From the NCBI GenBank assembly GCA_949292785.1, contig CASFBK010000010.1, positions 1 to 64,000 on the forward strand: DNA of 64,000 nucleotides, in the 5' to 3' direction. Below are positions 1 through 64,000 of the stretch, piece by piece; within the stretch, counting starts at the first letter, position 1, and every line of letters begins with the position of its first letter. The notes beneath the pieces are model-generated. The model was not told where the DNA came from. It saw only the letters and a list, made by a program, of their open reading frames with translations, and did not search any database. Origin of the DNA: an uncultured Eubacteriales bacterium. GTDB taxonomy: Bacteria; Bacillota; Clostridia; Lachnospirales; Lachnospiraceae. The position numbers were made by a program, and so were the translations under genes.

Positions 1-92
1 AATTATGTCGCAAGCGACTGTGCTCGGCGCGGCAAAGTGTGTTCCGCTTGATAGGTAATGTATATTCGCGAGAGTGTGCGGAGCACACTTTG
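1..92 (+). repeat. Composite structured repeat, copy A (5' end outside window)
   Basis: Bases 1-29 match bases 56598-56626 exactly and nearly match 50672-50700. This core contains the small hairpin GTCG-CAAG-CGAC. It is followed by a long hairpin: bases 33-47 pair with 78-92 over 15 positions, 14 Watson-Crick and one G-U possible in RNA. The same plan is seen in copy B but with different arm sequence. The element ends 40 bp before trpS, so it may lie in the trpS leader. The left arm, if present, is cut off by the window edge. Confidence 0.7.
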
Positions 93-132
93 TTCTACCA
101 TAAAAATATGGTGAAATATAGGAGGAGAAGAA

Positions 133-1224
133 ATGAGCAAAATTATTTTAACCGGAGACAGACCAACAGGAAAGCTTCATGTAGGACATTATGTAGGGTC
201 TTTGAAACGAAGAGTAGAATTACAGAATTCCGGGGAATTCGATAAGATTTTTATTATGATTGCAGATGCACAGGCATTGACGGATAACGCAGATAATCCG
301 GAAAAAGTGCGTCAGAATATCGTGGAGGTTGCGTTAGACTATATGGCATGTGGATTAGACCCGGCAAAGTCTACCCTATTCATCCAGTCCCAGATACCGG
401 AGCTGTGTGAATTATCCTTTTACTATATGAATCTGGTTACTGTTTCCAGACTTCAGCGGAATCCTACCGTAAAGTCCGAGATTCAGATGCGTAACTTTGA
501 AGCAAGCATTCCGGTTGGATTTTTTACTTATCCTATCAGTCAGGCAGCGGATATTACTGCATTTAAGGCAACTACGGTTCCGGTAGGAGAAGACCAGATG
601 CCTATGTTAGAGCAGACCAGAGAAATTGTACACAAGTTCAATTCCGTATATGGCGATACGCTGGTAGAGCCGCAGATTTTACTGCCGGACAATGAAGCAT
701 GCTTACGTCTTCCGGGAATTGACGGAAAGGCAAAGATGAGCAAGTCTCTTGGCAACTGTATTTATCTGTCCGAGGAAGCAGACGAGATTAAGAAAAAGGT
801 TATGAGCATGTTTACTGACCCGAATCATCTGCGTGTGGAAGACCCGGGTTCATTAGAGGGAAATACCGTATTTATTTATCTTGATGCATTCTGCAAGGAC
901 GAACATTTTGAACGTTATCTGCCGGAGTATGCGAACCTTGACGAGTTAAAGGCGCATTATCAGCGTGGTGGACTTGGAGACGTAAAAGTGAAAAAATTCC
1001 TGAACAATGTATTGCAGGAAGAATTAGAGCCAATTCGTAACCGCAGAAAAGAATTGCAGAAGGATATTCCGTACGTATATGAGGTACTGAAAAAGGGCAG
1101 TGAAGAAGCAGAAAAAGTGGCAGCCCAGACATTGGATGAGGTAAGAAGTGCCATGAAGATTAATTATTTTTCTGATGCTGAGTTGATTAAGGAACAGTCA
1201 GAAAAGTTTCAGGGGGAATTGTAA
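133..1224 (+). CDS. trpS: Tryptophanyl-tRNA synthetase
   Basis: Charges tRNA-Trp with tryptophan in the cytoplasm; class I aminoacyl-tRNA synthetase. The HIGH-type motif appears as TGKLHVGHY at residues 11-19 and the KMSKS loop is intact at residues 201-205 (KMSKS). Length 363 aa is slightly longer than the usual 330-340 aa, matching the Clostridial form. The ATG at 133 follows AGGAGGAG with good spacing. It stands alone: a structured repeat lies upstream and a 77-bp repeat array begins at its stop codon. No T-box sequence is visible in the 132 bases available upstream, but most of any leader would be outside the window. Confidence 0.97.
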
Positions 1225-1438
1225 GCCGAAGGCTCGAAATTACAGCATAATTCCTCGCTTAGGGCTGTCGCCCAATACGCTAAAAGTTGAGAAAGCCCCA
1301 AGCTGAAGGCTCGAAATTATAGCATAATTCCTCGCTTAGGGCTGTCGCCCAATATGCTAAAAGTTGAGAAAGCCCCAAGCCGAAGGCTCGAAATTATAGC
1401 ATAATTCCTCGCTTAGGGCTGTCGCCCAATATGCTAAA
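1223..1438 (+). repeat. Three tandem 77-bp repeats after trpS
   Basis: Units begin at 1223, 1300 and 1377, an exact period of 77 bp; the third is cut at about 1438. They differ at only a few positions. Each contains AGCATA and TATGCT arms (TACGCT in unit 1) around an inner GGGC-TGTC-GCCC hairpin, and the unit start AAGCCGAAGGC is partly complementary to GCCCTTCGGCTT at 1495-1506. The first unit overlaps the trpS stop codon. A diverged relative of the hairpin part lies near 21640-21665 in inverse orientation. There are no variable spacers, so this is not CRISPR. Confidence 0.9.
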
Positions 1439-1446
1439 AAACAGAG

Positions 1447-1485
1447 AAAGTCGTGGATGAGAATAAATTCTCCCCACGACTTTTT
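1447..1485 (+). terminator. Rho-independent terminator after trpS array
   Basis: AAAGTCGTGG (1447-1456) pairs with CCACGACTTT (1474-1483), followed by T residues. It probably ends the trpS transcript after the repeat array. The remaining bases 1486-1611 hold a copy of GCCCTTCGGCTT and a ribosome site for the next gene; no convincing promoter was identified. Confidence 0.8.
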
Positions 1486-1611
1486 CTGCTTTTTGCCCTT
1501 CGGCTTGTAGTTTCTAAAAATATGACACCTCTTTAAAAAACGATGGATTTTTTTGAAGTCGGAAAGGAGGTTTAATAGAAGTGTAAAACCAGAATAGGGT
1601 AAGGAGACGTT

Positions 1612-3402
1612 ATGATAAAACGAAAGAGGGTTATTAGCGCTGCAGTAGTCGTTTTGGCAGCGGCAGGTACGATTATGTTTTTAAAAGGAAATACAATGTC
1701 GGAAAGCAAGTACAAAATAAATAATTTTCATAACAAAGTATTGGGTGAGAATGTGTATATTTTTTCGCCGGAGGATAGTCCGGAAGAAGTGCAGCAGGTC
1801 TTAGATGAACTTTGGGAGCAACAGGAAACCAATCAGTTTGGGAAAGAACGTTACAGCGTCTTGTTCTTACCAGGTGAATATGATGAGAGTATCAAAGTGC
1901 AGGTAGGCTATTATATGCAGGTATCAGGACTTGGAATGTTACCGACAGATACCAGAATTCCGGCGCTGGAGTGTTCTGCTACCTGGTTAGGAGATGACAG
2001 CAATCACAATGCTACCTGTAATTTCTGGCGTGGTGTGGAAAATATAGATATTGGCAGCAATACTATGTGGGCGGTTTCCCAGGCGACCTTTATGCGTCGG
2101 ATAAATATCGATGGTGCCCTGTATCTGCATGACAATTATGGCTGGGCAAGCGGAGGCTTCCTGGCAGATTCCAATATAGAGCTTATGGTAGATTCCGGTT
2201 CACAGCAACAGTGGTTATCCAGAAACTGTGAATGGAACTCCTGGATAGGAGATAACTGGAACATTGTATTTTGCGGTATTGGCAGAGCAGGAGCACCGAT
2301 AGGAACCTGGCCGGCGTTTGCTTATACTACGGTAGAAGCTACAGAAGAAATACAGGAAAAGCCGTTTCTGGTTTACAAGGAAGAAGAAGGATACGGTGTA
2401 TTTGTACCGGAAATAAGAGAGAACAGTATAGGAGTTTCTTGGAAAGAAGAAAATAATGGAACTTTTATTCCGTTAGAAGAATTTTATGTGGCACATGCGG
2501 AGGAGGACGATGCAGATACCATAAATCGGGCGTTAAAGGAAGGCAAGCATCTGCTTTTAACACCGGGGATTTATCATCTGGAAGAACCGCTTCTGGTAGA
2601 ACAGAAAGATACCATTGTACTTGGAATGGGACTTGCAACACTGTCTGCGGAAAACGGAAATACTTGCATGGAAGTAGCAGACCAGTCAGGAATAAAGATA
2701 GCCGGAATTCTTTTTGATGCAGGAGTGGAAGAGTCAGAAAACCTTCTGGTGGTAGGAAATGAAGAAGAGAAGAACCTAAAGGAAGCACCGATGATGTTAA
2801 GCGATTTGTTTTTCCGGGTAGGAGGAGCAGAGGCGAAAGGTGCCAAGGCAGAGAACTGTGTGGAGATAAACAGTGACTATGTAATTGGAGATAACTTCTG
2901 GGTATGGCGTGCAGACCACGGAGATGGGGTAGGCTGGGATAGTAACACTGCCAGAAATGGAATTATCATAAATGGTGATGATGTAAGCATGTATGCTTTG
3001 ATGGTAGAGCATTTTCAGGAATATCAGACAATCTGGAATGGAGAAAATGGAAAGACCATTTTTTACCAGAGTGAAATTCCCTATGATGTGCCGAACCAAG
3101 AGGAATGGCTGAGCCATGATGGAACCGTAAATGGGTACGCCTCCTATAAGGTAGGAGACCAGGTGAAGAATCACGAAGCCTGGGGACTTGGAATTTATTC
3201 CTATCACAGAGATGCAAAAGTGGATTTGAATTGTGTCATGGAAGTACCGGAACTGGAAAATATAAAAGTACACAATATTTGTTCCGTTATGATAACAGGA
3301 AATCCGGGAATCTCTCATGTAATTAACAACGAAGGCGGAGCCGCAGAATATGCCGGCTCATTACAGATGATTCGAGAATATGCAGGAAAAATGATAAAGT
3401 AA
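1612..3402 (+). CDS. Exported right-handed beta-helix protein, GH55-like
   Basis: 596 aa. An uncleaved or cleaved N-terminal signal segment is visible (basic MIKRKR, then hydrophobic residues about 7-26, no lipobox Cys), so it acts outside the membrane. The body is rich in short Gly/Asn/Asp turns and repeated strand-like segments, and has two pectate-lyase-like openings (around residues 40-110 and 300-370) of the type found in GH55-like beta-helix proteins often misannotated as adenylyl cyclase. No catalytic residue could be assigned by eye. GTAAGGAGA precedes the ATG at 1612. It is 15 bp from the phosphorylase gene, so it is probably the extracellular enzyme or binding protein of the same operon. 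Enzyme activity is an inference; a non-catalytic glycan binder is the main alternative. Confidence 0.6.
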   Translation: MIKRKRVISAAVVVLAAAGTIMFLKGNTMSESKYKINNFHNKVLGENVYIFSPEDSPEEVQQVLDELWEQQETNQFGKERYSVLFLPGEYDESIKVQVGYYMQVSGLGMLPTDTRIPALECSATWLGDDSNHNATCNFWRGVENIDIGSNTMWAVSQATFMRRINIDGALYLHDNYGWASGGFLADSNIELMVDSGSQQQWLSRNCEWNSWIGDNWNIVFCGIGRAGAPIGTWPAFAYTTVEATEEIQEKPFLVYKEEEGYGVFVPEIRENSIGVSWKEENNGTFIPLEEFYVAHAEEDDADTINRALKEGKHLLLTPGIYHLEEPLLVEQKDTIVLGMGLATLSAENGNTCMEVADQSGIKIAGILFDAGVEESENLLVVGNEEEKNLKEAPMMLSDLFFRVGGAEAKGAKAENCVEINSDYVIGDNFWVWRADHGDGVGWDSNTARNGIIINGDDVSMYALMVEHFQEYQTIWNGENGKTIFYQSEIPYDVPNQEEWLSHDGTVNGYASYKVGDQVKNHEAWGLGIYSYHRDAKVDLNCVMEVPELENIKVHNICSVMITGNPGISHVINNEGGAAEYAGSLQMIREYAGKMIK

Positions 3403-3417
3403 GGAGAGGAAAAGAAG

Positions 3418-6108
3418 ATGTCAGGTTATGAATTTTTAGACAAGAAAGGAACTTTTGTGCTGAATCGGCCGGAAAATACCAGTTATCTGTATTTTCCTAT
3501 AGCAGGAGAAGCAGGAATAAAGGGAGCAGTGACGCCGAATCTGGGAGGTGACTTAAAGACAGACCAGAATCATTTTGTATTGCAACCGGTAAGTGCAGAG
3601 GAATTACATAATAATAAATCAAGCCGTAACTTCTGGTGCTGTATGGAACAAGGCGGATGCTGGTCCGCTACAGGAAGTTCTGCACAGGCGCAGGCGGAGA
3701 AATTTACCGATTGTCAGGAAGAGAGCAGCCTTACTGCCGGACTGATGTGGCATGAATTAAGGCGCTGTTCAAAAAAGTATCAGTTAGAAGCTGTGATTAC
3801 TTCTTTTGTTCCGGCAAAGGATAAAAATGTAGAAGTGATGCAGGTGGAAATCAAAAACAACGGAAGAATGGCAGTGACTTTTGTTCCGGTAGTAGCGGTT
3901 CCGCTGTATGGAAGAAGCGCAGACAATATTCGCGACCATCGTCATGTGACCTCGCTGTTACATAGAATTAAGACAACAGAATATGGGGTAGAAGTTACCC
4001 CAACCTTATCCTTTGATGAGCGGGGACATCAGGTAAACGATACGACTTATTATGTATGTGGAATAACCGGAAGAGGAGAAGCACCAGAAAGCTTCTATCC
4101 GGTGGTTGAGGACTTTATCGGAGAAGGTGGAAGTCTGGAACGTCCGGCGGCAGTTGTAAAAAATCAGCCGGGAGTAGAGAAAAACATCAGCATAGACGGC
4201 TATGAAGCGATGGGCGGCATCCGTTTTCATAAAGTAACACTTCAGCCGGGAGAAAGCAGTACCTATACGATTCTGATTGGACTTACAGAGAACAGAGAAG
4301 AAATTTCTCAGATGATACAGGCGTTCCAGACAACAGAAAAGGTAGAAGCAACATTAGAAGAGACCAAAAACTATTGGTTAGACTGCAATAATGTAAGCTA
4401 TCATACCGGGGACAACGGCTTTGATAATTTTATGTATTGGGTAAATTTCCAGCCAATGCTGCGAAGAATCTACGGTTGTTCTTTCCTGCCACATCATGAT
4501 TATGGAAAAGGCGGAAGAGGATGGAGAGACTTATGGCAGGATTGTCTGGCACTTCTTGTCATGGAACCATCCGGTGTACGGGATATGCTGCTTAATAACT
4601 TCGCAGGAGTACGAATGGATGGAAGTAACGCTACGATTATTGGAAGCCGGCCTGGAGAATTTGTGGCAGACCGAAATAACATTACCAGAGTCTGGATGGA
4701 CCACGGTTTCTGGCCTTTGCTTACCACGAAATTGTACATCGACCAGACCGGAGATTGGAAGATTCTACTGGAAAAACAGAAATATTTCAAGGATAAACAG
4801 GTATGCAGAGGAACCAGCACGGATACCGAATGGAATCCGACATATGGAACCATCCAGAAGGATAAGAAGCAGAACGAGGTAGAAGGAACGATATTAGAAC
4901 ATTTACTGTTACAGAACCTGACCGCGTTCTATGAAACAGGAGAACACAATCATTTCAGACTGCGTGGTGCTGACTGGAACGACGCCCTGGATATGGCAGA
5001 AGAAAAGGGAGAAAGTGTAGCCTTTACTGCCGCTTACAGCGGGAATTTTAGAACATTGGCAGAGCTTCTTCGTCTGTTTGTAGAAAATGGAGTAGAGGAA
5101 ATCGAGCTGGCGGAAGAAATGGAACTGCTGTTAAAGCAGGCGCCAGGCATGTATGAAGATACCAAGAAGAAGAACCAGGTTCTGGCAGAGTATATGGATT
5201 CCTGTATTCATGAGATATCCGGAAAGAAAGTAAAGATTTCCAGTGAGGAAGCAGCAAACGCCTTAGAAGGAATGGCAGACTGGGTTCAGGAGCATATCAG
5301 AAAGACGGAATGGGTAAGTGACGAAAGTGAAAATAGCTGGTTCAACAGTTATTACGATAATCATGGCAGACAGGCGGAAGGCGTTTTTGAAGATGGTATC
5401 CGTATGATGCTGACCGGACAGGTATTTTCCATTATGTCCGGTACGGCAACCGAGGAACAGACCGCAGAGATTGCCAAGGCGGCAGACGAATATCTGTATA
5501 AAAAAGAAGCCGGAGGCTATCGTCTGAACACCGATTTTGGTGAGGTAAAAACAGACCTTGGAAGAATGTTTGGATTTGCCTACGGACAGAAGGAAAATGG
5601 AGCAGTATTTTCCCATATGACCGTAATGTATGGAAATGCTCTGTATCAGCGTGGCTTTGTAAAGGAAGGCTACAAGGCATTACATACCTTATATGAACAG
5701 GCGGCAGACTTTGAGCACAGCCGCATTTATCCGGGAATTCCGGAATATTTCGACGGAAGAGGCAGAGGAATGTACCATTATCTTACCGGTGCAGCAAGCT
5801 GGCTCATGATGACAGTAGTACAGCAGATGTTCGGTATTCGTGGAGAAATGGGGAATCTGGTATTGCAGCCGAAGCTTTTAGCAGAACAGTTTGATGAAGA
5901 GGGCAGGGCAGAGATTTCATTTACCTTTGCAGGGCGCAAATTCCATGTGATTTATGAGAATCCAGCAGGAAAAGAATATGGAACCTATCAGATTGGAGCG
6001 GTAACACTGGACGAAAAAGAGCAGGAAGCAGTGCTGACGAAAGAAGTGATAGCTTCGTTGAACAAAGATATTGTGCATGAGATAAGAGTAAAATTGAGTG
6101 AAAAATAA
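3418..6108 (+). CDS. GH94-type glycoside phosphorylase (laminaribiose/cellobiose phosphorylase-like)
   Basis: 896 aa, without a signal peptide, so cytoplasmic. The family breaks a beta-glucosidic bond with phosphate to give glucose 1-phosphate, saving ATP. Layout fits GH94: N-terminal beta-sandwich (about 1-300), helical linker, (alpha/alpha)6 barrel (about 330-830) and a short C-terminal sheet. The catalytic motif DWND is at residues 519-522 within GADWNDALDMA. The N-terminal stretch with VTPNLGGDLKTDQN and KSSRNFW resembles the laminaribiose-phosphorylase branch as I recall it, but substrate cannot be fixed by eye. It follows the beta-helix gene by 15 bp and precedes a second large phosphorylase-like gene by 20 bp. 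AGGAGAGGAAAAG precedes the start. Confidence 0.82.
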   Translation: MSGYEFLDKKGTFVLNRPENTSYLYFPIAGEAGIKGAVTPNLGGDLKTDQNHFVLQPVSAEELHNNKSSRNFWCCMEQGGCWSATGSSAQAQAEKFTDCQEESSLTAGLMWHELRRCSKKYQLEAVITSFVPAKDKNVEVMQVEIKNNGRMAVTFVPVVAVPLYGRSADNIRDHRHVTSLLHRIKTTEYGVEVTPTLSFDERGHQVNDTTYYVCGITGRGEAPESFYPVVEDFIGEGGSLERPAAVVKNQPGVEKNISIDGYEAMGGIRFHKVTLQPGESSTYTILIGLTENREEISQMIQAFQTTEKVEATLEETKNYWLDCNNVSYHTGDNGFDNFMYWVNFQPMLRRIYGCSFLPHHDYGKGGRGWRDLWQDCLALLVMEPSGVRDMLLNNFAGVRMDGSNATIIGSRPGEFVADRNNITRVWMDHGFWPLLTTKLYIDQTGDWKILLEKQKYFKDKQVCRGTSTDTEWNPTYGTIQKDKKQNEVEGTILEHLLLQNLTAFYETGEHNHFRLRGADWNDALDMAEEKGESVAFTAAYSGNFRTLAELLRLFVENGVEEIELAEEMELLLKQAPGMYEDTKKKNQVLAEYMDSCIHEISGKKVKISSEEAANALEGMADWVQEHIRKTEWVSDESENSWFNSYYDNHGRQAEGVFEDGIRMMLTGQVFSIMSGTATEEQTAEIAKAADEYLYKKEAGGYRLNTDFGEVKTDLGRMFGFAYGQKENGAVFSHMTVMYGNALYQRGFVKEGYKALHTLYEQAADFEHSRIYPGIPEYFDGRGRGMYHYLTGAASWLMMTVVQQMFGIRGEMGNLVLQPKLLAEQFDEEGRAEISFTFAGRKFHVIYENPAGKEYGTYQIGAVTLDEKEQEAVLTKEVIASLNKDIVHEIRVKLSEK

Positions 6109-6128
6109 ATAGACAGGAGGAATAAAAC

Positions 6129-9100
6129 ATGACACAGACATTTACAATTAAGAATTACGGAAAAAAATCTAATTTTGCCAGTTTTCTTCCGGGCATTTCA
6201 GGAAAGAAAGGAATTCCTATCTGGTGCTATTATGTAAACCGGGGACAGGGCGTGGTAAGCTTCGGTGTAGAGGATAAAGACCATGCGATTATGGAATTCT
6301 ATCCGGCGCATCAGGCATATCAAAATGTAAAAAGAACAGGATTCCGTACTTTTTTGAAAAAAGACGGATATTATATAGAAAGCTTTCAGAATGAGGATAA
6401 GCCTCATTCTATGGAAATCGGAATGAATACCTTTACCATTCGGGAAAAGGATGAGGTGAATCGTTTGGATACAGAGGTAACATACTTTACGCTTCCCGAT
6501 GAAAAGGTAGGAGCATTAGTGCGTAAGGTAACTATTACCAATACAGATATGCATGACTGCGAACTGGAAATTTTGGATGGAATGCCATCTTGTATTCCCT
6601 ATGGAGTAGATAATACAAGTATGAAGACCATGGGACAGACCACTAAGGCATGGATGCAGGTAGAAGATGTGGAAAGAAATGTTCCGTATTACCGTGTGCG
6701 TGTCAGCATGGAAGATTCCGCTACTGTATCTAAGGTAGAAGGTGGAAACTTTGCATTTGCCTGCTTCGCGGATGGAACAAAATTGAAAGCCATTGTAGAC
6801 CCGGATGCAGTATTTGGTTATGATAACAGTTTAGAGAAAGCAATCGGCTTCTTAGAAAGCAGTGTAGAAGAACTGATAGAATATCCACAGGTAACAGCCA
6901 ATCAGCTTCCTTGCAGTTTCTTTGCCGCAAAGCAGACCTTAAAAGCAAAGGAAAGCATTACATTATATGAAGTAGTGGGTCAGGTAGTAAATAAAGATGT
7001 ATTGAAAAAGTTCATGCGTCAGGAATTCAATGAAGATTATTTTGAACGGAAATTCTGTAAGGCAATGAATCTTACGGAAGAATTGTGTAAAGGAATCGAA
7101 ACCCATACAGGAGACGAACGTTTTGACACGTATTGCAAATATACGTATTTAGATAATCTGCTTCGTGGAGGTTATCCGGTAAAAATAACAGATGATAAGG
7201 TGTTCTATGTATATTCCAGAAAGCATGGAGATTTGGAACGTGATTACAACTATTTCTGTATGCTGCCGGAATTCTATACCCAGGGAAACGGAAACTTCCG
7301 TGATGTGAACCAGAACCGCCGCTGTGATACAGAATTCGAGCCATTTGTAGGTGATAGAAACATCAAAATGTTCTACAGCCTGATTCAGTTAGACGGTTAT
7401 AATCCATTAGGCGTAGAAAAAGTAACATATCAGTTAAAGCCGGAAGATGCGAAAAAACTTCCGTTATCTGCTGAATTACAGGAATCCTTTGAAAAACCAT
7501 TTACTCCGGGTGAAGTATTCCGCAGACTTGAGGCTATTGGTATGCAGGAGGAAGAGCAGCAGAAGCTGTTTGAGACGATTTTAGCAAAGGCAGAGGAAAC
7601 CGTAAACGGTAACTTTGGCGAAGGTTACTGGTGCGACCACTGGACCTATAATCTGGACCTGATTGAAAATTATCTGGCGGTATTTCCGGAACGGGAAGAA
7701 GAGATGCTGTATGACGGTTCTTATACGTGGTTTCTCTCCCAGATTAACATTAACAAAAGACAGAAACGTTATGCAAAAGCACCTCAGGGAATCCGCCAGT
7801 ATCATGCATTAGAGGAAAGCAGCCGCAGAGACGGCAGCCAGAAGCTGGTGAAAGACCAGAAAGGGGAAACCCTTCATGCCACCCTGATGGAGAAATTATT
7901 GCTGCTTTGTGCCGTAAAGTATGCTACACTGGATGCTTATGGCATGGGAATTGAAATGGAAGGCGGAAAGCCGGGCTGGTATGATGCATTAAACGGAATG
8001 CCGGGAATCTTCGGTTCCTCCATGGCAGAGACCTGCGAGCTTGGCAGAAATCTTTCCTATACCATAAATGCATTGGAAAAGTATCAACATCAGGTAGAAA
8101 TATTAGAAGAAGTAGCAGAGCTGATAAATGCATTGGCAAAGGTTACGGTAGAAGAAAAGCAGAGCCTTTTACATGACGAAAAGGTAATGGGATTCTGGAA
8201 CAAAGCAAATGATATCAAGGAAGCTTATCGTGAGAAGACCTTTGCGGGCGTATCCGGAAAGAAAATATCTATAAATTCCGATGAACTGGCAGCTATCTTA
8301 AAAGAATGGAAAGAGGTAGTAGATGCAGGAATTAAAAAGGCATATGGCATTGGAAAGGATATTTTCCCGACCTACTTTACCTATGAAGTGACAGATTATG
8401 TAGAAAATGAAGACGGTATTGAGGTAAAAGACTTTGAGGTAAGACCGGTACCATTCTTCTTAGAAGGACCGGTAAGATATTTGAAGCTGGACTTAGAACA
8501 GCAGCAGAAACAGAAATTATATAAAGAAGTAAAGGGCAGCGATTTGTATGATAAGAAGCTGAGCATGTATAAGGTAAATGCGAACCTTGCGGAAGGCTCC
8601 TACGAACTGGGAAGAGCCAAGGCATTTACACCGGGATGGCTGGAAAATGAATCCATCTGGCTTCATATGGAATATAAATACTTACTGGAATTATTAAAAT
8701 CCCAGATGTACGGCGAATTCTTTGAAGACTTTAAGAAAGCGGCAATTCCATTCTTAGACCCGGAAACCTACGGAAGAAGCATTTACGAGAACTCCTCCTT
8801 CTTAGCAAGCAGTGCGAACCCCAATAAGTCTTATCATGGCAAGGGATTTGTAGCAAGACTCAGCGGTTCCACGGTAGAATTCTTACAGATGTGGCAGCTT
8901 ATGATGTTTGGAAAACAGCCATTTACCGTAGAAGATGGTAAGCTGAACTTAAGATTCCAGCCTGCAATTCCGAAGTATCTGGTAGGAAAAGAGAAAAAGG
9001 TAACTGCAATGTTCTTAAGCAGTATCCCGGTAACCTACCATATGAAAGAAGAAGCAGATTGTATTCCGGGACAGTATAAGATTACCTCCATTGATGTGGT

Positions 9101-9215
9101 ATACGAAGGCGGCAGCCACTATACTTCCACAGATGGTACTATTAGCGGAAAACTGGCAGAGGATATCAGAAAACAAAAAGTATCTGCTATTCATATTGAA
9201 TTAGGGAATGATTAA
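6129..9215 (+). CDS. Large clan GH-Q glycoside phosphorylase-like protein
   Basis: 1028 aa, cytoplasmic. The start (SNFASFLPGISGKKGIP, then YYVNRGQGV) and the overall length match long proteins usually labelled cellobiose phosphorylase, a group that includes 1,2-beta-oligoglucan phosphorylases of GH94 and beta-1,3-oligoglucan phosphorylases of GH149/GH161. At the expected catalytic position it has PGWYDALNGMPG (D619) rather than the DWND of its neighbour. An aromatic-rich region ENSSFLASSANPNKSYHGKGF near 890-915 probably lines the phosphate and sugar site. AGGAGG precedes the ATG. Adjacent to a GH94 gene and a GH30 gene, it probably shortens longer oligosaccharides while the neighbour handles the disaccharide; this division of labour is inferred. 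Confidence 0.75.
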   Translation: MTQTFTIKNYGKKSNFASFLPGISGKKGIPIWCYYVNRGQGVVSFGVEDKDHAIMEFYPAHQAYQNVKRTGFRTFLKKDGYYIESFQNEDKPHSMEIGMNTFTIREKDEVNRLDTEVTYFTLPDEKVGALVRKVTITNTDMHDCELEILDGMPSCIPYGVDNTSMKTMGQTTKAWMQVEDVERNVPYYRVRVSMEDSATVSKVEGGNFAFACFADGTKLKAIVDPDAVFGYDNSLEKAIGFLESSVEELIEYPQVTANQLPCSFFAAKQTLKAKESITLYEVVGQVVNKDVLKKFMRQEFNEDYFERKFCKAMNLTEELCKGIETHTGDERFDTYCKYTYLDNLLRGGYPVKITDDKVFYVYSRKHGDLERDYNYFCMLPEFYTQGNGNFRDVNQNRRCDTEFEPFVGDRNIKMFYSLIQLDGYNPLGVEKVTYQLKPEDAKKLPLSAELQESFEKPFTPGEVFRRLEAIGMQEEEQQKLFETILAKAEETVNGNFGEGYWCDHWTYNLDLIENYLAVFPEREEEMLYDGSYTWFLSQININKRQKRYAKAPQGIRQYHALEESSRRDGSQKLVKDQKGETLHATLMEKLLLLCAVKYATLDAYGMGIEMEGGKPGWYDALNGMPGIFGSSMAETCELGRNLSYTINALEKYQHQVEILEEVAELINALAKVTVEEKQSLLHDEKVMGFWNKANDIKEAYREKTFAGVSGKKISINSDELAAILKEWKEVVDAGIKKAYGIGKDIFPTYFTYEVTDYVENEDGIEVKDFEVRPVPFFLEGPVRYLKLDLEQQQKQKLYKEVKGSDLYDKKLSMYKVNANLAEGSYELGRAKAFTPGWLENESIWLHMEYKYLLELLKSQMYGEFFEDFKKAAIPFLDPETYGRSIYENSSFLASSANPNKSYHGKGFVARLSGSTVEFLQMWQLMMFGKQPFTVEDGKLNLRFQPAIPKYLVGKEKKVTAMFLSSIPVTYHMKEEADCIPGQYKITSIDVVYEGGSHYTSTDGTISGKLAEDIRKQKVSAIHIELGND

Positions 9216-9233
9216 ATTAAGGAGGAGAAAAGG

Positions 9234-10559
9234 ATGAAGATTATTACCACAGACTATGGCAAGGGAAAGTTCTGGGAAGAGACTCAGGCTGAGCGGAAAA
9301 CAACGGAAGATTGTATGCATGTGGTGAATGTATATCCACATTTGACCGACCAGGTAGTACAGGGATTTGGTGGTGCATTTACCGAAGCAAGCGCTCATAA
9401 CTATGCAAAACTGAGCGAAGAGGAAAAGAAAAAGGTCATCGACGGATATTTCGGAGAAGAAGGACTGCATTATAACATGGGAAGAATTACCATCCATAGC
9501 TGCGACTTTGGTCTTGGAAATTATACCTATCTGGACGGAGAAGACGAAAGCCTTGAAAGTTTTTCTCTGGAGCATGACCGAAAAGAGATTCTGCCTATGA
9601 TACATGCGGCAATGGAAAAGTTCGGAAAGCCCATGGAATTTTTGGCATCTCCATGGTCTCCTCCGGCATTCATGAAGTCTAATGGGGAAATGAATCACGG
9701 AGGCGTTCTGGAAAAGGAATTTTATCAGAGCTGGGCAGACTATTTTGTAAAGTTTTTAAAGGGCTACGAAGAAGAAGGTGTGCGTATTAACCGTATTACC
9801 GTGCAGAACGAGCCGGAAGCAGTACAGACATGGGATTCCTGTACTTATACCGTACAGCAGGAAGCAGAATTTGTAAAAGACTACCTTGGACCTACCCTGG
9901 AAAAAGCAGGACTTTCTGACTGGAAAATCTATATCTGGGACCACAACAAAGATGTATTGGTAGACCGTGTGGAAGGAACGCTTGCACAGGAAGAGACAAA
10001 GAAATATGTACAGGGTGTGGCAATGCACTGGTATACCGGCGACCATTTTGAAGCATTAGAGCTGGTGCGGAAAGAATTCCCACAGTTAGACCTGTTCTTT
10101 ACGGAAGGGTGTGTGGAATATTCCCGATTCTCAGAGGATGACCATGTGATGCAGGCAGAGATGTATGCCCATGATATTCTGGGCAATCTCAATGCAGGAA
10201 TCAGTGGATATCTGGATTGGAATCTGTTATTAGATGATTTGGGCGGACCAAATCATGTAGGAAATTTTTGTGCAGCACCTATGATGTACAAAAAAGGAAC
10301 CAAAGAAGTGGAGAAGCGTCTGACCTATTACTATATTGGTCAGTTCAGCCGTTATATCAAACCGGGAAGCGTGAGAATTGGAACAACAAAGTACACAGAT
10401 AAGCTGGAAGTAACGGGATTTTTGACACCGGAAAAGGAACGTGTGATTGTCCTGTTAAATAAGTCAGGAGAGGACGTAGAGGTAACTCTGCGTGAGAATG
10501 GAGAAGGCTGTGGTCTTACCATAGGTGCACATTCTATTGTTACTGTATGCTATCAATAA
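9234..10559 (+). CDS. Intracellular GH30 beta-glycosidase
   Basis: 441 aa retaining glycoside hydrolase of family GH30 (glucosylceramidase / beta-1,6-glucanase type). Visible landmarks are QGFGGAFTEASA near residues 41-52, SPWSPPAFMKSNG near 140-152, acid/base Glu193 in VQNEPEA and nucleophile Glu291 in FFTEGCVE, followed by a C-terminal beta-sandwich. There is no signal peptide, so it works on imported oligosaccharides. It starts 18 bp after the large phosphorylase with AAGGAGGAG upstream and is followed by a strong terminator. Likely role: removing beta-1,6 or beta-1,3 glucosyl units that the phosphorylases cannot cleave; beta-xylosidase or beta-fucosidase activity is possible in the family. 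Confidence 0.88.
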   Translation: MKIITTDYGKGKFWEETQAERKTTEDCMHVVNVYPHLTDQVVQGFGGAFTEASAHNYAKLSEEEKKKVIDGYFGEEGLHYNMGRITIHSCDFGLGNYTYLDGEDESLESFSLEHDRKEILPMIHAAMEKFGKPMEFLASPWSPPAFMKSNGEMNHGGVLEKEFYQSWADYFVKFLKGYEEEGVRINRITVQNEPEAVQTWDSCTYTVQQEAEFVKDYLGPTLEKAGLSDWKIYIWDHNKDVLVDRVEGTLAQEETKKYVQGVAMHWYTGDHFEALELVRKEFPQLDLFFTEGCVEYSRFSEDDHVMQAEMYAHDILGNLNAGISGYLDWNLLLDDLGGPNHVGNFCAAPMMYKKGTKEVEKRLTYYYIGQFSRYIKPGSVRIGTTKYTDKLEVTGFLTPEKERVIVLLNKSGEDVEVTLRENGEGCGLTIGAHSIVTVCYQ

Positions 10560-10588
10560 AAAAGAAACTAAAAAAAGAACACCTTTTT

Positions 10589-10620
10589 AAAAAAAGCGTC
10601 ATTATAAGACGCTTTTTTAT
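10589..10620 (+). terminator. Rho-independent terminator after GH30 gene
   Basis: AAAAAGCGTC (10591-10600) pairs with GACGCTTTTT (10608-10617) followed by a T-rich tail. It separates the enzyme genes from the transporter genes, although both probably serve one pathway. A TATAAT at 10625-10630 just downstream may be the -10 box of a transporter promoter. Confidence 0.85.
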
Positions 10621-10646
10621 TTTCTATAATGTAATTACAAAGAAAC

Positions 10647-10663
10647 GAAACAAACATTGTTTC
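10647..10663. promoter_or_regulatory. Possible operator, 7-3-7 inverted repeat
   Basis: GAAACAA and TTGTTTC are perfect inverted arms separated by three bases, lying 17-23 bp downstream of the possible -10 box (10625-10630) and just before the ribosome site of the binding-protein gene. It could be a regulator site or a small leader hairpin. No -35 box of good quality is visible. Confidence 0.35.
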
Positions 10664-10688
10664 CAAAGTAAAAAGGAGGATATTTACT

Positions 10689-12062
10689 ATGAAATTAAAA
10701 AAACTGGTTTCTTTGCTTTTAGTAGCAGCAATGACAGTGTCATTAGCAGCATGCGGAAGTGGAAACGACAAGAAAACATCCAGTGGGGATGAAAATGGAA
10801 CAACAGAAGAAGGTTCTGTCGATAAAGACGCTCTGGTAATCTGGACCATCACAAATGACCAGAAAACACAGGCTGAGAAATGGGCAGAAGAAACAGGAAA
10901 TAAGGTAGACGTTACCGTTATTGAATCCGGTGACTATCCTACAAAGCTTCAGGCTGCATTGGGCGGCGGCTCCAAAGATGTTGACGTAATCGTAGGTGAG
11001 CCACAGATGTTAGAGGATTTCTTTGATGCAGGATTCTTTGAAGATTTAGACCAGGCTCCATACAATGCACAGGACTATGCAGGACAGATTGTTGACTATG
11101 TATGGGAAGTAGGACAGGATTCCGATGGAGTTCAGAGAGCAATCTCTTATCAGATTACACCAGCAGGTATCTACTATAGAAGAGATATTGCACAGAATGT
11201 ATTCGGAACAGATGACCCGGTAGAAATTGGTAAATTATTTGCAGATTATGATACGGTATTACAGACAGCTCAGACATTAAAAGAAGCAGGATACAGATGT
11301 TTTGCTTCTGATGGAGAAATCACTTACTTCTCCGGACAGAGCGCATGGGTAATTGACGGTGTGTTAAATGTAGACCAGGCAAGATACGATTATATGGACC
11401 TTTGTGTAGAGCTGTATCAGCAGGATTTAACAGCATATGCTTCTCAGTGGTCCACACCTTGGTATCAGGCAATGAGCGGCCCTGTTCCGGTTCTTACCGC
11501 AGAGGATAACGCATGGTCTGAAGATTTTGCAGAAGAAACAGCAGACAGAGACACAACAGAAGTATTTGCATTCGGTCTTCCATCTTGGGGTGTACTTACT
11601 TTAAGAGATAACGTAGGTGATACTTCCGGAAAATGGGGCGTTTGCTCAGGACCTGCTTATGGATTCGGTGGTGGAACATACCTTGGTATTTCTACTTTCT
11701 CTGAAAAGAAAGACCTTGCATGGGATTTCATTAAATGGTGTACTTTAAACGAAGAAACTGCTGACTGGTGGATTGAAGATTCTGAGGGTGATACTGTTTC
11801 CTTAGTATCCGCATTAGAGAAACATGCAGATGATGAAAACGCAGTTTATGGCGGACAGAAATTATACCAGTTCTGGCAGGAACAGGCAGCAGGAATTGAT
11901 TACTCCAAGGTAACAAGATATGACAAGCAGATTGGTGATGCTTGGGGTACCGCAATTTCCAAGATTAAGACTGGTGAAATGACAAAAGATGAAGCGATTG
12001 CAGAATTCTATGATACAGTAGAAGCAACCTTCCCAGGTGAAGTTACCGTAAACAGAGACTAA
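10689..12062 (+). CDS. Sugar ABC transporter substrate-binding lipoprotein
   Basis: 457 aa. Signal peptide with lipobox SLAAC (Cys22), so the mature protein is lipid-anchored on the outer face of the membrane. The rest is a COG1653-type (MalE-like) two-lobed binding protein with a Ser/Gly/Asp/Glu-rich linker after the Cys and many aromatic residues expected in a sugar cleft. AAAAAGGAGG precedes the ATG. It is followed by a GC-rich hairpin and two permease genes, a standard carbohydrate uptake order. Position behind two phosphorylases and GH30 suggests the ligand is a beta-glucooligosaccharide; this is contextual inference. Confidence 0.93.
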   Translation: MKLKKLVSLLLVAAMTVSLAACGSGNDKKTSSGDENGTTEEGSVDKDALVIWTITNDQKTQAEKWAEETGNKVDVTVIESGDYPTKLQAALGGGSKDVDVIVGEPQMLEDFFDAGFFEDLDQAPYNAQDYAGQIVDYVWEVGQDSDGVQRAISYQITPAGIYYRRDIAQNVFGTDDPVEIGKLFADYDTVLQTAQTLKEAGYRCFASDGEITYFSGQSAWVIDGVLNVDQARYDYMDLCVELYQQDLTAYASQWSTPWYQAMSGPVPVLTAEDNAWSEDFAEETADRDTTEVFAFGLPSWGVLTLRDNVGDTSGKWGVCSGPAYGFGGGTYLGISTFSEKKDLAWDFIKWCTLNEETADWWIEDSEGDTVSLVSALEKHADDENAVYGGQKLYQFWQEQAAGIDYSKVTRYDKQIGDAWGTAISKIKTGEMTKDEAIAEFYDTVEATFPGEVTVNRD

Positions 12063-12079
12063 TCAATAAAATTAAGCAG

Positions 12080-12105
12080 GCAGGGGGGAGGGTTCTCCCC
12101 TCTGC
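12080..12105 (+). other. Intercistronic GC-rich hairpin
   Basis: Bases 12080-12090 pair with 12095-12105 over 11 positions (one G-U) around a GGTT loop. There is no immediate T run, so it is unlikely to be a full terminator. Its place between the binding-protein gene and the first permease gene fits an RNA-stability element that leaves more binding-protein message than permease message. The alpha-glucan operon has an equivalent at 60289-60317. Confidence 0.75.
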
Positions 12106-12130
12106 TAATACCTTTTTAGGGGGAAAAATT

Positions 12131-13057
12131 ATGGCTAATGTAAGCGAGAAGAAGAAAAAAAGAAATTATAATAATATGGCCTATCTCTTTGTTTTGCCTT
12201 TCGTGGTAGTGTTTTTAATTTTTAGTGTCTATCCGGTACTGCGAACATTGTTTTTGAGTTTTCATAATTATAGAGGTTTTGGAGAAATGACACCCGCTGG
12301 TATCGACAACTACAAGCGAGTATTAACAGACAAATTTTTCTGGAGAACATTAGGAAATACTATTAGAATCTGGGGCGTAAACATTGTGCTTCAGCTTGGA
12401 CTGGCATTTTTACTGACCATTGTATTTAGTGACATTAAGTATAAAGTAAGAGGATTGGCTATTTATCGGGCAGTTTACTATCTGCCGAACTTGATTGCAT
12501 GTACATCTGTTGCATTTTTATTTAAAACATTATTAGATTGGCGATTTGGTACTTTTAATCAGATTATTAGTACAATATATAAATTTTTTGGAGCGACCTA
12601 TAACCCGGTCAACTGGCTTGGGCAGGCTTCAACCGCAGGTAATACCATTGCAGTAATCAGTGCATGGATGTGGTTTGGAAACTCATTCATCATGCTGATG
12701 GCAGGAGTACAGGGTATCTCCAAGGACTATTTCGAAGCGGCTGCCATCGACGGAGCAGGAAGATGGACCGTATTTGGTAAGATTACATTACCGTTGCTGA
12801 AACCGATTTTACTTTATGTAGCAGTAACCTCCCTGATTGGTGGTTTACAGATGTTTGATTTACCATTCCTGATGCTTGGAAAGACAGATGCAGCATACAG
12901 CTCGATACAGACCGTTGTTATGTATATGTATAAGTTTGGATTTGAGACAGGAACAACACAGCTTGGTTATGCATCTGCAATCGCTTATGTATTGTTCTTC
13001 ATCATTTTGGTTGTATCTCTGATACAGTTTAAGTTTTTCGGTTCAAAGGAGGATTAG
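12131..13057 (+). CDS. Sugar ABC transporter permease, MalF/UgpA type
   Basis: 308 aa inner-membrane subunit with six predicted membrane segments (first at about residues 16-40). The ATPase-docking EAA loop is visible as EAAAIDGAGRWTVFGKITLP near residues 202-221. It pairs with the next permease (3-bp gap) and the upstream lipoprotein. No ATP-binding gene follows, so the importer must borrow a shared ATPase of the MsmK/UgpC kind from elsewhere in the genome. Confidence 0.93.
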   Translation: MANVSEKKKKRNYNNMAYLFVLPFVVVFLIFSVYPVLRTLFLSFHNYRGFGEMTPAGIDNYKRVLTDKFFWRTLGNTIRIWGVNIVLQLGLAFLLTIVFSDIKYKVRGLAIYRAVYYLPNLIACTSVAFLFKTLLDWRFGTFNQIISTIYKFFGATYNPVNWLGQASTAGNTIAVISAWMWFGNSFIMLMAGVQGISKDYFEAAAIDGAGRWTVFGKITLPLLKPILLYVAVTSLIGGLQMFDLPFLMLGKTDAAYSSIQTVVMYMYKFGFETGTTQLGYASAIAYVLFFIILVVSLIQFKFFGSKED

Positions 13058-13060
13058 AAT

Positions 13061-13888
13061 ATGGCTAAGAAAATAAAAAAAGTTATACTTTATCTTGCTT
13101 TGACAATACTTGCAGTGATGTGTATGGTGCCATTTCTTCTGATGATAGTAAATGCCACCAGAAGCGGTGTAGAGATTACAAAATCGTTCACCTTGATACC
13201 GGGAGATTCACTGAAAGAGAACTGGGAAATCATGAACAACTTCCTGGATGTATTTTTGGGAATGCGAAACAGTTTGTTAGTAGCAGTTCCATGTACCTTA
13301 TTGACCGCTTATTTTTCTGCTATTACAGCGTATGCAATGGCAGTATATAAGTTCAAGGGTAACAAAGTGTTATTCTCCGTAATCGTGGTATTCATGATGA
13401 TTCCGGGACAGTTGGGACTGATTGGCTTCTATAACTTATGTAATACACTTCATTTGATTGACACTTACATACCATTGATTCTTCCGGCAATCGCAGCACC
13501 GGGTACTGTATTCTTCTTAAGACAGTATGTACAGTCTTCCCTGTCACCGGCACTGTTGGAAGCAGCCAGAATCGACGGAGCAGGAGAACTTTTGATTTTC
13601 CATAGAATCGTACTCCCGATTATGTCACCTGGTATTGCTACTATGTCTATTATGGGATTCATTGGTAACTGGAATGCATACCTGACCCCAATGCTTATCT
13701 TAAATTCACAGAAGAAGTATACCTTACCGGTTATGGTAGCGGCATTAAAGAACTCTACAGATATGCAGAGTAATCAGGGAGCTATTTATCTGACCGTAGC
13801 GCTCTCGGTTATTCCGATTATGCTTGTATTCTGTTTCTTCTCCAGATACATCATCAGCAGTATCTCTGCGGGAAGTGTAAAAGAGTAA
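13061..13888 (+). CDS. Sugar ABC transporter permease, MalG/UgpE type
   Basis: 275 aa, six predicted membrane segments, with the EAA loop EAARIDGAGELLIFHRIVLP near residues 168-187. Second half of the heterodimeric channel formed with the preceding gene. AAAGGAGGATTAG provides the ribosome site. A strong terminator follows 22 bp after the stop codon, closing the transporter unit. Confidence 0.93.
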   Translation: MAKKIKKVILYLALTILAVMCMVPFLLMIVNATRSGVEITKSFTLIPGDSLKENWEIMNNFLDVFLGMRNSLLVAVPCTLLTAYFSAITAYAMAVYKFKGNKVLFSVIVVFMMIPGQLGLIGFYNLCNTLHLIDTYIPLILPAIAAPGTVFFLRQYVQSSLSPALLEAARIDGAGELLIFHRIVLPIMSPGIATMSIMGFIGNWNAYLTPMLILNSQKKYTLPVMVAALKNSTDMQSNQGAIYLTVALSVIPIMLVFCFFSRYIISSISAGSVKE

Positions 13889-13910
13889 AAGAAAAATGAT
13901 ATGAACGGAT

Positions 13911-13943
13911 AGCTTAGGAAATGTGATATTTCCTAAGCTTTTT
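13911..13943 (+). terminator. Rho-independent terminator after sugar permease genes
   Basis: AGCTTAGGAAA (13911-13921) pairs perfectly with TTTCCTAAGCT (13929-13939), followed by T residues. An upstream ATG at 13923 for the next gene would lie inside this hairpin, which supports the later start at 14025. Confidence 0.9.
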
Positions 13944-14024
13944 CGTCTCTGTGTGCTACTTGCAGAAAGGAAGACTTTTTGTTATAGTGAAACTAGAAAG
14001 AAAGTGGGAAAAGGAAGAAGAATT

Positions 14025-15623
14025 ATGAGAGACGGTAAGAAGAAACAGTATTGGAAATGGGTAGGGATGCTGGCACTTCTGTTTCTGATGCTTGGAGGGT
14101 GCGCCAGGGAGGAAGAAACGGAAGAACAGGAACAGGAAGAACAGGTAACCTTTGACTGGTATATCAATTATTCCTGGTATAATACAGGATTTGGAGAAAA
14201 TCTGGTTTCCAAAAAGATTACAGAAGATACAGGAGTATTCATTAATTTTATAGCGCCCAGCGGAAATGAGGCGGAACGTTTGGACTCCCTGATTTCTTCC
14301 GATAGTCTTCCGGATATTATTACCCTTGGCTGGTGGGAAGACCAGGTAGATACTATGATAGAAAAGGATATGGTCTATGCATTGAATGAACTGGCGGACG
14401 AATATAACCCGTATTTTTGGAAAGTAACGGATGATGCGGTGATAGAATGGTATACCAGAAGCGATGGAAATGTTTATTGTTATCCAAATTCCAGTTTTAC
14501 ACCGGAGGATTATGAGACTCATGAAGATATTGCAGCGAATCAGACTTTTTTGGTACGTAAGGATATTTATGAGGCAATCGGAAGTCCCGATATGACCACA
14601 CCGGAAGGGTTTCAGGAAGCGGTAAAAAAAGCGGCGGAGATGTTTCCGGAAGTGGATGGTTATCCATTGATACCCGTAGGAAGTCATGTTTTTAATAATA
14701 CAGGCTGCGTTTCTTTTGACCAATATCTGCAGAACTTTCTGGCAATCCCCTTTGAAAAGGATGGAGAATATTACGACCGCTATACGGATCCGGAATATAT
14801 CAGATGGCTTAAGGCCTTTCGAGCGTTAGGAAGCGAGGGATATCTGAAAAATGATATATTTATTGACCAGCGTACTCAGATGGAAGAAAAGATTGCAAGA
14901 GGGCAGTATTTTTGCATGATTTATCAAAGAACAGATATGGCGGACCAGCAAAAAGAACTGTATGCGAAGAACCCGGATAGTGTTTATATTGCAGTGGATG
15001 GTCCGAAAAACAGTGCAGGAGATGATCCGGTGCTTCCGGGAGCCGGAATTAATGGATGGACGGTAACTTTGATTTCAAAGAATTGTGAGAATCCTGGGAA
15101 GGCAATAGAACTATTTTCCTATCTGATTAGTGAAAAAGGGCAGGAATTGACGTATCTCGGAGTAGAAGGGGAGACCTTTGACTGGGGAGATGGAAGTCCG
15201 GTGATAAAGCCGGAGGTAAAAGAGATTCTTGACACCGACCGGGAGAAATATGACCAGCTATATGGGGCGGACAATACTTACTGGATGTTTCAGGACAATG
15301 TAATACAGTTGGAATGGGAGTGGGAAAGTGAAGAAAACAGTGTGGTATCTCAGCTGGAGGAGTGGACCATACCCTACACCCACTATCTCGGTCAGTACGA
15401 GATTTGTTTTGATGCGAATACAGAAGCAGGAAATTGTGATGCGAAGATAAAACTTCTCTGGAGCCAGACACTTCCAGAACTTTTACTGGCGCCTTCTGAG
15501 GAAGAGTTTGACCGTATTTTCGCAGAATTTGTAGAGAAAAGAGAAAAACTGGGATTCGATATCGTCAGGGAAGAAAGTACAAGACAGATGAAGGAAGCCA
15601 AAGTTCGTCTCGGATTGGAATAA
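14025..15623 (+). CDS. Substrate-binding lipoprotein coupled to a two-component system
   Basis: 532 aa from the ATG at 14025, chosen because it gives a proper lipoprotein signal (hydrophobic stretch then MLGGC) and is preceded by AAGGAAGAAG; longer readings begin inside the terminator. The body is a COG1653-type binding protein of the large (LplA/YtcQ-like) class, with a FDWYINYSWYN opening, a charged Glu/Gln linker and many Trp/Tyr. It ends one base before the histidine kinase start (stop 15623, ATG 15625), so it belongs to the sensor operon, not the permease operon. Likely role: presenting a sugar ligand to the kinase, or a second binding protein for the importer. Confidence 0.85.
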   Translation: MRDGKKKQYWKWVGMLALLFLMLGGCAREEETEEQEQEEQVTFDWYINYSWYNTGFGENLVSKKITEDTGVFINFIAPSGNEAERLDSLISSDSLPDIITLGWWEDQVDTMIEKDMVYALNELADEYNPYFWKVTDDAVIEWYTRSDGNVYCYPNSSFTPEDYETHEDIAANQTFLVRKDIYEAIGSPDMTTPEGFQEAVKKAAEMFPEVDGYPLIPVGSHVFNNTGCVSFDQYLQNFLAIPFEKDGEYYDRYTDPEYIRWLKAFRALGSEGYLKNDIFIDQRTQMEEKIARGQYFCMIYQRTDMADQQKELYAKNPDSVYIAVDGPKNSAGDDPVLPGAGINGWTVTLISKNCENPGKAIELFSYLISEKGQELTYLGVEGETFDWGDGSPVIKPEVKEILDTDREKYDQLYGADNTYWMFQDNVIQLEWEWESEENSVVSQLEEWTIPYTHYLGQYEICFDANTEAGNCDAKIKLLWSQTLPELLLAPSEEEFDRIFAEFVEKREKLGFDIVREESTRQMKEAKVRLGLE

Positions 15624-15624
15624 G

Positions 15625-17433
15625 ATGAAGAAGATTGTACAGCGTTTTCAGGGATTAAAACTGAATATCAAATTTACGGTAATTATTATCCTGTTTCTTA
15701 TGATAAGTATGGCAGTTCTTGCCGGAATTTTGTTCTATAATATGGAGCAGAATGTAGTGGACCAGCAAAAGGCATCTATGGAATATAATATGGAGAAAAA
15801 TCAGGGACAGGTGATAAAGAATGTGGATGCCATTAACATGTCCACACAGTTCTTTTTGAATGATACAGGATTACTTAACTTTTTAAATGGTGTAAAAACG
15901 GGAGAAAGTATTAGCACAGAAGAAATGCTGGACTTTTATAATCGGGATATTGCATCTTTGGAGCGCATGGTGAATAATAATCCGTATCTGTATCAGATAA
16001 GGGTATATGTGGATAGTGAAAGCATGCAGGAGATGATGCCTGTTTTATTCCGTCAGTCCCGTATGGAAAAACTGGCTTGGTCCAAGGATGCAAGCGTGGA
16101 GGGCTGGAAATTTGACTATATAGATAATCTTTTTGCAGAAAATGGTCTGACCCAGCAAAAGAAAATCATGTCTTTGGTAACGGAGATTACAGATTTTGAA
16201 AATGGAAAAATCGGAACACTGGAAGTTGCTATGGAAATGGAGACAATATTTCCGGGATTATATGAGCAGCAGGAAGGAACCTTTAGCTGTTTTATCGATG
16301 AAAACGGAAACCGTTATATGGGAAGTAATGAGCCGGAGCAGGCAGCAGAATACATAGATGCTGCTTTAGAAAAAGATGAGAGTAAGGAAGAAAGTGCAAC
16401 CTATTATACCAAGGTGGGAAAAGAAAAGCTTGTGGTAGGCCGGATGTTCTTAAAGGAGTTAAATGGAACCTTGATCTGCGTACATAATATTACAGATGAG
16501 GTACAAACCGTTTACAACATGCGTACGGTATATATTTTATCCATGATTTTACTGCTGATTATACTTGCCTTTGTTATAAACTGGATTGTCCGTAGTGTGC
16601 TGCACAAGTTTTATGATATTCTTCATTCCATCCGTAAGATTCAGACAGGAGACCTTGACGTTGTTATTGAGGACTGTGGTACGGATGAGATGGGGGAGCT
16701 TGGAAGACAGATTAATAAAATGATGGAACAAATCCATATATTGATTGAAGAAAATATTAATCGAGAGTTATTGATGAAGAATTCGGAAATCCGGGCACTT
16801 CAGAATCAGATTAATGCACATTTTATCTATAATGTATTGGAATCCATTAAAATGATGGCAGAAATCGAAGAGAAGTACGATATTTCGGATGCCATTACCG
16901 CTCTGGGAAAACTGCTTCGTTATAGTATGAAGTGGGTATCCGGAAATGTAACAGTACGGGAAGAAGTAGAGTATATCCGTAACTATCTGGCATTAATTAA
17001 TTTACGTTTTGATTATGAAATATTTTTATCTCTGAATATTCCGGAGGAAGTGATGATACAGGAGATTCCGAAGATGTCCTTACAACCGATTGTAGAAAAT
17101 GCGATTTACCACGGAATTGAGGAATTAGCAGAGGATACTACCATATATATTAAGGGAATTGTACAGGGAAAAGACTGTGTGATTGAGATTACAGATTCCG
17201 GGAAGGGAATGACCGGGGAGCAGGTACAGGAGCTTTATCGTAAGATTTCCGGTGAAATAGAAACCTCAGGCGGAAAAGGGAATGGAATCGGGCTTAAGAA
17301 TGTACAGGATAGAATACATATAAACTTCGGGATGAAATACGGAATCGAGATAGCATCTAAGCTTGGATGCTATACCAAGATTATGGTGAAGATACCCATG
17401 AAATACAGGGAGAAAAGTGAGGCAGAAGCATGA
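15625..17433 (+). CDS. YesM-type sensor histidine kinase
   Basis: 602 aa membrane kinase. Membrane helix at about residues 16-38, extracellular sensing region to about 292, second helix at about 295-316, HAMP-like linker, then a His_kinase domain with NAHFIYNVLESIK (phospho-acceptor His) and an ATP-binding domain with VENAIYHGIEE, DSGKGM and GNGIGLKNVQDR. This architecture (PF06580 plus HATPase) typically senses extracellular sugars in Firmicutes. The gene overlaps the response regulator by 4 bp (ATGA) and directly follows a binding lipoprotein, suggesting a three-part sensor. Confidence 0.93.
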   Translation: MKKIVQRFQGLKLNIKFTVIIILFLMISMAVLAGILFYNMEQNVVDQQKASMEYNMEKNQGQVIKNVDAINMSTQFFLNDTGLLNFLNGVKTGESISTEEMLDFYNRDIASLERMVNNNPYLYQIRVYVDSESMQEMMPVLFRQSRMEKLAWSKDASVEGWKFDYIDNLFAENGLTQQKKIMSLVTEITDFENGKIGTLEVAMEMETIFPGLYEQQEGTFSCFIDENGNRYMGSNEPEQAAEYIDAALEKDESKEESATYYTKVGKEKLVVGRMFLKELNGTLICVHNITDEVQTVYNMRTVYILSMILLLIILAFVINWIVRSVLHKFYDILHSIRKIQTGDLDVVIEDCGTDEMGELGRQINKMMEQIHILIEENINRELLMKNSEIRALQNQINAHFIYNVLESIKMMAEIEEKYDISDAITALGKLLRYSMKWVSGNVTVREEVEYIRNYLALINLRFDYEIFLSLNIPEEVMIQEIPKMSLQPIVENAIYHGIEELAEDTTIYIKGIVQGKDCVIEITDSGKGMTGEQVQELYRKISGEIETSGGKGNGIGLKNVQDRIHINFGMKYGIEIASKLGCYTKIMVKIPMKYREKSEAEA

Positions 17434-18881
17434 AGACAGTATTAATTGTGGAAGATGAAAAAATGATTCGTCAGGGAATTAAATCCATGGTACAAAGAAG
17501 CGGCGTACCGGTAGAAGTGATTATGGAATGCAACAATGGAGAAATGGCATTGGAAATCTTAAAGGAACAGAAGGTAGATGTCATGTTCACAGATATTCGT
17601 ATGCCTAAAATGAGCGGAATCGAGCTGGTAAAGGCAATGCAGGAATGTGAGCATATCCCATTGACCGTGGCAGTCAGCGGATATGATGATTTTTCTTATG
17701 CTGTTGAAATGATGCGTCAGGGAGTGCGTGAATATATTTTAAAACCGGTAGACCGGGATAAAATTAAGGAAATATTAGAAAAGTTCAATGCTGAAATAGA
17801 ACAGAACCAGCAAAAGGATGAAGAAATCCGCAGTATCAGTCATCAGCAGTTAAAATATTTTATGTTGCAGGAAAATATTAGAGAAGAAGAATTAACGGCT
17901 ATGGTAAATCAGTTTCAAAAGTTATTTTATACGGAACCGTATGTGGTGTACTGTAAGGAGATTCCAAAAGAAAAAGGCGAGAAGAAAATCCGTCCTTATA
18001 TCTGCTTGGAGGAACTGGAAGGGAAACAGATTTTTATCGTAGAGGAAGAGAAAAAGGAGCTTCTGCTGAAAAATGAATTAAACAACAGCTTTGTGGGAGA
18101 GAGCAGGAGCCATCAGGGGTTACGGGAATTAAAACAGGCTTATTTAGAAAGCAACGAAGCAAGAAAGCAGGCATTTTGCAAAGGCAGTCCGGTAGTAGTG
18201 TATACGGAAGAACGACCGGTGGGAAGGGCACTGGTAGATTCGAATCAGATGCATCAGATTGTCCAGATGATTGCTACGGATAAGATAGAAGATGCATCCC
18301 GTATTCTGGAAAAAATTGTATGGGAGGTAAAACGGGAGCAGCTTAGCGTAGATTCATTTGCAGAAAATATGGGAATTTTGATGGACAGCATTTGGGCTAC
18401 TTATCAGAATATTTTAGAGATGGATAATGAAAAGCTGGAACAGTTTAAGAACATTTTTGCATGGCCTTCCCTGGAAGAATTCAAGGAAGAATTGCTTGTA
18501 TGGATGAGAGAATTCCATGACAAGATTTCAATAGAATTTGATGATTATAAGAACAAGCATAAGATACAGCAGGCAATCGAATATATTCAGCGTAATTTCT
18601 GGCAGGAATTAAATATGGCAGTAGTGTCTAATATGATTTCCATGAATTATTCCCTGTTTTCCTTTGAATTCAAGAAGTATACGGGAAGCAATTTTGTAAC
18701 ATATCTTAGAGATATCCGAATGAAAGAAGCGAAGCGATTACTGACGGAGACAGATTTGAGAATTGCAGAAATCAGCAGACAGGTTGGATATGATAATGAA
18801 AAGCATTTTATGAAAATATTTAAAAGCGTCTGTGGGGTATCACCTACGGAATACCGAAAAAACAGTAACTATTCAGAGTAA
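17430..18881 (+). CDS. YesN-type response regulator, AraC family
   Basis: 483 aa. N-terminal receiver domain with phospho-acceptor Asp in DVMFTDIRMPKMSG (about residue 55) and Lys in ILKPVDRDK; long central region; C-terminal AraC double helix-turn-helix (about residues 385-480) with the signature GYDNEKHFMKIFKSVCGVSP. It overlaps the kinase gene by 4 bp. It probably activates the beta-glucan enzyme and transporter genes upstream in response to the lipoprotein-kinase sensor; the target is inferred from adjacency. Confidence 0.93.
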   Translation: MKTVLIVEDEKMIRQGIKSMVQRSGVPVEVIMECNNGEMALEILKEQKVDVMFTDIRMPKMSGIELVKAMQECEHIPLTVAVSGYDDFSYAVEMMRQGVREYILKPVDRDKIKEILEKFNAEIEQNQQKDEEIRSISHQQLKYFMLQENIREEELTAMVNQFQKLFYTEPYVVYCKEIPKEKGEKKIRPYICLEELEGKQIFIVEEEKKELLLKNELNNSFVGESRSHQGLRELKQAYLESNEARKQAFCKGSPVVVYTEERPVGRALVDSNQMHQIVQMIATDKIEDASRILEKIVWEVKREQLSVDSFAENMGILMDSIWATYQNILEMDNEKLEQFKNIFAWPSLEEFKEELLVWMREFHDKISIEFDDYKNKHKIQQAIEYIQRNFWQELNMAVVSNMISMNYSLFSFEFKKYTGSNFVTYLRDIRMKEAKRLLTETDLRIAEISRQVGYDNEKHFMKIFKSVCGVSPTEYRKNSNYSE

Positions 18882-18906
18882 ACCTCTGGATAGTTACTGT
18901 TTTTTA
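18859..18906. terminator. Bidirectional terminator between convergent genes
   Basis: AACAGTAACTAT (18861-18872) pairs with ATAGTTACTGTT (18890-18901), with an A run on the left and a T run on the right, so it can end transcription from both sides. The hairpin overlaps the end of the response-regulator gene and lies just past the stop of the minus-strand GGDEF gene. Confidence 0.88.
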
Positions 18907-18911
18907 TTTCT

Positions 18912-20828
18912 TTATTTCTTTTTACCTTTTCGTTGCCGCTTCATTTCATACATATTCTGGTCAGCGATTCTGATAAGGGAATCTAAGGTAACTTCTTCGT
19001 GCACTGAGACGCTAAAATCCCACAGAGCGAAACCGTTGCTGGCGTTGATGGAGTAAGGACGACCATGAAGCCGGTTATAATTGGCAAGATATTTTTCTAC
19101 ATGTTCCACCAGTTTTTGTGAGGATTCCTCTGTGGAGTTTTCTGCAATCAGGTAGAATTCATCACCACCGACCCTGCCGCATATGGTGTGTTCCTCCATG
19201 GCCTGTGTCAATGCCTGGCCCAATACCTGAATCGCAAAGTCTCCTTCAGAGTGACCAAAGGTGTCGTTGATATACTTTAAACCATCCATGTCAAAAATAA
19301 AAAAGGTAACGGAAGAGGAGGTGCTTTGGGCATGCTGAAACATTGCAGAAGCCTTTTCGCGAAATCCTTTCCGATTATAGTGACCGGTCAAATCATCATG
19401 AAGATAAACGGATTCCAGCTTCTGGGATAATAATCCCATATGTTTGATGGAACATACATTTTGAAGCATATTGTTGATATTCATAATCCAGGAAACATAA
19501 CTGAAAGGATAGTGTATCTGATTATCAGCAAAGGAAAAAGCCAGATACCCAAACGCATGGTTTCCAAAGAACAGAGGCGTATAAATGTAGGAATAAAGCG
19601 ACTGTTCCAGAATATATTCCGGAAGAATATGATTCTGGCGGAAGCTGCATTCCTGCAAGCGTTTGCCGTCACGATATGCAAACTTTAACAGCAGGGAATC
19701 CGGATGTTCTGCCTCAGAATCGATAAAATTCGTAAAATCAGAAATGTAATCCGGTGCAATATCCCAGTCAGGATAAAGGCAGAGGTACAGTTCATGACAT
19801 TGAAGATAATTTACAAAGTTCTCCAGCAAATCCATTCCCTGGTCAATATCTGTAATCCCATTAAGTGAAGAGGACATATTAAGGTCATGGATAATAGAGC
19901 ATTCCAGAGCTTGAATCTGTTGCTGCTGTTTTCGCTGGAAAGTCAGTGGAATCCCTGCAGAAGCAGTTCCGCATCCGCAGGAGGATTTATAAAGCGGGCT
20001 GGAGACAACCGTAGTAACAGGGGCAACAGGCTTTTGTTCTATGGCAGAAAGAAGCTGTTTTGCCGTTTCACAGCCCAGCTCATAAATAGGAAAGGTTACA
20101 GTTGTAAGTGTCGGAGTGATATTAGCTCCCTCATCTAAATTGTCAAAGCCGGTGACTGCAATATCCTCAGGAATTCGGATTCCACGTTCAAACAAAATCT
20201 GCATCAAAATAAGCGCCATACGGTCATTATAGCAGATAATGGCATCTGGTCTGGAATCATCGGAGAAAAAGAAATCAACGGCAGTACGGATTTCTTCCAC
20301 TTCGTAATCACATTCGTAAATAGAGTTCGGAGACAGAGAAAGCCTATGCTGCTCCATAACCTTACAGAATATATTCTGACGCTGGATAGAAAAGTGTGTT
20401 TCTTTGGAACTTCCCAGATAACAGATATGTTTTTTGCCATGCACCTTAATCAGATGTTCCGTAAGTTCTAAAACAGGCGCATTGTTATCCAAAAAAATAG
20501 CAGGATAGGAAGCCGTCTGCTGGTTTACTTCAATCACCGGGCAGGTACACTTTTCCTGAAGCGTATGAAAAATAGAATCCTTAAGTTCTTTGCTAAGGTA
20601 AGTATCGGAAGCAAAGACAATACCGGACATTTCCTCAAAGTGCGGAATCCTAAGGATACTGTCTTCACTGGAAGCATAACAGCTGATATTTTCACCGTCC
20701 ATGGAAGTGAAAATATCTGTGTTGTATCCGTATTTCTGTGCGGTATCAATAATCCCCTGACACAGTTGGTTCTGAAAATTTCCAAAAATGTGTGAAATAA
20801 AAATGCCAATGCGTTTTGTATGATACAT
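18912..20828 (-). CDS. LacI-type sensor domain fused to GGDEF diguanylate cyclase
   Basis: 638 aa. Residues about 5-275 form a LacI/GalR-type periplasmic-binding fold (RIGIFISHIFGNFQNQLCQGI, then DAIICYNDRMALILMQILFERGIRIPEDIAVTG), but there is no helix-turn-helix and no signal peptide, so it senses a cytoplasmic ligand. A short SSCGC cysteine motif follows near 287-291, then a GAF-like middle region, then a GGDEF domain (about 475-635) with intact VGGDEF and a DMDGLKYINDTFGH metal-binding segment. No RxxD inhibitory site is visible five residues before GGDEF. It should make cyclic di-GMP in response to a small ligand. It lies 36 bp after the LUD gene and is probably cotranscribed. Confidence 0.88.
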   Translation of the reverse strand: MYHTKRIGIFISHIFGNFQNQLCQGIIDTAQKYGYNTDIFTSMDGENISCYASSEDSILRIPHFEEMSGIVFASDTYLSKELKDSIFHTLQEKCTCPVIEVNQQTASYPAIFLDNNAPVLELTEHLIKVHGKKHICYLGSSKETHFSIQRQNIFCKVMEQHRLSLSPNSIYECDYEVEEIRTAVDFFFSDDSRPDAIICYNDRMALILMQILFERGIRIPEDIAVTGFDNLDEGANITPTLTTVTFPIYELGCETAKQLLSAIEQKPVAPVTTVVSSPLYKSSCGCGTASAGIPLTFQRKQQQQIQALECSIIHDLNMSSSLNGITDIDQGMDLLENFVNYLQCHELYLCLYPDWDIAPDYISDFTNFIDSEAEHPDSLLLKFAYRDGKRLQECSFRQNHILPEYILEQSLYSYIYTPLFFGNHAFGYLAFSFADNQIHYPFSYVSWIMNINNMLQNVCSIKHMGLLSQKLESVYLHDDLTGHYNRKGFREKASAMFQHAQSTSSSVTFFIFDMDGLKYINDTFGHSEGDFAIQVLGQALTQAMEEHTICGRVGGDEFYLIAENSTEESSQKLVEHVEKYLANYNRLHGRPYSINASNGFALWDFSVSVHEEVTLDSLIRIADQNMYEMKRQRKGKKK

Positions 20829-20864
20829 AATCCTTCTCCGTTCGTTTGTTCTCCGTTGGTTTCC

Positions 20865-21503
20865 TTAATAGCCCAGATGTTCTCCAATCAGAATTACTTT
20901 GATACGATTAGGAATCTGTCCTCGTCTGGTGATGACAGTCTGGGCGCAGATACAGTCAGGACTTTGACAGTCATGACAGACTCCGGTGGCAGTGCATGGT
21001 GTTTTACGGTTCAGGCGGACTGCGTTTGGTGCAGCGGCGGTATTCTGGGCACGGGTCATGGCAGAAGCAAGGTCTGGGGTCACTTTGTTCATGCCGGCAA
21101 GGATAATTACCTGTTTTGGTCCGTAGATTAAGGCTGCCACACGGTTGCCGTTTCCGTCAATATTTACCAGTTCTCCGGTGGTGGAGATGGCGTTGGTGCT
21201 CATAAGATAGTAGTCGGCGTTTAGGGCTTTGTGATAGATGTCCGTGACCTCTTCGGGGGTTTTGGCGGTACTGCGGTCATAGAGGGTAATGTCATTGCGG
21301 CTGGTAAGGGTTTCCATCATGCCGGATTCCGATAAGGTCATGGAGCCGCCGAAGGATACAGTGCTGTCAGGGGCAATCATATCGTTTGCGAGTGTTACGG
21401 CTTCTGCGGAAGTAGGACAGTAGAAGCCATCTATTTGACGTTTTTGCAGATTTTTGATTAGGGTGTCTGCCAGAGTTTGGTAATAGGTTTGTGCTGGGGT
21501 CAT
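20865..21503 (-). CDS. LUD-domain protein (LutC/YkgG-like)
   Basis: 212 aa cytoplasmic protein of the LUD family (formerly DUF162), known from lactate utilisation subunits. Visible family features are SFGGSMTLSESGMMETL (about residues 49-65), DYYLMSTNAISTTGELVNIDGNGNR (two segments around 96-120) and GPKQVIILAGMNKV. A Cys-rich tail (TATGVCHDCQSPDCICAQT) may bind iron or form disulfides. The LutA and LutB partners are not adjacent, so a role in lactate oxidation is not shown. It precedes the GGDEF fusion gene in the same orientation. AAGGAGGATT supplies the ribosome site. Confidence 0.88.
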   Translation of the reverse strand: MTPAQTYYQTLADTLIKNLQKRQIDGFYCPTSAEAVTLANDMIAPDSTVSFGGSMTLSESGMMETLTSRNDITLYDRSTAKTPEEVTDIYHKALNADYYLMSTNAISTTGELVNIDGNGNRVAALIYGPKQVIILAGMNKVTPDLASAMTRAQNTAAAPNAVRLNRKTPCTATGVCHDCQSPDCICAQTVITRRGQIPNRIKVILIGEHLGY

Positions 21504-21558
21504 GAAAAATCCTCCTTTTTGGGTATAATATAAGTGTGTAGATTGATTTTATGGGCTG

Positions 21559-21716
21559 GATTCCGCAGAGCGGAATCTTCGCGTTGCTTTTTTATGCTGT
21601 GAGATAAGAACAGTACGCTCGATTTCGCAAGCTGCATCGAGCTTTGGGATGGCGCCCAATATCCAAAATAAAAACCAATCTTTAACAAGCGAGCTTGTAC
21701 AGATTGCTTTTTGTTT
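21559..21716. repeat. Cluster of hairpins related to the 77-bp repeats
   Basis: This gap between divergent genes holds four hairpins: GATTCCGC/GCGGAATC (21559-21577), GCTCGAT/ATCGAGC (21617-21642), a GGG/GCCC hairpin in TTGGGATGGCGCCCAA (21644-21660) and CAATCT-CAAGC/GCTTG-AGATTG (21676-21716). Read on the minus strand, ATATTGGGCG-CA-CCC-AAGC resembles the hairpin part of the trpS-linked 77-bp units. The last hairpin is followed on the + strand by a T-rich run, so it could terminate + strand readthrough. Confidence 0.6.
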
Positions 21717-21745
21717 TTGATACTGTTTTTATAGCTATAAAAATA

Positions 21746-21775
21746 ATAGCACAAATTAGAAAAGTGTGCTATAAT
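21746..21775 (+). promoter_or_regulatory. Possible promoter with overlapping inverted-repeat operator
   Basis: ATAGCACA (21746-21753) and TGTGCTAT (21765-21772) form a perfect 8-bp inverted repeat with an 11-bp gap, and the right arm overlaps TATAAT (21770-21775), a good -10 box for the ABC exporter operon. The -35 region is weak, which fits an activated or repressed promoter. No regulator gene is adjacent. Confidence 0.45.
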
Positions 21776-21835
21776 ATTTATTCGGTTTCAGGATGATTTT
21801 TGAAATAATTTTGTTAAGACGGAAAGGGGACCACG

Positions 21836-23572
21836 ATGGGAAAGAAACTTCGTAAATTAGCAACCTATTACAAACCATATATGTCCTTATTTCTTGCAGA
21901 TATGTTTTTTGCAATTGTAGGGGCAGCAGTAACGCTGGTAATACCGTTGATTGTGCGTTACATTACAGGAAATGTGATTCAGTTAGAAGCGCAGGAAGCG
22001 CTTCACAAGATTCTTGTTCTTGGGCTTGTGATGCTGGGACTGGTGCTTTTGGAGTGCTATTGTAATTACTTTATTTCTAACTATGGACATGTGATGGGAG
22101 CTAAAATCGAATATGACATGCGTGCCGAGATTTTCGGACATTACCAGAAGCTGTCGTTTTCCTTTTTTGACGACCAGAAGGTAGGCCAGCTGATGTCCAG
22201 GATTACCAATGATTTATTCGATATCAGTGAACTTTTGCATCACGGACCGGAGGATTTGGTGATTTCTGTTATCAAAATTGTGGGTTCGTTTATCATATTG
22301 ATGCGGATTGATGTGAAACTGACGTTGATTGCATTTGCATTTATTCCGGTGATGCTGATATATGCCGTTTATTTTAACGGAAAAATGAAGCGGGCATTTA
22401 AGCGTAATCGTGTAAAGATTGCAGAGATTAATAGCCAGATTGAGGACAATCTTTCCGGAATCCGTGTGGTAAAGTCCTTTGCCAATGAAGACGTAGAGCG
22501 GGAGAAGTTCCGTGAGGGCAATGATGGATTCTTATCTGCCAAAAAGAACAGCTATGTTTATATGGCAGGCTATAATTCCGGTCTGGGAGCATTTACTACG
22601 CTGATTACCATTGCAGTTTTGGTGTTTGGTGCAGTGCTGATTACTCAGGGAAGTGTGAATGTAACGGATTTGGTAACATTTCTGTTATATATCAATACAT
22701 TTACCGACCCAGTGAAGAAGCTGATTAACTTTACCGAGCAGTTCCAGAATGGTTATTCCGGCTACGAGCGTTTTAACGAGATTATGGAGATTGAGCCGGA
22801 TATTGAGGATTGCAAGGATGCAGTGGAATTAAAAGAGGTAAGAGGAGATATTACCTTTGAAGATGTATCCTTCCGGTATGAGGAAGATACGGAAACGGTG
22901 CTTGACCATATCAATCTGGAGGTAGAGGCCGGTTCCTATATGGCACTGGTTGGTTCTTCCGGTGCAGGAAAGAGTACCTTGTGCAGTCTGATTCCCAGGT
23001 TTTATGATGTAACCGGTGGAAGTATTAAGATTGATGGAAAAGACATCCGTCAGATGAAGTTAAAAAGCTTAAGAGACCATGTTGGAATTGTACAACAGGA
23101 TGTGTATCTGTTCGTTGGAACCGTTATGGATAACATTCGTTACGGTAAGCCGGATGCTACTCGGGAAGAAATTATCGAGGCGGCAAAAAATGCCAATGCC
23201 CATGATTTTATTATGTCATTGCCGAATGGTTATGAGACAGATATCGGGCAGCGTGGGGTGAAGCTTTCTGGCGGGCAGAAGCAGAGATTATCTATTGCGC
23301 GGGTATTTTTGAAAAATCCGCCCATACTGATTTTTGACGAGGCAACCTCTGCATTAGATAATGAAAGTGAAAAGGTGGTGCAGGAGTCTCTGGAGAAATT
23401 AGCCAAGAATCGTACTACCTTTGTGATAGCACATCGATTATCTACCATTAAAAATGCAGAAAAAATATTGGTGCTGACAGAAAATGGCATCGAAGAAACG
23501 GGGACCCATAAAGAGTTATTGGAAAAAGAAGGCATTTATGCAAAACTCTATACGATGCAGTTTGCCGGATAG
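21836..23572 (+). CDS. ABC exporter half-transporter (MsbA/BmrA type)
   Basis: 578 aa. N-terminal six-helix membrane domain (about residues 15-300) fused to an ATPase domain with Walker A GSSGAGKST, Q-loop VQQDVYLF, signature LSGGQKQR, Walker B ILIFDEATSALD and H-loop AHRLST. It would work as a homodimer exporting a lipid, peptide or drug. GGAAAGGGG precedes the ATG. The DUF2156 gene starts 8 bp later, so the two probably share an operon and possibly a role at the membrane surface. Confidence 0.92.
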   Translation: MGKKLRKLATYYKPYMSLFLADMFFAIVGAAVTLVIPLIVRYITGNVIQLEAQEALHKILVLGLVMLGLVLLECYCNYFISNYGHVMGAKIEYDMRAEIFGHYQKLSFSFFDDQKVGQLMSRITNDLFDISELLHHGPEDLVISVIKIVGSFIILMRIDVKLTLIAFAFIPVMLIYAVYFNGKMKRAFKRNRVKIAEINSQIEDNLSGIRVVKSFANEDVEREKFREGNDGFLSAKKNSYVYMAGYNSGLGAFTTLITIAVLVFGAVLITQGSVNVTDLVTFLLYINTFTDPVKKLINFTEQFQNGYSGYERFNEIMEIEPDIEDCKDAVELKEVRGDITFEDVSFRYEEDTETVLDHINLEVEAGSYMALVGSSGAGKSTLCSLIPRFYDVTGGSIKIDGKDIRQMKLKSLRDHVGIVQQDVYLFVGTVMDNIRYGKPDATREEIIEAAKNANAHDFIMSLPNGYETDIGQRGVKLSGGQKQRLSIARVFLKNPPILIFDEATSALDNESEKVVQESLEKLAKNRTTFVIAHRLSTIKNAEKILVLTENGIEETGTHKELLEKEGIYAKLYTMQFAG

Positions 23573-23579
23573 GAGATTT

Positions 23580-24488
23580 ATGGAGATACCATTTAAGAAA
23601 ATTGAATTAGAGGACAGAGAATTACTGGAAGGTTATTTAAAAAAGAAGACATATCGAAGCTGTGAGCTGGTCTTCCCGAATATTTATCTATGGAGCCGGA
23701 AATATCCGGTGGATTACGCGATTGTGGAGGATACATTGATTTTCCGAAGTCTTGCAGAATGTAAAGGAACCAGCATTACGTTTCCGGCAGGTGAGAGGGA
23801 ACAGATTCACAAAGCCATGGATGTTATGATACAATGGTTCAAGGAGCAGAATCTCACCATGCATATGCATTTGGTGCAGGAGCCGGAATTTGAACTGCTC
23901 AGTCTCTGGTATCCGGGGGAATTTGAGATAACCTATGACAGAGACAGTGCAGATTATGTCTATGAGACAGAAAAGCTCATTACCCTTGCAGGGAAAAAGC
24001 TCCACGGAAAGCGGAATCATATCAACAAGTTCAAGGAAGCATATCCTGACTGGAGTTATGAACCGATTACGAAAGAAAATGTAGAAGATTGTTTTCAGAT
24101 GGCATTGGAGTGGAGAAACATCAACCAGTGTGAGTGGGATGTGGAAAAAAGGGATGAGATGTGCGTGACTCTGAATGCGCTTAGATTATTAGAAGAGCTT
24201 AAGCTGACGGGAGGATTGATCCGGGTAGAAGGCAGAGTGATAGCATTTGCCATCGGAGAACCATTGAATCCGGACACCTTTGTGGTGCATATTGAAAAGG
24301 CATTTGCAGATATTCAGGGAGCATATCCTATCATAAATCAACAGTTTGCAGCCAATGCAGCAAAGGATTATCTTTACGTGAACCGGGAGGAGGATACCGG
24401 TTCTGAGGGACTTAGAAAAGCAAAATTATCATACCGTCCCGTTTTTTTAGTGGACAAAGGCATGGTTAGAAAAATAGGAGGAAAGTAA
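23580..24488 (+). CDS. DUF2156 (LPG-synthetase C-terminal-like) protein
   Basis: 302 aa from the ATG at 23580, preceded by AGGAG; an upstream in-frame start lies within the ABC gene and lacks homology. The sequence matches the phosphatidylglycerol lysyltransferase C-terminal domain (DUF2156), a double GNAT fold: PFKKIELEDRELLEGYLKKK, LHGKRNHINKFKEAYP (about 141-156), AFAIGEPLNPDTFVVHIEKA and VNREEDTGSEGLRKAKLSY near the C-terminus. There are no membrane helices, unlike MprF, so it probably transfers an aminoacyl or acyl group in the cytoplasm. Substrate unknown. It ends 1 base before the next start. Confidence 0.85.
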   Translation: MEIPFKKIELEDRELLEGYLKKKTYRSCELVFPNIYLWSRKYPVDYAIVEDTLIFRSLAECKGTSITFPAGEREQIHKAMDVMIQWFKEQNLTMHMHLVQEPEFELLSLWYPGEFEITYDRDSADYVYETEKLITLAGKKLHGKRNHINKFKEAYPDWSYEPITKENVEDCFQMALEWRNINQCEWDVEKRDEMCVTLNALRLLEELKLTGGLIRVEGRVIAFAIGEPLNPDTFVVHIEKAFADIQGAYPIINQQFAANAAKDYLYVNREEDTGSEGLRKAKLSYRPVFLVDKGMVRKIGGK

Positions 24489-24489
24489 A

Positions 24490-25689
24490 ATGACAAAGAT
24501 TGATATTATTTCAGGTTTCTTAGGCGCAGGAAAGACCACCTTCATCAAGAAGATGCTTGAGGATGTATTCAAGGGAGAAAAAATCGTATTGATTGAGAAT
24601 GAATTCGGAGAAATCGGAATAGACGGAGGTTTCCTGAAGGATTCCGGTATCGAAATCAGCGAAATGAATTCAGGCTGTATCTGCTGCTCCCTGGTGGGAG
24701 ATTTTGGAAAGAACCTGCGGGAAGTTATTGAACGTTTTCATCCGGACCGTATTTTAATCGAGCCGTCCGGCGTTGGAAAGCTTTCTGACGTTATGAAATC
24801 AGTAGAAGATGTGGAAAAAGAGCAGGATGTAAAATTAAACGGGCGTATTACGGTAGTAAATACTTTAAAAGCCACCAAGCAGATGAAGGCATTTGGAGAA
24901 TTTTTCAATAACCAGATTGAATATGCAACCGTTGTGGTATTAAGCCGTACCCAGAATGCAAAGCCGGAGCAGACCGAGGTAGTAGTAAAGGCAGTACAGG
25001 AAAAGAATCCGGAAGCTGCAATCATAACTACTCCATGGGATGAAATCGATGGAAAACAGATTTATAAAGTAATTGAAGAAAAGAAATCTTTAGAGGAAGA
25101 ATTGATGGAAGAACATCATCATGGACATGACCATCATCATGACCACGATGAAGAGTGCTGCTGTGGACATGACCACGAGCATGAGCATCATCACGAGCAT
25201 CACCATGACCATGATGGAGAATGTGGACATGACCATCACCACGACCATGATGGAGAATGTGGACACGAGCATGACCATGATGGAGAATGCGGACATGACC
25301 ACGACCACGAGCATGAGCATCATCACCATGACCATCATGACCACGATGAGAACTGTACCTGCGGATGCCATGACCATGACCACGAGCATGGACACCATCA
25401 CCACCATCATGCAGATGAGGTATTTACAAGCTGGGGAACAGAAACACCTCATGTATTTAAGAAAGAGACCATTGAACATGCATTGAAAGCATTCTGTGAG
25501 ACAGAGGATTACGGTGTGATTTTACGTGCAAAAGGAATGGTTCCATCAGAAGACGGTACATGGATTTACTTTGACATGGTAGATGGAGAATATGAACTGC
25601 GTACCGGTGAGCCGGACTATACCGGAAGACTTTGTGTCATTGGAACCAATGTGGAAGAAGAGAAGCTAAAGACACTGTTTGGTATATAA
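24490..25689 (+). CDS. COG0523 GTPase with long His-rich metal-binding insert
   Basis: 399 aa GTPase of the CobW/YjiA/ZigA group, which uses GTP to deliver metal to client proteins. Walker A FLGAGKTT (residues 10-17), the diagnostic CxCC motif CICC at 63-66, and the Walker B-like ILIEPSGVGK segment are intact. Residues about 208-307 are a His/Asp/Glu-rich insert with repeated HDH, GECGHD and CCCGHD units, giving dozens of His and several Cys ligands. A C-terminal CobW_C domain follows (about 320-399). Zinc storage or delivery is the most likely function; cobalt or nickel is also possible. It is followed by a second COG0523 gene. Confidence 0.93.
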   Translation: MTKIDIISGFLGAGKTTFIKKMLEDVFKGEKIVLIENEFGEIGIDGGFLKDSGIEISEMNSGCICCSLVGDFGKNLREVIERFHPDRILIEPSGVGKLSDVMKSVEDVEKEQDVKLNGRITVVNTLKATKQMKAFGEFFNNQIEYATVVVLSRTQNAKPEQTEVVVKAVQEKNPEAAIITTPWDEIDGKQIYKVIEEKKSLEEELMEEHHHGHDHHHDHDEECCCGHDHEHEHHHEHHHDHDGECGHDHHHDHDGECGHEHDHDGECGHDHDHEHEHHHHDHHDHDENCTCGCHDHDHEHGHHHHHHADEVFTSWGTETPHVFKKETIEHALKAFCETEDYGVILRAKGMVPSEDGTWIYFDMVDGEYELRTGEPDYTGRLCVIGTNVEEEKLKTLFGI

Positions 25690-25705
25690 GAGAGGTTGTG
25701 AAGAG

Positions 25706-26647
25706 ATGGAAATACCTGTATATCTGTTTTCAGGTTTTATGGATAGCGGAAAGACTTCCCTCATAAAGGAAACTCTGATTGAGGAAGATTTTGGAGAAGG
25801 GGCTAAGACCCTTCTGATTGCCTGTGAAGACGGAGAAATCGAATATGATGAAGCAGAATTGGTAAAGGCAAACACCAAGCTTGTCATGATAGAAGAGGAA
25901 GAAGAATTCACAGAAAGTAAATTAAAGGAACTGGACTTACAGTATAAGCCGGACCAGGTCTTTATCGAATATAACGGAACATGGGAAATGGCGACTTTAC
26001 TGGAAATGAAGCTGCCAAAGGATTGGATTATCGTGCAGTCCTTAGCGACCGTAGATGCTACTACCTTTGAGATGTACCTTGCCAATATGCGTGCCATGAT
26101 TATGGAGCAGATTTTCCAGGCAGATGTTGTCATTATTAACCGTTGTGACGACAATACGCCTAAGGGTAAGTTCCGCCGTGCCATTAAGGTCATTAATCGA
26201 AAGGCACAGATTGCCTATGAGCGTGCCGACGGTACCGTCGATACCGGAGAAATGGAAGAACTTCCTTATGACCTGAATCAGGATATCATTGACATTACCG
26301 ATATGGATTATGGTATCTGGTACATGGACGCACTGGATGACCCTAGAAAATACGAAGGGAAAAAGGTACGTTTTTTGGCGTTGGTCTACCGTCCGGAAAA
26401 GTTGAAAAAAGGTGTATTCGTACCGGGACGTTTTGCTATGACCTGTTGTGCAGATGATATTACATTTGTAGGATTTAAGTGTAAGTATGATAAGGCTTCG
26501 GAAATTGCTCATAAGTCATGGATTACCATTACCGCAGAGATGCACAATGAATTTGCCATGGAGTATAAGGGAAAGGGTCCTGTGTTGTATGCATTGGATA
26601 TTCAGCCTGCTGAGAAGCCGGAGGATGAATTGATTTACTTTAATTAA
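25706..26647 (+). CDS. COG0523-like GTPase fused to TIGR03943/DUF1980-like domain
   Basis: 313 aa from the ATG at 25706, chosen because the upstream ATG (25679) overlaps the previous gene. N-terminal CobW-like NTPase with Walker A FMDSGKTS, but the CxCC metal motif is absent (the region reads LLIACEDGEIEYDEAE). After residue about 215 comes a domain with RFLALVYRPEKL, then PGRFAMTCCADDITFVGF, closely resembling the C-terminal domain of YcgQ-type (TIGR03943) proteins, which are linked to zinc-responsive YciC/YcgQR genes in Bacillus. So both partners usually encoded separately appear on one chain. Metal allocation with the preceding gene is inferred. Confidence 0.82.
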   Translation: MEIPVYLFSGFMDSGKTSLIKETLIEEDFGEGAKTLLIACEDGEIEYDEAELVKANTKLVMIEEEEEFTESKLKELDLQYKPDQVFIEYNGTWEMATLLEMKLPKDWIIVQSLATVDATTFEMYLANMRAMIMEQIFQADVVIINRCDDNTPKGKFRRAIKVINRKAQIAYERADGTVDTGEMEELPYDLNQDIIDITDMDYGIWYMDALDDPRKYEGKKVRFLALVYRPEKLKKGVFVPGRFAMTCCADDITFVGFKCKYDKASEIAHKSWITITAEMHNEFAMEYKGKGPVLYALDIQPAEKPEDELIYFN

Positions 26648-26664
26648 AATAAAATTTTCACAGG

Positions 26665-26697
26665 AGAGACTATGCAGAGGAATCTGTGTAGTCTCTT
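26665..26697 (+). terminator. Hairpin terminator after COG0523 genes
   Basis: AGAGACTA (26665-26672) pairs with TAGTCTCT (26689-26696), with an inner CAGA/TCTG extension. The T tail is short, so termination may be partial. Downstream, GATGTTAAAAATAT occurs twice, exactly 50 bp apart (26727 and 26777), before the HD-GYP gene. Confidence 0.65.
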
Positions 26698-26840
26698 ATC
26701 TGTCTAAGATTGGACAGGGGAAAGCGGATGTTAAAAATATTAAATTTACAACTTTTTTCCAGATAAGACTAGTGATGATGTTAAAAATATGTTAGAATAT
26801 TTTTCGAAAGGGTGATATAAGGAAAGGAAGATAAGTTTAT

Positions 26841-28277
26841 ATGAGATATGTCATCATAGATGATGTACAGCCTGGAATGGTGTTGGGAAGAGACATATAT
26901 GATTTTTCAGCAAGGACACTTTTGTCGGAGGGAAAGGAACTATCACAGGAGCTGATTCAGAAATTGAAACAGCGTGGTTATGCCGGTGTTTATATTGATG
27001 ATGAATGGTCAAAGGATATTAACATAGAAGAGATTATTTCCATGGAATTACGGGCAAATGCGGCGATGTCGCTGCAGGAGCTTGATATGGATGCGACTAT
27101 GGAGGCTTCAAAAAGAATTGTAGAGCAGATATTAGATGCACAGGTAATTTCGTTGGATATTATGGATTTAAAGTCTTACGATGATTATATTTATCGACAT
27201 TCCGTTAACGTAGCAGTATTGTCTACGATAATCGGAATAGGAGCAGGTTATGGATTAGATGAGCTGAAAGACTTATGTCTGGCAGCTATTTTTCATGATT
27301 TGGGAAAGATACTGATTGATGAACGAATTTTGAATAAACCGGGAAAGCTAAATGCCATGGAGAATGAGGTGGTAAGACGTCATTCCCAGTTATCTTATGA
27401 TATGCTTTATGACCGATGGAATATTCCGGCAAGGGTGAAAGCAGGTGTGCTGTGTCATCATGAAAATGAAGATGGCAGCGGATATCCCAATGGTCTTTCA
27501 GGGGATAAGATACATCCTTTTGCCAAAATCATACATGTGGCGGATGTATATGATGCATTGTCCTCCAAACGACCTTATAAAGAGGCTTGTTCGTATTCCG
27601 AAGCGCTGGAATACCTGATGGGTGGATGTGGAACATTATTCGATAAGGAAATTGTAGAGATTTTTACCAAATATGTAGCAATTTATCCTAAGGGAATGAT
27701 AGTGGAGCTTTCGGATGGACAAGAGGCGCTTGTTATGGAGAATGACAAGAATAACCGCCTAAGACCTAAGGTGAAGCTTTTAGACGGCACAATACTGGAT
27801 TTGCAGGATGTAGAAAAGAACAGGAATATCACGGTGGTGCGTCAGTGCGGAATGCATGCCATGATAGCAGATGAAATAGAGGAGAATGAAAAGGGACGTA
27901 ACCAGAGATTATATCACATACTGGTGGTAGATGATATGGTATCCAGTCTTCATCAGATAAAAGAAATCCTAGAGAAAGGGTACAAGGTATCACTGGTAAA
28001 ATCAGGACAGCAGGCACTGGAATTTTTACAGAAGAAAAGGCCGGATTTGATTTTGATGGATGTGGCAATGCCAAATAAGAGTGGAATTGAAACCGCAAAG
28101 GAGATAAGGGAACGGTTTCCCGAGCATATACCTGTCATTTTTGTATCAGCGCTGCATGACATTCAGACGGTAATGGAATGCAGGAATATACAGGCAGCAG
28201 ATTATATCGTAAAGCCTTTTGAACCATCCTATTTAAAAGAAAGAATACGAATTGTGTTAGGAGAGGAAAATGTCTGA
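26841..28277 (+). CDS. HD-GYP cyclic-di-GMP phosphodiesterase with C-terminal receiver domain
   Basis: 478 aa cytoplasmic protein. N-terminal DUF3391-like segment, then an HD-GYP domain (about residues 110-290) with AIFHDLGK, the second metal motif CHHENEDGSGYP and IIHVADVYDALSSKRPY, all intact, so it should hydrolyse cyclic di-GMP. Residues about 355-478 are a receiver domain (HILVVDDM, phospho-acceptor Asp in LILMDVAMPNKSG, Lys in YIVKPFEPS). A receiver at the C-terminal end is the reverse of the usual order. The next gene, a hybrid kinase with HPt, overlaps by 8 bp, making it the likely phosphodonor. Confidence 0.92.
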   Translation: MRYVIIDDVQPGMVLGRDIYDFSARTLLSEGKELSQELIQKLKQRGYAGVYIDDEWSKDINIEEIISMELRANAAMSLQELDMDATMEASKRIVEQILDAQVISLDIMDLKSYDDYIYRHSVNVAVLSTIIGIGAGYGLDELKDLCLAAIFHDLGKILIDERILNKPGKLNAMENEVVRRHSQLSYDMLYDRWNIPARVKAGVLCHHENEDGSGYPNGLSGDKIHPFAKIIHVADVYDALSSKRPYKEACSYSEALEYLMGGCGTLFDKEIVEIFTKYVAIYPKGMIVELSDGQEALVMENDKNNRLRPKVKLLDGTILDLQDVEKNRNITVVRQCGMHAMIADEIEENEKGRNQRLYHILVVDDMVSSLHQIKEILEKGYKVSLVKSGQQALEFLQKKRPDLILMDVAMPNKSGIETAKEIRERFPEHIPVIFVSALHDIQTVMECRNIQAADYIVKPFEPSYLKERIRIVLGEENV

Positions 28278-31005
28278 CATGCTGATTGTAATTCAAATGA
28301 TAGTGGTAGCGATTTGTCTGGATATTATAGTTGCATTATGTTTTAGAAAGCAATGTACGCAGCGGGGTACATTGCTTTTAATCATGACAGCAGTATTTGG
28401 TTATAATCTTGTGGGAGCATTGACCGGAACCATGGAAAGAAACTATATTCATGAAATCTCAGATGTACTTTACATGGTGGCAGAAATCTGCTTTTTTCTG
28501 GGAATGTGGAACTTAGTTGGATACATGATAAACCGCCCATGGCCCAAATGGCTGATGAATATGGTGACGGTTTATTTTTCTATTCTTCTGTTGATACGCC
28601 TTACCAATCAGGAACATTTTCTGTTCTACGAAGAGAAAGTTTATACACAGGTGAAACAGGGGATTTTTTCTTACGTGTATATGATAAGTATTTTCCTGAA
28701 TATTCTGGCAATGTTTTTGGTGTGTCTGACCATATGCATAAAACGCTATGGAAAAATTGGCAGGAATGAGCGGAGAGAATACCGTCTTATGCTGTTAGCG
28801 ACTCTTATTCCATGTGTAAACAGTATAGATTATCTTCTGGGAGGCAGTAATTACGATAAGATTCAGCCTTTTGGCATGTTTTTGGAGAGTATCATTATGC
28901 TTCTGGTGGTGAACAGGTATCATTTTTTACGGGTCGTGGAAAGTGCAAGGGAGCTTGTAATAGAAACGATGGATATTGGTCTTATCATTGTAGACCGTGA
29001 CTATGGATATCTGGACGCGAATACATATGCAGCCAAGGTATTTCCTGAATTATTAAAAATAGAAAGAAGAAACAATATCTGGATGACAATACCTGAAATG
29101 AAAGAGATCTTTCAGGGAGGAGCAGCCGGGGAATTCAAGAGAAATGAAAAATATTACGAATGGAAAAAGTCAGAGGTATATCTGGAAAAGCGTCAGCGGG
29201 GATATGCACTTTGTTTATATGATATTACAGAACCAAAGAAAGCTATGCTTGGCTTAATGGAAATGAAGCAGCAGGCGGAGGCAGAATGTGAAGAAAAGAG
29301 TATTTTTCTTGCAAATGCCAGTCATGAAATCCGTACGCCGATGAATGTAATTTTGGGGATGAGCGAAGTATGTATGCAGAAAACAGCGAACCGGGAGATG
29401 AAGAATGCGCTCCGTATTATGAAGGAAGCCGGAGAGGGGCTGCTAGAGACCATCAATGGAATTTTGGATTTCTCTAAGATAGAAGCAGGGAAGGTAGAGG
29501 TACAAGAGGAAGTTTATTCTCTGGAAAAGGTGCTGCTTGATTTTTATGAAATGATGCAGGGAAGGCTTTACCATAAAAATGTGGAATTTAAAGTCCAAAT
29601 TGGGAAGCAGGTACCGAAGATGCTAAGGGGAGATGAGGGGAAAGTACGAATCGTGCTGATGAATCTCTTAAGTAATGCAGGAAAATATACGCGGGAGGGA
29701 AGTATTATTCTCAAGGCAGAAAGATGGGCGGAAGAGGGAAAGCAGTGGATTTTCTTTGAAGTAAGAGATACGGGAATCGGTATGGCGTCTAAGGATGTAA
29801 ATCGAATATTTGAAAAATATACCCAGGTAGGAGAAGACAGTGAAATCCGAAGAGCAGGAACCGGGCTTGGACTTTCCATTACAAGAAGTCTGGTGGTGGC
29901 TATGGGAGGAGATATTCAGGTAGAGACATCTTTGGGAGAGGGAAGTGTATTTCGGGTAAGGCTTCCTATGGCAGTAGAGGAAGAGCGTTATTTTGATTAT
30001 ACAGAAGTTACCAAAGAGTGGCTGGAAAAGTATCACAAAAGAGAGGAAACGGAGGAAGCAGAAGAAATTACGGTAATTTATCCGAAAGGAAAAGCATTTG
30101 TTGTAGATGATATGGAAGTAAACCTAAAAGTAGCCCAGGGAATGCTTGCGTTATATCAGATACAGTCGCGTGGAGCGCTTAGTGGAGCGATGGCATTAGA
30201 GGAATTGAAGCAGGAAACCTATGACATTCTTTTTATTGACCAGATGATGCCCCAGATGGATGGAATAGAAACCTTACGAAAAATACGGGATTTAGGAATT
30301 GTTACGCCGGCAGTTGCATTAACAGCTCAAAATATTCCGGAGGAAATCCGCCGTTTAAAGGAAAATGGATTTGATGATGTTTTGGTAAAGCCATTGGAAC
30401 GAAAGAAGCTGGAGCAGAAGCTGGAAGTCTATATGAGCGAGAAGAAGCAAAAGGGAAGAGGAGTTCAAAGCAGAAATCAGCGGGATGTTTTAAAAAGTTA
30501 TTACTATCAGGTGTCAGAGATTGCAGAAAATCTGTGGCGTTTATATCGGGAGGATTTTGAGACATTCCTGATTCAAGTACATGGAATTAAGGGGGCAAGC
30601 CAAAATATTGGGGCAGTTCTGGCAGGAAATCTGGCAGAGCAGATGGAGCAGGAAGGGAAAAAGGGAAATAGAGTCTGGGTAGAAGAAAAATTGGAGGAAT
30701 TTTCCGCGGTGCTGCAAAGAACACTGGAATGGGTGAAAAAGAAGATAGAAGAAGCTTCGCTGCAAAGACCAAAAAAGGAAAAGCTAGAGAAAAGTCAACT
30801 GATGTTTATGGCAGAAAAGCTGGAGGAATTTGAACTGGAAGAAGCCCAGGAAGAGTTAGAGAACATCATGCAGTATTCTTATTCTGCCAGGGAGGAGGAG
30901 ATGCTTTTCGATTTAGAACGCCAGATAGTAAATCTGGAGTATAACGAGGCAGTAAAGGTAATTCGTGAATTTCTGAAAGAAGAAGGAAAGGGAGCGCAGG
31001 GATGA
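28270..31005 (+). CDS. Hybrid sensor histidine kinase with receiver and HPt domains
   Basis: 911 aa. Seven or so membrane helices in residues 1-225 (7TM histidine-kinase sensor type), a PAS-like segment (about 230-320), HisKA with ANASHEIRTPMN (about 348-359), HATPase with MNLLSNAGKYT and GTGLGLSI, a receiver domain with FIDQMMPQMDG (about 655-665) and a C-terminal HPt domain with the phospho-acceptor His in VHGIKGASQNIGA (about 776). A charged helical tail follows. It can therefore run a complete phosphorelay, probably ending on the receiver of the overlapping HD-GYP gene. It overlaps the next gene by 4 bp. Confidence 0.92.
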   Translation: MSDMLIVIQMIVVAICLDIIVALCFRKQCTQRGTLLLIMTAVFGYNLVGALTGTMERNYIHEISDVLYMVAEICFFLGMWNLVGYMINRPWPKWLMNMVTVYFSILLLIRLTNQEHFLFYEEKVYTQVKQGIFSYVYMISIFLNILAMFLVCLTICIKRYGKIGRNERREYRLMLLATLIPCVNSIDYLLGGSNYDKIQPFGMFLESIIMLLVVNRYHFLRVVESARELVIETMDIGLIIVDRDYGYLDANTYAAKVFPELLKIERRNNIWMTIPEMKEIFQGGAAGEFKRNEKYYEWKKSEVYLEKRQRGYALCLYDITEPKKAMLGLMEMKQQAEAECEEKSIFLANASHEIRTPMNVILGMSEVCMQKTANREMKNALRIMKEAGEGLLETINGILDFSKIEAGKVEVQEEVYSLEKVLLDFYEMMQGRLYHKNVEFKVQIGKQVPKMLRGDEGKVRIVLMNLLSNAGKYTREGSIILKAERWAEEGKQWIFFEVRDTGIGMASKDVNRIFEKYTQVGEDSEIRRAGTGLGLSITRSLVVAMGGDIQVETSLGEGSVFRVRLPMAVEEERYFDYTEVTKEWLEKYHKREETEEAEEITVIYPKGKAFVVDDMEVNLKVAQGMLALYQIQSRGALSGAMALEELKQETYDILFIDQMMPQMDGIETLRKIRDLGIVTPAVALTAQNIPEEIRRLKENGFDDVLVKPLERKKLEQKLEVYMSEKKQKGRGVQSRNQRDVLKSYYYQVSEIAENLWRLYREDFETFLIQVHGIKGASQNIGAVLAGNLAEQMEQEGKKGNRVWVEEKLEEFSAVLQRTLEWVKKKIEEASLQRPKKEKLEKSQLMFMAEKLEEFELEEAQEELENIMQYSYSAREEEMLFDLERQIVNLEYNEAVKVIREFLKEEGKGAQG

Positions 31006-32477
31006 GCGTAACTATCATAGATATGAATCGGCTGGAAAGCTATCGTGAGAATAACCGGATTGAAGCTAAGAAGGCGCTGGGAGGTCTGCCTCATAGCCTG
31101 TGGGAAACGTATTCCGCTTTTGCAAACACCCTTGGAGGAATTCTGCTTCTGGGAGTAGAGGAACGAAAGGACGGCTCTTTTCTGGTGCATGATTTGCCGG
31201 AGCCCCAGCGCCTGATAGATGAATTCTGGAGTATTATATCAGACCCGGAGCGGGTCAGCAGAAATATTCTAAAGCCGGAACAGGTGCGGGTGGAAGAACT
31301 GGACCAAAAAAGAATCATAACCATAACAGTCCCCAGGGCAGAGCGAAAGGAACGCCCGGTATATATCGGAACAGACATCTATACCGGTTCCTATCGCAGG
31401 GACGGAGAAGGAGATTATCATTGTTCTCAGGAAGAAGTAGAACATATGTTAAAGGAAGCAAAAGAAGATTCCGGCAGACAGGTATTAGAGGAATTTAGGA
31501 TGCAGGATTTGGAGGCAGAAACACTGGAGCGATACCGCAGGGAGCTGAAAAGACAGCGCCCGGGACATATGTGGCTGGAGCTGTCTACAGAAGATTTTCT
31601 TGAAAAAATAGGAGCAGCGGGACAGGGGGAGGATGGAAATCTGTATCCTACCACAGCAGGGCTTCTGATGTTTGGCAAAGAGAAGGATATTGTAAAAAAA
31701 TATTCCTGTTATGCACTGGATTATCAGGAGTTACGCAATGACGGTATCTGGGTTGATTTCGTGATTTCCGGTACGGGAACCTGGAGTGGAAATTTATATG
31801 ACTTTTTTGAATTGGTATCGGAAAAACTGCTAAAAGGAATCCGTCTGCCCTATCAGGGAGTGGAAACGCCGGTGCATAAAGCAATTCGTGAAGTGTTGGC
31901 GAACTGTCTGGTAAATGCAGATTATGAAGCAAAACAGGGCGTTTTGGTACAAAAGGCAGGCAAGCGGTTATTATTTGAAAATCCCGGAACCTTTGGTGTG
32001 GACCAGGAGCAGGCAAAGCAGGGAGGAATCTCTAGTCCAAGGAATCCGGAATTAATCAAAATGTTTCATTTGATTAATATTGGAAAGGGTGATGGAAAGG
32101 GATTGTCACGAATCTATTCTCTGTGGAGAGAACAGGGATGGGCGATGCCGGAAATCCGTGAAGAATTCCAGCCGGAACGGATACAGGTATCTTTGGTAGT
32201 AGAGCAGGAGAAAACGAGGAACGAGTCTCGAAACAGCGGAGGCGGTAAGAAGCTTCGGGAAGAACGGCGCAGGGTAAACGAAGTGGTTTACGAAAGCCAA
32301 AGGCAGCAGGTCATTGATTATGTAACGGTTTCTATTCAAATTAGTACTACCAAGACAGCGGAACTGTTAGATATTAGTAAGGCAGGGGCAAAAGAAGTTC
32401 TTAATAAAATGGTAGAAGAAGGGATTTTGGAACGGTGCGGAGACCGGCGTAATCGTACCTATCGGCTCAAAGCATGA
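31002..32477 (+). CDS. AlbA_2/Schlafen-like putative regulator with HATPase-type and winged-helix domains
   Basis: 491 aa cytoplasmic protein. Residues about 10-140 match the AlbA_2 (formerly divergent AAA_4) domain with SAFANTLGGILLLGVEE and the GSYRRDGEGDY segment. The middle region (about 285-390) matches HATPase_c_4 with AIREVLANCLVNADY and NPGTFG. The C-terminus is a winged helix-turn-helix with TAELLDISKAGAKEVLNKM. Such proteins are labelled transcriptional regulators or ATP-dependent helicase-like; the biochemical role is poorly defined. It overlaps the hybrid kinase gene (ATGA) and completes the operon, suggesting it acts downstream of the same signal. Confidence 0.85.
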   Translation: MSVTIIDMNRLESYRENNRIEAKKALGGLPHSLWETYSAFANTLGGILLLGVEERKDGSFLVHDLPEPQRLIDEFWSIISDPERVSRNILKPEQVRVEELDQKRIITITVPRAERKERPVYIGTDIYTGSYRRDGEGDYHCSQEEVEHMLKEAKEDSGRQVLEEFRMQDLEAETLERYRRELKRQRPGHMWLELSTEDFLEKIGAAGQGEDGNLYPTTAGLLMFGKEKDIVKKYSCYALDYQELRNDGIWVDFVISGTGTWSGNLYDFFELVSEKLLKGIRLPYQGVETPVHKAIREVLANCLVNADYEAKQGVLVQKAGKRLLFENPGTFGVDQEQAKQGGISSPRNPELIKMFHLINIGKGDGKGLSRIYSLWREQGWAMPEIREEFQPERIQVSLVVEQEKTRNESRNSGGGKKLREERRRVNEVVYESQRQQVIDYVTVSIQISTTKTAELLDISKAGAKEVLNKMVEEGILERCGDRRNRTYRLKA

Positions 32478-32557
32478 ATTTTTTCATAGACAATGGTAGG
32501 GAGACCTGATAAGGAAACTTAAGTGAGGATTATAGAAATTTAAAGGGAAAGGATAAA

Positions 32558-33238
32558 ATGATGAAAGAAAAAAGCAGGTTATCGGACCGAATTGCAGACA
32601 GTATTCTATCTATGATTACGGTAGAAAAGCGTTTTTTACCCGGCGACAAGCTGCCGAATGAAAATATATTGTCAGAAGAATTAAAGGTAAGCAGAACTAC
32701 CCTGCGTGAAGCCATTCGTATTCTTGCTACGGGAGGGATTTTGGAAATTCGCAGGGGAAGAGGAACTTTTGTCCGGGAGGATTTGCAGCTGGACAACCCA
32801 AAGGAACTGATACCCCTTACTTCGGCAAAGGTCAAAGCCCGTGACTTATATGAAATGCGTCTTATTTTTGAACCGGAAGCGGCTTATTATGCAGCGCTTC
32901 GGGCTACCGATAAGGAGATAGAGCGGATTGTAAGTCTCGGAACGGAAATTGAGGAACGGATTCATCAGGGAAAGGACCGAACAGAAGTAGAGCAGGCGTT
33001 TCATAAGTCCATTGCCAAAGCGACTCACAATGAATTCATGAATCAGCTGATGCCGGTGATTTACGAAGGAATCAATAAGGGAGTCCGTCTATCTAAAGTT
33101 CATGAAGAAGCGGTGCATGCAACCCTGGTAGACCATAAGATGTTGATGGATTTTCTGAAAGCACGGAATGCGGAAGGGGCAAGAAATGCCATGCGAATTC
33201 ATATCCTGCATGCCATGGAACAGCTTCCTATGGAGTAA
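32558..33238 (+). CDS. GntR/FadR-family transcriptional regulator
   Basis: 226 aa. N-terminal winged helix with the GntR signature LPNENILSEELKVSRTTLRE and GRGTFV (about residues 28-75), C-terminal all-helical FCD effector domain with metal-coordinating-type residues (YEMRLIFEPEAA, AFHKSIAKATHN, VDHKMLMDFL). FCD regulators usually bind organic or sugar acids. GGGAAAGG precedes the start; a second ATG follows immediately. It stands alone with a small membrane-protein gene 12 bp downstream, and ilvD follows after a long leader. Its target is unknown. Confidence 0.9.
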   Translation: MMKEKSRLSDRIADSILSMITVEKRFLPGDKLPNENILSEELKVSRTTLREAIRILATGGILEIRRGRGTFVREDLQLDNPKELIPLTSAKVKARDLYEMRLIFEPEAAYYAALRATDKEIERIVSLGTEIEERIHQGKDRTEVEQAFHKSIAKATHNEFMNQLMPVIYEGINKGVRLSKVHEEAVHATLVDHKMLMDFLKARNAEGARNAMRIHILHAMEQLPME

Positions 33239-33250
33239 AGGGGGAAGAAC

Positions 33251-33532
33251 ATGGAAGTGATATTGGAGTTTATTGTAGAGGTTGTATTAGAGGGTTTGAT
33301 AGAACTTTCCACAGCACAGGAATTGCCGAAAACGGTTCGTGGAATCTGCCTTACTGTAATTACAGCAGTAATGCTTGGATTTGGAGGTTTCTGTGTGTAC
33401 TGTGCAGTAACCGAAGCTTCCGGTATAGCGGCGCGGGTGATGTTTGTTTTGGTAGCCTTGTTGATGTTTGCGGGCTGTATTGGATTTTGGCGGAAAGTGT
33501 TACGGAAAAAAAGAATAGGGGAGAAGAAATGA
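33251..33532 (+). CDS. Small two-helix membrane protein of unknown function
   Basis: 93 aa. Two hydrophobic segments (about residues 29-50 and 56-78) separated by a short loop, with a basic tail (WRKVLRKKRIGEKK) that should stay inside. AAGGGGGAAG gives a ribosome site and the gene lies 12 bp after the GntR regulator, so translation is plausible. No family recognised. The acidic amphipathic N-terminus may lie on the membrane. Confidence 0.7.
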   Translation: MEVILEFIVEVVLEGLIELSTAQELPKTVRGICLTVITAVMLGFGGFCVYCAVTEASGIAARVMFVLVALLMFAGCIGFWRKVLRKKRIGEKK

Positions 33533-33577
33533 CTTCTTTCGAGAAATCAAGAAAAAATAAATTGTAATACAACTGTA

Positions 33578-33607
33578 TTGACAGCAGACAACTATAAGAG
33601 GTATAAT
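33578..33607 (+). promoter_or_regulatory. SigA-type promoter of ilvD
   Basis: TTGACA at 33578-33583 and TATAAT at 33602-33607 with an 18-bp spacer, both perfect consensus. Transcription should begin near 33614, giving a leader of about 260 nt before the ilvD start codon. Confidence 0.85.
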
Positions 33608-33632
33608 GTACGCGTAGACAATGAGCAGTGCC

Positions 33633-33812
33633 AAAGATGATAACGAATCAGAGGCGTCATGCTTGCATGTAAGCAGCTGATTTGTTGTCATCTTTGATAG
33701 GGCGAAGCCCGCGAGCCTGATGAAGCGAAGCGGAATCAGGCATACACTGCGGTGTAAATTAAAAATGCAGTGCCAAATCAGGCATACACTGCGGGGGATA
33801 TCGAAAATGCAA
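33633..33812 (+). promoter_or_regulatory. Structured ilvD leader with repeats
   Basis: A 19-nt arm (33633-33651) pairs with 33677-33695; the only two departures from Watson-Crick are G-U pairs, which suggests the structure matters as RNA. An inner GCTT/AAGC hairpin lies in its loop. Then follow GGGC-GAA-GCCC (33700-33710), GCCTGAT/ATCAGGC (33715-33741), and two copies of AATCAGGCATACACTGCGG (33734 and 33776, 42 bp apart). CACTGC of either copy can pair with GCAGTG at 33768-33773, giving alternative folds. No T-box sequence (AGGGTGGNACCGCG) was found. Confidence 0.65.
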
Positions 33813-33875
33813 AGCATTTATTATCAAGTATGTAGTTTGTAAATCAAAAATGATAGAAAGAAAAGAGGTAGTAAA

Positions 33876-35543
33876 ATGAAGAGTGATAATGTAAAAAAAG
33901 GAATGCAGCAGGCGCCTCACCGCTCCCTGTTCAATGCATTAGGATTCACCAAGGAAGAGATGGAAAAGCCTTTAGTAGGTATCGTAAGCTCCTATAACGA
34001 AATCGTTCCGGGACACATGAATCTGGACAAAATCGTAAATGCGGTAAAAATGGGAGTAGCAGAAGCAGGCGGAGTACCGGTAGTATTTCCGGCAATCGCA
34101 GTCTGTGACGGAATTGCTATGGGACACGAGGGAATGAAGTATTCTCTGGTAACAAGAGACCTGATTGCAGACTCTACCGAGTGTATGGCACTGGCACATC
34201 AGTTTGATGCCCTTGTGATGGTTCCGAACTGTGATAAGAACGTACCGGGACTTTTAATGGCAGCAGCCAGAATCAATGTTCCTACCGTATTTGTATCTGG
34301 CGGACCAATGCTTGCAGGTCATGTAAAGGGACATAAGACCAGTCTGTCCTCTATGTTCGAAGCAGTAGGTTCCTATGCGGCAGGCACCATGACCGAGGAA
34401 GATGTACGGGAATACGAAGAAAAGACCTGTCCGACCTGTGGCTCCTGTTCCGGTATGTACACTGCAAATTCCATGAACTGCTTAACAGAAGCATTGGGAA
34501 TGGGACTTGGCGGAAACGGAACCATCCCAGCCGTTTACTCCGACAGACTCCGTCTTGCAAAACATGCAGGAATGGCAGTTATGGATATGTATCAGAAAAA
34601 TATCCGTCCAAGAGATATCATGACAAAAGATGCAATTTTAAATGCATTGACCGTAGATATGGCACTGGGATGTTCTACCAACAGTATGTTGCATTTACCA
34701 GCAATCGCCCATGAAATTGGCTTTGACTTTGATATCGCATTTGCAAACGAAATCAGTGAAAAGACACCGAACCTTTGCCATCTGGCTCCGGCAGGTCCGA
34801 CTTACATGGAGGACTTAAACGAGGCAGGCGGCGTGTACGCTGTTATGAATGAACTTTCCGAGTTAGGTTTACTTCACTTAGATTGTATGACCGTAACCGG
34901 AAAGACCGTAGGAGAGAATATCAAGGGGGCAGTAAATAAGAATCCTGAGGTTATCCGTCCATTAGACAATCCATACAGCCAGACCGGCGGACTTGCCGTA
35001 TTAAAAGGAAATCTTGCACCGGACGGAAGTGTGGTAAAGCGTTCTGCAGTAGCACCGGAAATGATGGTACACGAAGGTCCTGCAAGAGTATTCGACTGTG
35101 AAGAAGATGCCATTGCAGCCATCAAAGGCGGCAAAATCGTGGCAGGCGATGTGGTAGTTATCCGTTACGAAGGACCAAAGGGTGGTCCGGGAATGCGTGA
35201 GATGTTGAATCCAACCTCTGCTATTGCAGGTATGGGACTTGGTTCTACGGTAGCCCTGATTACAGACGGGCGTTTCTCAGGAGCAAGCCGTGGAGCTTCT
35301 ATCGGACACGTTTCACCGGAAGCAGCCGTAGGCGGAACCATTGCGCTGGTAGAAGAGGGAGACACCATTAAGATTAACATTCCGGAAATGAAGCTGGAGC
35401 TTGACGTTTCCGAGGAAGAACTGGCAGCAAGAAGAGCAAAATGGCAGCCAAGAGAGCCAAAAGTAACCACCGGATACCTGGCACGTTATGCAGGTCTGGT
35501 TACTTCAGGAGCAAAAGGAGCTGTATTAAATAAAGCAGAATAA
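33876..35543 (+). CDS. ilvD: Dihydroxy-acid dehydratase
   Basis: 555 aa iron-sulfur enzyme that converts 2,3-dihydroxy-3-methylbutanoate and its methylpentanoate homologue to the 2-oxo acids of valine and isoleucine synthesis. Cluster and metal motifs are intact: [49 protein letters not shown] and GRFSGASRG near the C-terminus. Length is normal. No other ilv genes are adjacent, so this is a monocistronic unit with its own consensus promoter and a 260-nt structured leader. AAAGAGGTAG precedes the ATG. Confidence 0.97.
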
Positions 35544-35613
35544 TTCCAAGATAATACTTGCAGAATAAGTCCTGTGGATTTGCTAATATCCCGCTAAGAA
35601 CCGGGCAGAATCA

Positions 35614-35642
35614 TTGACATAGGATGTCCCTTATCATATATT
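35614..35642 (+). promoter_or_regulatory. SigA-type promoter of an isolated transcription unit
   Basis: TTGACA (35614-35619) and TATATT (35637-35642) with a 17-bp spacer; TATAAT overlaps at 35642-35647. The first annotated gene downstream begins only after a strong terminator (35762-35807), so this promoter appears to drive a short RNA of about 155 nt. Confidence 0.7.
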
Positions 35643-35649
35643 ATAATCA

Positions 35650-35807
35650 TCGTAATGAATTTATGGTAAAGGAGCAGTATAGTTAGCAAGATGGACGATA
35701 GCGACAGTGATAGTAATACGAATCAGAACAACGTAAATACCGCTACATATTATCAGCAAAGGACATACTCATATTCCTTGTATAAGGATTATGGGTGTGT
35801 CTTTTTG
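35650..35807 (+). ncRNA. Candidate small RNA or relic short gene
   Basis: Bounded by a good promoter and a strong terminator, this segment has no recognised gene. It contains a 46-codon reading frame (35691-35831) starting MDDSDSDSNTNQNNV, but there is no ribosome site at the right distance and the frame runs through and past the terminator stem. The low-complexity start resembles N-termini of small membrane proteins, so a truncated gene relic is an alternative to a small RNA. This segment is most of the 367-bp gap between ilvD and the CNNM-type gene. Confidence 0.4.
35762..35807 (+). terminator. Strong Rho-independent terminator
   Basis: An 18-bp stem (35762-35779 with 35784-35801) has one mismatch and several G-U pairs around a GTAT loop, followed by TTTTT. 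It ends the short unit started at about 35650. Confidence 0.88.
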
Positions 35808-35910
35808 CGTTTAAAAAGGCTGTTAAGGTGACAGCCGGAGAGAGGAAAACAGGAAAGCAACCACACAGAAAAATGATGAAGAAAGAAGCAATTTTGGAGG
35901 ATAGATAAAA

Positions 35911-37224
35911 ATGATAGGACAGATATTATTACAGGTGATTTTAATTGGCTTAAACGCCGTATTTGCATGTGCGGAAATTGCAGTGATTTCCATGAATGAT
36001 AACAGATTGGAACAGTTGGCAGCGGCAGGAGATAAGCGGGCGGTGCGGCTTTCCCGTCTGACCAGCCAGCCGGCAAAGTTTTTGGCAACCATACAGGTAG
36101 CGATTACCCTGTCAGGGTTCTTAGGAAGTGCCTTTGCAGCAGATAATTTTTCTGACAGCCTGACCGCATGGCTTGTTGGAATAGGGGTTCCCATTTCGGA
36201 AAGAACATTGGATACCATTTCCGTGGTAGTGATTACCATTATTCTTTCCTACTTTACCCTGATATTTGGAGAATTGGTGCCAAAGCGTCTGGCAATGAAA
36301 AAGACAGAACAGCTTGCACTTGGTATGTCTAATCTGATTTCCTTTTTGGCACGGTTATCAGCGCCGATTGTATGGGTTCTGACAGTATCCACTAACGGGA
36401 TTTTACGACTTTGTGGAATCGACCCTACGGCGGAAGAAGATGAGGTCAGTGAGGAAGAGATTCGTATGATGGTAGATGCGGGAAGCCGTAAAGGAGTCAT
36501 TGATTTTGCAGAAAAAGAATTTATTCAAAATGTTTTCGAATTCGATGACCTTTCCGTAGGGGAATTTGCCACCAGAAGAAAAGATATTTCTATTTTATGG
36601 ATGGAAGAGAGTATGGAGCAGTGGGATGAGATGATTCATGACAGCAGACATACCAGATACCCGGTCTGCGGCGAATCTGTGGATGATGTGGTAGGAATTT
36701 TAAATGTAAAGGATTATTTCAGGTTAAAAGAAAAGACAAGAGAAAATGTAATGAAGGAGGCAGTGCATGCGCCATTTTTTGTACCGGAAGGAATACGGGC
36801 GGACGTGCTGTTTCGTCAGATGAAAGAGTCCAGAAATCATTTTGCAGTCGTTTTGGATGAGTATGGCGGCACGGAGGGAATTGTGACGATCAATGACTTA
36901 TTAGAGCAGCTGGTAGGGGATTTAGAGGATGAAGACTGCCGGGAAGAAAAACAGGAGGGTATCGAACAGGTGGACGATACCACATGGAAAATATACGGAA
37001 ATCTTCCCTTAGACGAGGTGGCAGAGACAATAAATGTCCCTCTTCCGATAGAGGAATACGATACCTTTAGCGGGTTCGTCTTTGCGACATATGGCTCCGT
37101 TCCCAGAGATGGAAGCAGAATTGAGGTAAAGACGGATAAGCTACAGATTTTGGTAACAAAAATTTATGAACATCAGGTGGAAGAAGCCATTGCAAAGTGT
37201 TATACTGTAGTGACAGAAGAATAA
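35911..37224 (+). CDS. CNNM/CorC-type transporter-associated protein (DUF21-CBS-CorC_HlyC)
   Basis: 437 aa membrane protein. DUF21 domain with about four membrane segments (residues 1-180; opening [20 protein letters not shown]), two CBS domains (about 200-335; [19 protein letters not shown] and [23 protein letters not shown]) and a C-terminal CorC_HlyC domain. Homologues are commonly called hemolysin C but act in magnesium or cobalt efflux or regulation. TTGGAGGATAG precedes the ATG. Not clearly in an operon, though endonuclease IV follows by 22 bp. Confidence 0.92.
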
Positions 37225-37246
37225 ATTTACCATAAAGGAGAACAGA

Positions 37247-38080
37247 ATGTTAAGAATTGGATGTCACTTGTCTTCCTCCAAAGGCTACCTTGCCATGGGA
37301 AAGGAAGCAGTAAAAATAGGAGCAAATACCTTTCAGTTTTTTACCAGGAACCCCCGGGGCGGAAAGGCAAAGCCGCTGGATGTGGCTGATATAGAGGCAT
37401 ATCTTGCTTTTGCCGAAGAGCATGGAATCGCAAAGATTCTCGCACATGCCCCATATACGCTAAATGCCTGTGCCAAAGACGAAGGATTGCGCCAGTTTGC
37501 ATATGAAACTATGTGTGATGACTTAAGCCGGCTGGAATACCTGCCGGAGGGCATGTATAATTTTCACCCGGGAAGCCATGTAAAGCAGGGCGCAGAAGTG
37601 GGAATCGCCTATATTGCAGAAATGTTGAACCGCATTAATGAAAAGGGGTACAGCACTACGATTTTATTAGAAACCATGGCAGGGAAAGGAACTGAAATAG
37701 GCAGGAGCTTTGAAGAATTGCAGGCGATTATAGAAAAGGTAGAGGATACCAGTCATCTGGGCGTCTGCTTAGATTCTTGTCATATATTTGATGGCGGATA
37801 TGATATTGTCAGCTCTTTAGATGAGGTGGTGAATCAGTTCGATGAAGTTATTGGACTTAAGCGGCTAAAGGCAATCCATTTAAATGACAGTAAGAATGAG
37901 CTTGGCAGCCACAAAGACCGTCATGAGAAAATTGGTGAGGGGAATATTGGATTAACTGCATTTCAAAATATTATTAATCATCCGAAACTGCGGGAACTGC
38001 CATTTTTCCTGGAGACCCCAAACGAGCTGGAAGGGTATGCAAAAGAAATTGCTTTGTTAAGAGACTGTTATCAGTTCTGA
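37247..38080 (+). CDS. nfo: Endonuclease IV
   Basis: 277 aa metal-dependent AP endonuclease of base-excision repair; cuts 5' to abasic sites. TIM-barrel zinc ligands lie in recognised motifs: [60 protein letters not shown]. Length is standard. AAAGGAGAAC precedes the ATG. It is followed by a strong terminator and probably shares a transcript with the CNNM-type gene. Confidence 0.96.
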
Positions 38081-38150
38081 CAGTTACTGGATACCCATTA
38101 TAACACTGATAATGGAAAGCATTCGTATATCAAATGTGAATTTTTCCGTG

Positions 38151-38205
38151 AAAACTGAGAAATACGTTTCAGAATTCAGATGTTTCGTATTTTTCAGTTT
38201 TTTTG
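38151..38205 (+). terminator. Rho-independent terminator after nfo
   Basis: AAAACTGA-G-AAATACG (38151-38166) pairs with CGTATTT-T-TCAGTTTT (38186-38202), followed by T residues. Confidence 0.88.
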
Positions 38206-38231
38206 TATTTATTTCAAATATATGATATGAT
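38203..38231 (+). promoter_or_regulatory. Promoter of cbiQO
   Basis: TTGTAT (38203-38208) and TATGAT (38226-38231) with a 17-bp spacer, immediately after the terminator and 30 bp before cbiQ. The short leader leaves no room for a riboswitch, so cbiQO does not appear to be controlled by cobalamin here. Confidence 0.65.
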
Positions 38232-38260
38232 AAGAAAAATTCAGAAGAAGGAGAAACAGC

Positions 38261-39070
38261 ATGAAGAGACATACGCATAAGCACGGACATCATTCTCATG
38301 GAGTGCAGACCATGGATTTTTATGCCTTTCAGTCCGGTTTGCGGGAGTGGAATGGTGGATATAAAGTATTATCGGCATTATTGATACTGATTTTGTGTAT
38401 TGCACTAAACGATATCTGGGTGTCGCTGACGGTAATTATTACGGTTGGAATGATAAATGTAATAGGAAATAAGGTTCCCATAAGACAGTATTTGGAATTA
38501 TTAAAAATACCCATTGCATTTTTGGTATTAGGATGTATTGCGATTGCATTTGGAGTTTCTGTAAAGCCCATTGGGGACTATCGTATTTCTCTGCACTGGT
38601 TTTATCTGTACTTGAACAAAACAGATATCCAAAAGGCAGTAGAATTGTTCTTAAAAGCAATGGGAGCGGTCAGTGCCATGTATTTTATGGCATTGTCTAC
38701 ACCGGCAAGTGAATTAATCAGTGTTCTGCGAAAGGCACATATCCCCAAAGTGATTGTGGAGCTGATGAACATGATTTATCGTTTTATTTTTATTTTGACA
38801 GAGGTACAGGGAAGAATGAAGCGTGCGGCAGTTTCCAGACTGGGCTATGCAGACTTTCGAACCTCTTGTAATTCCTTCGGAAAAATAGCGGGAAATCTTT
38901 TTATCCTGTCTTTAAAAAAGGCGGATACCTATTATGACGCTATGATTTCAAGATGCTATGACGGAGAGATTTTATTTTTAGAAGAGGAAAAAAAGGTTGG
39001 CTGGATACATATTGTCGGAATGACAGGATACTTAGCGGTACTGGTTCTGGTGTGGTTTATGGGACAATAG
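38261..39070 (+). CDS. cbiQ: Cobalt/nickel ECF transporter transmembrane subunit CbiQ
   Basis: 269 aa T-component of an energy-coupling-factor importer. About five to six membrane helices; the coupling helices carry STPASELISVLRKAHIPKVI and SRCYDGE, as expected for CbiQ. The N-terminus is unusually His-rich (RHTHKHGHHSHG, residues 3-14), a probable cytoplasmic metal-binding extension. AGAAGGAGAAAC precedes the ATG. It is followed by cbiO; the S-component genes cbiM and cbiN are encoded 2 kb downstream under a riboswitch. Confidence 0.92.
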   Translation: MKRHTHKHGHHSHGVQTMDFYAFQSGLREWNGGYKVLSALLILILCIALNDIWVSLTVIITVGMINVIGNKVPIRQYLELLKIPIAFLVLGCIAIAFGVSVKPIGDYRISLHWFYLYLNKTDIQKAVELFLKAMGAVSAMYFMALSTPASELISVLRKAHIPKVIVELMNMIYRFIFILTEVQGRMKRAAVSRLGYADFRTSCNSFGKIAGNLFILSLKKADTYYDAMISRCYDGEILFLEEEKKVGWIHIVGMTGYLAVLVLVWFMGQ

Positions 39071-39126
39071 AATCGCAGGTAAAAGCAGTGAAGATATACG
39101 AAGTAACGAAGAAAGCAGGAAGAAAA

Positions 39127-39948
39127 ATGAAAGAAGAAATCATAGAGGTAAAGAATCTGACGTACGAATACCAGACAGGAACACATGCGTTGAATCATAT
39201 TAATATTACAGTAAAAAGAGGGGAAAAGATTGCAGTCATGGGCTCTAACGGTGCCGGAAAATCTACTTTTTTCCTGAATCTCAATGGTGTATTGCAACCC
39301 GATGGCGGCGAAATACGTTACAGGGGAAAGGTAATTGGAAAGAAAGAGTTAAACGAACTGCGCAAAAACGTAGGATTTGTATTTCAGGATGCGGATAGTC
39401 AAATTATAGCATCTGACGTACAGGGGGAAGTCTCTTTTGGTCCGATGAATTTGAAACTGTCAAAAGAGGAAGTAAGAAAGCGCGTGGAAGAGGCATTGGA
39501 ATATATGAATATCACAGAATACCGGAACCGCCCGCCACACTATCTTAGCGGTGGAGAGAAGAAGAGGGTCAGCATTGCAGATATCATTGCAATGAAGTCA
39601 GAGGTGGTATTGTTCGACGAGCCTACCGCAGCGCTGGATCCGTTAAGTGCGGACATGCTTGAAGAAGTATTGGCCAAGTTATCAGCTGAGGGGAAGACAT
39701 TGTTAATTTCTACCCATGATGTAGATTTTGCCTACCGTTGGGCAGAGCGGATTGTAGTATTCTGTCAGGGGAATATTATTGCAGATGGGACCCCACTTGA
39801 AATTTTCCAGAATGAAAAGGTATTAGAACAGGCACATTTAAAAAAGCCCGCCATGTATACGGTATATGAAGCATTAGCAGAACGTGGACTTGTAGAAACA
39901 GGAAGTTATCCAAGACTTCCGGAAGAACTAAAGACCATATTGAAGTAA
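39127..39948 (+). CDS. cbiO: Cobalt/nickel ECF transporter ATP-binding subunit CbiO
   Basis: 273 aa from the ATG at 39127 (AGGAAG upstream; longer readings extend into unconserved sequence overlapping cbiQ). ATPase of the ECF transporter: Walker A GSNGAGKST, Q-loop FVFQDADSQI, signature YLSGGEKKRVSIAD, Walker B VVLFDEPTAALDP, H-loop STHDVDFAYRWA. It would drive transport with CbiQ, CbiM and CbiN. The HD-domain gene follows 13 bp later and may be cotranscribed. Confidence 0.94.
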   Translation: MKEEIIEVKNLTYEYQTGTHALNHINITVKRGEKIAVMGSNGAGKSTFFLNLNGVLQPDGGEIRYRGKVIGKKELNELRKNVGFVFQDADSQIIASDVQGEVSFGPMNLKLSKEEVRKRVEEALEYMNITEYRNRPPHYLSGGEKKRVSIADIIAMKSEVVLFDEPTAALDPLSADMLEEVLAKLSAEGKTLLISTHDVDFAYRWAERIVVFCQGNIIADGTPLEIFQNEKVLEQAHLKKPAMYTVYEALAERGLVETGSYPRLPEELKTILK

Positions 39949-39961
39949 GAGGAGTGAGCAT

Positions 39962-40606
39962 ATGATAAATGAAGCTTATAAAAATTATCTCATATATGTA
40001 AGAGAGTATCTTACACAGCATAACGGAATCAATTCCCCGAATCCGCTGCATCCGTTCCGGTCACGGTTCCATCATACCATCCGGGTGCTGCACTGGTGCT
40101 TTCGCCTAAGCGAAGAAGAAACCGATATTGATAAGGAAGCGTTATATACCGCAACTATTTTTCATGATATCGGATATACGGACCGGAATAACGAGACACA
40201 TGCAAAGCGTAGCTGTCAGGCATTTTTGGAGTATGCAAGAACACAGCATATGGCACCGGAGCTGGTGGAAAAAGTAGCAGATATGATTGCAAAACATTCT
40301 GACAAGGGACTGCTTAAAGAGCCGGATACCTCGAAAGAACTGATACTGCTTATGGAAGCTGATTTGCTGGATGAAGAAGGCGCAATGGGAATTGTCTGGG
40401 ACTGCATGACGCTTGGAAATGCGCATACTAACAGTTATGGAAATGCTTATTATCATATTATGGAAAGCTCCAACAAGCCGGAGCCAAATCCTATGGTAAC
40501 GCCTAAGGCAATTAAGTATTGGGAGAAGAAGAAGCAGATAGCCGCAGAATTTGCGGAAGAATTAAAAAAAGACCTGATGATAGGAAGTGAATATTTTGAT
40601 TTTTGA
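39962..40606 (+). CDS. HD-domain phosphohydrolase
   Basis: 214 aa cytoplasmic protein. HD motif residues are visible: FHHTIRVLHW (first His about residue 36), ATIFHDIGYTD (His-Asp about 61-62) and LLMEADLLDEEGAMG (second Asp about 122). This is the uncharacterised HD class acting on nucleotides or phosphorylated small molecules. It sits between cbiO and the riboswitch-cbiM unit, but no cobalamin link is evident. AAGAGGAGTGAG is the ribosome site. Confidence 0.85.
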   Translation: MINEAYKNYLIYVREYLTQHNGINSPNPLHPFRSRFHHTIRVLHWCFRLSEEETDIDKEALYTATIFHDIGYTDRNNETHAKRSCQAFLEYARTQHMAPELVEKVADMIAKHSDKGLLKEPDTSKELILLMEADLLDEEGAMGIVWDCMTLGNAHTNSYGNAYYHIMESSNKPEPNPMVTPKAIKYWEKKKQIAAEFAEELKKDLMIGSEYFDF

Positions 40607-40618
40607 AAAAAATTATCA

Positions 40619-40647
40619 TTGACAGAATATTTGCTATCAAGTAGAAT
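40619..40647 (+). promoter_or_regulatory. Promoter of the riboswitch-cbiMN unit
   Basis: TTGACA (40619-40624) and TAGAAT (40642-40647), 17-bp spacer. Transcription should begin about 40654, just before the cobalamin aptamer. Confidence 0.75.
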
Positions 40648-40684
40648 GGGAAAAGCGGGTAATCCCCGTGAAGGAAAAATATAA

Positions 40685-40856
40685 TTACAGAAGGTGCCTG
40701 TATTCTCCACAGGATAATAGGGAAATGGGTGAGAATCCCATACGGTCCCGCCGCTGTATGAGTGGAGTTTTATCTTCATCTGTGTAAGACAGAAAGCCAC
40801 TGGGAAACCGGGAAGGTGAGATAAAGCAATGAAACTTGAGTCAGAAGACCTGCCTT
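40685..40856 (+). promoter_or_regulatory. Cobalamin riboswitch aptamer
   Basis: Conserved cobalamin-element blocks occur in order: AAGGTGCCTG (40691), GGGTGAGAATCCCATACGG (40727-40745), the B12-box core CCGCCGCTGT (40747), GCCACTGGGAAACCGGGAAGG and TCAGAAGACCTGCC (40841-40854). It lies upstream of cbiM and cbiN, the expected target class for corrinoid control of cobalt uptake. Confidence 0.95.
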
Positions 40857-40962
40857 TTGTAAGGGAATGCACGAAGTTACGAGAGATGACTGGCTGTAGA
40901 GAACTAATTACCGTAAGCTGTTCTGTTGATGTTTGGAACAGGGGAGGGAATTGGTTTATTTT

Positions 40963-41007
40963 AAATGCCGGTTTGCTGCGTGGGAAAGCAGAAAACACGG
41001 CATTTTT
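40963..41007 (+). terminator. Riboswitch expression-platform terminator
   Basis: AAATGCCG (40963-40970) pairs with CGGCATTT (40998-41005), with an inner TGCT/AGCA pairing, followed by T residues. It lies between the aptamer and cbiM, so bound cobalamin probably lets this stem form and stops transcription. The rest of the 484-bp gap between the HD gene and cbiM is leader. Confidence 0.8.
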
Positions 41008-41090
41008 GAGTGCAACCACTTTTTCGCAAAGCGTAAAAGTGATTGTGTTTGCGAATAGCAATGTTCAAAAGAACGGGAAGGAGAAAATTT

Positions 41091-41837
41091 ATGACAAAAC
41101 ATCAAAAGAAACTCATTGTTTTAAGTGCTGCCTTTGCAGCAGCATTTGGAATCGTACCGCAGGTCAATGCCATGCATATTATGGAGGGATTCCTGCCACT
41201 GACATTTTGTATTGGATGGGGCGTAATCTGTATTCCATTTCTGTTAAGCGGATTCTTTTCCATCCAGAAAAAGTTAAAGGAAAACAGGAAGAACATTACA
41301 CTTCTTGCAATGGCAGGAGCCTTTGTTTTTGTAATATCTTCTTTGAAGATTCCTTCTGTAACCGGAAGCTGCTCCCATATGACAGGAACAGGTCTTGGAG
41401 CCATTTTATTTGGACCAAGTGCAGTTAGTATCTTAGGAATTATCGTATTGATTTTCCAGGCAATTCTGTTAGCACATGGCGGACTTACCACCCTTGGAGC
41501 AAATACCTTTTCCATGGCGATTGCAGGACCATTTATTTCTTATGGAATCTACGTATTATGTAAGAAATTAAAGGTAAACCGCAGAGTAGGCGTTTTTTTA
41601 GCAGCAACTTTGGGTGATTTATTTACATATTGTGTAACCAGTGTACAGCTTGCAATGGCATATCCTTCCGCAGAAGGCGGTGTAACAACATCAGCAGTCA
41701 AATTCCTTGGAGTATTTGCACCAACACAGATTCCGCTGGCAATCATTGAAGGATTATTAACTGTTATCATTATGATTACACTGGAAAACTACGCACAGAA
41801 AGAATTAAAAAGTACTGGATATTTAGAGGAGGTATAA
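41091..41837 (+). CDS. cbiM: Cobalt ECF transporter S-component CbiM
   Basis: 248 aa from the ATG at 41091 (GGGAAGGAG upstream; an earlier in-frame ATG at 41043 would put the signal sequence internally). The signal-like N-terminus leads to MHIMEGFLP, whose mature Met-His forms the cobalt site in this family. Seven membrane segments, with [18 protein letters not shown] and [19 protein letters not shown]. It is the substrate-binding membrane subunit, expressed under the cobalamin riboswitch. Confidence 0.96.
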
Positions 41838-41842
41838 CAGAC

Positions 41843-42148
41843 ATGAGAAGTAAAGATAAAAAAATAATTGCAGCGATTCTGCTTGTTGTGTTTTTAATGA
41901 TTGTTATACCATTGCTTGCACTGAAAGGAGCAGAGTTCGGCGGTTCTGATGATGCAGGCAGTCAGGTGGTAGAAGAAATTCAGGGAGAATATGAGCCGTG
42001 GTTCACCCCGGTACTGGAAACCCTGATTGGCGGAGAATTGCCGGGAGAAGTAGAAAGTTTAATGTTCTGTGTACAGACCGGAATCGGTGTAGGAATTATC
42101 GCATTTGTATTGGGACGGTTCGTAGAACGGAAAAAGTGGGAAGCGTAA
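41843..42148 (+). CDS. cbiN: Cobalt transporter accessory subunit CbiN
   Basis: 101 aa. Two membrane helices (about residues 9-28 and 72-91) flank an extracellular segment containing FGGSDDAGSQVVEEI and YEPWFTP, the normal CbiN layout. It helps load cobalt onto CbiM. The gene is 5 bp after cbiM with AGAGGAGG upstream, followed by a terminator. Confidence 0.94.
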   Translation: MRSKDKKIIAAILLVVFLMIVIPLLALKGAEFGGSDDAGSQVVEEIQGEYEPWFTPVLETLIGGELPGEVESLMFCVQTGIGVGIIAFVLGRFVERKKWEA

Positions 42149-42170
42149 GAAATAATAGATAATTCTCTCA

Positions 42171-42207
42171 AAACAGATATGTCTGAAGTGCGGGCATATC
42201 TGTTTTT
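42171..42207 (+). terminator. Rho-independent terminator after cbiMN
   Basis: AAACAGATATG (42171-42181) pairs with CATATCTGTTT (42195-42205), followed by T residues. Confidence 0.88.
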
Positions 42208-42337
42208 GTATTAGTGGAAAAAAATTTGTTGCATTATATATAAAAATATCAAATTATGGATTTCCTGCTCTTGTCATTTGTGATAGAATTAGAAAATGTA
42301 AAAGAAGAAGCAAAAGAAGAAGGAAAGGGATGAAATT

Positions 42338-43687
42338 GTGACAAAGAGTATGACAGAGGGCAAGTCGCTTGGGCTGATTTTACAGTTTGCGCTGCCTCTT
42401 TTTGTTGGAAATTTATTGCAGCAGACCTACAACATTATTGATGCGGCAATCGTAGGAAGATTTTTAGGACAGGATGCTTTAGCGAGCGTGGGAGCCTCCA
42501 GCAGCGTGCAGTTTCTGGTATTGGGATTTTGCATTGGAATCTGCTGTGGCTTCGGTATTCCGGTGGCAAAATGGTTTGGAGCAAAGGATTATGATAAAAT
42601 GCGCAGCTATATTTTTCAGGCGATGATATTGACTATTGGGGCAGCAATCTGCCTTACTGCGGCGTGTGCATTGTTATGTCCGAATATTCTTCACTTGTTG
42701 TCAACACCGGAGGATATTTACGAAGGGGCTTACCAGTATTTACTGATTATTTTTCTGGGAATTCCGGCGACCCTTTTATACAATTTTTTGTCTGGGATAT
42801 TGCGAAGCGTGGGAGATAGTAAAACACCGTTTTTATTTTTGGCATGTTCCACGGTCTTAAATATTGTACTGGACTTATTATGTATCATTGTATTTCACTG
42901 GGGCTGTGCGGGAGCTGCCATTGCAACCATTACTGCGCAGGTAGTCAGCGGAATTCTGTGTTTGATTTATATTAAGAAACGATTTGAAATTCTTCATCTG
43001 AGAGCATCAGACCGGAAAATGAGTGGAGATGTTACAAAGGATTTGATTTTGATGGGAATTCCTATGGGATTGCAATATTCCATTACTGCCATTGGAAGTA
43101 TGGTAATGCAGTCTGCCAATAATTCGTTAGGAAGCATTTACGTTTCCGGCTTTACTGCCGGCATGCGGATTAAGCAGTTTTTCATGTGTCCTTTTGATGC
43201 AGTTGCGACCGCTGTTTCCGTTTTCTGCGGACAAAATCTCGGAGCTGGAAAGATAGACCGTATTAAAAAGGGCATTCGCCAGGGCGTGGCGGTTGGAGTC
43301 ACTTATGGTCTTTTTGCCGGGGGGGTGCTGATTTTGGCAGGACGGAGCTTATCCCTGATTTTCGTGACATCAAGTGCAGTGGAGGTACTGGATGCCTCTG
43401 CAAAATATTTAAGATGCCTGGGATTTTTCTTCTGGAGTCTTGGAATCTTAAATATCTGCCGAATGACTACACAGGGGCTGGGATTTTCGGGAAGGGCAAT
43501 TTTCTCAGGCTTGACAGAGATGGTGGCACGAATCATTGTAAGTATGGTGTTTGTATTTGGTTACGGATTTACTGCAATCTGCTTCGCAGACCAGACGGCG
43601 TGGCTGTCTGCCTGTCTTTATATTGTTCCGGTATGCCTTTCCTGCGTAAAAAGGGTGTCGAAAACAGTGAAAGGGGAGGGGGAGTAA
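42338..43687 (+). CDS. MATE-family efflux transporter
   Basis: 449 aa membrane protein with twelve predicted helices in two similar halves, typical of MATE cation/drug antiporters (SLGLILQFALPLFVGNLLQQ, NIIDAAIVGRFLGQDALASVG, and the second-half PMGLQYSITAIGSMVMQSANNS in two parts). The start is GTG at 42338 following AAGGAAAGGGA; an ATG four codons later is possible. It stands alone between the cobalt operon and a small ORF. Substrate unknown. Confidence 0.92.
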   Translation: MTKSMTEGKSLGLILQFALPLFVGNLLQQTYNIIDAAIVGRFLGQDALASVGASSSVQFLVLGFCIGICCGFGIPVAKWFGAKDYDKMRSYIFQAMILTIGAAICLTAACALLCPNILHLLSTPEDIYEGAYQYLLIIFLGIPATLLYNFLSGILRSVGDSKTPFLFLACSTVLNIVLDLLCIIVFHWGCAGAAIATITAQVVSGILCLIYIKKRFEILHLRASDRKMSGDVTKDLILMGIPMGLQYSITAIGSMVMQSANNSLGSIYVSGFTAGMRIKQFFMCPFDAVATAVSVFCGQNLGAGKIDRIKKGIRQGVAVGVTYGLFAGGVLILAGRSLSLIFVTSSAVEVLDASAKYLRCLGFFFWSLGILNICRMTTQGLGFSGRAIFSGLTEMVARIIVSMVFVFGYGFTAICFADQTAWLSACLYIVPVCLSCVKRVSKTVKGEGE

Positions 43688-43710
43688 TCTCGTAGACAGA
43701 GAGGTTTGCA

Positions 43711-43872
43711 GTGTTGCAGGAGGAAATCAGAAATGATATAATTGAAAGTATCAAAGCGAACCTGCAGTTTGGAAACATAACTGCGGATGATGCCAATCAG
43801 TTACAGAAAAAAGGAATTAACAGAAAAGAACTCTCGGATATGTTCCGGGAGTTTTGCATTGTAATAAAATGA
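43711..43872 (+). CDS. Small unknown protein, possible GTG start
   Basis: A 53-codon frame, GTG start at 43711 (TTG at 43714 is an alternative), preceded by AGAGAGG. The peptide starts with LQEEIRNDIIESIKANLQFG and contains DDANQLQKKGINRKELSDMF, a soluble, charged, helical composition that looks translated. It fills the gap between the MATE and sigma-factor genes. No family recognised. Confidence 0.5.
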   Translation: MLQEEIRNDIIESIKANLQFGNITADDANQLQKKGINRKELSDMFREFCIVIK

Positions 43873-43930
43873 TAAAAAATTTTGTAACGAATGAGACGTT
43901 TGCTGCACTTATCTTATAGGAGGTGAAAAA

Positions 43931-44428
43931 TTGGATAAGCAAAAGATGGAAAAGGTATACCAAGACAATGTAAAGGCAGTCTATAAATATCTGTTCTGCC
44001 TGACTCATGATGCAGATATATCAGAAGAATTGACACAGGAAACCTTTTATCAGGCAACAAAGGGGATTGAGGGATTTCGCGGGGAATGTAAGATTTCCGT
44101 CTGGCTCTGTCAGATAGCGAAACGGCTGTGGTATAAGGAATTAAAACAAAGAAAAGAAATACCCTTGTCAGAAATGACGGAGGAGCCATCCTCTTTTGAG
44201 AATATCGAAAATGAGTATCTTCTTAATATAGAAAAGGTAGAAGTGTTTCGTATGCTGCACCAATTCGATGAAACTACACGGGAGGTCATGTATCTTAGAC
44301 TGACTGGGGAACTGAGCTTTGCAGAAATCGGAAGCATTATGGGAAAAACAGAGAACTGGGCAAGAGTTACCTTTTACCGTGGAAAACAAAAATTGATGAA
44401 AGGAAGAGAAGAATGGAACAAAAATTAA
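43931..44428 (+). CDS. ECF-type RNA polymerase sigma factor
   Basis: 165 aa. Region 2 is visible as YKYLFCLTHDADISEELTQETFYQA (in two parts, about residues 18-42) and region 4 as EVMYLRLTGELSFAEIGSIM with a following WARVTFYRGKQKL helix. The start is TTG at 43931, preceded by the excellent ribosome site AGGAGGTG. It overlaps the anti-sigma gene by 16 bp, the usual coupled arrangement. It probably directs its own operon and envelope-related genes. Confidence 0.92.
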   Translation: MDKQKMEKVYQDNVKAVYKYLFCLTHDADISEELTQETFYQATKGIEGFRGECKISVWLCQIAKRLWYKELKQRKEIPLSEMTEEPSSFENIENEYLLNIEKVEVFRMLHQFDETTREVMYLRLTGELSFAEIGSIMGKTENWARVTFYRGKQKLMKGREEWNKN

Positions 44429-45183
44429 CCTGTGATACCATAAGAGACCTGCTTCCGATGTATGTGGATGAATTAACGAGTGAAGCAACGAATAAATTAG
44501 TAAAAGAGCATGTAAAGGAATGTAAAGAATGTAATAAGATATTAGAAAATATGAAACAACCGATAGAGGTGGAAACAGCGCCTGAGGTAAAGGAGTTCAA
44601 ACAATATCTGAAAAAATCAAGAATCAGTATATTTTACTGGATTATGGGGGCTTCGGCAGTTATAGCAATGTTGACCTGTTTCATTGTAAATCTTGCAGTA
44701 GATGGAAAATTGAGTTGGTTTTTTATTGTCGTTATGGGAATTATCACAGGCTATTTTCCCATCTATACGATGTTGAATGCTAAAAAGCACCGTTTTGTAA
44801 AAGGAGTCGCCGTGGCTAACATCTGTGTTATCTTTCTGTTAGCGGTGATACAGACAGTATTGTATTATCGGATGGGAATTGGAGAACTCTGGTTCTTTTC
44901 CATGGCAGTTCCAATTACTCTGTTGTGGTCTGTATGTATTTGGATTGCTATCGCCTGCAATCAGTTTTTTCATCTTCATCCGGTTCTTTGTGTATCGGTT
45001 CTTGCTTTCCTTGCTGTTCCGGGAAATTTCCTGACAAACTGGCTGGTAGGAGAATATGAAACGCCTGCGGATTATCTTGACAACTTTGTGTCCAATGGAT
45101 TAGGAAACGTAATTGCCGCTGTGGTACTGTTTGTCATCGGAGTAATTATAAGTAAAAGGAATAGAAAGCATGAAATGAAGTAA
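44413..45183 (+). CDS. Zinc-finger anti-sigma factor, membrane protein
   Basis: 256 aa. N-terminal zf-HC2/ZAS-type domain with TCDTIRDLLPMYVDELTS and HVKECKEC (His-x3-Cys-x2-Cys), then about five to six membrane helices from residue 73. Overlap with the sigma gene suggests it holds that sigma factor at the membrane. Its multi-helix membrane part is larger than the single helix of most ZAS anti-sigmas and may itself sense the membrane. A terminator follows. Confidence 0.85.
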   Translation: MEQKLTCDTIRDLLPMYVDELTSEATNKLVKEHVKECKECNKILENMKQPIEVETAPEVKEFKQYLKKSRISIFYWIMGASAVIAMLTCFIVNLAVDGKLSWFFIVVMGIITGYFPIYTMLNAKKHRFVKGVAVANICVIFLLAVIQTVLYYRMGIGELWFFSMAVPITLLWSVCIWIAIACNQFFHLHPVLCVSVLAFLAVPGNFLTNWLVGEYETPADYLDNFVSNGLGNVIAAVVLFVIGVIISKRNRKHEMK

Positions 45184-45222
45184 TGGGGCAGGAAAACAAT
45201 AACGGAAAAATCGGTAAAAAGT

Positions 45223-45254
45223 AAAAGGAGTATCCGTAAGTCGGTACTCCTTTT
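45223..45254 (+). terminator. Rho-independent terminator after anti-sigma gene
   Basis: AAAAGGAGTA (45223-45232) pairs with TACTCCTTTT (45245-45254), continuing into TTTT-rich sequence. Confidence 0.88.
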
Positions 45255-45294
45255 GTCGCATTTTGTAGATTTTGGCAGATTTTTAACAAATTGA

Positions 45295-45323
45295 TTGAAT
45301 TTTCAAAAGAAGTATATTAGAAT
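45295..45323 (+). promoter_or_regulatory. Promoter of nfnAB
   Basis: TTGAAT (45295-45300) and TAGAAT (45318-45323), 17-bp spacer, 47 bp before the nfnA start. Confidence 0.65.
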
Positions 45324-45370
45324 AGAAATGTTGAGAAAAATGTACTAACATTGTAGGCGGAGGTTTGAGT

Positions 45371-46258
45371 ATGTACCCAATCGTAAAAAAGAAAAAACTG
45401 GCTGACAAGATTTATCTTATGGATGTAAAGGCACCGCGTGTAGCAAAGTCCTGTCTGCCCGGACAGTTTGTAATTGTGAAAATGGATGAAGAAGGAGAAC
45501 GTATTCCTCTTACTATCTGTGATTATGACAGAGAAGCAGGGACTATTACCATTGTGTTCCAGACAGTAGGTGCTTCTACAGAGAGAATGTTGAGCTTGGA
45601 AGAAGGAGATGTATTCCAGGACTTTGTAGGACCTTTAGGATGTGCCTCTGAATTGACAGAGACTCCAATCGAAGAATTAAAAAAGAAGAAAATCGTGTTT
45701 ATTGCCGGCGGTGTCGGTACAGCTCCAGTATATCCTCAGGTAAAATGGCTGCATGAAAACGGAGTGGCATGTGATGTTATCATGGGTTCTAAGACAAAGG
45801 ATTTACTGATTCTGGTAGATGAAATGGAAAAGGTTGCAGGAAATCTGTATGTAACCACAGATGATGGTTCTTACGGTTTTCATGGTATGGGAACCAATCA
45901 GTTAGAGGAATTAGTAAATGCAGGGAACAAATATGACTTGTGTATCGCTATTGGACCGATGATTATGATGAAGTTCGTCTGTCTGCTCACAAAGAAATTA
46001 GAGATTCCAACGATTGTTTCTTTAAATCCAATCATGGTAGATGGAACCGGAATGTGCGGTGCATGTCGTGTTACTGTTGGAAACGAAGTAAAGTTCGCAT
46101 GTGTAGACGGACCGGAGTTTGACGGACATCTGGTAGACTTTGACCAGGCGATGAAGCGTCAGCAGATGTATAAGACAGAAGAAGGAAAAGCTATCTTAAA
46201 AGTGCAGGAAGGTGACACACATCACGGTGGCTGCGGACATTGCGGAGGTGACAAATAA
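45371..46258 (+). CDS. nfnA: NADH-dependent ferredoxin:NADP+ oxidoreductase, small subunit
   Basis: 295 aa from the ATG at 45371, chosen over TTG at 45365 because GGCGGAGG is then correctly spaced. FAD-binding barrel, NAD-binding fold (FIAGGVGTAPVYPQVKWL) and a [2Fe-2S] region with GTGMCGACRVTVGNEVKFAC and a Cys/Gly tail HHGGCGHCGG. With NfnB it couples NADH and reduced ferredoxin to NADP+ by electron bifurcation. Its stop overlaps the NfnB start by one base. SudB-type sulfide dehydrogenase or GltB-like reductase is the alternative annotation. Confidence 0.88.
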   Translation: MYPIVKKKKLADKIYLMDVKAPRVAKSCLPGQFVIVKMDEEGERIPLTICDYDREAGTITIVFQTVGASTERMLSLEEGDVFQDFVGPLGCASELTETPIEELKKKKIVFIAGGVGTAPVYPQVKWLHENGVACDVIMGSKTKDLLILVDEMEKVAGNLYVTTDDGSYGFHGMGTNQLEELVNAGNKYDLCIAIGPMIMMKFVCLLTKKLEIPTIVSLNPIMVDGTGMCGACRVTVGNEVKFACVDGPEFDGHLVDFDQAMKRQQMYKTEEGKAILKVQEGDTHHGGCGHCGGDK

Positions 46259-47643
46259 TGGATGTAATGAAGAAAGTACCAGTAAGAGAGCAGGAACCGC
46301 AGGTTCGTGCCAAGAATTTTGAAGAAGTATGTTTAGGATATAATAAAGAAGAAGCAATGGCAGAAGCTTCCAGATGCTTAAATTGTAAAAATGCACAGTG
46401 TGTGAAAGGCTGTCCCGTTTCTATTGATATTCCGGGATTTGTTTCACAGGTAAAGGAAGGAAACTTCGAGGAAGCATATCACATTATCAGTAAGTCAAGT
46501 GCACTTCCGGCAGTATGTGGTCGTGTTTGTCCGCAGGAAAGCCAGTGTGAAGGAAAGTGTATTCGCGGAATCAAGGGCGAAGCTGTCTCCATTGGTAAGA
46601 TGGAACGTTTCGTGGCAGACTGGGCAAGAGAAAATGGAATTAAGCCACAGCCTGCAGCAGAGAAAAAGGGTCATAAGGTGGCTGTTATCGGTTCCGGCCC
46701 TGCAGGACTTACCTGTGCGGGAGATTTGGCAAAAATGGGATATGATGTTACCATTTTTGAGGCACTGCATGAAGCTGGCGGCGTGTTGATTTACGGTATT
46801 CCGGAATTCCGTCTGCCAAAGGATAAAGTAGTAGCAAAAGAAATCGAGAATGTAAAAGCATTAGGCGTTAAGATTGAGACAAATGTGGTTATCGGAAAAG
46901 CAGGAACCATCGATGAACTGATGGAAGAAGAAGGCTTTGAAGCTGTATTTATTGGTTCCGGTGCAGGACTTCCAAGATTTATGGGAATTCCGGGAGAGCA
47001 GGCAAACGGCGTATTCTCTGCCAACGAGTTCTTGACCAGAAATAACCTGATGAAAGCGTTTAAGGATGAGTACGATACTCCAATTATGAGAGGAAAGAAG
47101 GTTGCAGTCGTAGGCGGCGGTAACGTAGCTATGGATGCGGCAAGAACAGCTTTAAGACTTGGAGCAGAAGTACATATTGTATACAGAAGAAGTGAATCCG
47201 AGCTTCCTGCCCGTGTGGAGGAAGTACACCATGCCAAGGAAGAGGGAATTATCTTTGATTTACTCACCAATCCTACTGAGATTCTCGTGGATGAAAATGG
47301 CTGGGTAAAGGGAATGACCTGTATCCGTATGGAATTAGGGGAACCGGATGAATCCGGAAGAAGAAGTCCGGTAGAGGTTCCGGGTTCTGAATTCGAGTTA
47401 GAATTAGATACGGTTATTATGTCTCTTGGAACTTCACCGAATCCATTGATTTCTTCTACAACGAAGGGACTGGAAATTAATAGAAGAAAATGTATCGTAG
47501 CGGAGGAAGAGAATGGTGCGACCAGTAAACCGGGCGTTTTTGCCGGTGGAGATGCCGTTACAGGAGCAGCAACTGTAATTCTTGCCATGGGAGCAGGAAA
47601 AGCAGCCGCAAAAGGTATTGACGAATACCTTTCTAACAAGTAA
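46258..47643 (+). CDS. nfnB: NADH-dependent ferredoxin:NADP+ oxidoreductase, large subunit (GltD-like)
   Basis: 461 aa. N-terminal iron-sulfur domain (CLNCKNAQCVKGCPVSIDIP, then CGRVCPQESQCEGKC), then two Rossmann nucleotide-binding regions (VAVIGSGPAGLTCAGDLAKM and VAVVGGGNVAMDAARTALRL) and FAGGDAVTGAATVILAMGAG at the end. This is the glutamate-synthase small-subunit fold used as the NADPH side of NfnAB. No large glutamate synthase gene is adjacent, supporting Nfn over glutamate synthesis. Confidence 0.9.
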   Translation: MDVMKKVPVREQEPQVRAKNFEEVCLGYNKEEAMAEASRCLNCKNAQCVKGCPVSIDIPGFVSQVKEGNFEEAYHIISKSSALPAVCGRVCPQESQCEGKCIRGIKGEAVSIGKMERFVADWARENGIKPQPAAEKKGHKVAVIGSGPAGLTCAGDLAKMGYDVTIFEALHEAGGVLIYGIPEFRLPKDKVVAKEIENVKALGVKIETNVVIGKAGTIDELMEEEGFEAVFIGSGAGLPRFMGIPGEQANGVFSANEFLTRNNLMKAFKDEYDTPIMRGKKVAVVGGGNVAMDAARTALRLGAEVHIVYRRSESELPARVEEVHHAKEEGIIFDLLTNPTEILVDENGWVKGMTCIRMELGEPDESGRRSPVEVPGSEFELELDTVIMSLGTSPNPLISSTTKGLEINRRKCIVAEEENGATSKPGVFAGGDAVTGAATVILAMGAGKAAAKGIDEYLSNK

Positions 47644-47662
47644 AATAGATGTGACAAATGAT

Positions 47663-47696
47663 AAGGGGATTACCAATATTGGTAAATCCCCTTTCT
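47663..47696 (+). terminator. Rho-independent terminator after nfnAB
   Basis: AAGGGGATT-ACCAA pairs with TTGGT-AAATCCCCTT around a short loop (47663-47694), then T residues. Confidence 0.85.
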
Positions 47697-47763
47697 AAAT
47701 CAACAAGAAGAAACAGCGAATATTTCCATAGGAATTGGAAAGGCTAAAAAGGAGGAACCAGGT

Positions 47764-48930
47764 ATGAAAGATATTACGGTAACAGACAGCATTTTGTATA
47801 TAGGAGCAGATGATAAGGATTTAGACTTATTTGAAAGCCAGTACATAATTCCAAATGGGGTTTCCTATAACTCATATGTAATTATGGATGAAAAGATTGC
47901 GGTGATGGATACGGTAGATGCCAGAAGAGCAGAGGAGTGGCTGGACAATCTGGATAAGGCATTAGCAGGCAGAACACCGGATTATCTGATTGTGTCCCAT
48001 ATGGAGCCGGATCATGCAGCAAATATTCAGAGACTGGTAGAAAAATATCCGGAAATGAAGGTTGTTGGCAATCCTAAGACATTTCCGATGATTGGACAGT
48101 TTTTTGATGTCGATTTATCAGAGCGTTCTGTTGTTGTGAAAGAAGGGGAAACGCTGAACCTTGGAAAGCATGAGCTTCAGTTTTTCATGGCGCCAATGGT
48201 ACACTGGCCAGAGGTTATGGTTACTTATGAGAAGAGCGAGAAGATTCTTTTTTCCGCAGATGGCTTCGGTAAGTTTGGTGCATTGGATGTGGAAGAAGAC
48301 TGGGCTTGCGAAGCAAGACGTTACTATTTCAATATTGTCGGAAAATATGGTGTTCAGGTACAGGCATTATTGAAAAAAGCAGCAACCCTTGATATTGCTA
48401 TGATTTGTCCATTACATGGTCCTATTTTAAAGGAAAATCTGGGATATTATATCGGAAAATACGATACATGGAGCAAGTACGAGGCAGAGGATGACGGCGT
48501 ATTAGTAGCATATGCTTCCATTCATGGCAATACCAGAAAAGCAGCAGAAAAGATGAAAGAAATTTTGGAAGCAAAAGGAGCTGCTAAGGTGGCTATTGCA
48601 GATTTATCCAGAGATGATATGGCAGAAGCAGTAGAAGATGCATTCCGTTATGATAAGGTAGTTCTTGCGGCAGCAACCTATGATGGAGGGGTATTCCCAT
48701 GTATGGAAGACTTCCTGCATCACTTAAAGAGCAAAAATTATCAGAAGCGTAAAATTGCAATCATTGAAAATGGTTCTTGGGGACCAATGGCAGCAAAGAC
48801 CATGAAGGGAATTCTGGAAGGAATGAAGGAACTGGATATTTGTGAAAAGACAGTTACCATTAAGTCTGCCATGAAGCAGGAAAATATTGCACAGATGGAA
48901 GAACTGGCAGAAGAGCTGTTGGCAAAATAG
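47764..48930 (+). CDS. fprA: Class A flavodiiron protein
   Basis: 388 aa cytoplasmic oxygen (or nitric oxide) reductase. Metallo-beta-lactamase-like domain with di-iron ligands in HMEPDHAAN (His79, Glu81, Asp83, His84), MVHWPEVM, FSADGFGKFG and CPLHGPIL; residues about 255-388 are a flavodoxin domain (VAYASIHGNTRKAAEKM). It detoxifies oxygen using electrons from rubredoxin or a flavin reductase, neither of which is adjacent. AAAAGGAGGAAC precedes the ATG. The sdaAB gene begins 37 bp later. Confidence 0.93.
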   Translation: MKDITVTDSILYIGADDKDLDLFESQYIIPNGVSYNSYVIMDEKIAVMDTVDARRAEEWLDNLDKALAGRTPDYLIVSHMEPDHAANIQRLVEKYPEMKVVGNPKTFPMIGQFFDVDLSERSVVVKEGETLNLGKHELQFFMAPMVHWPEVMVTYEKSEKILFSADGFGKFGALDVEEDWACEARRYYFNIVGKYGVQVQALLKKAATLDIAMICPLHGPILKENLGYYIGKYDTWSKYEAEDDGVLVAYASIHGNTRKAAEKMKEILEAKGAAKVAIADLSRDDMAEAVEDAFRYDKVVLAAATYDGGVFPCMEDFLHHLKSKNYQKRKIAIIENGSWGPMAAKTMKGILEGMKELDICEKTVTIKSAMKQENIAQMEELAEELLAK

Positions 48931-48967
48931 GAAGCAGATATTAGAAAGCAAGTATTAGGAAACAGAT

Positions 48968-49633
48968 ATGAATTTATTTGATATTGTAGGCCCTGTTATG
49001 GTTGGACCCTCCAGCTCTCATACGGCTGGTGCAGTACGAATTGGATATATTGCAAGATTACTGTTGAATGAAACGGTGAAAAAGGCGGAGATTTATCTCC
49101 ATGGCTCTTTTTTGGCAACCGGAAAGGGGCACGGTACGGACCGTGCCCTGATTGCAGGACTGCTTGGAATGCATCCGGAGGATGAGAGGATTCCAAACAG
49201 CTTTCAGGTTGCAAAGGAGCAGGGGATGGAGTTTTCTTTTGCAGGAATTGAGCTTCGGGATGCCCATCCCAATTCCGTTCTGATGAAGCTGAGCGGAACA
49301 TCAGGGAGAGAACTGGAAGTAGAAGCAGCTTCCCTGGGGGGCGGCAGAATCAAAATCTGTAAGCTGGATGGTCTGGAAGCCAACTTCTGCGGAGATTATC
49401 CAACTCTTATTGTGCACAACTTAGACCAGCCGGGGCATGTGGCAGAGGTCACATCTATGCTGGCACATAAATCAGTGAATATTGCCACCATGCAGTTGTA
49501 CCGTGACAAGCGGGGCGGCGACGCTGTTATGATAATTGAATGTGATAAAGAGGTGCCTGCTGAGTCTGTAAAGTGGCTGGAGAAGTTAGAGGGAATCCGT
49601 AAGGTGACATATTTAAGTCTGACAGAAAAGTAA
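48968..49633 (+). CDS. sdaAB: L-serine dehydratase, beta subunit
   Basis: 221 aa. GPSSSHTAGAVRIG near the N-terminus is the family signature; residues about 148-221 form an ACT domain (VHNLDQPGHVAEVTSMLAHK, MIIECDKEVP). With the alpha subunit it deaminates L-serine to pyruvate and ammonia using an oxygen-sensitive [4Fe-4S] cluster. The alpha gene starts 12 bp later. Confidence 0.95.
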   Translation: MNLFDIVGPVMVGPSSSHTAGAVRIGYIARLLLNETVKKAEIYLHGSFLATGKGHGTDRALIAGLLGMHPEDERIPNSFQVAKEQGMEFSFAGIELRDAHPNSVLMKLSGTSGRELEVEAASLGGGRIKICKLDGLEANFCGDYPTLIVHNLDQPGHVAEVTSMLAHKSVNIATMQLYRDKRGGDAVMIIECDKEVPAESVKWLEKLEGIRKVTYLSLTEK

Positions 49634-49645
49634 GGAGCTTACAAT

Positions 49646-50515
49646 ATGAGTTTTAAATCATTAAAAGAAATTGTAGACAGTGCCAGAGAGCAGGAAAAGC
49701 CTTTTTGGAGAATCATTATGGAAGATGATATGTCAGAACGGATGGTATCGGAAGAGCAATCCTTTGGCACCATGAAGCAAATGTATGATACCATGCGGCT
49801 TGCGGATAAGTCTTATGATGAAAAACTAAAATCAGCCAGTGAGCTGGTAGGCGGCGATGGCAGGAGGATGAAAGATGCAGTAGAGCATGGAAAGACCATG
49901 TCCGGTGATTTCATGGGTGAAGTCATGGGAAAGGCATTAAAGATGGGAGAATCCAATGCATGTATGAAGCGGATTGTAGCGGCTCCTACGGCAGGCTCCT
50001 GCGGTGTCATGCCAGCCGTGTTTTTGACCTATCAGGAAAAATATCATGTTTCCGATGAGAAAATGACGGAGGCTATGTTCGTGGCAGCAGGGATTGGTAC
50101 AGTCATTGCAGAACGGGCATTTATTGCAGGAGCTACCGGAGGTTGTCAGGCGGAAATCGGCAGTGCAAGTGCTATGGCGGCAGGCGGACTTGCTTATCTG
50201 CAGGGTGGCAGGGAACCGGAGATTGTCCATGCGGCAGCAATGGCATTAAAAAGTCTTTTAGGATTAGTCTGTGACCCGGTGGCAGGACTGGTGGAGGTGC
50301 CTTGCGTCAAGCGTAATGTAATTGGTGCTGTCAATGCCATTACCAGTGCAGATATGGCAATGGCAGGTATCGTTAGCCGTATTCCGCCGGATGAGGTAAT
50401 TGATGCCATGCGTTCTATTGGAATGGCATTGCCAAGCTCCTTAAAAGAGACCGGAGAAGGCGGTCTTGCGGCAACGCCTACCGGAGAAGAAATTGCCAGG
50501 AGAATATCAGAATAA
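49646..50515 (+). CDS. sdaAA: L-serine dehydratase, iron-sulfur alpha subunit
   Basis: 289 aa catalytic subunit. Cluster Cys are in APTAGSCGVMPAVFL (about residues 112-126), GATGGCQAEIGSASAMAAG and LVCDPVAGLVEVPCVKRN. AAGGAGCTTAC upstream of the ATG. A strong terminator follows. The two-subunit form is the normal one in Clostridia and is oxygen-labile, which may explain the flavodiiron gene next door. Confidence 0.95.
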   Translation: MSFKSLKEIVDSAREQEKPFWRIIMEDDMSERMVSEEQSFGTMKQMYDTMRLADKSYDEKLKSASELVGGDGRRMKDAVEHGKTMSGDFMGEVMGKALKMGESNACMKRIVAAPTAGSCGVMPAVFLTYQEKYHVSDEKMTEAMFVAAGIGTVIAERAFIAGATGGCQAEIGSASAMAAGGLAYLQGGREPEIVHAAAMALKSLLGLVCDPVAGLVEVPCVKRNVIGAVNAITSADMAMAGIVSRIPPDEVIDAMRSIGMALPSSLKETGEGGLAATPTGEEIARRISE

Positions 50516-50537
50516 TGTTAAAACATGTAATAGTAAG

Positions 50538-50576
50538 AAAAGACTGAATTTCCGAAAAATGGGATTCAGTCTTTTT
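50538..50576 (+). terminator. Rho-independent terminator after sdaAA
   Basis: AAAAGACTGAAT (50538-50549) pairs with ATTCAGTCTTTT (50564-50575), continuing into T. Copy B of the composite repeat begins immediately after. Confidence 0.9.
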
Positions 50577-50766
50577 ATATCATAGGAATACCTCGTTACA
50601 TCAACTATAAAAGCATTGATTTTCCTATGATATAAAAACGCTCCGCTAAGGATGCGCAATCGCACAAGCGGTAAAATGTCGCAAGCGACTGTGCTCGGCG
50701 CGCAAAGTGCCCAAGTCCCTCATGAGTGAGGGAGCTAGGGAGTTGAAAGTGGACTTGTTCACTTTA
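50577..50766 (+). repeat. Composite structured repeat, copy B (complete)
   Basis: Left hairpin: 12-bp perfect arms 50577-50588 and 50622-50633 with a 33-nt loop. Core 50634-50700: TGCG-CAAT-CGCA hairpin, then GTCG-CAAG-CGAC hairpin and TGTGCTCGGCG, nearly identical to copy C and copy A. Right hairpin: arms 50704-50718 and 50751-50765 with a small internal loop, enclosing TCCCTC/GAGGGA. Arm sequences differ from the other copies while self-complementarity is kept. It ends about 10 bp before the scrR operator. Confidence 0.8.
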
Positions 50767-50776
50767 ATATAGTTTT

Positions 50777-50796
50777 TTGTGGAATCGGTTACATAT
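50777..50796 (-). promoter_or_regulatory. LacI-type operator in front of scrR
   Basis: TTGTGGAATCGGTTACATAT matches the reverse complement of the operator at 51954-51973 at 18 of 20 positions. It is 44 bp upstream of the scrR start and implies autoregulation. Confidence 0.75.
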
Positions 50797-50839
50797 TTGT
50801 GGTACACTGAAAGGGAATTAGAAAAAGAGGTGTTTTATT

Positions 50840-51832
50840 ATGGAAAAAAAGGTTACTATGGCAGATATTGCCAGACTTTCCGGTGTGGGAAAAAGTACGG
50901 TCTCACGTTATTTTAACGGAGGATATGTAAAGGAGGAGACCAGAAAGCGAATTCAAAAGGTAATTGAAGACTATGATTATGAACCCAATACTTTTGCGCG
51001 TCTGAATGCGAAGGAAAGTAATGTGATTGGAGTGGTAGTGCCTACTTTAAACTCCAAGATTACAGGCAGAGTCATTACAAGTATTGACCGATATCTGAGG
51101 GAACGTGGATATACTACAATTATCAAAAGCTCGGACCATGATGTTTCCCTGGAGCTTCAGAATCTGAAACGTCTGGCAAGACTGAATGTGGATGGCATTA
51201 TTTTAAGTGCGTTATCGGTTACTTCCGAACAGGAAGCGGCTGTAAAAGAAGCTGGGATTCCGGTGGTAGTTTTAGCCCAGAATTATCCTTCCGGTATTTG
51301 TGTTCTGGATGATGATTATGGAGCGGGGTATGCCATGGGAACATATATTGGAAAGAGAAAATTCCAAAAGGTAGGATATGTAGGAATTTCACAAAGAGAT
51401 GAGGCAGTGGGAATCGTCCGGAAAAAAGGTGTCATGGAGGGGGTGGCAGCCGAAGGAATTCACCAGGTATATATTGCTCTGGGAGATTACAGCTTTGAAA
51501 GTGGCTATGAAGCAGCAAAAGAGCTTTTGGACAAGGAGAAAAAGTTAGAAGCAATCATCTGTGCCACAGACCGAATGGCATTTGGCGTTTACAAATATTT
51601 AGGAGAGATGGGACTTCGCATCCCGGAGGATGTGTCAGTGTCAGGGTTTGGAGGATATGATGAAAGTGAGCTTTTAAATCCGGCGTTGACAACCTTGAAG
51701 TTTGATTCTTATCGTGTGGGAGCGTTGGGAGCCGAAACACTGCTTAAAATAATTTCAGGTGAAAAGGTTTCCACAAAACAAATGGTAGGGTTTGAATTTA
51801 TTGAAGGTGGAAGTGTAAGAAAAACAGAGTAA
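50840..51832 (+). CDS. scrR: LacI-family sucrose regulon repressor
   Basis: 330 aa. N-terminal helix-turn-helix TMADIARLSGVGKSTVSRYF (residues 5-24), then a periplasmic-binding-like effector domain (IGVVVPTLNSKITGRVITSI; ICATDRMAFGVYKYLGEMGLRIPEDVSVSGFGG). It precedes the sucrose PTS genes and three matching operators lie in front of it and of the PTS gene, so it probably represses both until the sugar or its phosphate is present. AAAAAGAGGTG is the ribosome site. Confidence 0.9.
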   Translation: MEKKVTMADIARLSGVGKSTVSRYFNGGYVKEETRKRIQKVIEDYDYEPNTFARLNAKESNVIGVVVPTLNSKITGRVITSIDRYLRERGYTTIIKSSDHDVSLELQNLKRLARLNVDGIILSALSVTSEQEAAVKEAGIPVVVLAQNYPSGICVLDDDYGAGYAMGTYIGKRKFQKVGYVGISQRDEAVGIVRKKGVMEGVAAEGIHQVYIALGDYSFESGYEAAKELLDKEKKLEAIICATDRMAFGVYKYLGEMGLRIPEDVSVSGFGGYDESELLNPALTTLKFDSYRVGALGAETLLKIISGEKVSTKQMVGFEFIEGGSVRKTE

Positions 51833-51888
51833 TATACGGGTCTTTGTATAAATTAAATAAAAATGAATGAAAAGATTTGTATAATATT

Positions 51889-51908
51889 TTGTGGAACCGA
51901 TGCCATAA
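51889..51908 (+). promoter_or_regulatory. Upstream ScrR operator of the PTS gene
   Basis: TTGTGGAACCGATGCCATAA; shares GGAACCGAT-CCA with the operator at 51954. Centre-to-centre distance to that site is 65 bp, and the promoter lies between them, fitting DNA looping. Confidence 0.75.
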
Positions 51909-51913
51909 AAGTG

Positions 51914-51942
51914 TTGAAATTAGAAAATAGTTGTATTATAAT
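51914..51942 (+). promoter_or_regulatory. Promoter of the sucrose PTS operon
   Basis: TTGAAA (51914-51919) and TATAAT (51937-51942), 17-bp spacer, flanked on both sides by ScrR-type operators. Confidence 0.85.
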
Positions 51943-51953
51943 AAAATCAACAA

Positions 51954-51973
51954 ATATGGAACCGATACCACAA
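51954..51973 (+). promoter_or_regulatory. Downstream ScrR operator of the PTS gene
   Basis: ATATGGAACCGATACCACAA lies just after the expected transcription start and close to the ribosome site, where bound repressor would block the polymerase. Confidence 0.78.
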
Positions 51974-51989
51974 AAAGGAGGAGAACGGT

Positions 51990-53969
51990 ATGGATTATGG
52001 AAAAGTTGCAAGTGAAGTGATTAAGTATGTTGGCGGAAAGGGCAACGTCAAATCAGTTACCCATTGTGCCACAAGACTGCGTTTCCAGCTAAAAGATAAT
52101 GAGTTGAGAAATGAAGATGCAATCAGTGATTTAGAAGGAGTAAAAGGCGTATTCCTGACACAGTCACAGTTTCAGATTATTTTTGGTTCCGGTCTGGTGA
52201 ATCTGGTCTGTGCGGAGGTTCAAAAACAGTTGGGATTGTCAGAGGAGACCAGGGAAAATCAGGGAGAAGAGAAGGAAGAGAAAAAAGGAAACTGGCTTCA
52301 GCGTTTTGTAAAACTGTTGAGTGACATTTTTGTACCAATTATACCGGCGATTGTAGCAGGTGGTCTGTTAATGGGAATTAACAATATTCTGACCGCTGCA
52401 CTGATTGACGGAAAGTCAATTATTGAGCTATATCCCCAGTGGGAAGGCTTGGCAACCGCCATTAATACGTTTGCCAGTGCACCTTTTACCTTTTTACCGG
52501 TTTTGATTGGATTCAGTGCAACCAAGAAATTTGGAGGAAATCCATATCTGGGCGCTGCCATGGCAATGATTATGGTACATCCGGATTTGCTGAATGCTTA
52601 TTCCATAGGTGTAGCGGAAGCTCCTGTCTGGAACATTTTCGGATTTAAAATTGCAGCCATCGGTTATCAGGGAACCGTGCTTCCGATTCTAGCAGTTTCA
52701 TGGATTCTGGCTACCATCGAGAAAAAGCTCCATAAAGTAACACCAAGCTGGCTGGATAATCTGACCACCCCTTTGCTTTCTATTATGATAACTGCATTTT
52801 TGACCTTTGCAGGAGTAGGTCCGGTTCTTCGTGAAGCAGGAAATCTTCTGGCAGATGGTATTACCTGGATTTACAATACATTAGGATTTGTAGGAGGCGG
52901 AATTTTTGGACTGTTCTATGCTCCGATTACATTAACAGGAATGCATCACAGCTTTATTGCGATTGAAACACAGCTGATTGCAGAGAGCGCTACCACGGGA
53001 GGAAGCTTTATCTTTTCTACCGCCAGCATGAATAATGTTGCTCAGGGAGCAGCGGTACTGGCAGTTTTGATGCTGACTAAGAATCAGAAAATGAAATCTA
53101 TCTGTTCTGCGTCCGGTGTTTCTGCTTTACTTGGAATCACAGAGCCTGCAATGTTTGGTGTAACCTTAAAATTAAGATATCCTTTTTATGCAGCAATGAT
53201 TGGTTCAGGAGTAGGTAGTGCGTATCTTGCAGCAACCAAAACGCTGGCACAGGCTATGGGAGCAGCAGGTCTGCCGGGATTTATTTCCATGAAGCCGGAG
53301 TCATATTTGAATTTTGCGATTGGTCTTGTATTATCAATGGCGGTATCCTTTATCCTGACCATGATTTTCTGGAAAAAATTCAATCTGGCACAGGCAGAGG
53401 GAGCAGGAAAGGGAAAAAAAGAATCAGAAGAATCAGTAGTTACGTTGGAAAATACATCAACAACGGAAAATGCATCAGTAACGGAAAATACATCAGCAAC
53501 AGGAAATAAAGCAACTACGATAGAATTATCCGCTCCGGTCAGAGGAAAGGTAATGCCAATTACAGAATCTGCAGACGAGGGATTTGCATCAAAGGCAATG
53601 GGAGATGGAATTGCAGTTGAGCCCGTAGAGGGAATGGTGTATGCTCCATGCCGGGGAACCATCAGTATGCTGTTTCCGACCCATCATGCCATTGGAATGA
53701 AAACAGAAGAGGGTGCAGAATTCCTGATTCATATTGGAATTGATACGGTAAAACTGAACGGAGAAGGCTTTACAGCATTAGTGGAAGAAGGCGCTGCGGT
53801 AGAAAAAGGACAGGAATTAATCCAATTTGATTTAGCGTATTTAAAGGCTCAGAATATCAATCCACAGACCATGCTGATGCTGACCGATGCAGAAGAAGAC
53901 ACAGTGGTAGAAGTGTATCCGACCGAACAAGGTGAGGAAAGTAAGACAGTAATGAAAGTGAAATTATAG
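51990..53969 (+). CDS. scrA: Sucrose-specific PTS enzyme IIBCA
   Basis: 659 aa single-chain PTS permease of the glucose/beta-glucoside/sucrose superfamily. IIB domain at residues about 1-90 with phospho-Cys in SVTHCATRLRFQL; IIC membrane domain about 100-470 with some ten helices (MHHSFIAIETQLIA is a family landmark); a Thr/Asn-rich linker; IIA domain about 515-659 with the active His in FLIHIGIDTVKLNGEGF. It imports sucrose as sucrose 6-phosphate. Sucrose rather than beta-glucoside is assigned because the next gene carries GH32 and fructokinase domains. AAAAAGGAGGAG precedes the ATG. Confidence 0.92.
   Translation: MDYGKVASEVIKYVGGKGNVKSVTHCATRLRFQLKDNELRNEDAISDLEGVKGVFLTQSQFQIIFGSGLVNLVCAEVQKQLGLSEETRENQGEEKEEKKGNWLQRFVKLLSDIFVPIIPAIVAGGLLMGINNILTAALIDGKSIIELYPQWEGLATAINTFASAPFTFLPVLIGFSATKKFGGNPYLGAAMAMIMVHPDLLNAYSIGVAEAPVWNIFGFKIAAIGYQGTVLPILAVSWILATIEKKLHKVTPSWLDNLTTPLLSIMITAFLTFAGVGPVLREAGNLLADGITWIYNTLGFVGGGIFGLFYAPITLTGMHHSFIAIETQLIAESATTGGSFIFSTASMNNVAQGAAVLAVLMLTKNQKMKSICSASGVSALLGITEPAMFGVTLKLRYPFYAAMIGSGVGSAYLAATKTLAQAMGAAGLPGFISMKPESYLNFAIGLVLSMAVSFILTMIFWKKFNLAQAEGAGKGKKESEESVVTLENTSTTENASVTENTSATGNKATTIELSAPVRGKVMPITESADEGFASKAMGDGIAVEPVEGMVYAPCRGTISMLFPTHHAIGMKTEEGAEFLIHIGIDTVKLNGEGFTALVEEGAAVEKGQELIQFDLAYLKAQNINPQTMLMLTDAEEDTVVEVYPTEQGEESKTVMKVKL
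53448..53501 (+). repeat. Three 18-bp coding repeats in the PTS linker
   Basis: Units at 53448, 53466 and 53484 encode ENTSTT, ENASVT and ENTSAT between the IIC and IIA domains. Such an array can gain or lose units by slippage without breaking the frame, changing linker length. Confidence 0.85.
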
Positions 53970-53994
53970 GAAACGAATGAGAGGGTGCAGAACT

Positions 53995-56454
53995 ATGAAA
54001 AAATATGAAAAAGTCTTTCCAAAGGATTATAAAAAGTGGCATAAAGAGAATCGTGCATATAAAGAACAGGTACGTCAGGATAAAGACAGACTTCATTATC
54101 ATCTGATGCCGGAAACCGGATGGCTGAATGATCCCAATGGGTTATGCCAGTTTCACGGAACGTATCATATTTATTATCAGTTCACTCCATTTGAACCTAC
54201 CGGAGAGCTGAAGCTGTGGGGACATTACACCACAAAGGACTTCATTCATTTTCAGAATGAGGAACCGGTATTGTTTCCAGATACGGAATATGATGCCCAC
54301 GGTGTATATTCCGGTTCGGCATTTATTGAAAAGGATTTGATTCACTATTTTTATACAGGCAATGTGAAATATTTTGACCGGGATGATTATGACTATATTA
54401 TGAAAGGACGGGGCAGCAATGTACTGCATGTTACCAGCAGAGATGGCAGACACATGTCTGAAAAAGAATTGCAGCTGACCAATGCAGATTATCCGTCTGA
54501 TATGAGTGCTCATGTACGCGACCCAAAGGTCTTTCAAAAAGACGGAAGTTATTATATGGTACTGGGAGGAAGAGACCAAAACAGCAAAGGACTGGTGCTT
54601 TTATATCAGTCCGAGGATTTGGAACACTGGAATTTTGTAAATAAGATTACCACAAAGGAAACCTTTGGTTATATGTGGGAGTGTCCGGATTTGTTTGAAG
54701 TAGACGGACAGATGATGTTGATTTGTTGTCCCCAGGGAGTGGAACGTCAGGGCATTAATTACGAAAATGTGCATCAATGTACTGCAATGAAGATAAAGTA
54801 TGATTTTCAGAATCATAGCTATGAAATAGCAGAAGGAAAGGATATCCGGCAGGTAGACCGGGGATTTGATTTCTATGCACCACAGACCTTTGAGGATGAA
54901 AAGGGCAGAAGGATTCTGATTGGATGGATGGGAATTCCGGATGCAGATTATACCAATCCTACCGTGGAGCGCGGCTGGCAGCATGCATTGACGATACCAA
55001 GGCAGCTTCATGTAAAAAACGGGCGTCTCTATCAGCAGCCCATCGAAGAGCTGAAAGCGCTGAGAAAAGGAAAAGAAACATATGCCTTTTCCGAAAAAGA
55101 AGAGAAGAACAAATGGAGTCATCCAACAGCAGAGGAAGGAATGAATGCTCTGTGTTATGAAGCAGCAGTGGACTTTGAAACGTGTCAGGATATGTTTTTT
55201 ACCCTGCGTCAAGGTGTAACCCTGTCCTATCAGGAAGGAATACTGGTATTGGACTTAGGAGAGCATGGAAGCGGCAGAACCACCAGAAGCGTTGCCGTTT
55301 CAGAACTGAACAATCTGCGTATTTTTTCCGACACCTCTTCACTAGAAATTTTCGTAAATGACGGAGCAGAGGTTTTCACAACCAGAGTATACGGACATCA
55401 GCCGGAAATTTCGATAAGTGGAAATTGCCAGGGAACAGCGACGATTTACGGATTGCAGCCAGTGGAAATGACAGAACCGGACAATAAGCTTTGCGCGATT
55501 GGAGAGGCATTGATTGATTTCATTCCCTCACAAAAAGGACAAAGATTAAAGGATGTAGCAGCTTTTTCCAGAGTGGCAGGCGGAGCTCCGGCAAATGTAG
55601 CAGGGGCAGTGTCAAAGCTCGGGATACCATCTAAGGTTCTTACCAAGCTTGGAGCAGACCCTTTCGGCGATTATATTCAGGAGACGTTAGAGAAGATAGG
55701 AATTGACACCAGTCAGATAAAAAGAGACAAAGAGGGTGAAACGGCGTTAGCTTTTGTGTCTCTGGCAGCAGATGGAAACCGGGATTTTAAGTTTTACCGG
55801 AAGAACAGTGCTGATTTGCGCTTTGCTCCTGAGGATATTTCAGAAGATGTGTTGGATGATTGCGGTATGATTCATTTTTGCAGTGTAGATTTGGTAGAAT
55901 CTTCTATGAAGCAGGCACACAGAAAATTGATTCAGATGGCAGTCAGCCAGAAAAAAATGGTATCTTTTGATCCAAACCTGAGATTTTCTCTATGGGATGA
56001 TTTGGAATGTTTAAAGCAAACCGTAAATGAGTTTATGGAGTATGCGGACATTATCAAGATTTCCGATGAAGAGCTGGAATTTATTACCGGATATACCAAT
56101 ATAGAAGAGGCGCTGCCGGAATTATTTGCCCACAGAGCGAAGTACATCGTCTATACCATGGGCGGTGATGGCGCTGCGGTTTATACCAGACAGGGGAAGG
56201 TGATGGTACCGGGATATCACGTAGCGGTACGAGATACCACCGGAGCCGGAGATTCCTTTATCGGCGCATTTCTATATTGTATTTTAAATGACAGAGTAAC
56301 AGATTTAGAAACAGTAAGCGAGGATACCTTAAAGAAGTATTTGAAATTTGCGAATGCATATGCTGCTTATACCACAACAAAGGAGGGCGCATTGGACGCC
56401 ATGGCATGGGCAGATGAAATGGATGCATGGGTAAGGAAGTTAGAAGAACAATAA
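53995..56454 (+). CDS. Sucrose-6-phosphate hydrolase fused to fructokinase (GH32-PfkB)
   Basis: 819 aa from the ATG at 53995 (GAGAGGG upstream; an earlier ATG at 53977 has a weaker site). Residues 1-490 are a complete GH32 enzyme: nucleophile Asp in GWLNDPNGL, RDPKVF, acid/base Glu in MWECPDLF, C-terminal beta-sandwich. Residues about 492-819 are a full-length PfkB/ribokinase-fold fructokinase: CAIGEALIDFIP, GGAPANVAGAVSKLG, catalytic Asp in DTTGAGDSFIGAF. The linkage is MTEPDNK at 492. So one protein would split imported sucrose 6-phosphate and phosphorylate the released fructose. No stop or frameshift is seen at the junction. In most relatives these are separate scrB and scrK genes. Confidence 0.95.
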   Translation: MKKYEKVFPKDYKKWHKENRAYKEQVRQDKDRLHYHLMPETGWLNDPNGLCQFHGTYHIYYQFTPFEPTGELKLWGHYTTKDFIHFQNEEPVLFPDTEYDAHGVYSGSAFIEKDLIHYFYTGNVKYFDRDDYDYIMKGRGSNVLHVTSRDGRHMSEKELQLTNADYPSDMSAHVRDPKVFQKDGSYYMVLGGRDQNSKGLVLLYQSEDLEHWNFVNKITTKETFGYMWECPDLFEVDGQMMLICCPQGVERQGINYENVHQCTAMKIKYDFQNHSYEIAEGKDIRQVDRGFDFYAPQTFEDEKGRRILIGWMGIPDADYTNPTVERGWQHALTIPRQLHVKNGRLYQQPIEELKALRKGKETYAFSEKEEKNKWSHPTAEEGMNALCYEAAVDFETCQDMFFTLRQGVTLSYQEGILVLDLGEHGSGRTTRSVAVSELNNLRIFSDTSSLEIFVNDGAEVFTTRVYGHQPEISISGNCQGTATIYGLQPVEMTEPDNKLCAIGEALIDFIPSQKGQRLKDVAAFSRVAGGAPANVAGAVSKLGIPSKVLTKLGADPFGDYIQETLEKIGIDTSQIKRDKEGETALAFVSLAADGNRDFKFYRKNSADLRFAPEDISEDVLDDCGMIHFCSVDLVESSMKQAHRKLIQMAVSQKKMVSFDPNLRFSLWDDLECLKQTVNEFMEYADIIKISDEELEFITGYTNIEEALPELFAHRAKYIVYTMGGDGAAVYTRQGKVMVPGYHVAVRDTTGAGDSFIGAFLYCILNDRVTDLETVSEDTLKKYLKFANAYAAYTTTKEGALDAMAWADEMDAWVRKLEEQ

Positions 56455-56464
56455 CGGAAAAGAT

Positions 56465-56502
56465 AGCAGGCAGTGGTGCATAAAAACCACTGTCTGCTTT
56501 TT
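56465..56502 (+). terminator. Rho-independent terminator after sucrose operon
   Basis: AGCAG-G-CAGTGGT pairs with ACCACTG-T-CTGCT, followed by TTTT. Copy C of the composite repeat starts directly after it, as copy B starts after the sdaAA terminator. Confidence 0.9.
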
Positions 56503-56503
56503 A

Positions 56504-56640
56504 CTCTATAGAAAATACCATGTTGTATTAAAGCGTAAAATTGTGATTCCTATAGAGCAAAAAGCACTCCGTGCAGGATGCGCACTCGCACAAGTGGAAT
56601 TATGTCGCAAGCGACTGTGCTCGGCGAAAAAAATTATATT
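56504..56640 (+). repeat. Composite structured repeat, copy C
   Basis: Left hairpin arms 56504-56514 and 56547-56557 (one mismatch) with a 32-nt loop; core 56558-56626 with TGCG-CACT-CGCA and GTCG-CAAG-CGAC hairpins and TGTGCTCGGCG. In place of the long right hairpin there is only an A-run/T-run stem (56627-56647). It precedes the second sigma-factor operon. Past it, TATAAT at 56671-56676 could be a -10 box. Confidence 0.78.
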
Positions 56641-56743
56641 TTTTTTGAAGACATTTCAGCAGTATACTCGTTATAATAAATGAACAGATAGTAAACAAAG
56701 GAGGCGGATAGAAATCGACAATGAAGAATATTTTGGTTACCTT

Positions 56744-57226
56744 TTGAATACTTACCAGAAGCTGGTGTATTCTATTTGTTTTAAGCTGACCGGTAACCAG
56801 TTCGACGCAGAAGATTTGACCCAGGAAACATTTTTATCCGTTTATAAGAATTTGAACAGCTTCCAAAGGGATTATGAAAAGGCATGGATTTGTAAAATAG
56901 CAACCAACAAGGGACTGGACTTTTTAAAAAGTGCAGGAAGACGCAGCCAGCCGGTGGAAGATGCTTACTTTACAGAAGTGACGGACAACCGGGATGGACC
57001 GGAAGAGGCATATTTACATAGAGAATCCAAAGAATACGTATATACTATCTGTCAAAGCCTGAAAAGTCCTTATAAAGAAGTAGCTACGGAACATTTTTAC
57101 AGGGAAAAATCAGTAAAAGAAATTTCAGAAGAAACAGGAAAAGGAATTAAGACAGTTCAGACACAGGTGTATCGAGCCAAAGCAATGATTAAGAAATTGA
57201 TGGAAGGGAGGGCAGCCAAGAGATGA
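56744..57226 (+). CDS. Sigma-70 family (ECF) RNA polymerase sigma factor
   Basis: 160 aa from TTG at 56744. Region 2 has TYQKLVYSICFKLTGNQFDAE and DLTQETFLSVYKNL; region 4 has KSVKEISEETGKGIKTVQTQ and VYRAKAMIKKL. The TTG has no ribosome site nearby. The strong AAAGGAGG at 56697-56704 is in front of in-frame ATA (56708) or ATC (56714), and the extra codons read EIDNEEYFGYLL, which looks like a genuine sigma N-terminus. The true start may be one of these non-standard codons. It overlaps the next gene by 4 bp. Confidence 0.85.
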   Translation: MNTYQKLVYSICFKLTGNQFDAEDLTQETFLSVYKNLNSFQRDYEKAWICKIATNKGLDFLKSAGRRSQPVEDAYFTEVTDNRDGPEEAYLHRESKEYVYTICQSLKSPYKEVATEHFYREKSVKEISEETGKGIKTVQTQVYRAKAMIKKLMEGRAAKR

Positions 57227-57732
57227 AAGAATTAAGAGAACAACAGCACATAACAAAGGATTTGTTTGAACACTGGCAGCAGGGAAAAATGACCTGCAGT
57301 CAGGAGGAAGCATTTTTAAAACACACAGGAAGTTGTACCTTTTGTGCAGAAAAATTCGGAGAATGGATGGATGAAGTTCTGGTAGAACCGCCTGTTTATT
57401 TAAAAGATGAAATCAGCAGAAGAACGAGACAGTTAGATGTGCAGACAGCGGTAAAAGTGAAACAGACTTCAAAGCAGATGCAGCTCTTCCTATATAGTCT
57501 GCGGGTCGGTCTTGCGGTTGCTGCTTCCATATTTTTGCTGACGGTAACCAACGGTGTTTGGAAAATGAATGTGGAGATGCCAAAGCAGCCAAATAGAATG
57601 GAAAGTCATGAAGACAGAGAAAGCCTGATAGACAAATTGAATCAGGGCAGCAGTACTGTTACAGATGCGCTGAATCAGATGACGGATGGTTTATTTCAAA
57701 TAGAACGCAGAGACACAGAAGAGCGGAAATAG
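57223..57732 (+). CDS. Putative zinc-finger anti-sigma factor
   Basis: 169 aa. N-terminal ZAS-like motif HTGSCTFCAEKF (His-x3-Cys-x2-Cys, about residues 30-41), one membrane helix (about residues 92-110), then an extracellular part with SSTVTDALNQMTDGL. Overlap with the sigma gene (ATGA) supports a sigma-controlling role. AGGGAGGG precedes the start. Confidence 0.8.
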   Translation: MKELREQQHITKDLFEHWQQGKMTCSQEEAFLKHTGSCTFCAEKFGEWMDEVLVEPPVYLKDEISRRTRQLDVQTAVKVKQTSKQMQLFLYSLRVGLAVAASIFLLTVTNGVWKMNVEMPKQPNRMESHEDRESLIDKLNQGSSTVTDALNQMTDGLFQIERRDTEERK

Positions 57733-57743
57733 GAGGAATTGAG

Positions 57744-58277
57744 ATGACAAGGAAGAAAAGTGGATTTTTAACATTCTGTTTTTCCCTGATACCGGGAGCA
57801 GGAGAGATGTATATGGGATTTATGAAACAGGGATTAAGTATAATGTTTGTATTTTGGGGACTGATTTTTATGGCGGCGTATTTAAATATCTCTCAGGTAT
57901 TGTTCATATTGCCGATACTGTGGTGTTATAGCTTCTTTAACGTGCACAATTTGAGAGGAATGTCCGATGAGGAATTTTATGCAGTGGAGGATGATTATCT
58001 GTTTCATCTGGACAGGATATTTTCAACAGGAAAATTGGGGAAAAAACAGAACAATGTATTGGCAGGCATTTTGATTTTTGTAGGAATTGCCGTGTTATGG
58101 AATCATTTATCCCGATATTTATACTGGTTGCTGCCGGATTGGATTTACTGGGCATTTGTAGATGAAATACCTCAGATTGTGGTAGCAGTAATCTTGATAG
58201 CAATAGGTATCTTATTGATTCGCGGAAAAAAAGCAGCATTGGATAAAGAAGAAGAGGAAAAGGGGGTAAACTTATGA
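57744..58277 (+). CDS. Multi-helix membrane protein of the sigma operon
   Basis: 177 aa. Four or so membrane segments; the N-terminus GFLTFCFSLIPGAGEMYMGFMKQGLS (in two parts) resembles TM2-like or DUF-type hairpin domains, with HNLRGMSDEEFYAVEDDYLF as a cytoplasmic loop and a basic/acidic tail. GGAGGAATTGAG is the ribosome site. Overlaps the next gene by 4 bp. Function unknown; probably an envelope-stress component. Confidence 0.8.
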   Translation: MTRKKSGFLTFCFSLIPGAGEMYMGFMKQGLSIMFVFWGLIFMAAYLNISQVLFILPILWCYSFFNVHNLRGMSDEEFYAVEDDYLFHLDRIFSTGKLGKKQNNVLAGILIFVGIAVLWNHLSRYLYWLLPDWIYWAFVDEIPQIVVAVILIAIGILLIRGKKAALDKEEEEKGVNL

Positions 58278-58591
58278 GAACCAGGAGAGTAGGAAGCATC
58301 ACCTGTGGAAGTCTGCTGATTATTTTTGGAATTTTATTTCTGGCGCATATGTTTTACCCGGCACTTAGCCTGACGGTCATCATGAAGCTTTGGCCGGTGA
58401 TATTAATTGCTCTGGGAGCAGAGATGATTCTTGCGAATCTACATCGTTCGCAGGAAGAAACAGAGGTGTTGAAGTATGATAAAGGGGCAATATTGATTAC
58501 CTTCTTATTGACCTGCTTTGCTATGGTAATGGGAATCATGGAATACTGCATGGAGTATTATACAAGCCACGGCTGTTTCTATATAGGATAG
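58274..58591 (+). CDS. LiaF/DUF5668-like small membrane protein
   Basis: 105 aa with three hydrophobic segments. The opening GSITCGSLLIIFGILFLAH followed by LWPVILIALGAEMI matches the LiaI-LiaF-like transmembrane region seen in envelope-stress proteins. Fourth gene of the sigma/anti-sigma operon, coupled by ATGA overlap. Confidence 0.8.
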   Translation: MRTRRVGSITCGSLLIIFGILFLAHMFYPALSLTVIMKLWPVILIALGAEMILANLHRSQEETEVLKYDKGAILITFLLTCFAMVMGIMEYCMEYYTSHGCFYIG

Positions 58592-58597
58592 TGACGG

Positions 58598-58640
58598 AAA
58601 AGAGAGCTGTTGTAAAGAAATTTGCAATGGTTCTTTTTTT
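58598..58640 (+). terminator. Rho-independent terminator after sigma operon
   Basis: An imperfect outer AAAAGAGAGCT/GGTTCTTTT stem encloses TTGTAAA/TTTGCAA around GAAA, followed by seven or more T. Confidence 0.75.
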
Positions 58641-58731
58641 GTGAGAGAAAAAGAATTGTGCAAAACTTATAAAAAAAATAATAATGAAATGTAAAAAACA
58701 AACAAATTAACCTGAAAAAGTAAAAATGGTA

Positions 58732-58801
58732 TTGATTTTTTTGGAAAGTAGTATTATACTTACAGTATCAACTGAAAACGTTACCGGAAACGCTTTCGGT
58801 A
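58732..58801 (+). promoter_or_regulatory. Promoter and operator of the alpha-glucan ABC operon
   Basis: TTGATT (58732-58737) and TATACT (58755-58760), 17-bp spacer. Just downstream, ACCGGAAACGCTTTCGGT (58783-58800) is a near-perfect LacI-type palindrome, and TGAAAACGTTACC (58773-58785) overlaps it and resembles a CcpA cre half. The LacI gene at 62125 is the obvious candidate ligand-responsive regulator. Confidence 0.75.
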
Positions 58802-58839
58802 GAGCAATTCATATCATTTTTTTAATAGGAGGATGTACT

Positions 58840-60264
58840 ATGAAAAGAAAGTTAGTATCACTTATGTTAGTGGCAGCAATGGCAGTTTCTATGGTTGCTG
58901 GATGTGGCAATGATTCAGGCAACTCAAACAACGGTGGCAGCAGCAATGGCGGTACCGAAGAAACAGATGGGGGCAGCACAGCAAGCGGTGACGGAAGAGT
59001 TTATCTGCTGAACTTCAAACCTGAAACAGATGGAGCGTGGCAGGATTTAGCAAAGACTTATACAGACCAGACAGGTGTTGAAGTTAATGTATTAACAGCA
59101 GCAGATGGACAGTACAGCACAACAATGCAGTCTGAAATGGCTAAGGATGAGGCACCTACTATTTTCAATATCGGTAATGCAACAGCAGCACAGACATGGA
59201 ATGATTATACCTTGGATTTAAGCGACAGTGCATTATATGAGCATTTGTCAGACAAATCTCTTTCCATCAACTATGACGGAAAAGTGGCAGCAGTAGCAAA
59301 CTGCTATGAGTGCTATGGTATCATTTATAATAAGAAAATTTTAAATGATTATTGTACTATGGATGGCGCAGTGATTTCTTCTCCAGATGAGATTACAAGC
59401 TTTGATACTTTAAAGGCAGTTGCAGAAGATATCAATGACAGAGTAGATGAGATTAACGATGAATTCGGTTATGAACTGACAGGAGCATTTGCTTCTTCTG
59501 GTCTTGACAGTGGTTCTAGCTGGAGATTCTCCGGACATCTTGCGAATATGCCATTATACTATGAATTCAAGGATGATGGATGTGACCTGATTGGTGGAGA
59601 AGCTACGATTACTGGTAAATACCTGGATAACTTCAAGGCAGTTTGGGATTTATATGTAAATACTTCTTCCGCAGATCCTAAGACCTTAAATTCCGGTGCA
59701 TTAGATGCAAGAAGTGAATTTGGTATGGAAGAGTGTGTATTCTATCAGCAGGGTAACTGGGAATTCTCAGAACTGACAAATGATGAAAATGGATACATTG
59801 TAACAGCAGATGACATGGGAATGATGCCAATTTACTTTGGTGTAGATGATGAGAATGAGGGACTTTGTGTTGGTACTGAGAACTACTGGGCAGTAAACAG
59901 TAAAGCATCACAGGAAGACATTGATGCTACACTTGCATTCCTTGAATGGGTTATCACCTCTGATGAAGGAAGAGATGCAATCACTAACCAGATGGGATTA
60001 TCTGCACCATTTGATACCTTCACTGGTGATTATGAATCTGCAAATGTATTTACTCAGGATGCGAATGCTTTAATGGAAGCAGGAAAGACTTCTGTAGCAT
60101 GGAGCTTCAACGCTACTCCAAACGTAGATGACTGGAGAGCAGATGTTGTTTCCGCATTAACAGCTTACACAGACGGTTCTGGAGACTGGGATGCAGTAAA
60201 GACAGCATTTGTTGACGGATGGGCAAGTCAGTGGGCATTAGCTCATGAAGATGATGCAGAATAA
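58840..60264 (+). CDS. Maltodextrin-type ABC substrate-binding lipoprotein
   Basis: 474 aa from the ATG at 58840, preceded by AATAGGAGG; longer readings run through the promoter and operator. Signal peptide with lipobox MVAGC (Cys22), a Ser/Asn/Gly linker, then a COG1653 (MalE/CycB-like) fold. It is followed by a GC-rich hairpin, two permease genes, a LacI regulator and malQ, so the likely ligand is a malto-oligosaccharide. Confidence 0.92.
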   Translation: MKRKLVSLMLVAAMAVSMVAGCGNDSGNSNNGGSSNGGTEETDGGSTASGDGRVYLLNFKPETDGAWQDLAKTYTDQTGVEVNVLTAADGQYSTTMQSEMAKDEAPTIFNIGNATAAQTWNDYTLDLSDSALYEHLSDKSLSINYDGKVAAVANCYECYGIIYNKKILNDYCTMDGAVISSPDEITSFDTLKAVAEDINDRVDEINDEFGYELTGAFASSGLDSGSSWRFSGHLANMPLYYEFKDDGCDLIGGEATITGKYLDNFKAVWDLYVNTSSADPKTLNSGALDARSEFGMEECVFYQQGNWEFSELTNDENGYIVTADDMGMMPIYFGVDDENEGLCVGTENYWAVNSKASQEDIDATLAFLEWVITSDEGRDAITNQMGLSAPFDTFTGDYESANVFTQDANALMEAGKTSVAWSFNATPNVDDWRADVVSALTAYTDGSGDWDAVKTAFVDGWASQWALAHEDDAE

Positions 60265-60288
60265 TTAAAAAACAGTTGGATTTTTTAG

Positions 60289-60317
60289 GGGGGAGGGCAT
60301 TTCAAATACCCTCCCCC
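60289..60317 (+). other. Intercistronic GC-rich hairpin
   Basis: GGGGGAGGG (60289-60297) pairs perfectly with CCCTCCCCC (60309-60317). It lies between binding-protein and permease genes, exactly as in the first sugar ABC operon at 12080-12105, and may protect upstream message or lower downstream expression. Confidence 0.78.
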
Positions 60318-60338
60318 TTTAGAAGGAAAGGGGTTATT

Positions 60339-61196
60339 ATGGAAAAAGCGATAAAAAAGTATTTTCCGATATTTATGATTCCCACAATGGTGGCTTTCGC
60401 AATTGGATTTATCATTCCGTTTGTATATGGCATATTCCTTTCATTTTGTAAGTTTACAACAGTAACGGATTTCAAATGGGTGGGACTTAATAATTACAAA
60501 AGAATTTTATATGTAAATGGAGTGTTGGATACAACATTTTTACATTCCCTGTGGTATACAGCTCTCTTTGCAGTCGTTTCTGTTATTATTATCAATGTTG
60601 TTTCCTTTACAATTGCAATGCTTTTGACAAAGGGAATCAGAGGAACTAATTTGTTCCGAACCGTATTTTTTATGCCAAATCTGATTGGCGGTATTGTATT
60701 AAGTTACATTTGGTTAATGCTTTTTAACAGTGTTTTATCACATTTTTCGAAAACAATTGTCTCAACACAATGGTATGCATTTTGGGGATTGATGGTAGTT
60801 GTATGCTGGCAACAGATTGGATATATGATGATTATTTATGTTGCCGGTATCCAGAATATTCCGGGAGAACTGATTGAGGCAGCAAAAATAGATGGTGCAG
60901 GCTTCTGGCAGGTATTAAAATCTGTAATTCTTCCATTGTTGATGCCGACAATTACAATATGTACATTTTTAACAATGTCAAATGGATTTAAACTTTTCGA
61001 CCAGAACCTGGCTCTGACTGGTGGTAATCCTGGTAAGATGTCACAGTTGTTAGCGTTGAATATTTATGATACCATGTATGGAACAACCGGTTGGCAGGGT
61101 GTAGGTCAGGCAAAGGCAGTAATTTTCTTTATTCTGGTAGCGTTGATTTCTGTGGTTCAGAATAAGCTGACTACAAGTAAGGAGGTTGAGGCGTAA
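60339..61196 (+). CDS. Maltodextrin-type ABC permease, MalF-like
   Basis: 285 aa from the ATG at 60339 (AAGGAAAGGGG upstream; an earlier in-frame ATG at 60276 would read through the hairpin). Six predicted membrane helices and EAA loop EAAKIDGAGFWQVLKSVILP near residues 180-199. The stop overlaps the next start by one base. No ATPase gene is linked. Confidence 0.92.
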   Translation: MEKAIKKYFPIFMIPTMVAFAIGFIIPFVYGIFLSFCKFTTVTDFKWVGLNNYKRILYVNGVLDTTFLHSLWYTALFAVVSVIIINVVSFTIAMLLTKGIRGTNLFRTVFFMPNLIGGIVLSYIWLMLFNSVLSHFSKTIVSTQWYAFWGLMVVVCWQQIGYMMIIYVAGIQNIPGELIEAAKIDGAGFWQVLKSVILPLLMPTITICTFLTMSNGFKLFDQNLALTGGNPGKMSQLLALNIYDTMYGTTGWQGVGQAKAVIFFILVALISVVQNKLTTSKEVEA

Positions 61197-62101
61197 TGGC
61201 AAAAAAAGTGGACGAAATGACTTCCGTAAGAAAAGCAAAGCATGGAACTGCATTGACCGTGTTTTTAGCAATCATATGTATTGCATGGATTTCTCCGATT
61301 TTAATTGTTATTTTAAACTCCTTTAAGCGAAAAGCGTTTATATTCCGTGCTCCATTCAGTATCAGTTCCAACTCTATTACAGAGGGATGGGATAAGTTTA
61401 TACAGGGTGTGGAAAGATATATGTGTGGTATGCTGAATTATACCAATGCCATTAAGAAAACAGATTTCTTTCATGCGTTTGGATATTCCCTGTTCATTAC
61501 AGTAGCATCTGTAATTATAATCATTTTATGTACTTCAATGTGTGCATGGTATATTGTAAGAGTACATAGCAAGTTTACAAAGGGATTTTATCTGTTGTGC
61601 CTCTTTTCCATGATTGTACCATTCCAGATGGTAATGTTTACCTTATCTAAATTTGCAAATATGCTGCATTTAGGAAATCCGGTAGGAATTGTATTGGTAT
61701 ATCTTGGATTTGGCGCAGGACTTGCAGTATTCCTGTTTACAGGATTTGTAAAGGGAATTTCACTTGAAATCGAAGAAGCAGCTATGATTGATGGATGTAA
61801 TCCATTACAGACATTTTTCAGAGTGGTATTTCCGATTCTGAAGCCTACTGCTATTACGGTAGCAATTTTGCAGGCAATGTGGATTTGGAATGACTACCTG
61901 TTACCAAGTCTGGTACTTAACATTAACAAGTATAAGACGATTCCGATTGCAATTCAGTATTTGAAACAGAGCCATGGTCAGATTGACTGGGGCGCTATGA
62001 TGGCAGTGCTTGTACTTGCGATACTTCCAATCGTAGTATTTTATTTATTCTGCCAGAAATATATTATTGAAGGTGTATTGGCAGGAGCTGTAAAGGGATA
62101 A
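61196..62101 (+). CDS. Maltodextrin-type ABC permease, MalG-like
   Basis: 301 aa, six predicted membrane helices, with the EAA loop EEAAMIDGCNPLQTFFRVVF near residues 195-214. AAGGAGG precedes the start. Forms the channel with the preceding gene; needs a shared ATPase encoded elsewhere. Confidence 0.92.
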   Translation: MAKKVDEMTSVRKAKHGTALTVFLAIICIAWISPILIVILNSFKRKAFIFRAPFSISSNSITEGWDKFIQGVERYMCGMLNYTNAIKKTDFFHAFGYSLFITVASVIIIILCTSMCAWYIVRVHSKFTKGFYLLCLFSMIVPFQMVMFTLSKFANMLHLGNPVGIVLVYLGFGAGLAVFLFTGFVKGISLEIEEAAMIDGCNPLQTFFRVVFPILKPTAITVAILQAMWIWNDYLLPSLVLNINKYKTIPIAIQYLKQSHGQIDWGAMMAVLVLAILPIVVFYLFCQKYIIEGVLAGAVKG

Positions 62102-62124
62102 TTAAGAAAAAGGCGGGAAATGAT

Positions 62125-63153
62125 ATGATGACAATCAAAGATATTGCAAAAGAATCCGGATATTCTGTAAGTACGGTATCAAGGGTATTGAATAATCGAA
62201 GAGATGTTAGCCCGGAGGCGAAAAAAAGAATACAGGAGATTGTGGAGGAGCATCATTTCGTGCCAAATAACAATGCCAAACATTTAAAGCAGACTACCAG
62301 TAAGACCATAGCAGTTCTGGTAAAAGGAACCTCCAATATGCTGTTTGCCAGTATTGTGGAGGAGATTCAGAAAAAAATAGAAAAGACCAGATATACGGCA
62401 AGCATTACCTATATCGACGAGGATGAAAATGAAGTAGAGCAAGCCGTTATTGTATGCAGGGAACGCAAACCTATGGGAATGTTGTTCTTAGGAGGAAACC
62501 CTAAGTCCTTTGAGGAATCCTTTGAGGAACTAAATGTTCCCTGCGTACTGGTAACGAACCAGGGAAATGCCCTTGCGTTTGATAATCTGTCCAGTGTTGC
62601 AACAGATGATAAAGAGGCGGCAGAATGTGCCATTGATTATCTGATGGAACAGGGACATACCAAAATTGGAATTCTGGGAGGAGATTTTAGCATGTCTCAT
62701 ACCAGTAAGCAGCGTTATAACGGTTGTATGAAGAGCTTTAGCAAGCATAAGATAGATTTTGATGAAACGGTATATTATGAAAAGACTCGTTTCTCTTATG
62801 ACAGTGCATATCGTGCAATGCAGCGTTTGTATGAAAAAGCAGGAGATATTACTGCGGTTTTTGCCATGAGTGATGTGACTGCAATCGGAGCGATTCGTGC
62901 TCTGATTGACATGGGGGTAAAAGTACCGGAGGATGTTTCTGTTATGGGCTTTGATGGAATTGCTCTGGCGAAATATTATAACCCGAAGCTTACCACCATT
63001 CAGCAGCAGTATGGTACGTTGGCATCCAGAAGTGTGGAAATATTATTGAATTATATAGAATTAAACACAAGCCCGGTGCATGAGATAGTTCCATTTACTC
63101 TCATCCGGGGAGAGAGTGTGAAAAAAATAACAGGAGGAACGCAGAATGCGTAG
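62125..63153 (+). CDS. LacI-family regulator of alpha-glucan genes
   Basis: 342 aa. Helix-turn-helix TIKDIAKESGYSVSTVSRVL (residues 3-22), hinge and effector domain (TIAVLVKGTSNMLFASIVEE; FAMSDVTAIGAIRALIDMG; VMGFDGIALAKYY). Start at 62125 or the adjacent ATG 62128. Overlaps malQ by 8 bp. The palindrome at 58783-58800 is its probable operator. Confidence 0.9.
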   Translation: MMTIKDIAKESGYSVSTVSRVLNNRRDVSPEAKKRIQEIVEEHHFVPNNNAKHLKQTTSKTIAVLVKGTSNMLFASIVEEIQKKIEKTRYTASITYIDEDENEVEQAVIVCRERKPMGMLFLGGNPKSFEESFEELNVPCVLVTNQGNALAFDNLSSVATDDKEAAECAIDYLMEQGHTKIGILGGDFSMSHTSKQRYNGCMKSFSKHKIDFDETVYYEKTRFSYDSAYRAMQRLYEKAGDITAVFAMSDVTAIGAIRALIDMGVKVPEDVSVMGFDGIALAKYYNPKLTTIQQQYGTLASRSVEILLNYIELNTSPVHEIVPFTLIRGESVKKITGGTQNA

Positions 63154-64000
63154 TAGTGGAATTTTAATGCATATTTCTTCTTTGCCATCTCCGTATGGTA
63201 TTGGAACCATGGGAAAGGAGGCAAGGGAATTTGTAGACTTTCTTGTAGAATCAGCGCAAACCTACTGGCAGGTGTTACCGATTTGTCCAACAAGTTATGG
63301 TGACTCACCGTACCAGTCTTTTTCTAGTTTTGCAGGAAATCCGTATTTTATTGATTTAGACACCTTATGCAAGGAAGGATTGTTAGAAGAAAAAGAATGT
63401 GAGTCTTATGATTGGGGAACCAATGCATTGGAAGTAGATTATGGAACTTTATATGAGAGCCGTTATTCTTTATTACATAAAGCATATGAACGTTTTAAGA
63501 AAGAGATTCCGGCGGATTATACGAAGTTCTGTAACGAACAGGAAGATTGGCTGGGAGATTATGCCCTGTTTATGGCATTGAAGGATGCGCATAACGGTGT
63601 GGCTTGGAGCCAGTGGGAAGATGAACTTAAGCTGCGTAAGCCTGAGGCTATGAAAAAGGCAGAATCAGAGCTGGCAGAAGAGATTGATTTCTGGAAGATG
63701 CTTCAGTATCTGTTTTACAAACAGTGGAATGCATTAAAATCTTATGCAAATGAAAAGGGAATCAAGCTCATTGGAGATGTTCCGATTTATGTTGCTATGG
63801 ACAGCGCAGACGTATGGGCAAATCCGACACAGTTCTATCTGGATGAAAAATTAGATCCGATTGATGTAGCCGGATGTCCGCCAGATGCATTTTCAGAAGA
63901 TGGACAGTTATGGGGAAATCCACTGTTTCGTTGGGATGTTATGAAAGAGGATGGTTTTTCCTGGTGGACCAAGAGAATGGATAAAATGACCAAATTGTTT
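63146..64000 (+). CDS. malQ: 4-alpha-glucanotransferase (3' end beyond window)
   Basis: 285 codons are present; the frame is open at the window edge, so the gene is cut by the window and not known to be broken. GH77 landmarks: SSGILMHISSLPSPYGIGTMG (start, in two parts), TYWQVLPICPTSYGDSPYQSFSSFAGNPYFID (in parts, residues 40-70), and GIKLIGDVPIYVAMDSADVW (about 207-226), where substrate-contacting residues lie. It rearranges imported maltodextrins, releasing glucose for further breakdown. CAGGAGGAAC precedes the ATG, which overlaps the LacI gene. Confidence 0.95.
   Translation, partial: MRSSGILMHISSLPSPYGIGTMGKEAREFVDFLVESAQTYWQVLPICPTSYGDSPYQSFSSFAGNPYFIDLDTLCKEGLLEEKECESYDWGTNALEVDYGTLYESRYSLLHKAYERFKKEIPADYTKFCNEQEDWLGDYALFMALKDAHNGVAWSQWEDELKLRKPEAMKKAESELAEEIDFWKMLQYLFYKQWNALKSYANEKGIKLIGDVPIYVAMDSADVWANPTQFYLDEKLDPIDVAGCPPDAFSEDGQLWGNPLFRWDVMKEDGFSWWTKRMDKMTKLF

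What the first reader, a model, noticed from the sequence alone, without database searches (positions are those of the whole stretch)
1..56640. Composite repeat with conserved core and per-copy self-complementary arms
Three copies (1-92, 50577-50766, 56504-56640) share a core of small hairpins (TGCG/CGCA, GTCG/CGAC, then TGTGCTCGGCG). The flanking long hairpins have different sequences in each copy, yet each is self-complementary: 12/12 bp and 10/11 bp for the left arms with loops of 33 and 32 nt, and 15 bp with one G-U for the right arm of copy A. Keeping structure while changing sequence is what selection for an RNA fold would produce. Copies B and C start within a few bases after a terminator, and all three end in front of a gene (trpS, scrR, a sigma operon). 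It could be a structured RNA, a non-autonomous mobile element, or a transcription/boundary element. I do not know a named family for it.
Basis: partly seen in the sequence, partly recalled or inferred. Interest (0 to 1): 0.72.

Follow-up and report, generated by a model that had tools for sequence, protein, structure and literature searches.

The report
Mobile hairpin element that follows terminators
The three look-alike stretches belong to a large family of about 190-base hairpin-rich DNA elements, for which I found no name, that settle right after the stop signals of genes in many gut bacteria; what moves them is not known.

Summary
The three copies belong to a family with about 45 places in this genome, in 52 of 200 sampled family genomes (own included) and in two other families of the order. 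Anatomy: host intrinsic terminator with T-run; left palindrome (4 variable bases, ATAGGAAA...TTTCCTAT, complement, A5); hairpin P1; core stem P2-P3-P4; right hairpin with T-rich tail. Of 134 copies, 119 follow a T-run and 91 a hairpin plus T-run (random positions: 84 of 5360). Empty, remnant and filled orthologous sites in sister species show a mobile element. The arms covary (85-90 of 95 paired, shuffles at most 70). G-U pairs are not in excess over A-C mismatches (20 against 40), so covariation alone does not argue for RNA. Best reading: a non-autonomous mobile element that targets terminator T-runs, its ends kept as hairpin substrates. The mobiliser is unknown: this genome shows no Y1 match, no IS110 match above the cut-off, and two reverse transcriptases of retron and defence type. 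No Rfam match.

The parts
1..95 (+). Copy A, type 1, cut by the contig edge: end of core and long right hairpin ending TTTGTTC; trpS frame starts at 133
   Evidence: trpS
50538..50576 (+). Host terminator-like hairpin of the serine dehydratase alpha gene, with the T-run after which copy B sits
   Evidence: 12/12 arms 50538-50549 / 50564-50575, 14-nt loop; too long a loop for the scan, which called no terminator; gene
50577..50638 (+). Copy B left palindrome (left arm, loop, right arm with element-borne A5 50634-50638)
   Evidence: 17/17 with the host T-run; z -5.3
50639..50703 (+). Copy B core: P1 and the P2-P3-P4 stem (GCGC...GTCGCAAGCGAC...GCTCGGCGC)
   Evidence: R2 63.9 bits at 50650-50704
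50704..50768 (+). Copy B right hairpin, the type also seen in L072 and L148
56465..56502 (+). Host terminator-like hairpin of the GH32/PfkB gene and its T-run, after which copy C sits
   Evidence: 13 nt, 92%; gene
56504..56563 (+). Copy C left palindrome (imperfect) with A5
56564..56626 (+). Copy C core; right hairpin missing; sequence homologous to an empty site in G760 resumes at 56627

Best explanation
The repeats are copies of a small (type 1 about 189 nt) non-autonomous mobile element of Lachnospiraceae and two related families. It inserts immediately after the T-run of an intrinsic terminator, in the terminator's orientation. Shown: terminator association, insertion polymorphism at orthologous sites, modular anatomy, an element-borne A5 able to pair with the host T-run, covarying stems. 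Inferred: an enzyme supplied in trans recognises the two end hairpins, probably as single-stranded DNA, and the A5 helps pick the T-run by base pairing, in the manner of the guide sequence of IS608. Because the right end is itself a hairpin with a T-rich tail, each insertion would leave a new target behind, which would give the tandem copies seen, and it does not interrupt the upstream transcript. Enzyme and strand chemistry are unknown.
For: Copy number and spread. Target: 119 of 134 copies after T>=4 and 91 of 134 after a hairpin ending at that run, against 385 and 84 of 5360 control positions; the same counts, 119 and 91 of 134, when copies are picked without regard to the outer arms. The T-run ends exactly 5 nt before ATAGGA in 97 of 119. 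Empty, remnant and filled orthologous sites in sister species. Of 13 copies with readable flank and no T-run, 11 still carry the A-run, so it travels with the element; in 15 type-1 copies of this genome the base next to the T-run mismatches its partner in 8 (AC 5, CC 2, AG 1), as expected if that base is host DNA. Arms: 85-90 of 95 paired at offsets -4 to -1, shuffle maxima 70, 39, 47, 40. Tandem tendency: ATAGGAAA-like start within 35 nt after the right hairpin in 25 of 129, control 296 of 6450.
Against: No mobiliser found: no Y1 in G000, no gene family recurring beside the copies. Nine type-1 copies here are 89-97% alike, so the activity may be past. Right-hand junctions are less sharp: at two sites about 22 extra bases lie between the TTTGTTC end and homologous flank. 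35 of 172 core hits have no ATAGGAA-like motif upstream and 3 have no inner partner. Two genomes of another family share copies at equal spacing, i.e. long vertical retention, as a functional element would also show.
Confidence: 0.72

Rival explanations
1. A structured RNA (3'-end regulatory RNA or sRNA) whose fold is under selection; dispersal is secondary.
For: Core stem covariation on 61 sequences: 96.4% of cells paired against 92.7% shuffled, 41 cells with double changes against 11.3, 0 of 500 shuffles reach either. A type-2 element folds far better than shuffles (z -7.1 with its left palindrome, -3.1 without).
Against: A-C mismatches are not rarer than G-T pairs: left palindrome offsets -4 to +4 17 and 13, P2-P4 23 and 7; an RNA fold should tolerate G-U. 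Counts are sequences, not independent events; within single genomes the left arms show 10 A-C and 8 G-T variants. Promoter-like sites do not consistently exceed shuffles: 2 against 1.1, 0 against 0.7, 1 against 0.4, 1 against 1.0, but 3 against 0.2 in L110. No Rfam match. Downstream gene orientation mixed.
Confidence: 0.18
2. Left-arm covariation is mutational: template switching between the arms keeps the palindrome perfect without selection (compatible with the best explanation).
For: Among near-identical copies, 71 double Watson-Crick changes against 17 one-sided changes (clusters span genomes, and copies were required to pair at 3 of 4 outer positions, which favours this). The process is described in print (abstract start of PMC8794818).
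Against: Within genomes 13 double against 25 one-sided variants (some of the latter are misplaced hairpins). It does not explain terminator targeting, the conserved ATAGGAAA, or core pairing.
Confidence: 0.35
3. A retroelement using group IIC-like targeting (hairpin plus short pairing).
For: Same kind of target as group IIC introns (passage in PMC3898094). RVT_1 is commoner in element-bearing genomes: 38 of 52 against 78 of 148, p 0.014.
Against: No intron match in Rfam. G000's two reverse transcriptases score best as retron I-B and UG31. Copy-rich G008, G087, G166, G172, G177 (of 19 with 7 or more matches) show no RVT_1.
Confidence: 0.08

Closest known systems
IS200/IS605 elements (IS608) and their non-autonomous derivatives
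   Same: Hairpin near each end, target stays in the left flank, element-borne bases can pair with the target (IS608 passages)
   Different: No Y1_Tnp match in G000 or in 8 of 19 copy-rich genomes; the A5 sits 3' of the left hairpin here, the guide 5' in IS608
Group IIC introns
   Same: Insert at terminator hairpins using short pairing (passage in PMC3898094)
   Different: About 190 nt, no ribozyme match, no group II type among G000's two reverse transcriptases
REP/REPIN with RAYT
   Same: Intergenic palindromes, many copies
   Different: Larger and composite, ATAGGAAA rather than a GTAG or CGTC tag (tags from the title of PMC3733652), no Y1 in G000
BOX and bcr1 repeats of Gram-positive bacteria (anatomy recalled; only listings seen)
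   Same: Structured, dispersed, non-coding
   Different: No sequence comparison made here; terminator targeting not known to me for them

Membership tests
IS200/IS605 derivative | Hairpins near both ends, no terminal inverted repeat | tested here: met
   the two ends were compared by eye
IS200/IS605 derivative | Y1 transposase in the genome | tested here: not met
   0 matches in G000; 34 of 52 element-bearing against 81 of 148 other genomes, p 0.20
IS200/IS605 derivative | Internal guide pairs with the retained target | tested here: inconclusive
   A5 opposite the T-run, element-borne; pairing not shown to matter
MITE | Terminal inverted repeats and target duplication | tested here: not met
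   ends unlike each other by eye; no duplication beyond ambiguous T/A seen at two aligned empty sites
Group IIC intron | Insertion after terminators | tested here: met
Group IIC intron | Group II ribozyme and maturase | tested here: not met
REP/RAYT | GTAG or CGTC tag and RAYT gene | tested here: not met
   copies read by eye; Y1 absent in G000
IS110 with bridge RNA | IS110 transposase in the genome | tested here: not met
   G000 one match below the cut-off inside a 1451-aa frame; none in G358, G087; above the cut-off in 3 of 7 genomes tried (G166, G176, G236)
Structured ncRNA | Covariation | tested here: met
Structured ncRNA | Stable transcript | not testable with these tools
   no RNA-seq at hand

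The most novel reading that the evidence does not exclude
A transposition system that chooses terminators by base pairing between an element-borne A-tract and the host T-run, carried out by an enzyme class not yet tied to such elements, whose cargo ends in its own terminator-like hairpin so that every insertion makes a new safe site.
Probability: 0.25. Interest if true: 0.85.

Novelty: new variant of a known kind. Interest (0 to 1): 0.62.

Why it matters
It is an abundant structured element across many Lachnospiraceae genera with no Rfam match and no name that I found (paper searches). It may add a second hairpin terminator to gene ends, it lies at several contig breaks of this assembly, and it offers a natural test of how a mobile element finds terminators and of whether covariation proves RNA function.

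Tried and rejected
Rejected: an autonomous version beside the copies (no protein group within 1.5 kb spans more than 6 loci; the largest are frames overlapping the element, the next mostly look like ordinary genes; ordinary genes between paired copies in G236, read by eye). Y1, group II and IS110 as necessary mobilisers. Phages and plasmids: no plasmid match with one query, an element of G085; 24 phage records, of which three were fetched: beside the element two carry bacterial-type genes (tRNA methyltransferase and PTS in one, a fatty-acid-kinase-like gene in the other), the third was not scanned for genes. Viral pattern scans gave 0 and 5 hits; the five stretches read did not look like the element.

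Weak points. In one search, of 192 candidate copies 175 were away from edges and 134 had a left hairpin of 10 or more pairs with the motif; that choice favours paired arms and T-runs, so I recounted without it (172 core hits, 134 with motif and inner partner, 95 unique). The first arm counts, 98-99 of 104 with 3 copies dropped, and A-C 17 to G-T 7 are superseded by 85-90 of 95 and 17 to 13; for this reason I raised the RNA rival from 0.15 to 0.18. From the 57 cores four were left out of A2 as false or disrupted; from the 119 cores, 13 of another subtype were set aside, near-duplicates collapsed to 62, and one more left out of A3 (61). The right hairpin search required a T-rich tail, so that feature is there by construction; P5 stem counts allowed G-T and are not used. 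P1 was taken as the best small hairpin, without a control. The consensus scan called no terminator at copies A and B, called the right end in L079 and L110 and only the host terminator in L036. The genomes are taken to be the same 200.

Full report
Check of the observation. The window starts at the first base of contig C10 of a 3.65 Mb genome in 30 contigs, so copy A is cut by the contig edge. Blastn with copy B finds 40 places in the genome, a core-plus-right-end model finds 39, and merging both gives 45 places, two of which on contig C4 are probably one element. Rfam has no match at gathering level in the window except a cobalamin riboswitch elsewhere, and only sub-threshold microRNA matches in six loci.

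Anatomy. From the copies read: a host intrinsic terminator with its T-run; a left palindrome made of four variable bases, ATAGGAAA, a loop, TTTCCTAT, the complement of the four bases, one C or T, and AAAAA; a small hairpin P1 (best small hairpin, 106 of 109 unique stretches with two or more pairs, 98 of these with a 3-nt loop, 48 of them TCC; no control); the core GATGCGCACTC...; and a right hairpin with a T-rich tail (129 copies, tail required by the search). In the core, P2 (GCGC/GCGC), P3 (GCGCG/CGCGC or GCACA/TGTGC) and P4 (GTCGC/GCGAC) form one irregular stem. On 61 cores of one subtype 96.4% of cells pair against 92.7% in shuffles, with 41 double-change cells against 11.3. In a second subtype (13 cores set aside) P2 seems to gain a pair by matching bases on both sides (read by eye).

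Spread. The model R1 matches 52 of 200 genomes sampled from the family, 51 of 199 genera, own genome included. R2, the core alone, matches 20 of 295 genomes of the order, including two other families, and 5 of 291 sampled from the class, all in the same family. No plasmid match with one query. Two of the 24 matching phage records were examined and lie beside bacterial-type genes.

Target. Of 134 copies with a recognisable left palindrome, 119 have four or more T within 9 nt before ATAGGA and 91 have in addition a stable hairpin ending at most 3 nt before that run; among 5360 random positions of the same loci the figures are 385 and 84. Choosing copies by core and inner motif alone, without regard to the outer arms, gives again 119 and 91 of 134. 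The run ends exactly five bases before ATAGGA in 97 of 119. Five of 134 sit on a right-end-like tail, and 25 of 129 right ends are followed within 35 nt by an ATAGGAAA-like start, against 296 of 6450 in controls.

Mobility. In 8 of 11 sister-species loci read, the serine dehydratase gene that precedes copy B here lies before the sigma operon that follows copy C here (read by eye): G760 has a terminator and then the operon's upstream sequence with no element, G763 a left-end remnant, G779 and G780 core and right end without the left end, and G759, G764 and G765 only their own terminator. At a second locus G760 is empty between TTTTT and the downstream gene, where this genome has the 190-nt element and G763 a lone left palindrome with other arms. 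At a third, G760, G764 and G765 are empty, G757 carries an element with different arms at the same T-run (its sequence has a gap of N), and G771 a remnant. At the second and third loci about 22 further bases follow the right end before homology resumes; at the second they resemble the start of a left end. Nine full type-1 copies here are 89-97% identical (median 94%).

Structure: RNA or DNA. The left arms covary beyond doubt: at offsets -4 to -1, 90, 85, 86 and 86 of 95 unique copies pair, against shuffle maxima of 70, 39, 47 and 40 (an earlier count on a set chosen by its hairpin gave 98-99 of 104). But there is no excess of G-U: the left palindrome has 17 A-C mismatches and 13 G-T pairs (offsets -4 to +4), P2-P4 have 23 and 7. 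Selection on an RNA fold of this strand should favour G-U. Within single genomes the left-arm variants are 10 A-C and 8 G-T. These are counts of sequences, related by descent. Arm changes could come from selection on an ssDNA hairpin or from template switching between arms (abstract start of PMC8794818). For the latter, near-identical copies across genomes give 71 double and 17 one-sided changes (on a set chosen to pair); against it, single-genome comparisons give 13 and 25.

The A-tract. Of 13 copies with a readable flank and no T-run in front, 11 keep the A-run behind the right arm, so it belongs to the element. The base between T-run and arm fails to match in 8 of 15 type-1 copies here, so it probably belongs to the host. 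Pairing of element-borne bases with the retained left target is the logic of IS608 (passages of PMC5934647). That this pairing matters here is inference.

Mobiliser. This genome has no Y1 transposase match. Its two reverse transcriptases score best as retron type I-B and UG31. Its one IS110 match is below the curated cut-off and inside a 1451-aa frame. Y1 is present in 34 of 52 element-bearing and 81 of 148 other genomes (p 0.20), reverse transcriptase in 38 of 52 and 78 of 148 (p 0.014); of the 19 genomes with 7 or more matches, G087, G166 and G177 show neither. No protein group recurs beside the copies in more than 6 loci. The enzyme may have been lost from this genome, since the copies are not identical.

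Comparison and verdict. It works most like a non-autonomous element with hairpin ends that uses the terminator as a landing site, as group IIC introns do (passage of PMC3898094). It is filed under no named family: Y1, terminal inverted repeats, ribozyme and REP tags were tested and not met. Paper searches listed nothing that names it; passages of PMC2267715 and PMC12306157 do not mention Lachnospiraceae. Fremin and Bhatt 2021 (PMC8040213, passages only) give thousands of structured candidates and its tables were not open to me, so the element may be among them unnamed. A terminator effect is plausible but weakly tested: the scan called the right end in 2 of 5 stretches.

Noticed in passing
window 40675-40871: Cobalamin riboswitch, 114.5 bits.
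   Followed up: no
L038 1647-1776: A copy with a 19-nt tandem array (6.6 units) inside the core.
   Followed up: partly
L018, L020, L022, L026: A second hairpin-like stretch (ACTGTGTACGCTATTA...) inserted in the core loop of several copies.
   Followed up: no
L119, L187: Another nested repeat (GGTCTACGCT...CGCTTCGGTC) inside copies in Coprococcus comes and a MAG.
   Followed up: no
window 50840-56454: A LacI-PTS-GH32/PfkB block lies between copies B and C, at a site where sister species have the two flanking genes side by side.
   Followed up: partly
L273 (C13 about 39.9-40.5 kb) and L274 (C10 about 64.8-66.5 kb, just past the window): Retron I-B-like reverse transcriptase with a DUF6602 neighbour that weakly matches PD-DExK and NucC models, and a UG31-like defence reverse transcriptase that appears split in two frames.
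   Followed up: partly
core bulge between P3 and P4, e.g. L089, L127: In some copies the bulge reads GATAGGAA, like the ATAGGAAA of the left palindrome; shared binding site or pseudoknot possible.
   Followed up: no
contigs C9, C10, C22, C28 (starts), C5, C15 (ends): Several contigs of this assembly begin or end in or very near a copy.
   Followed up: no
G236 and G268: Pairs of copies at equal spacing (3136 and 3299 bp) in two genomes of another family point to long vertical retention.
   Followed up: partly
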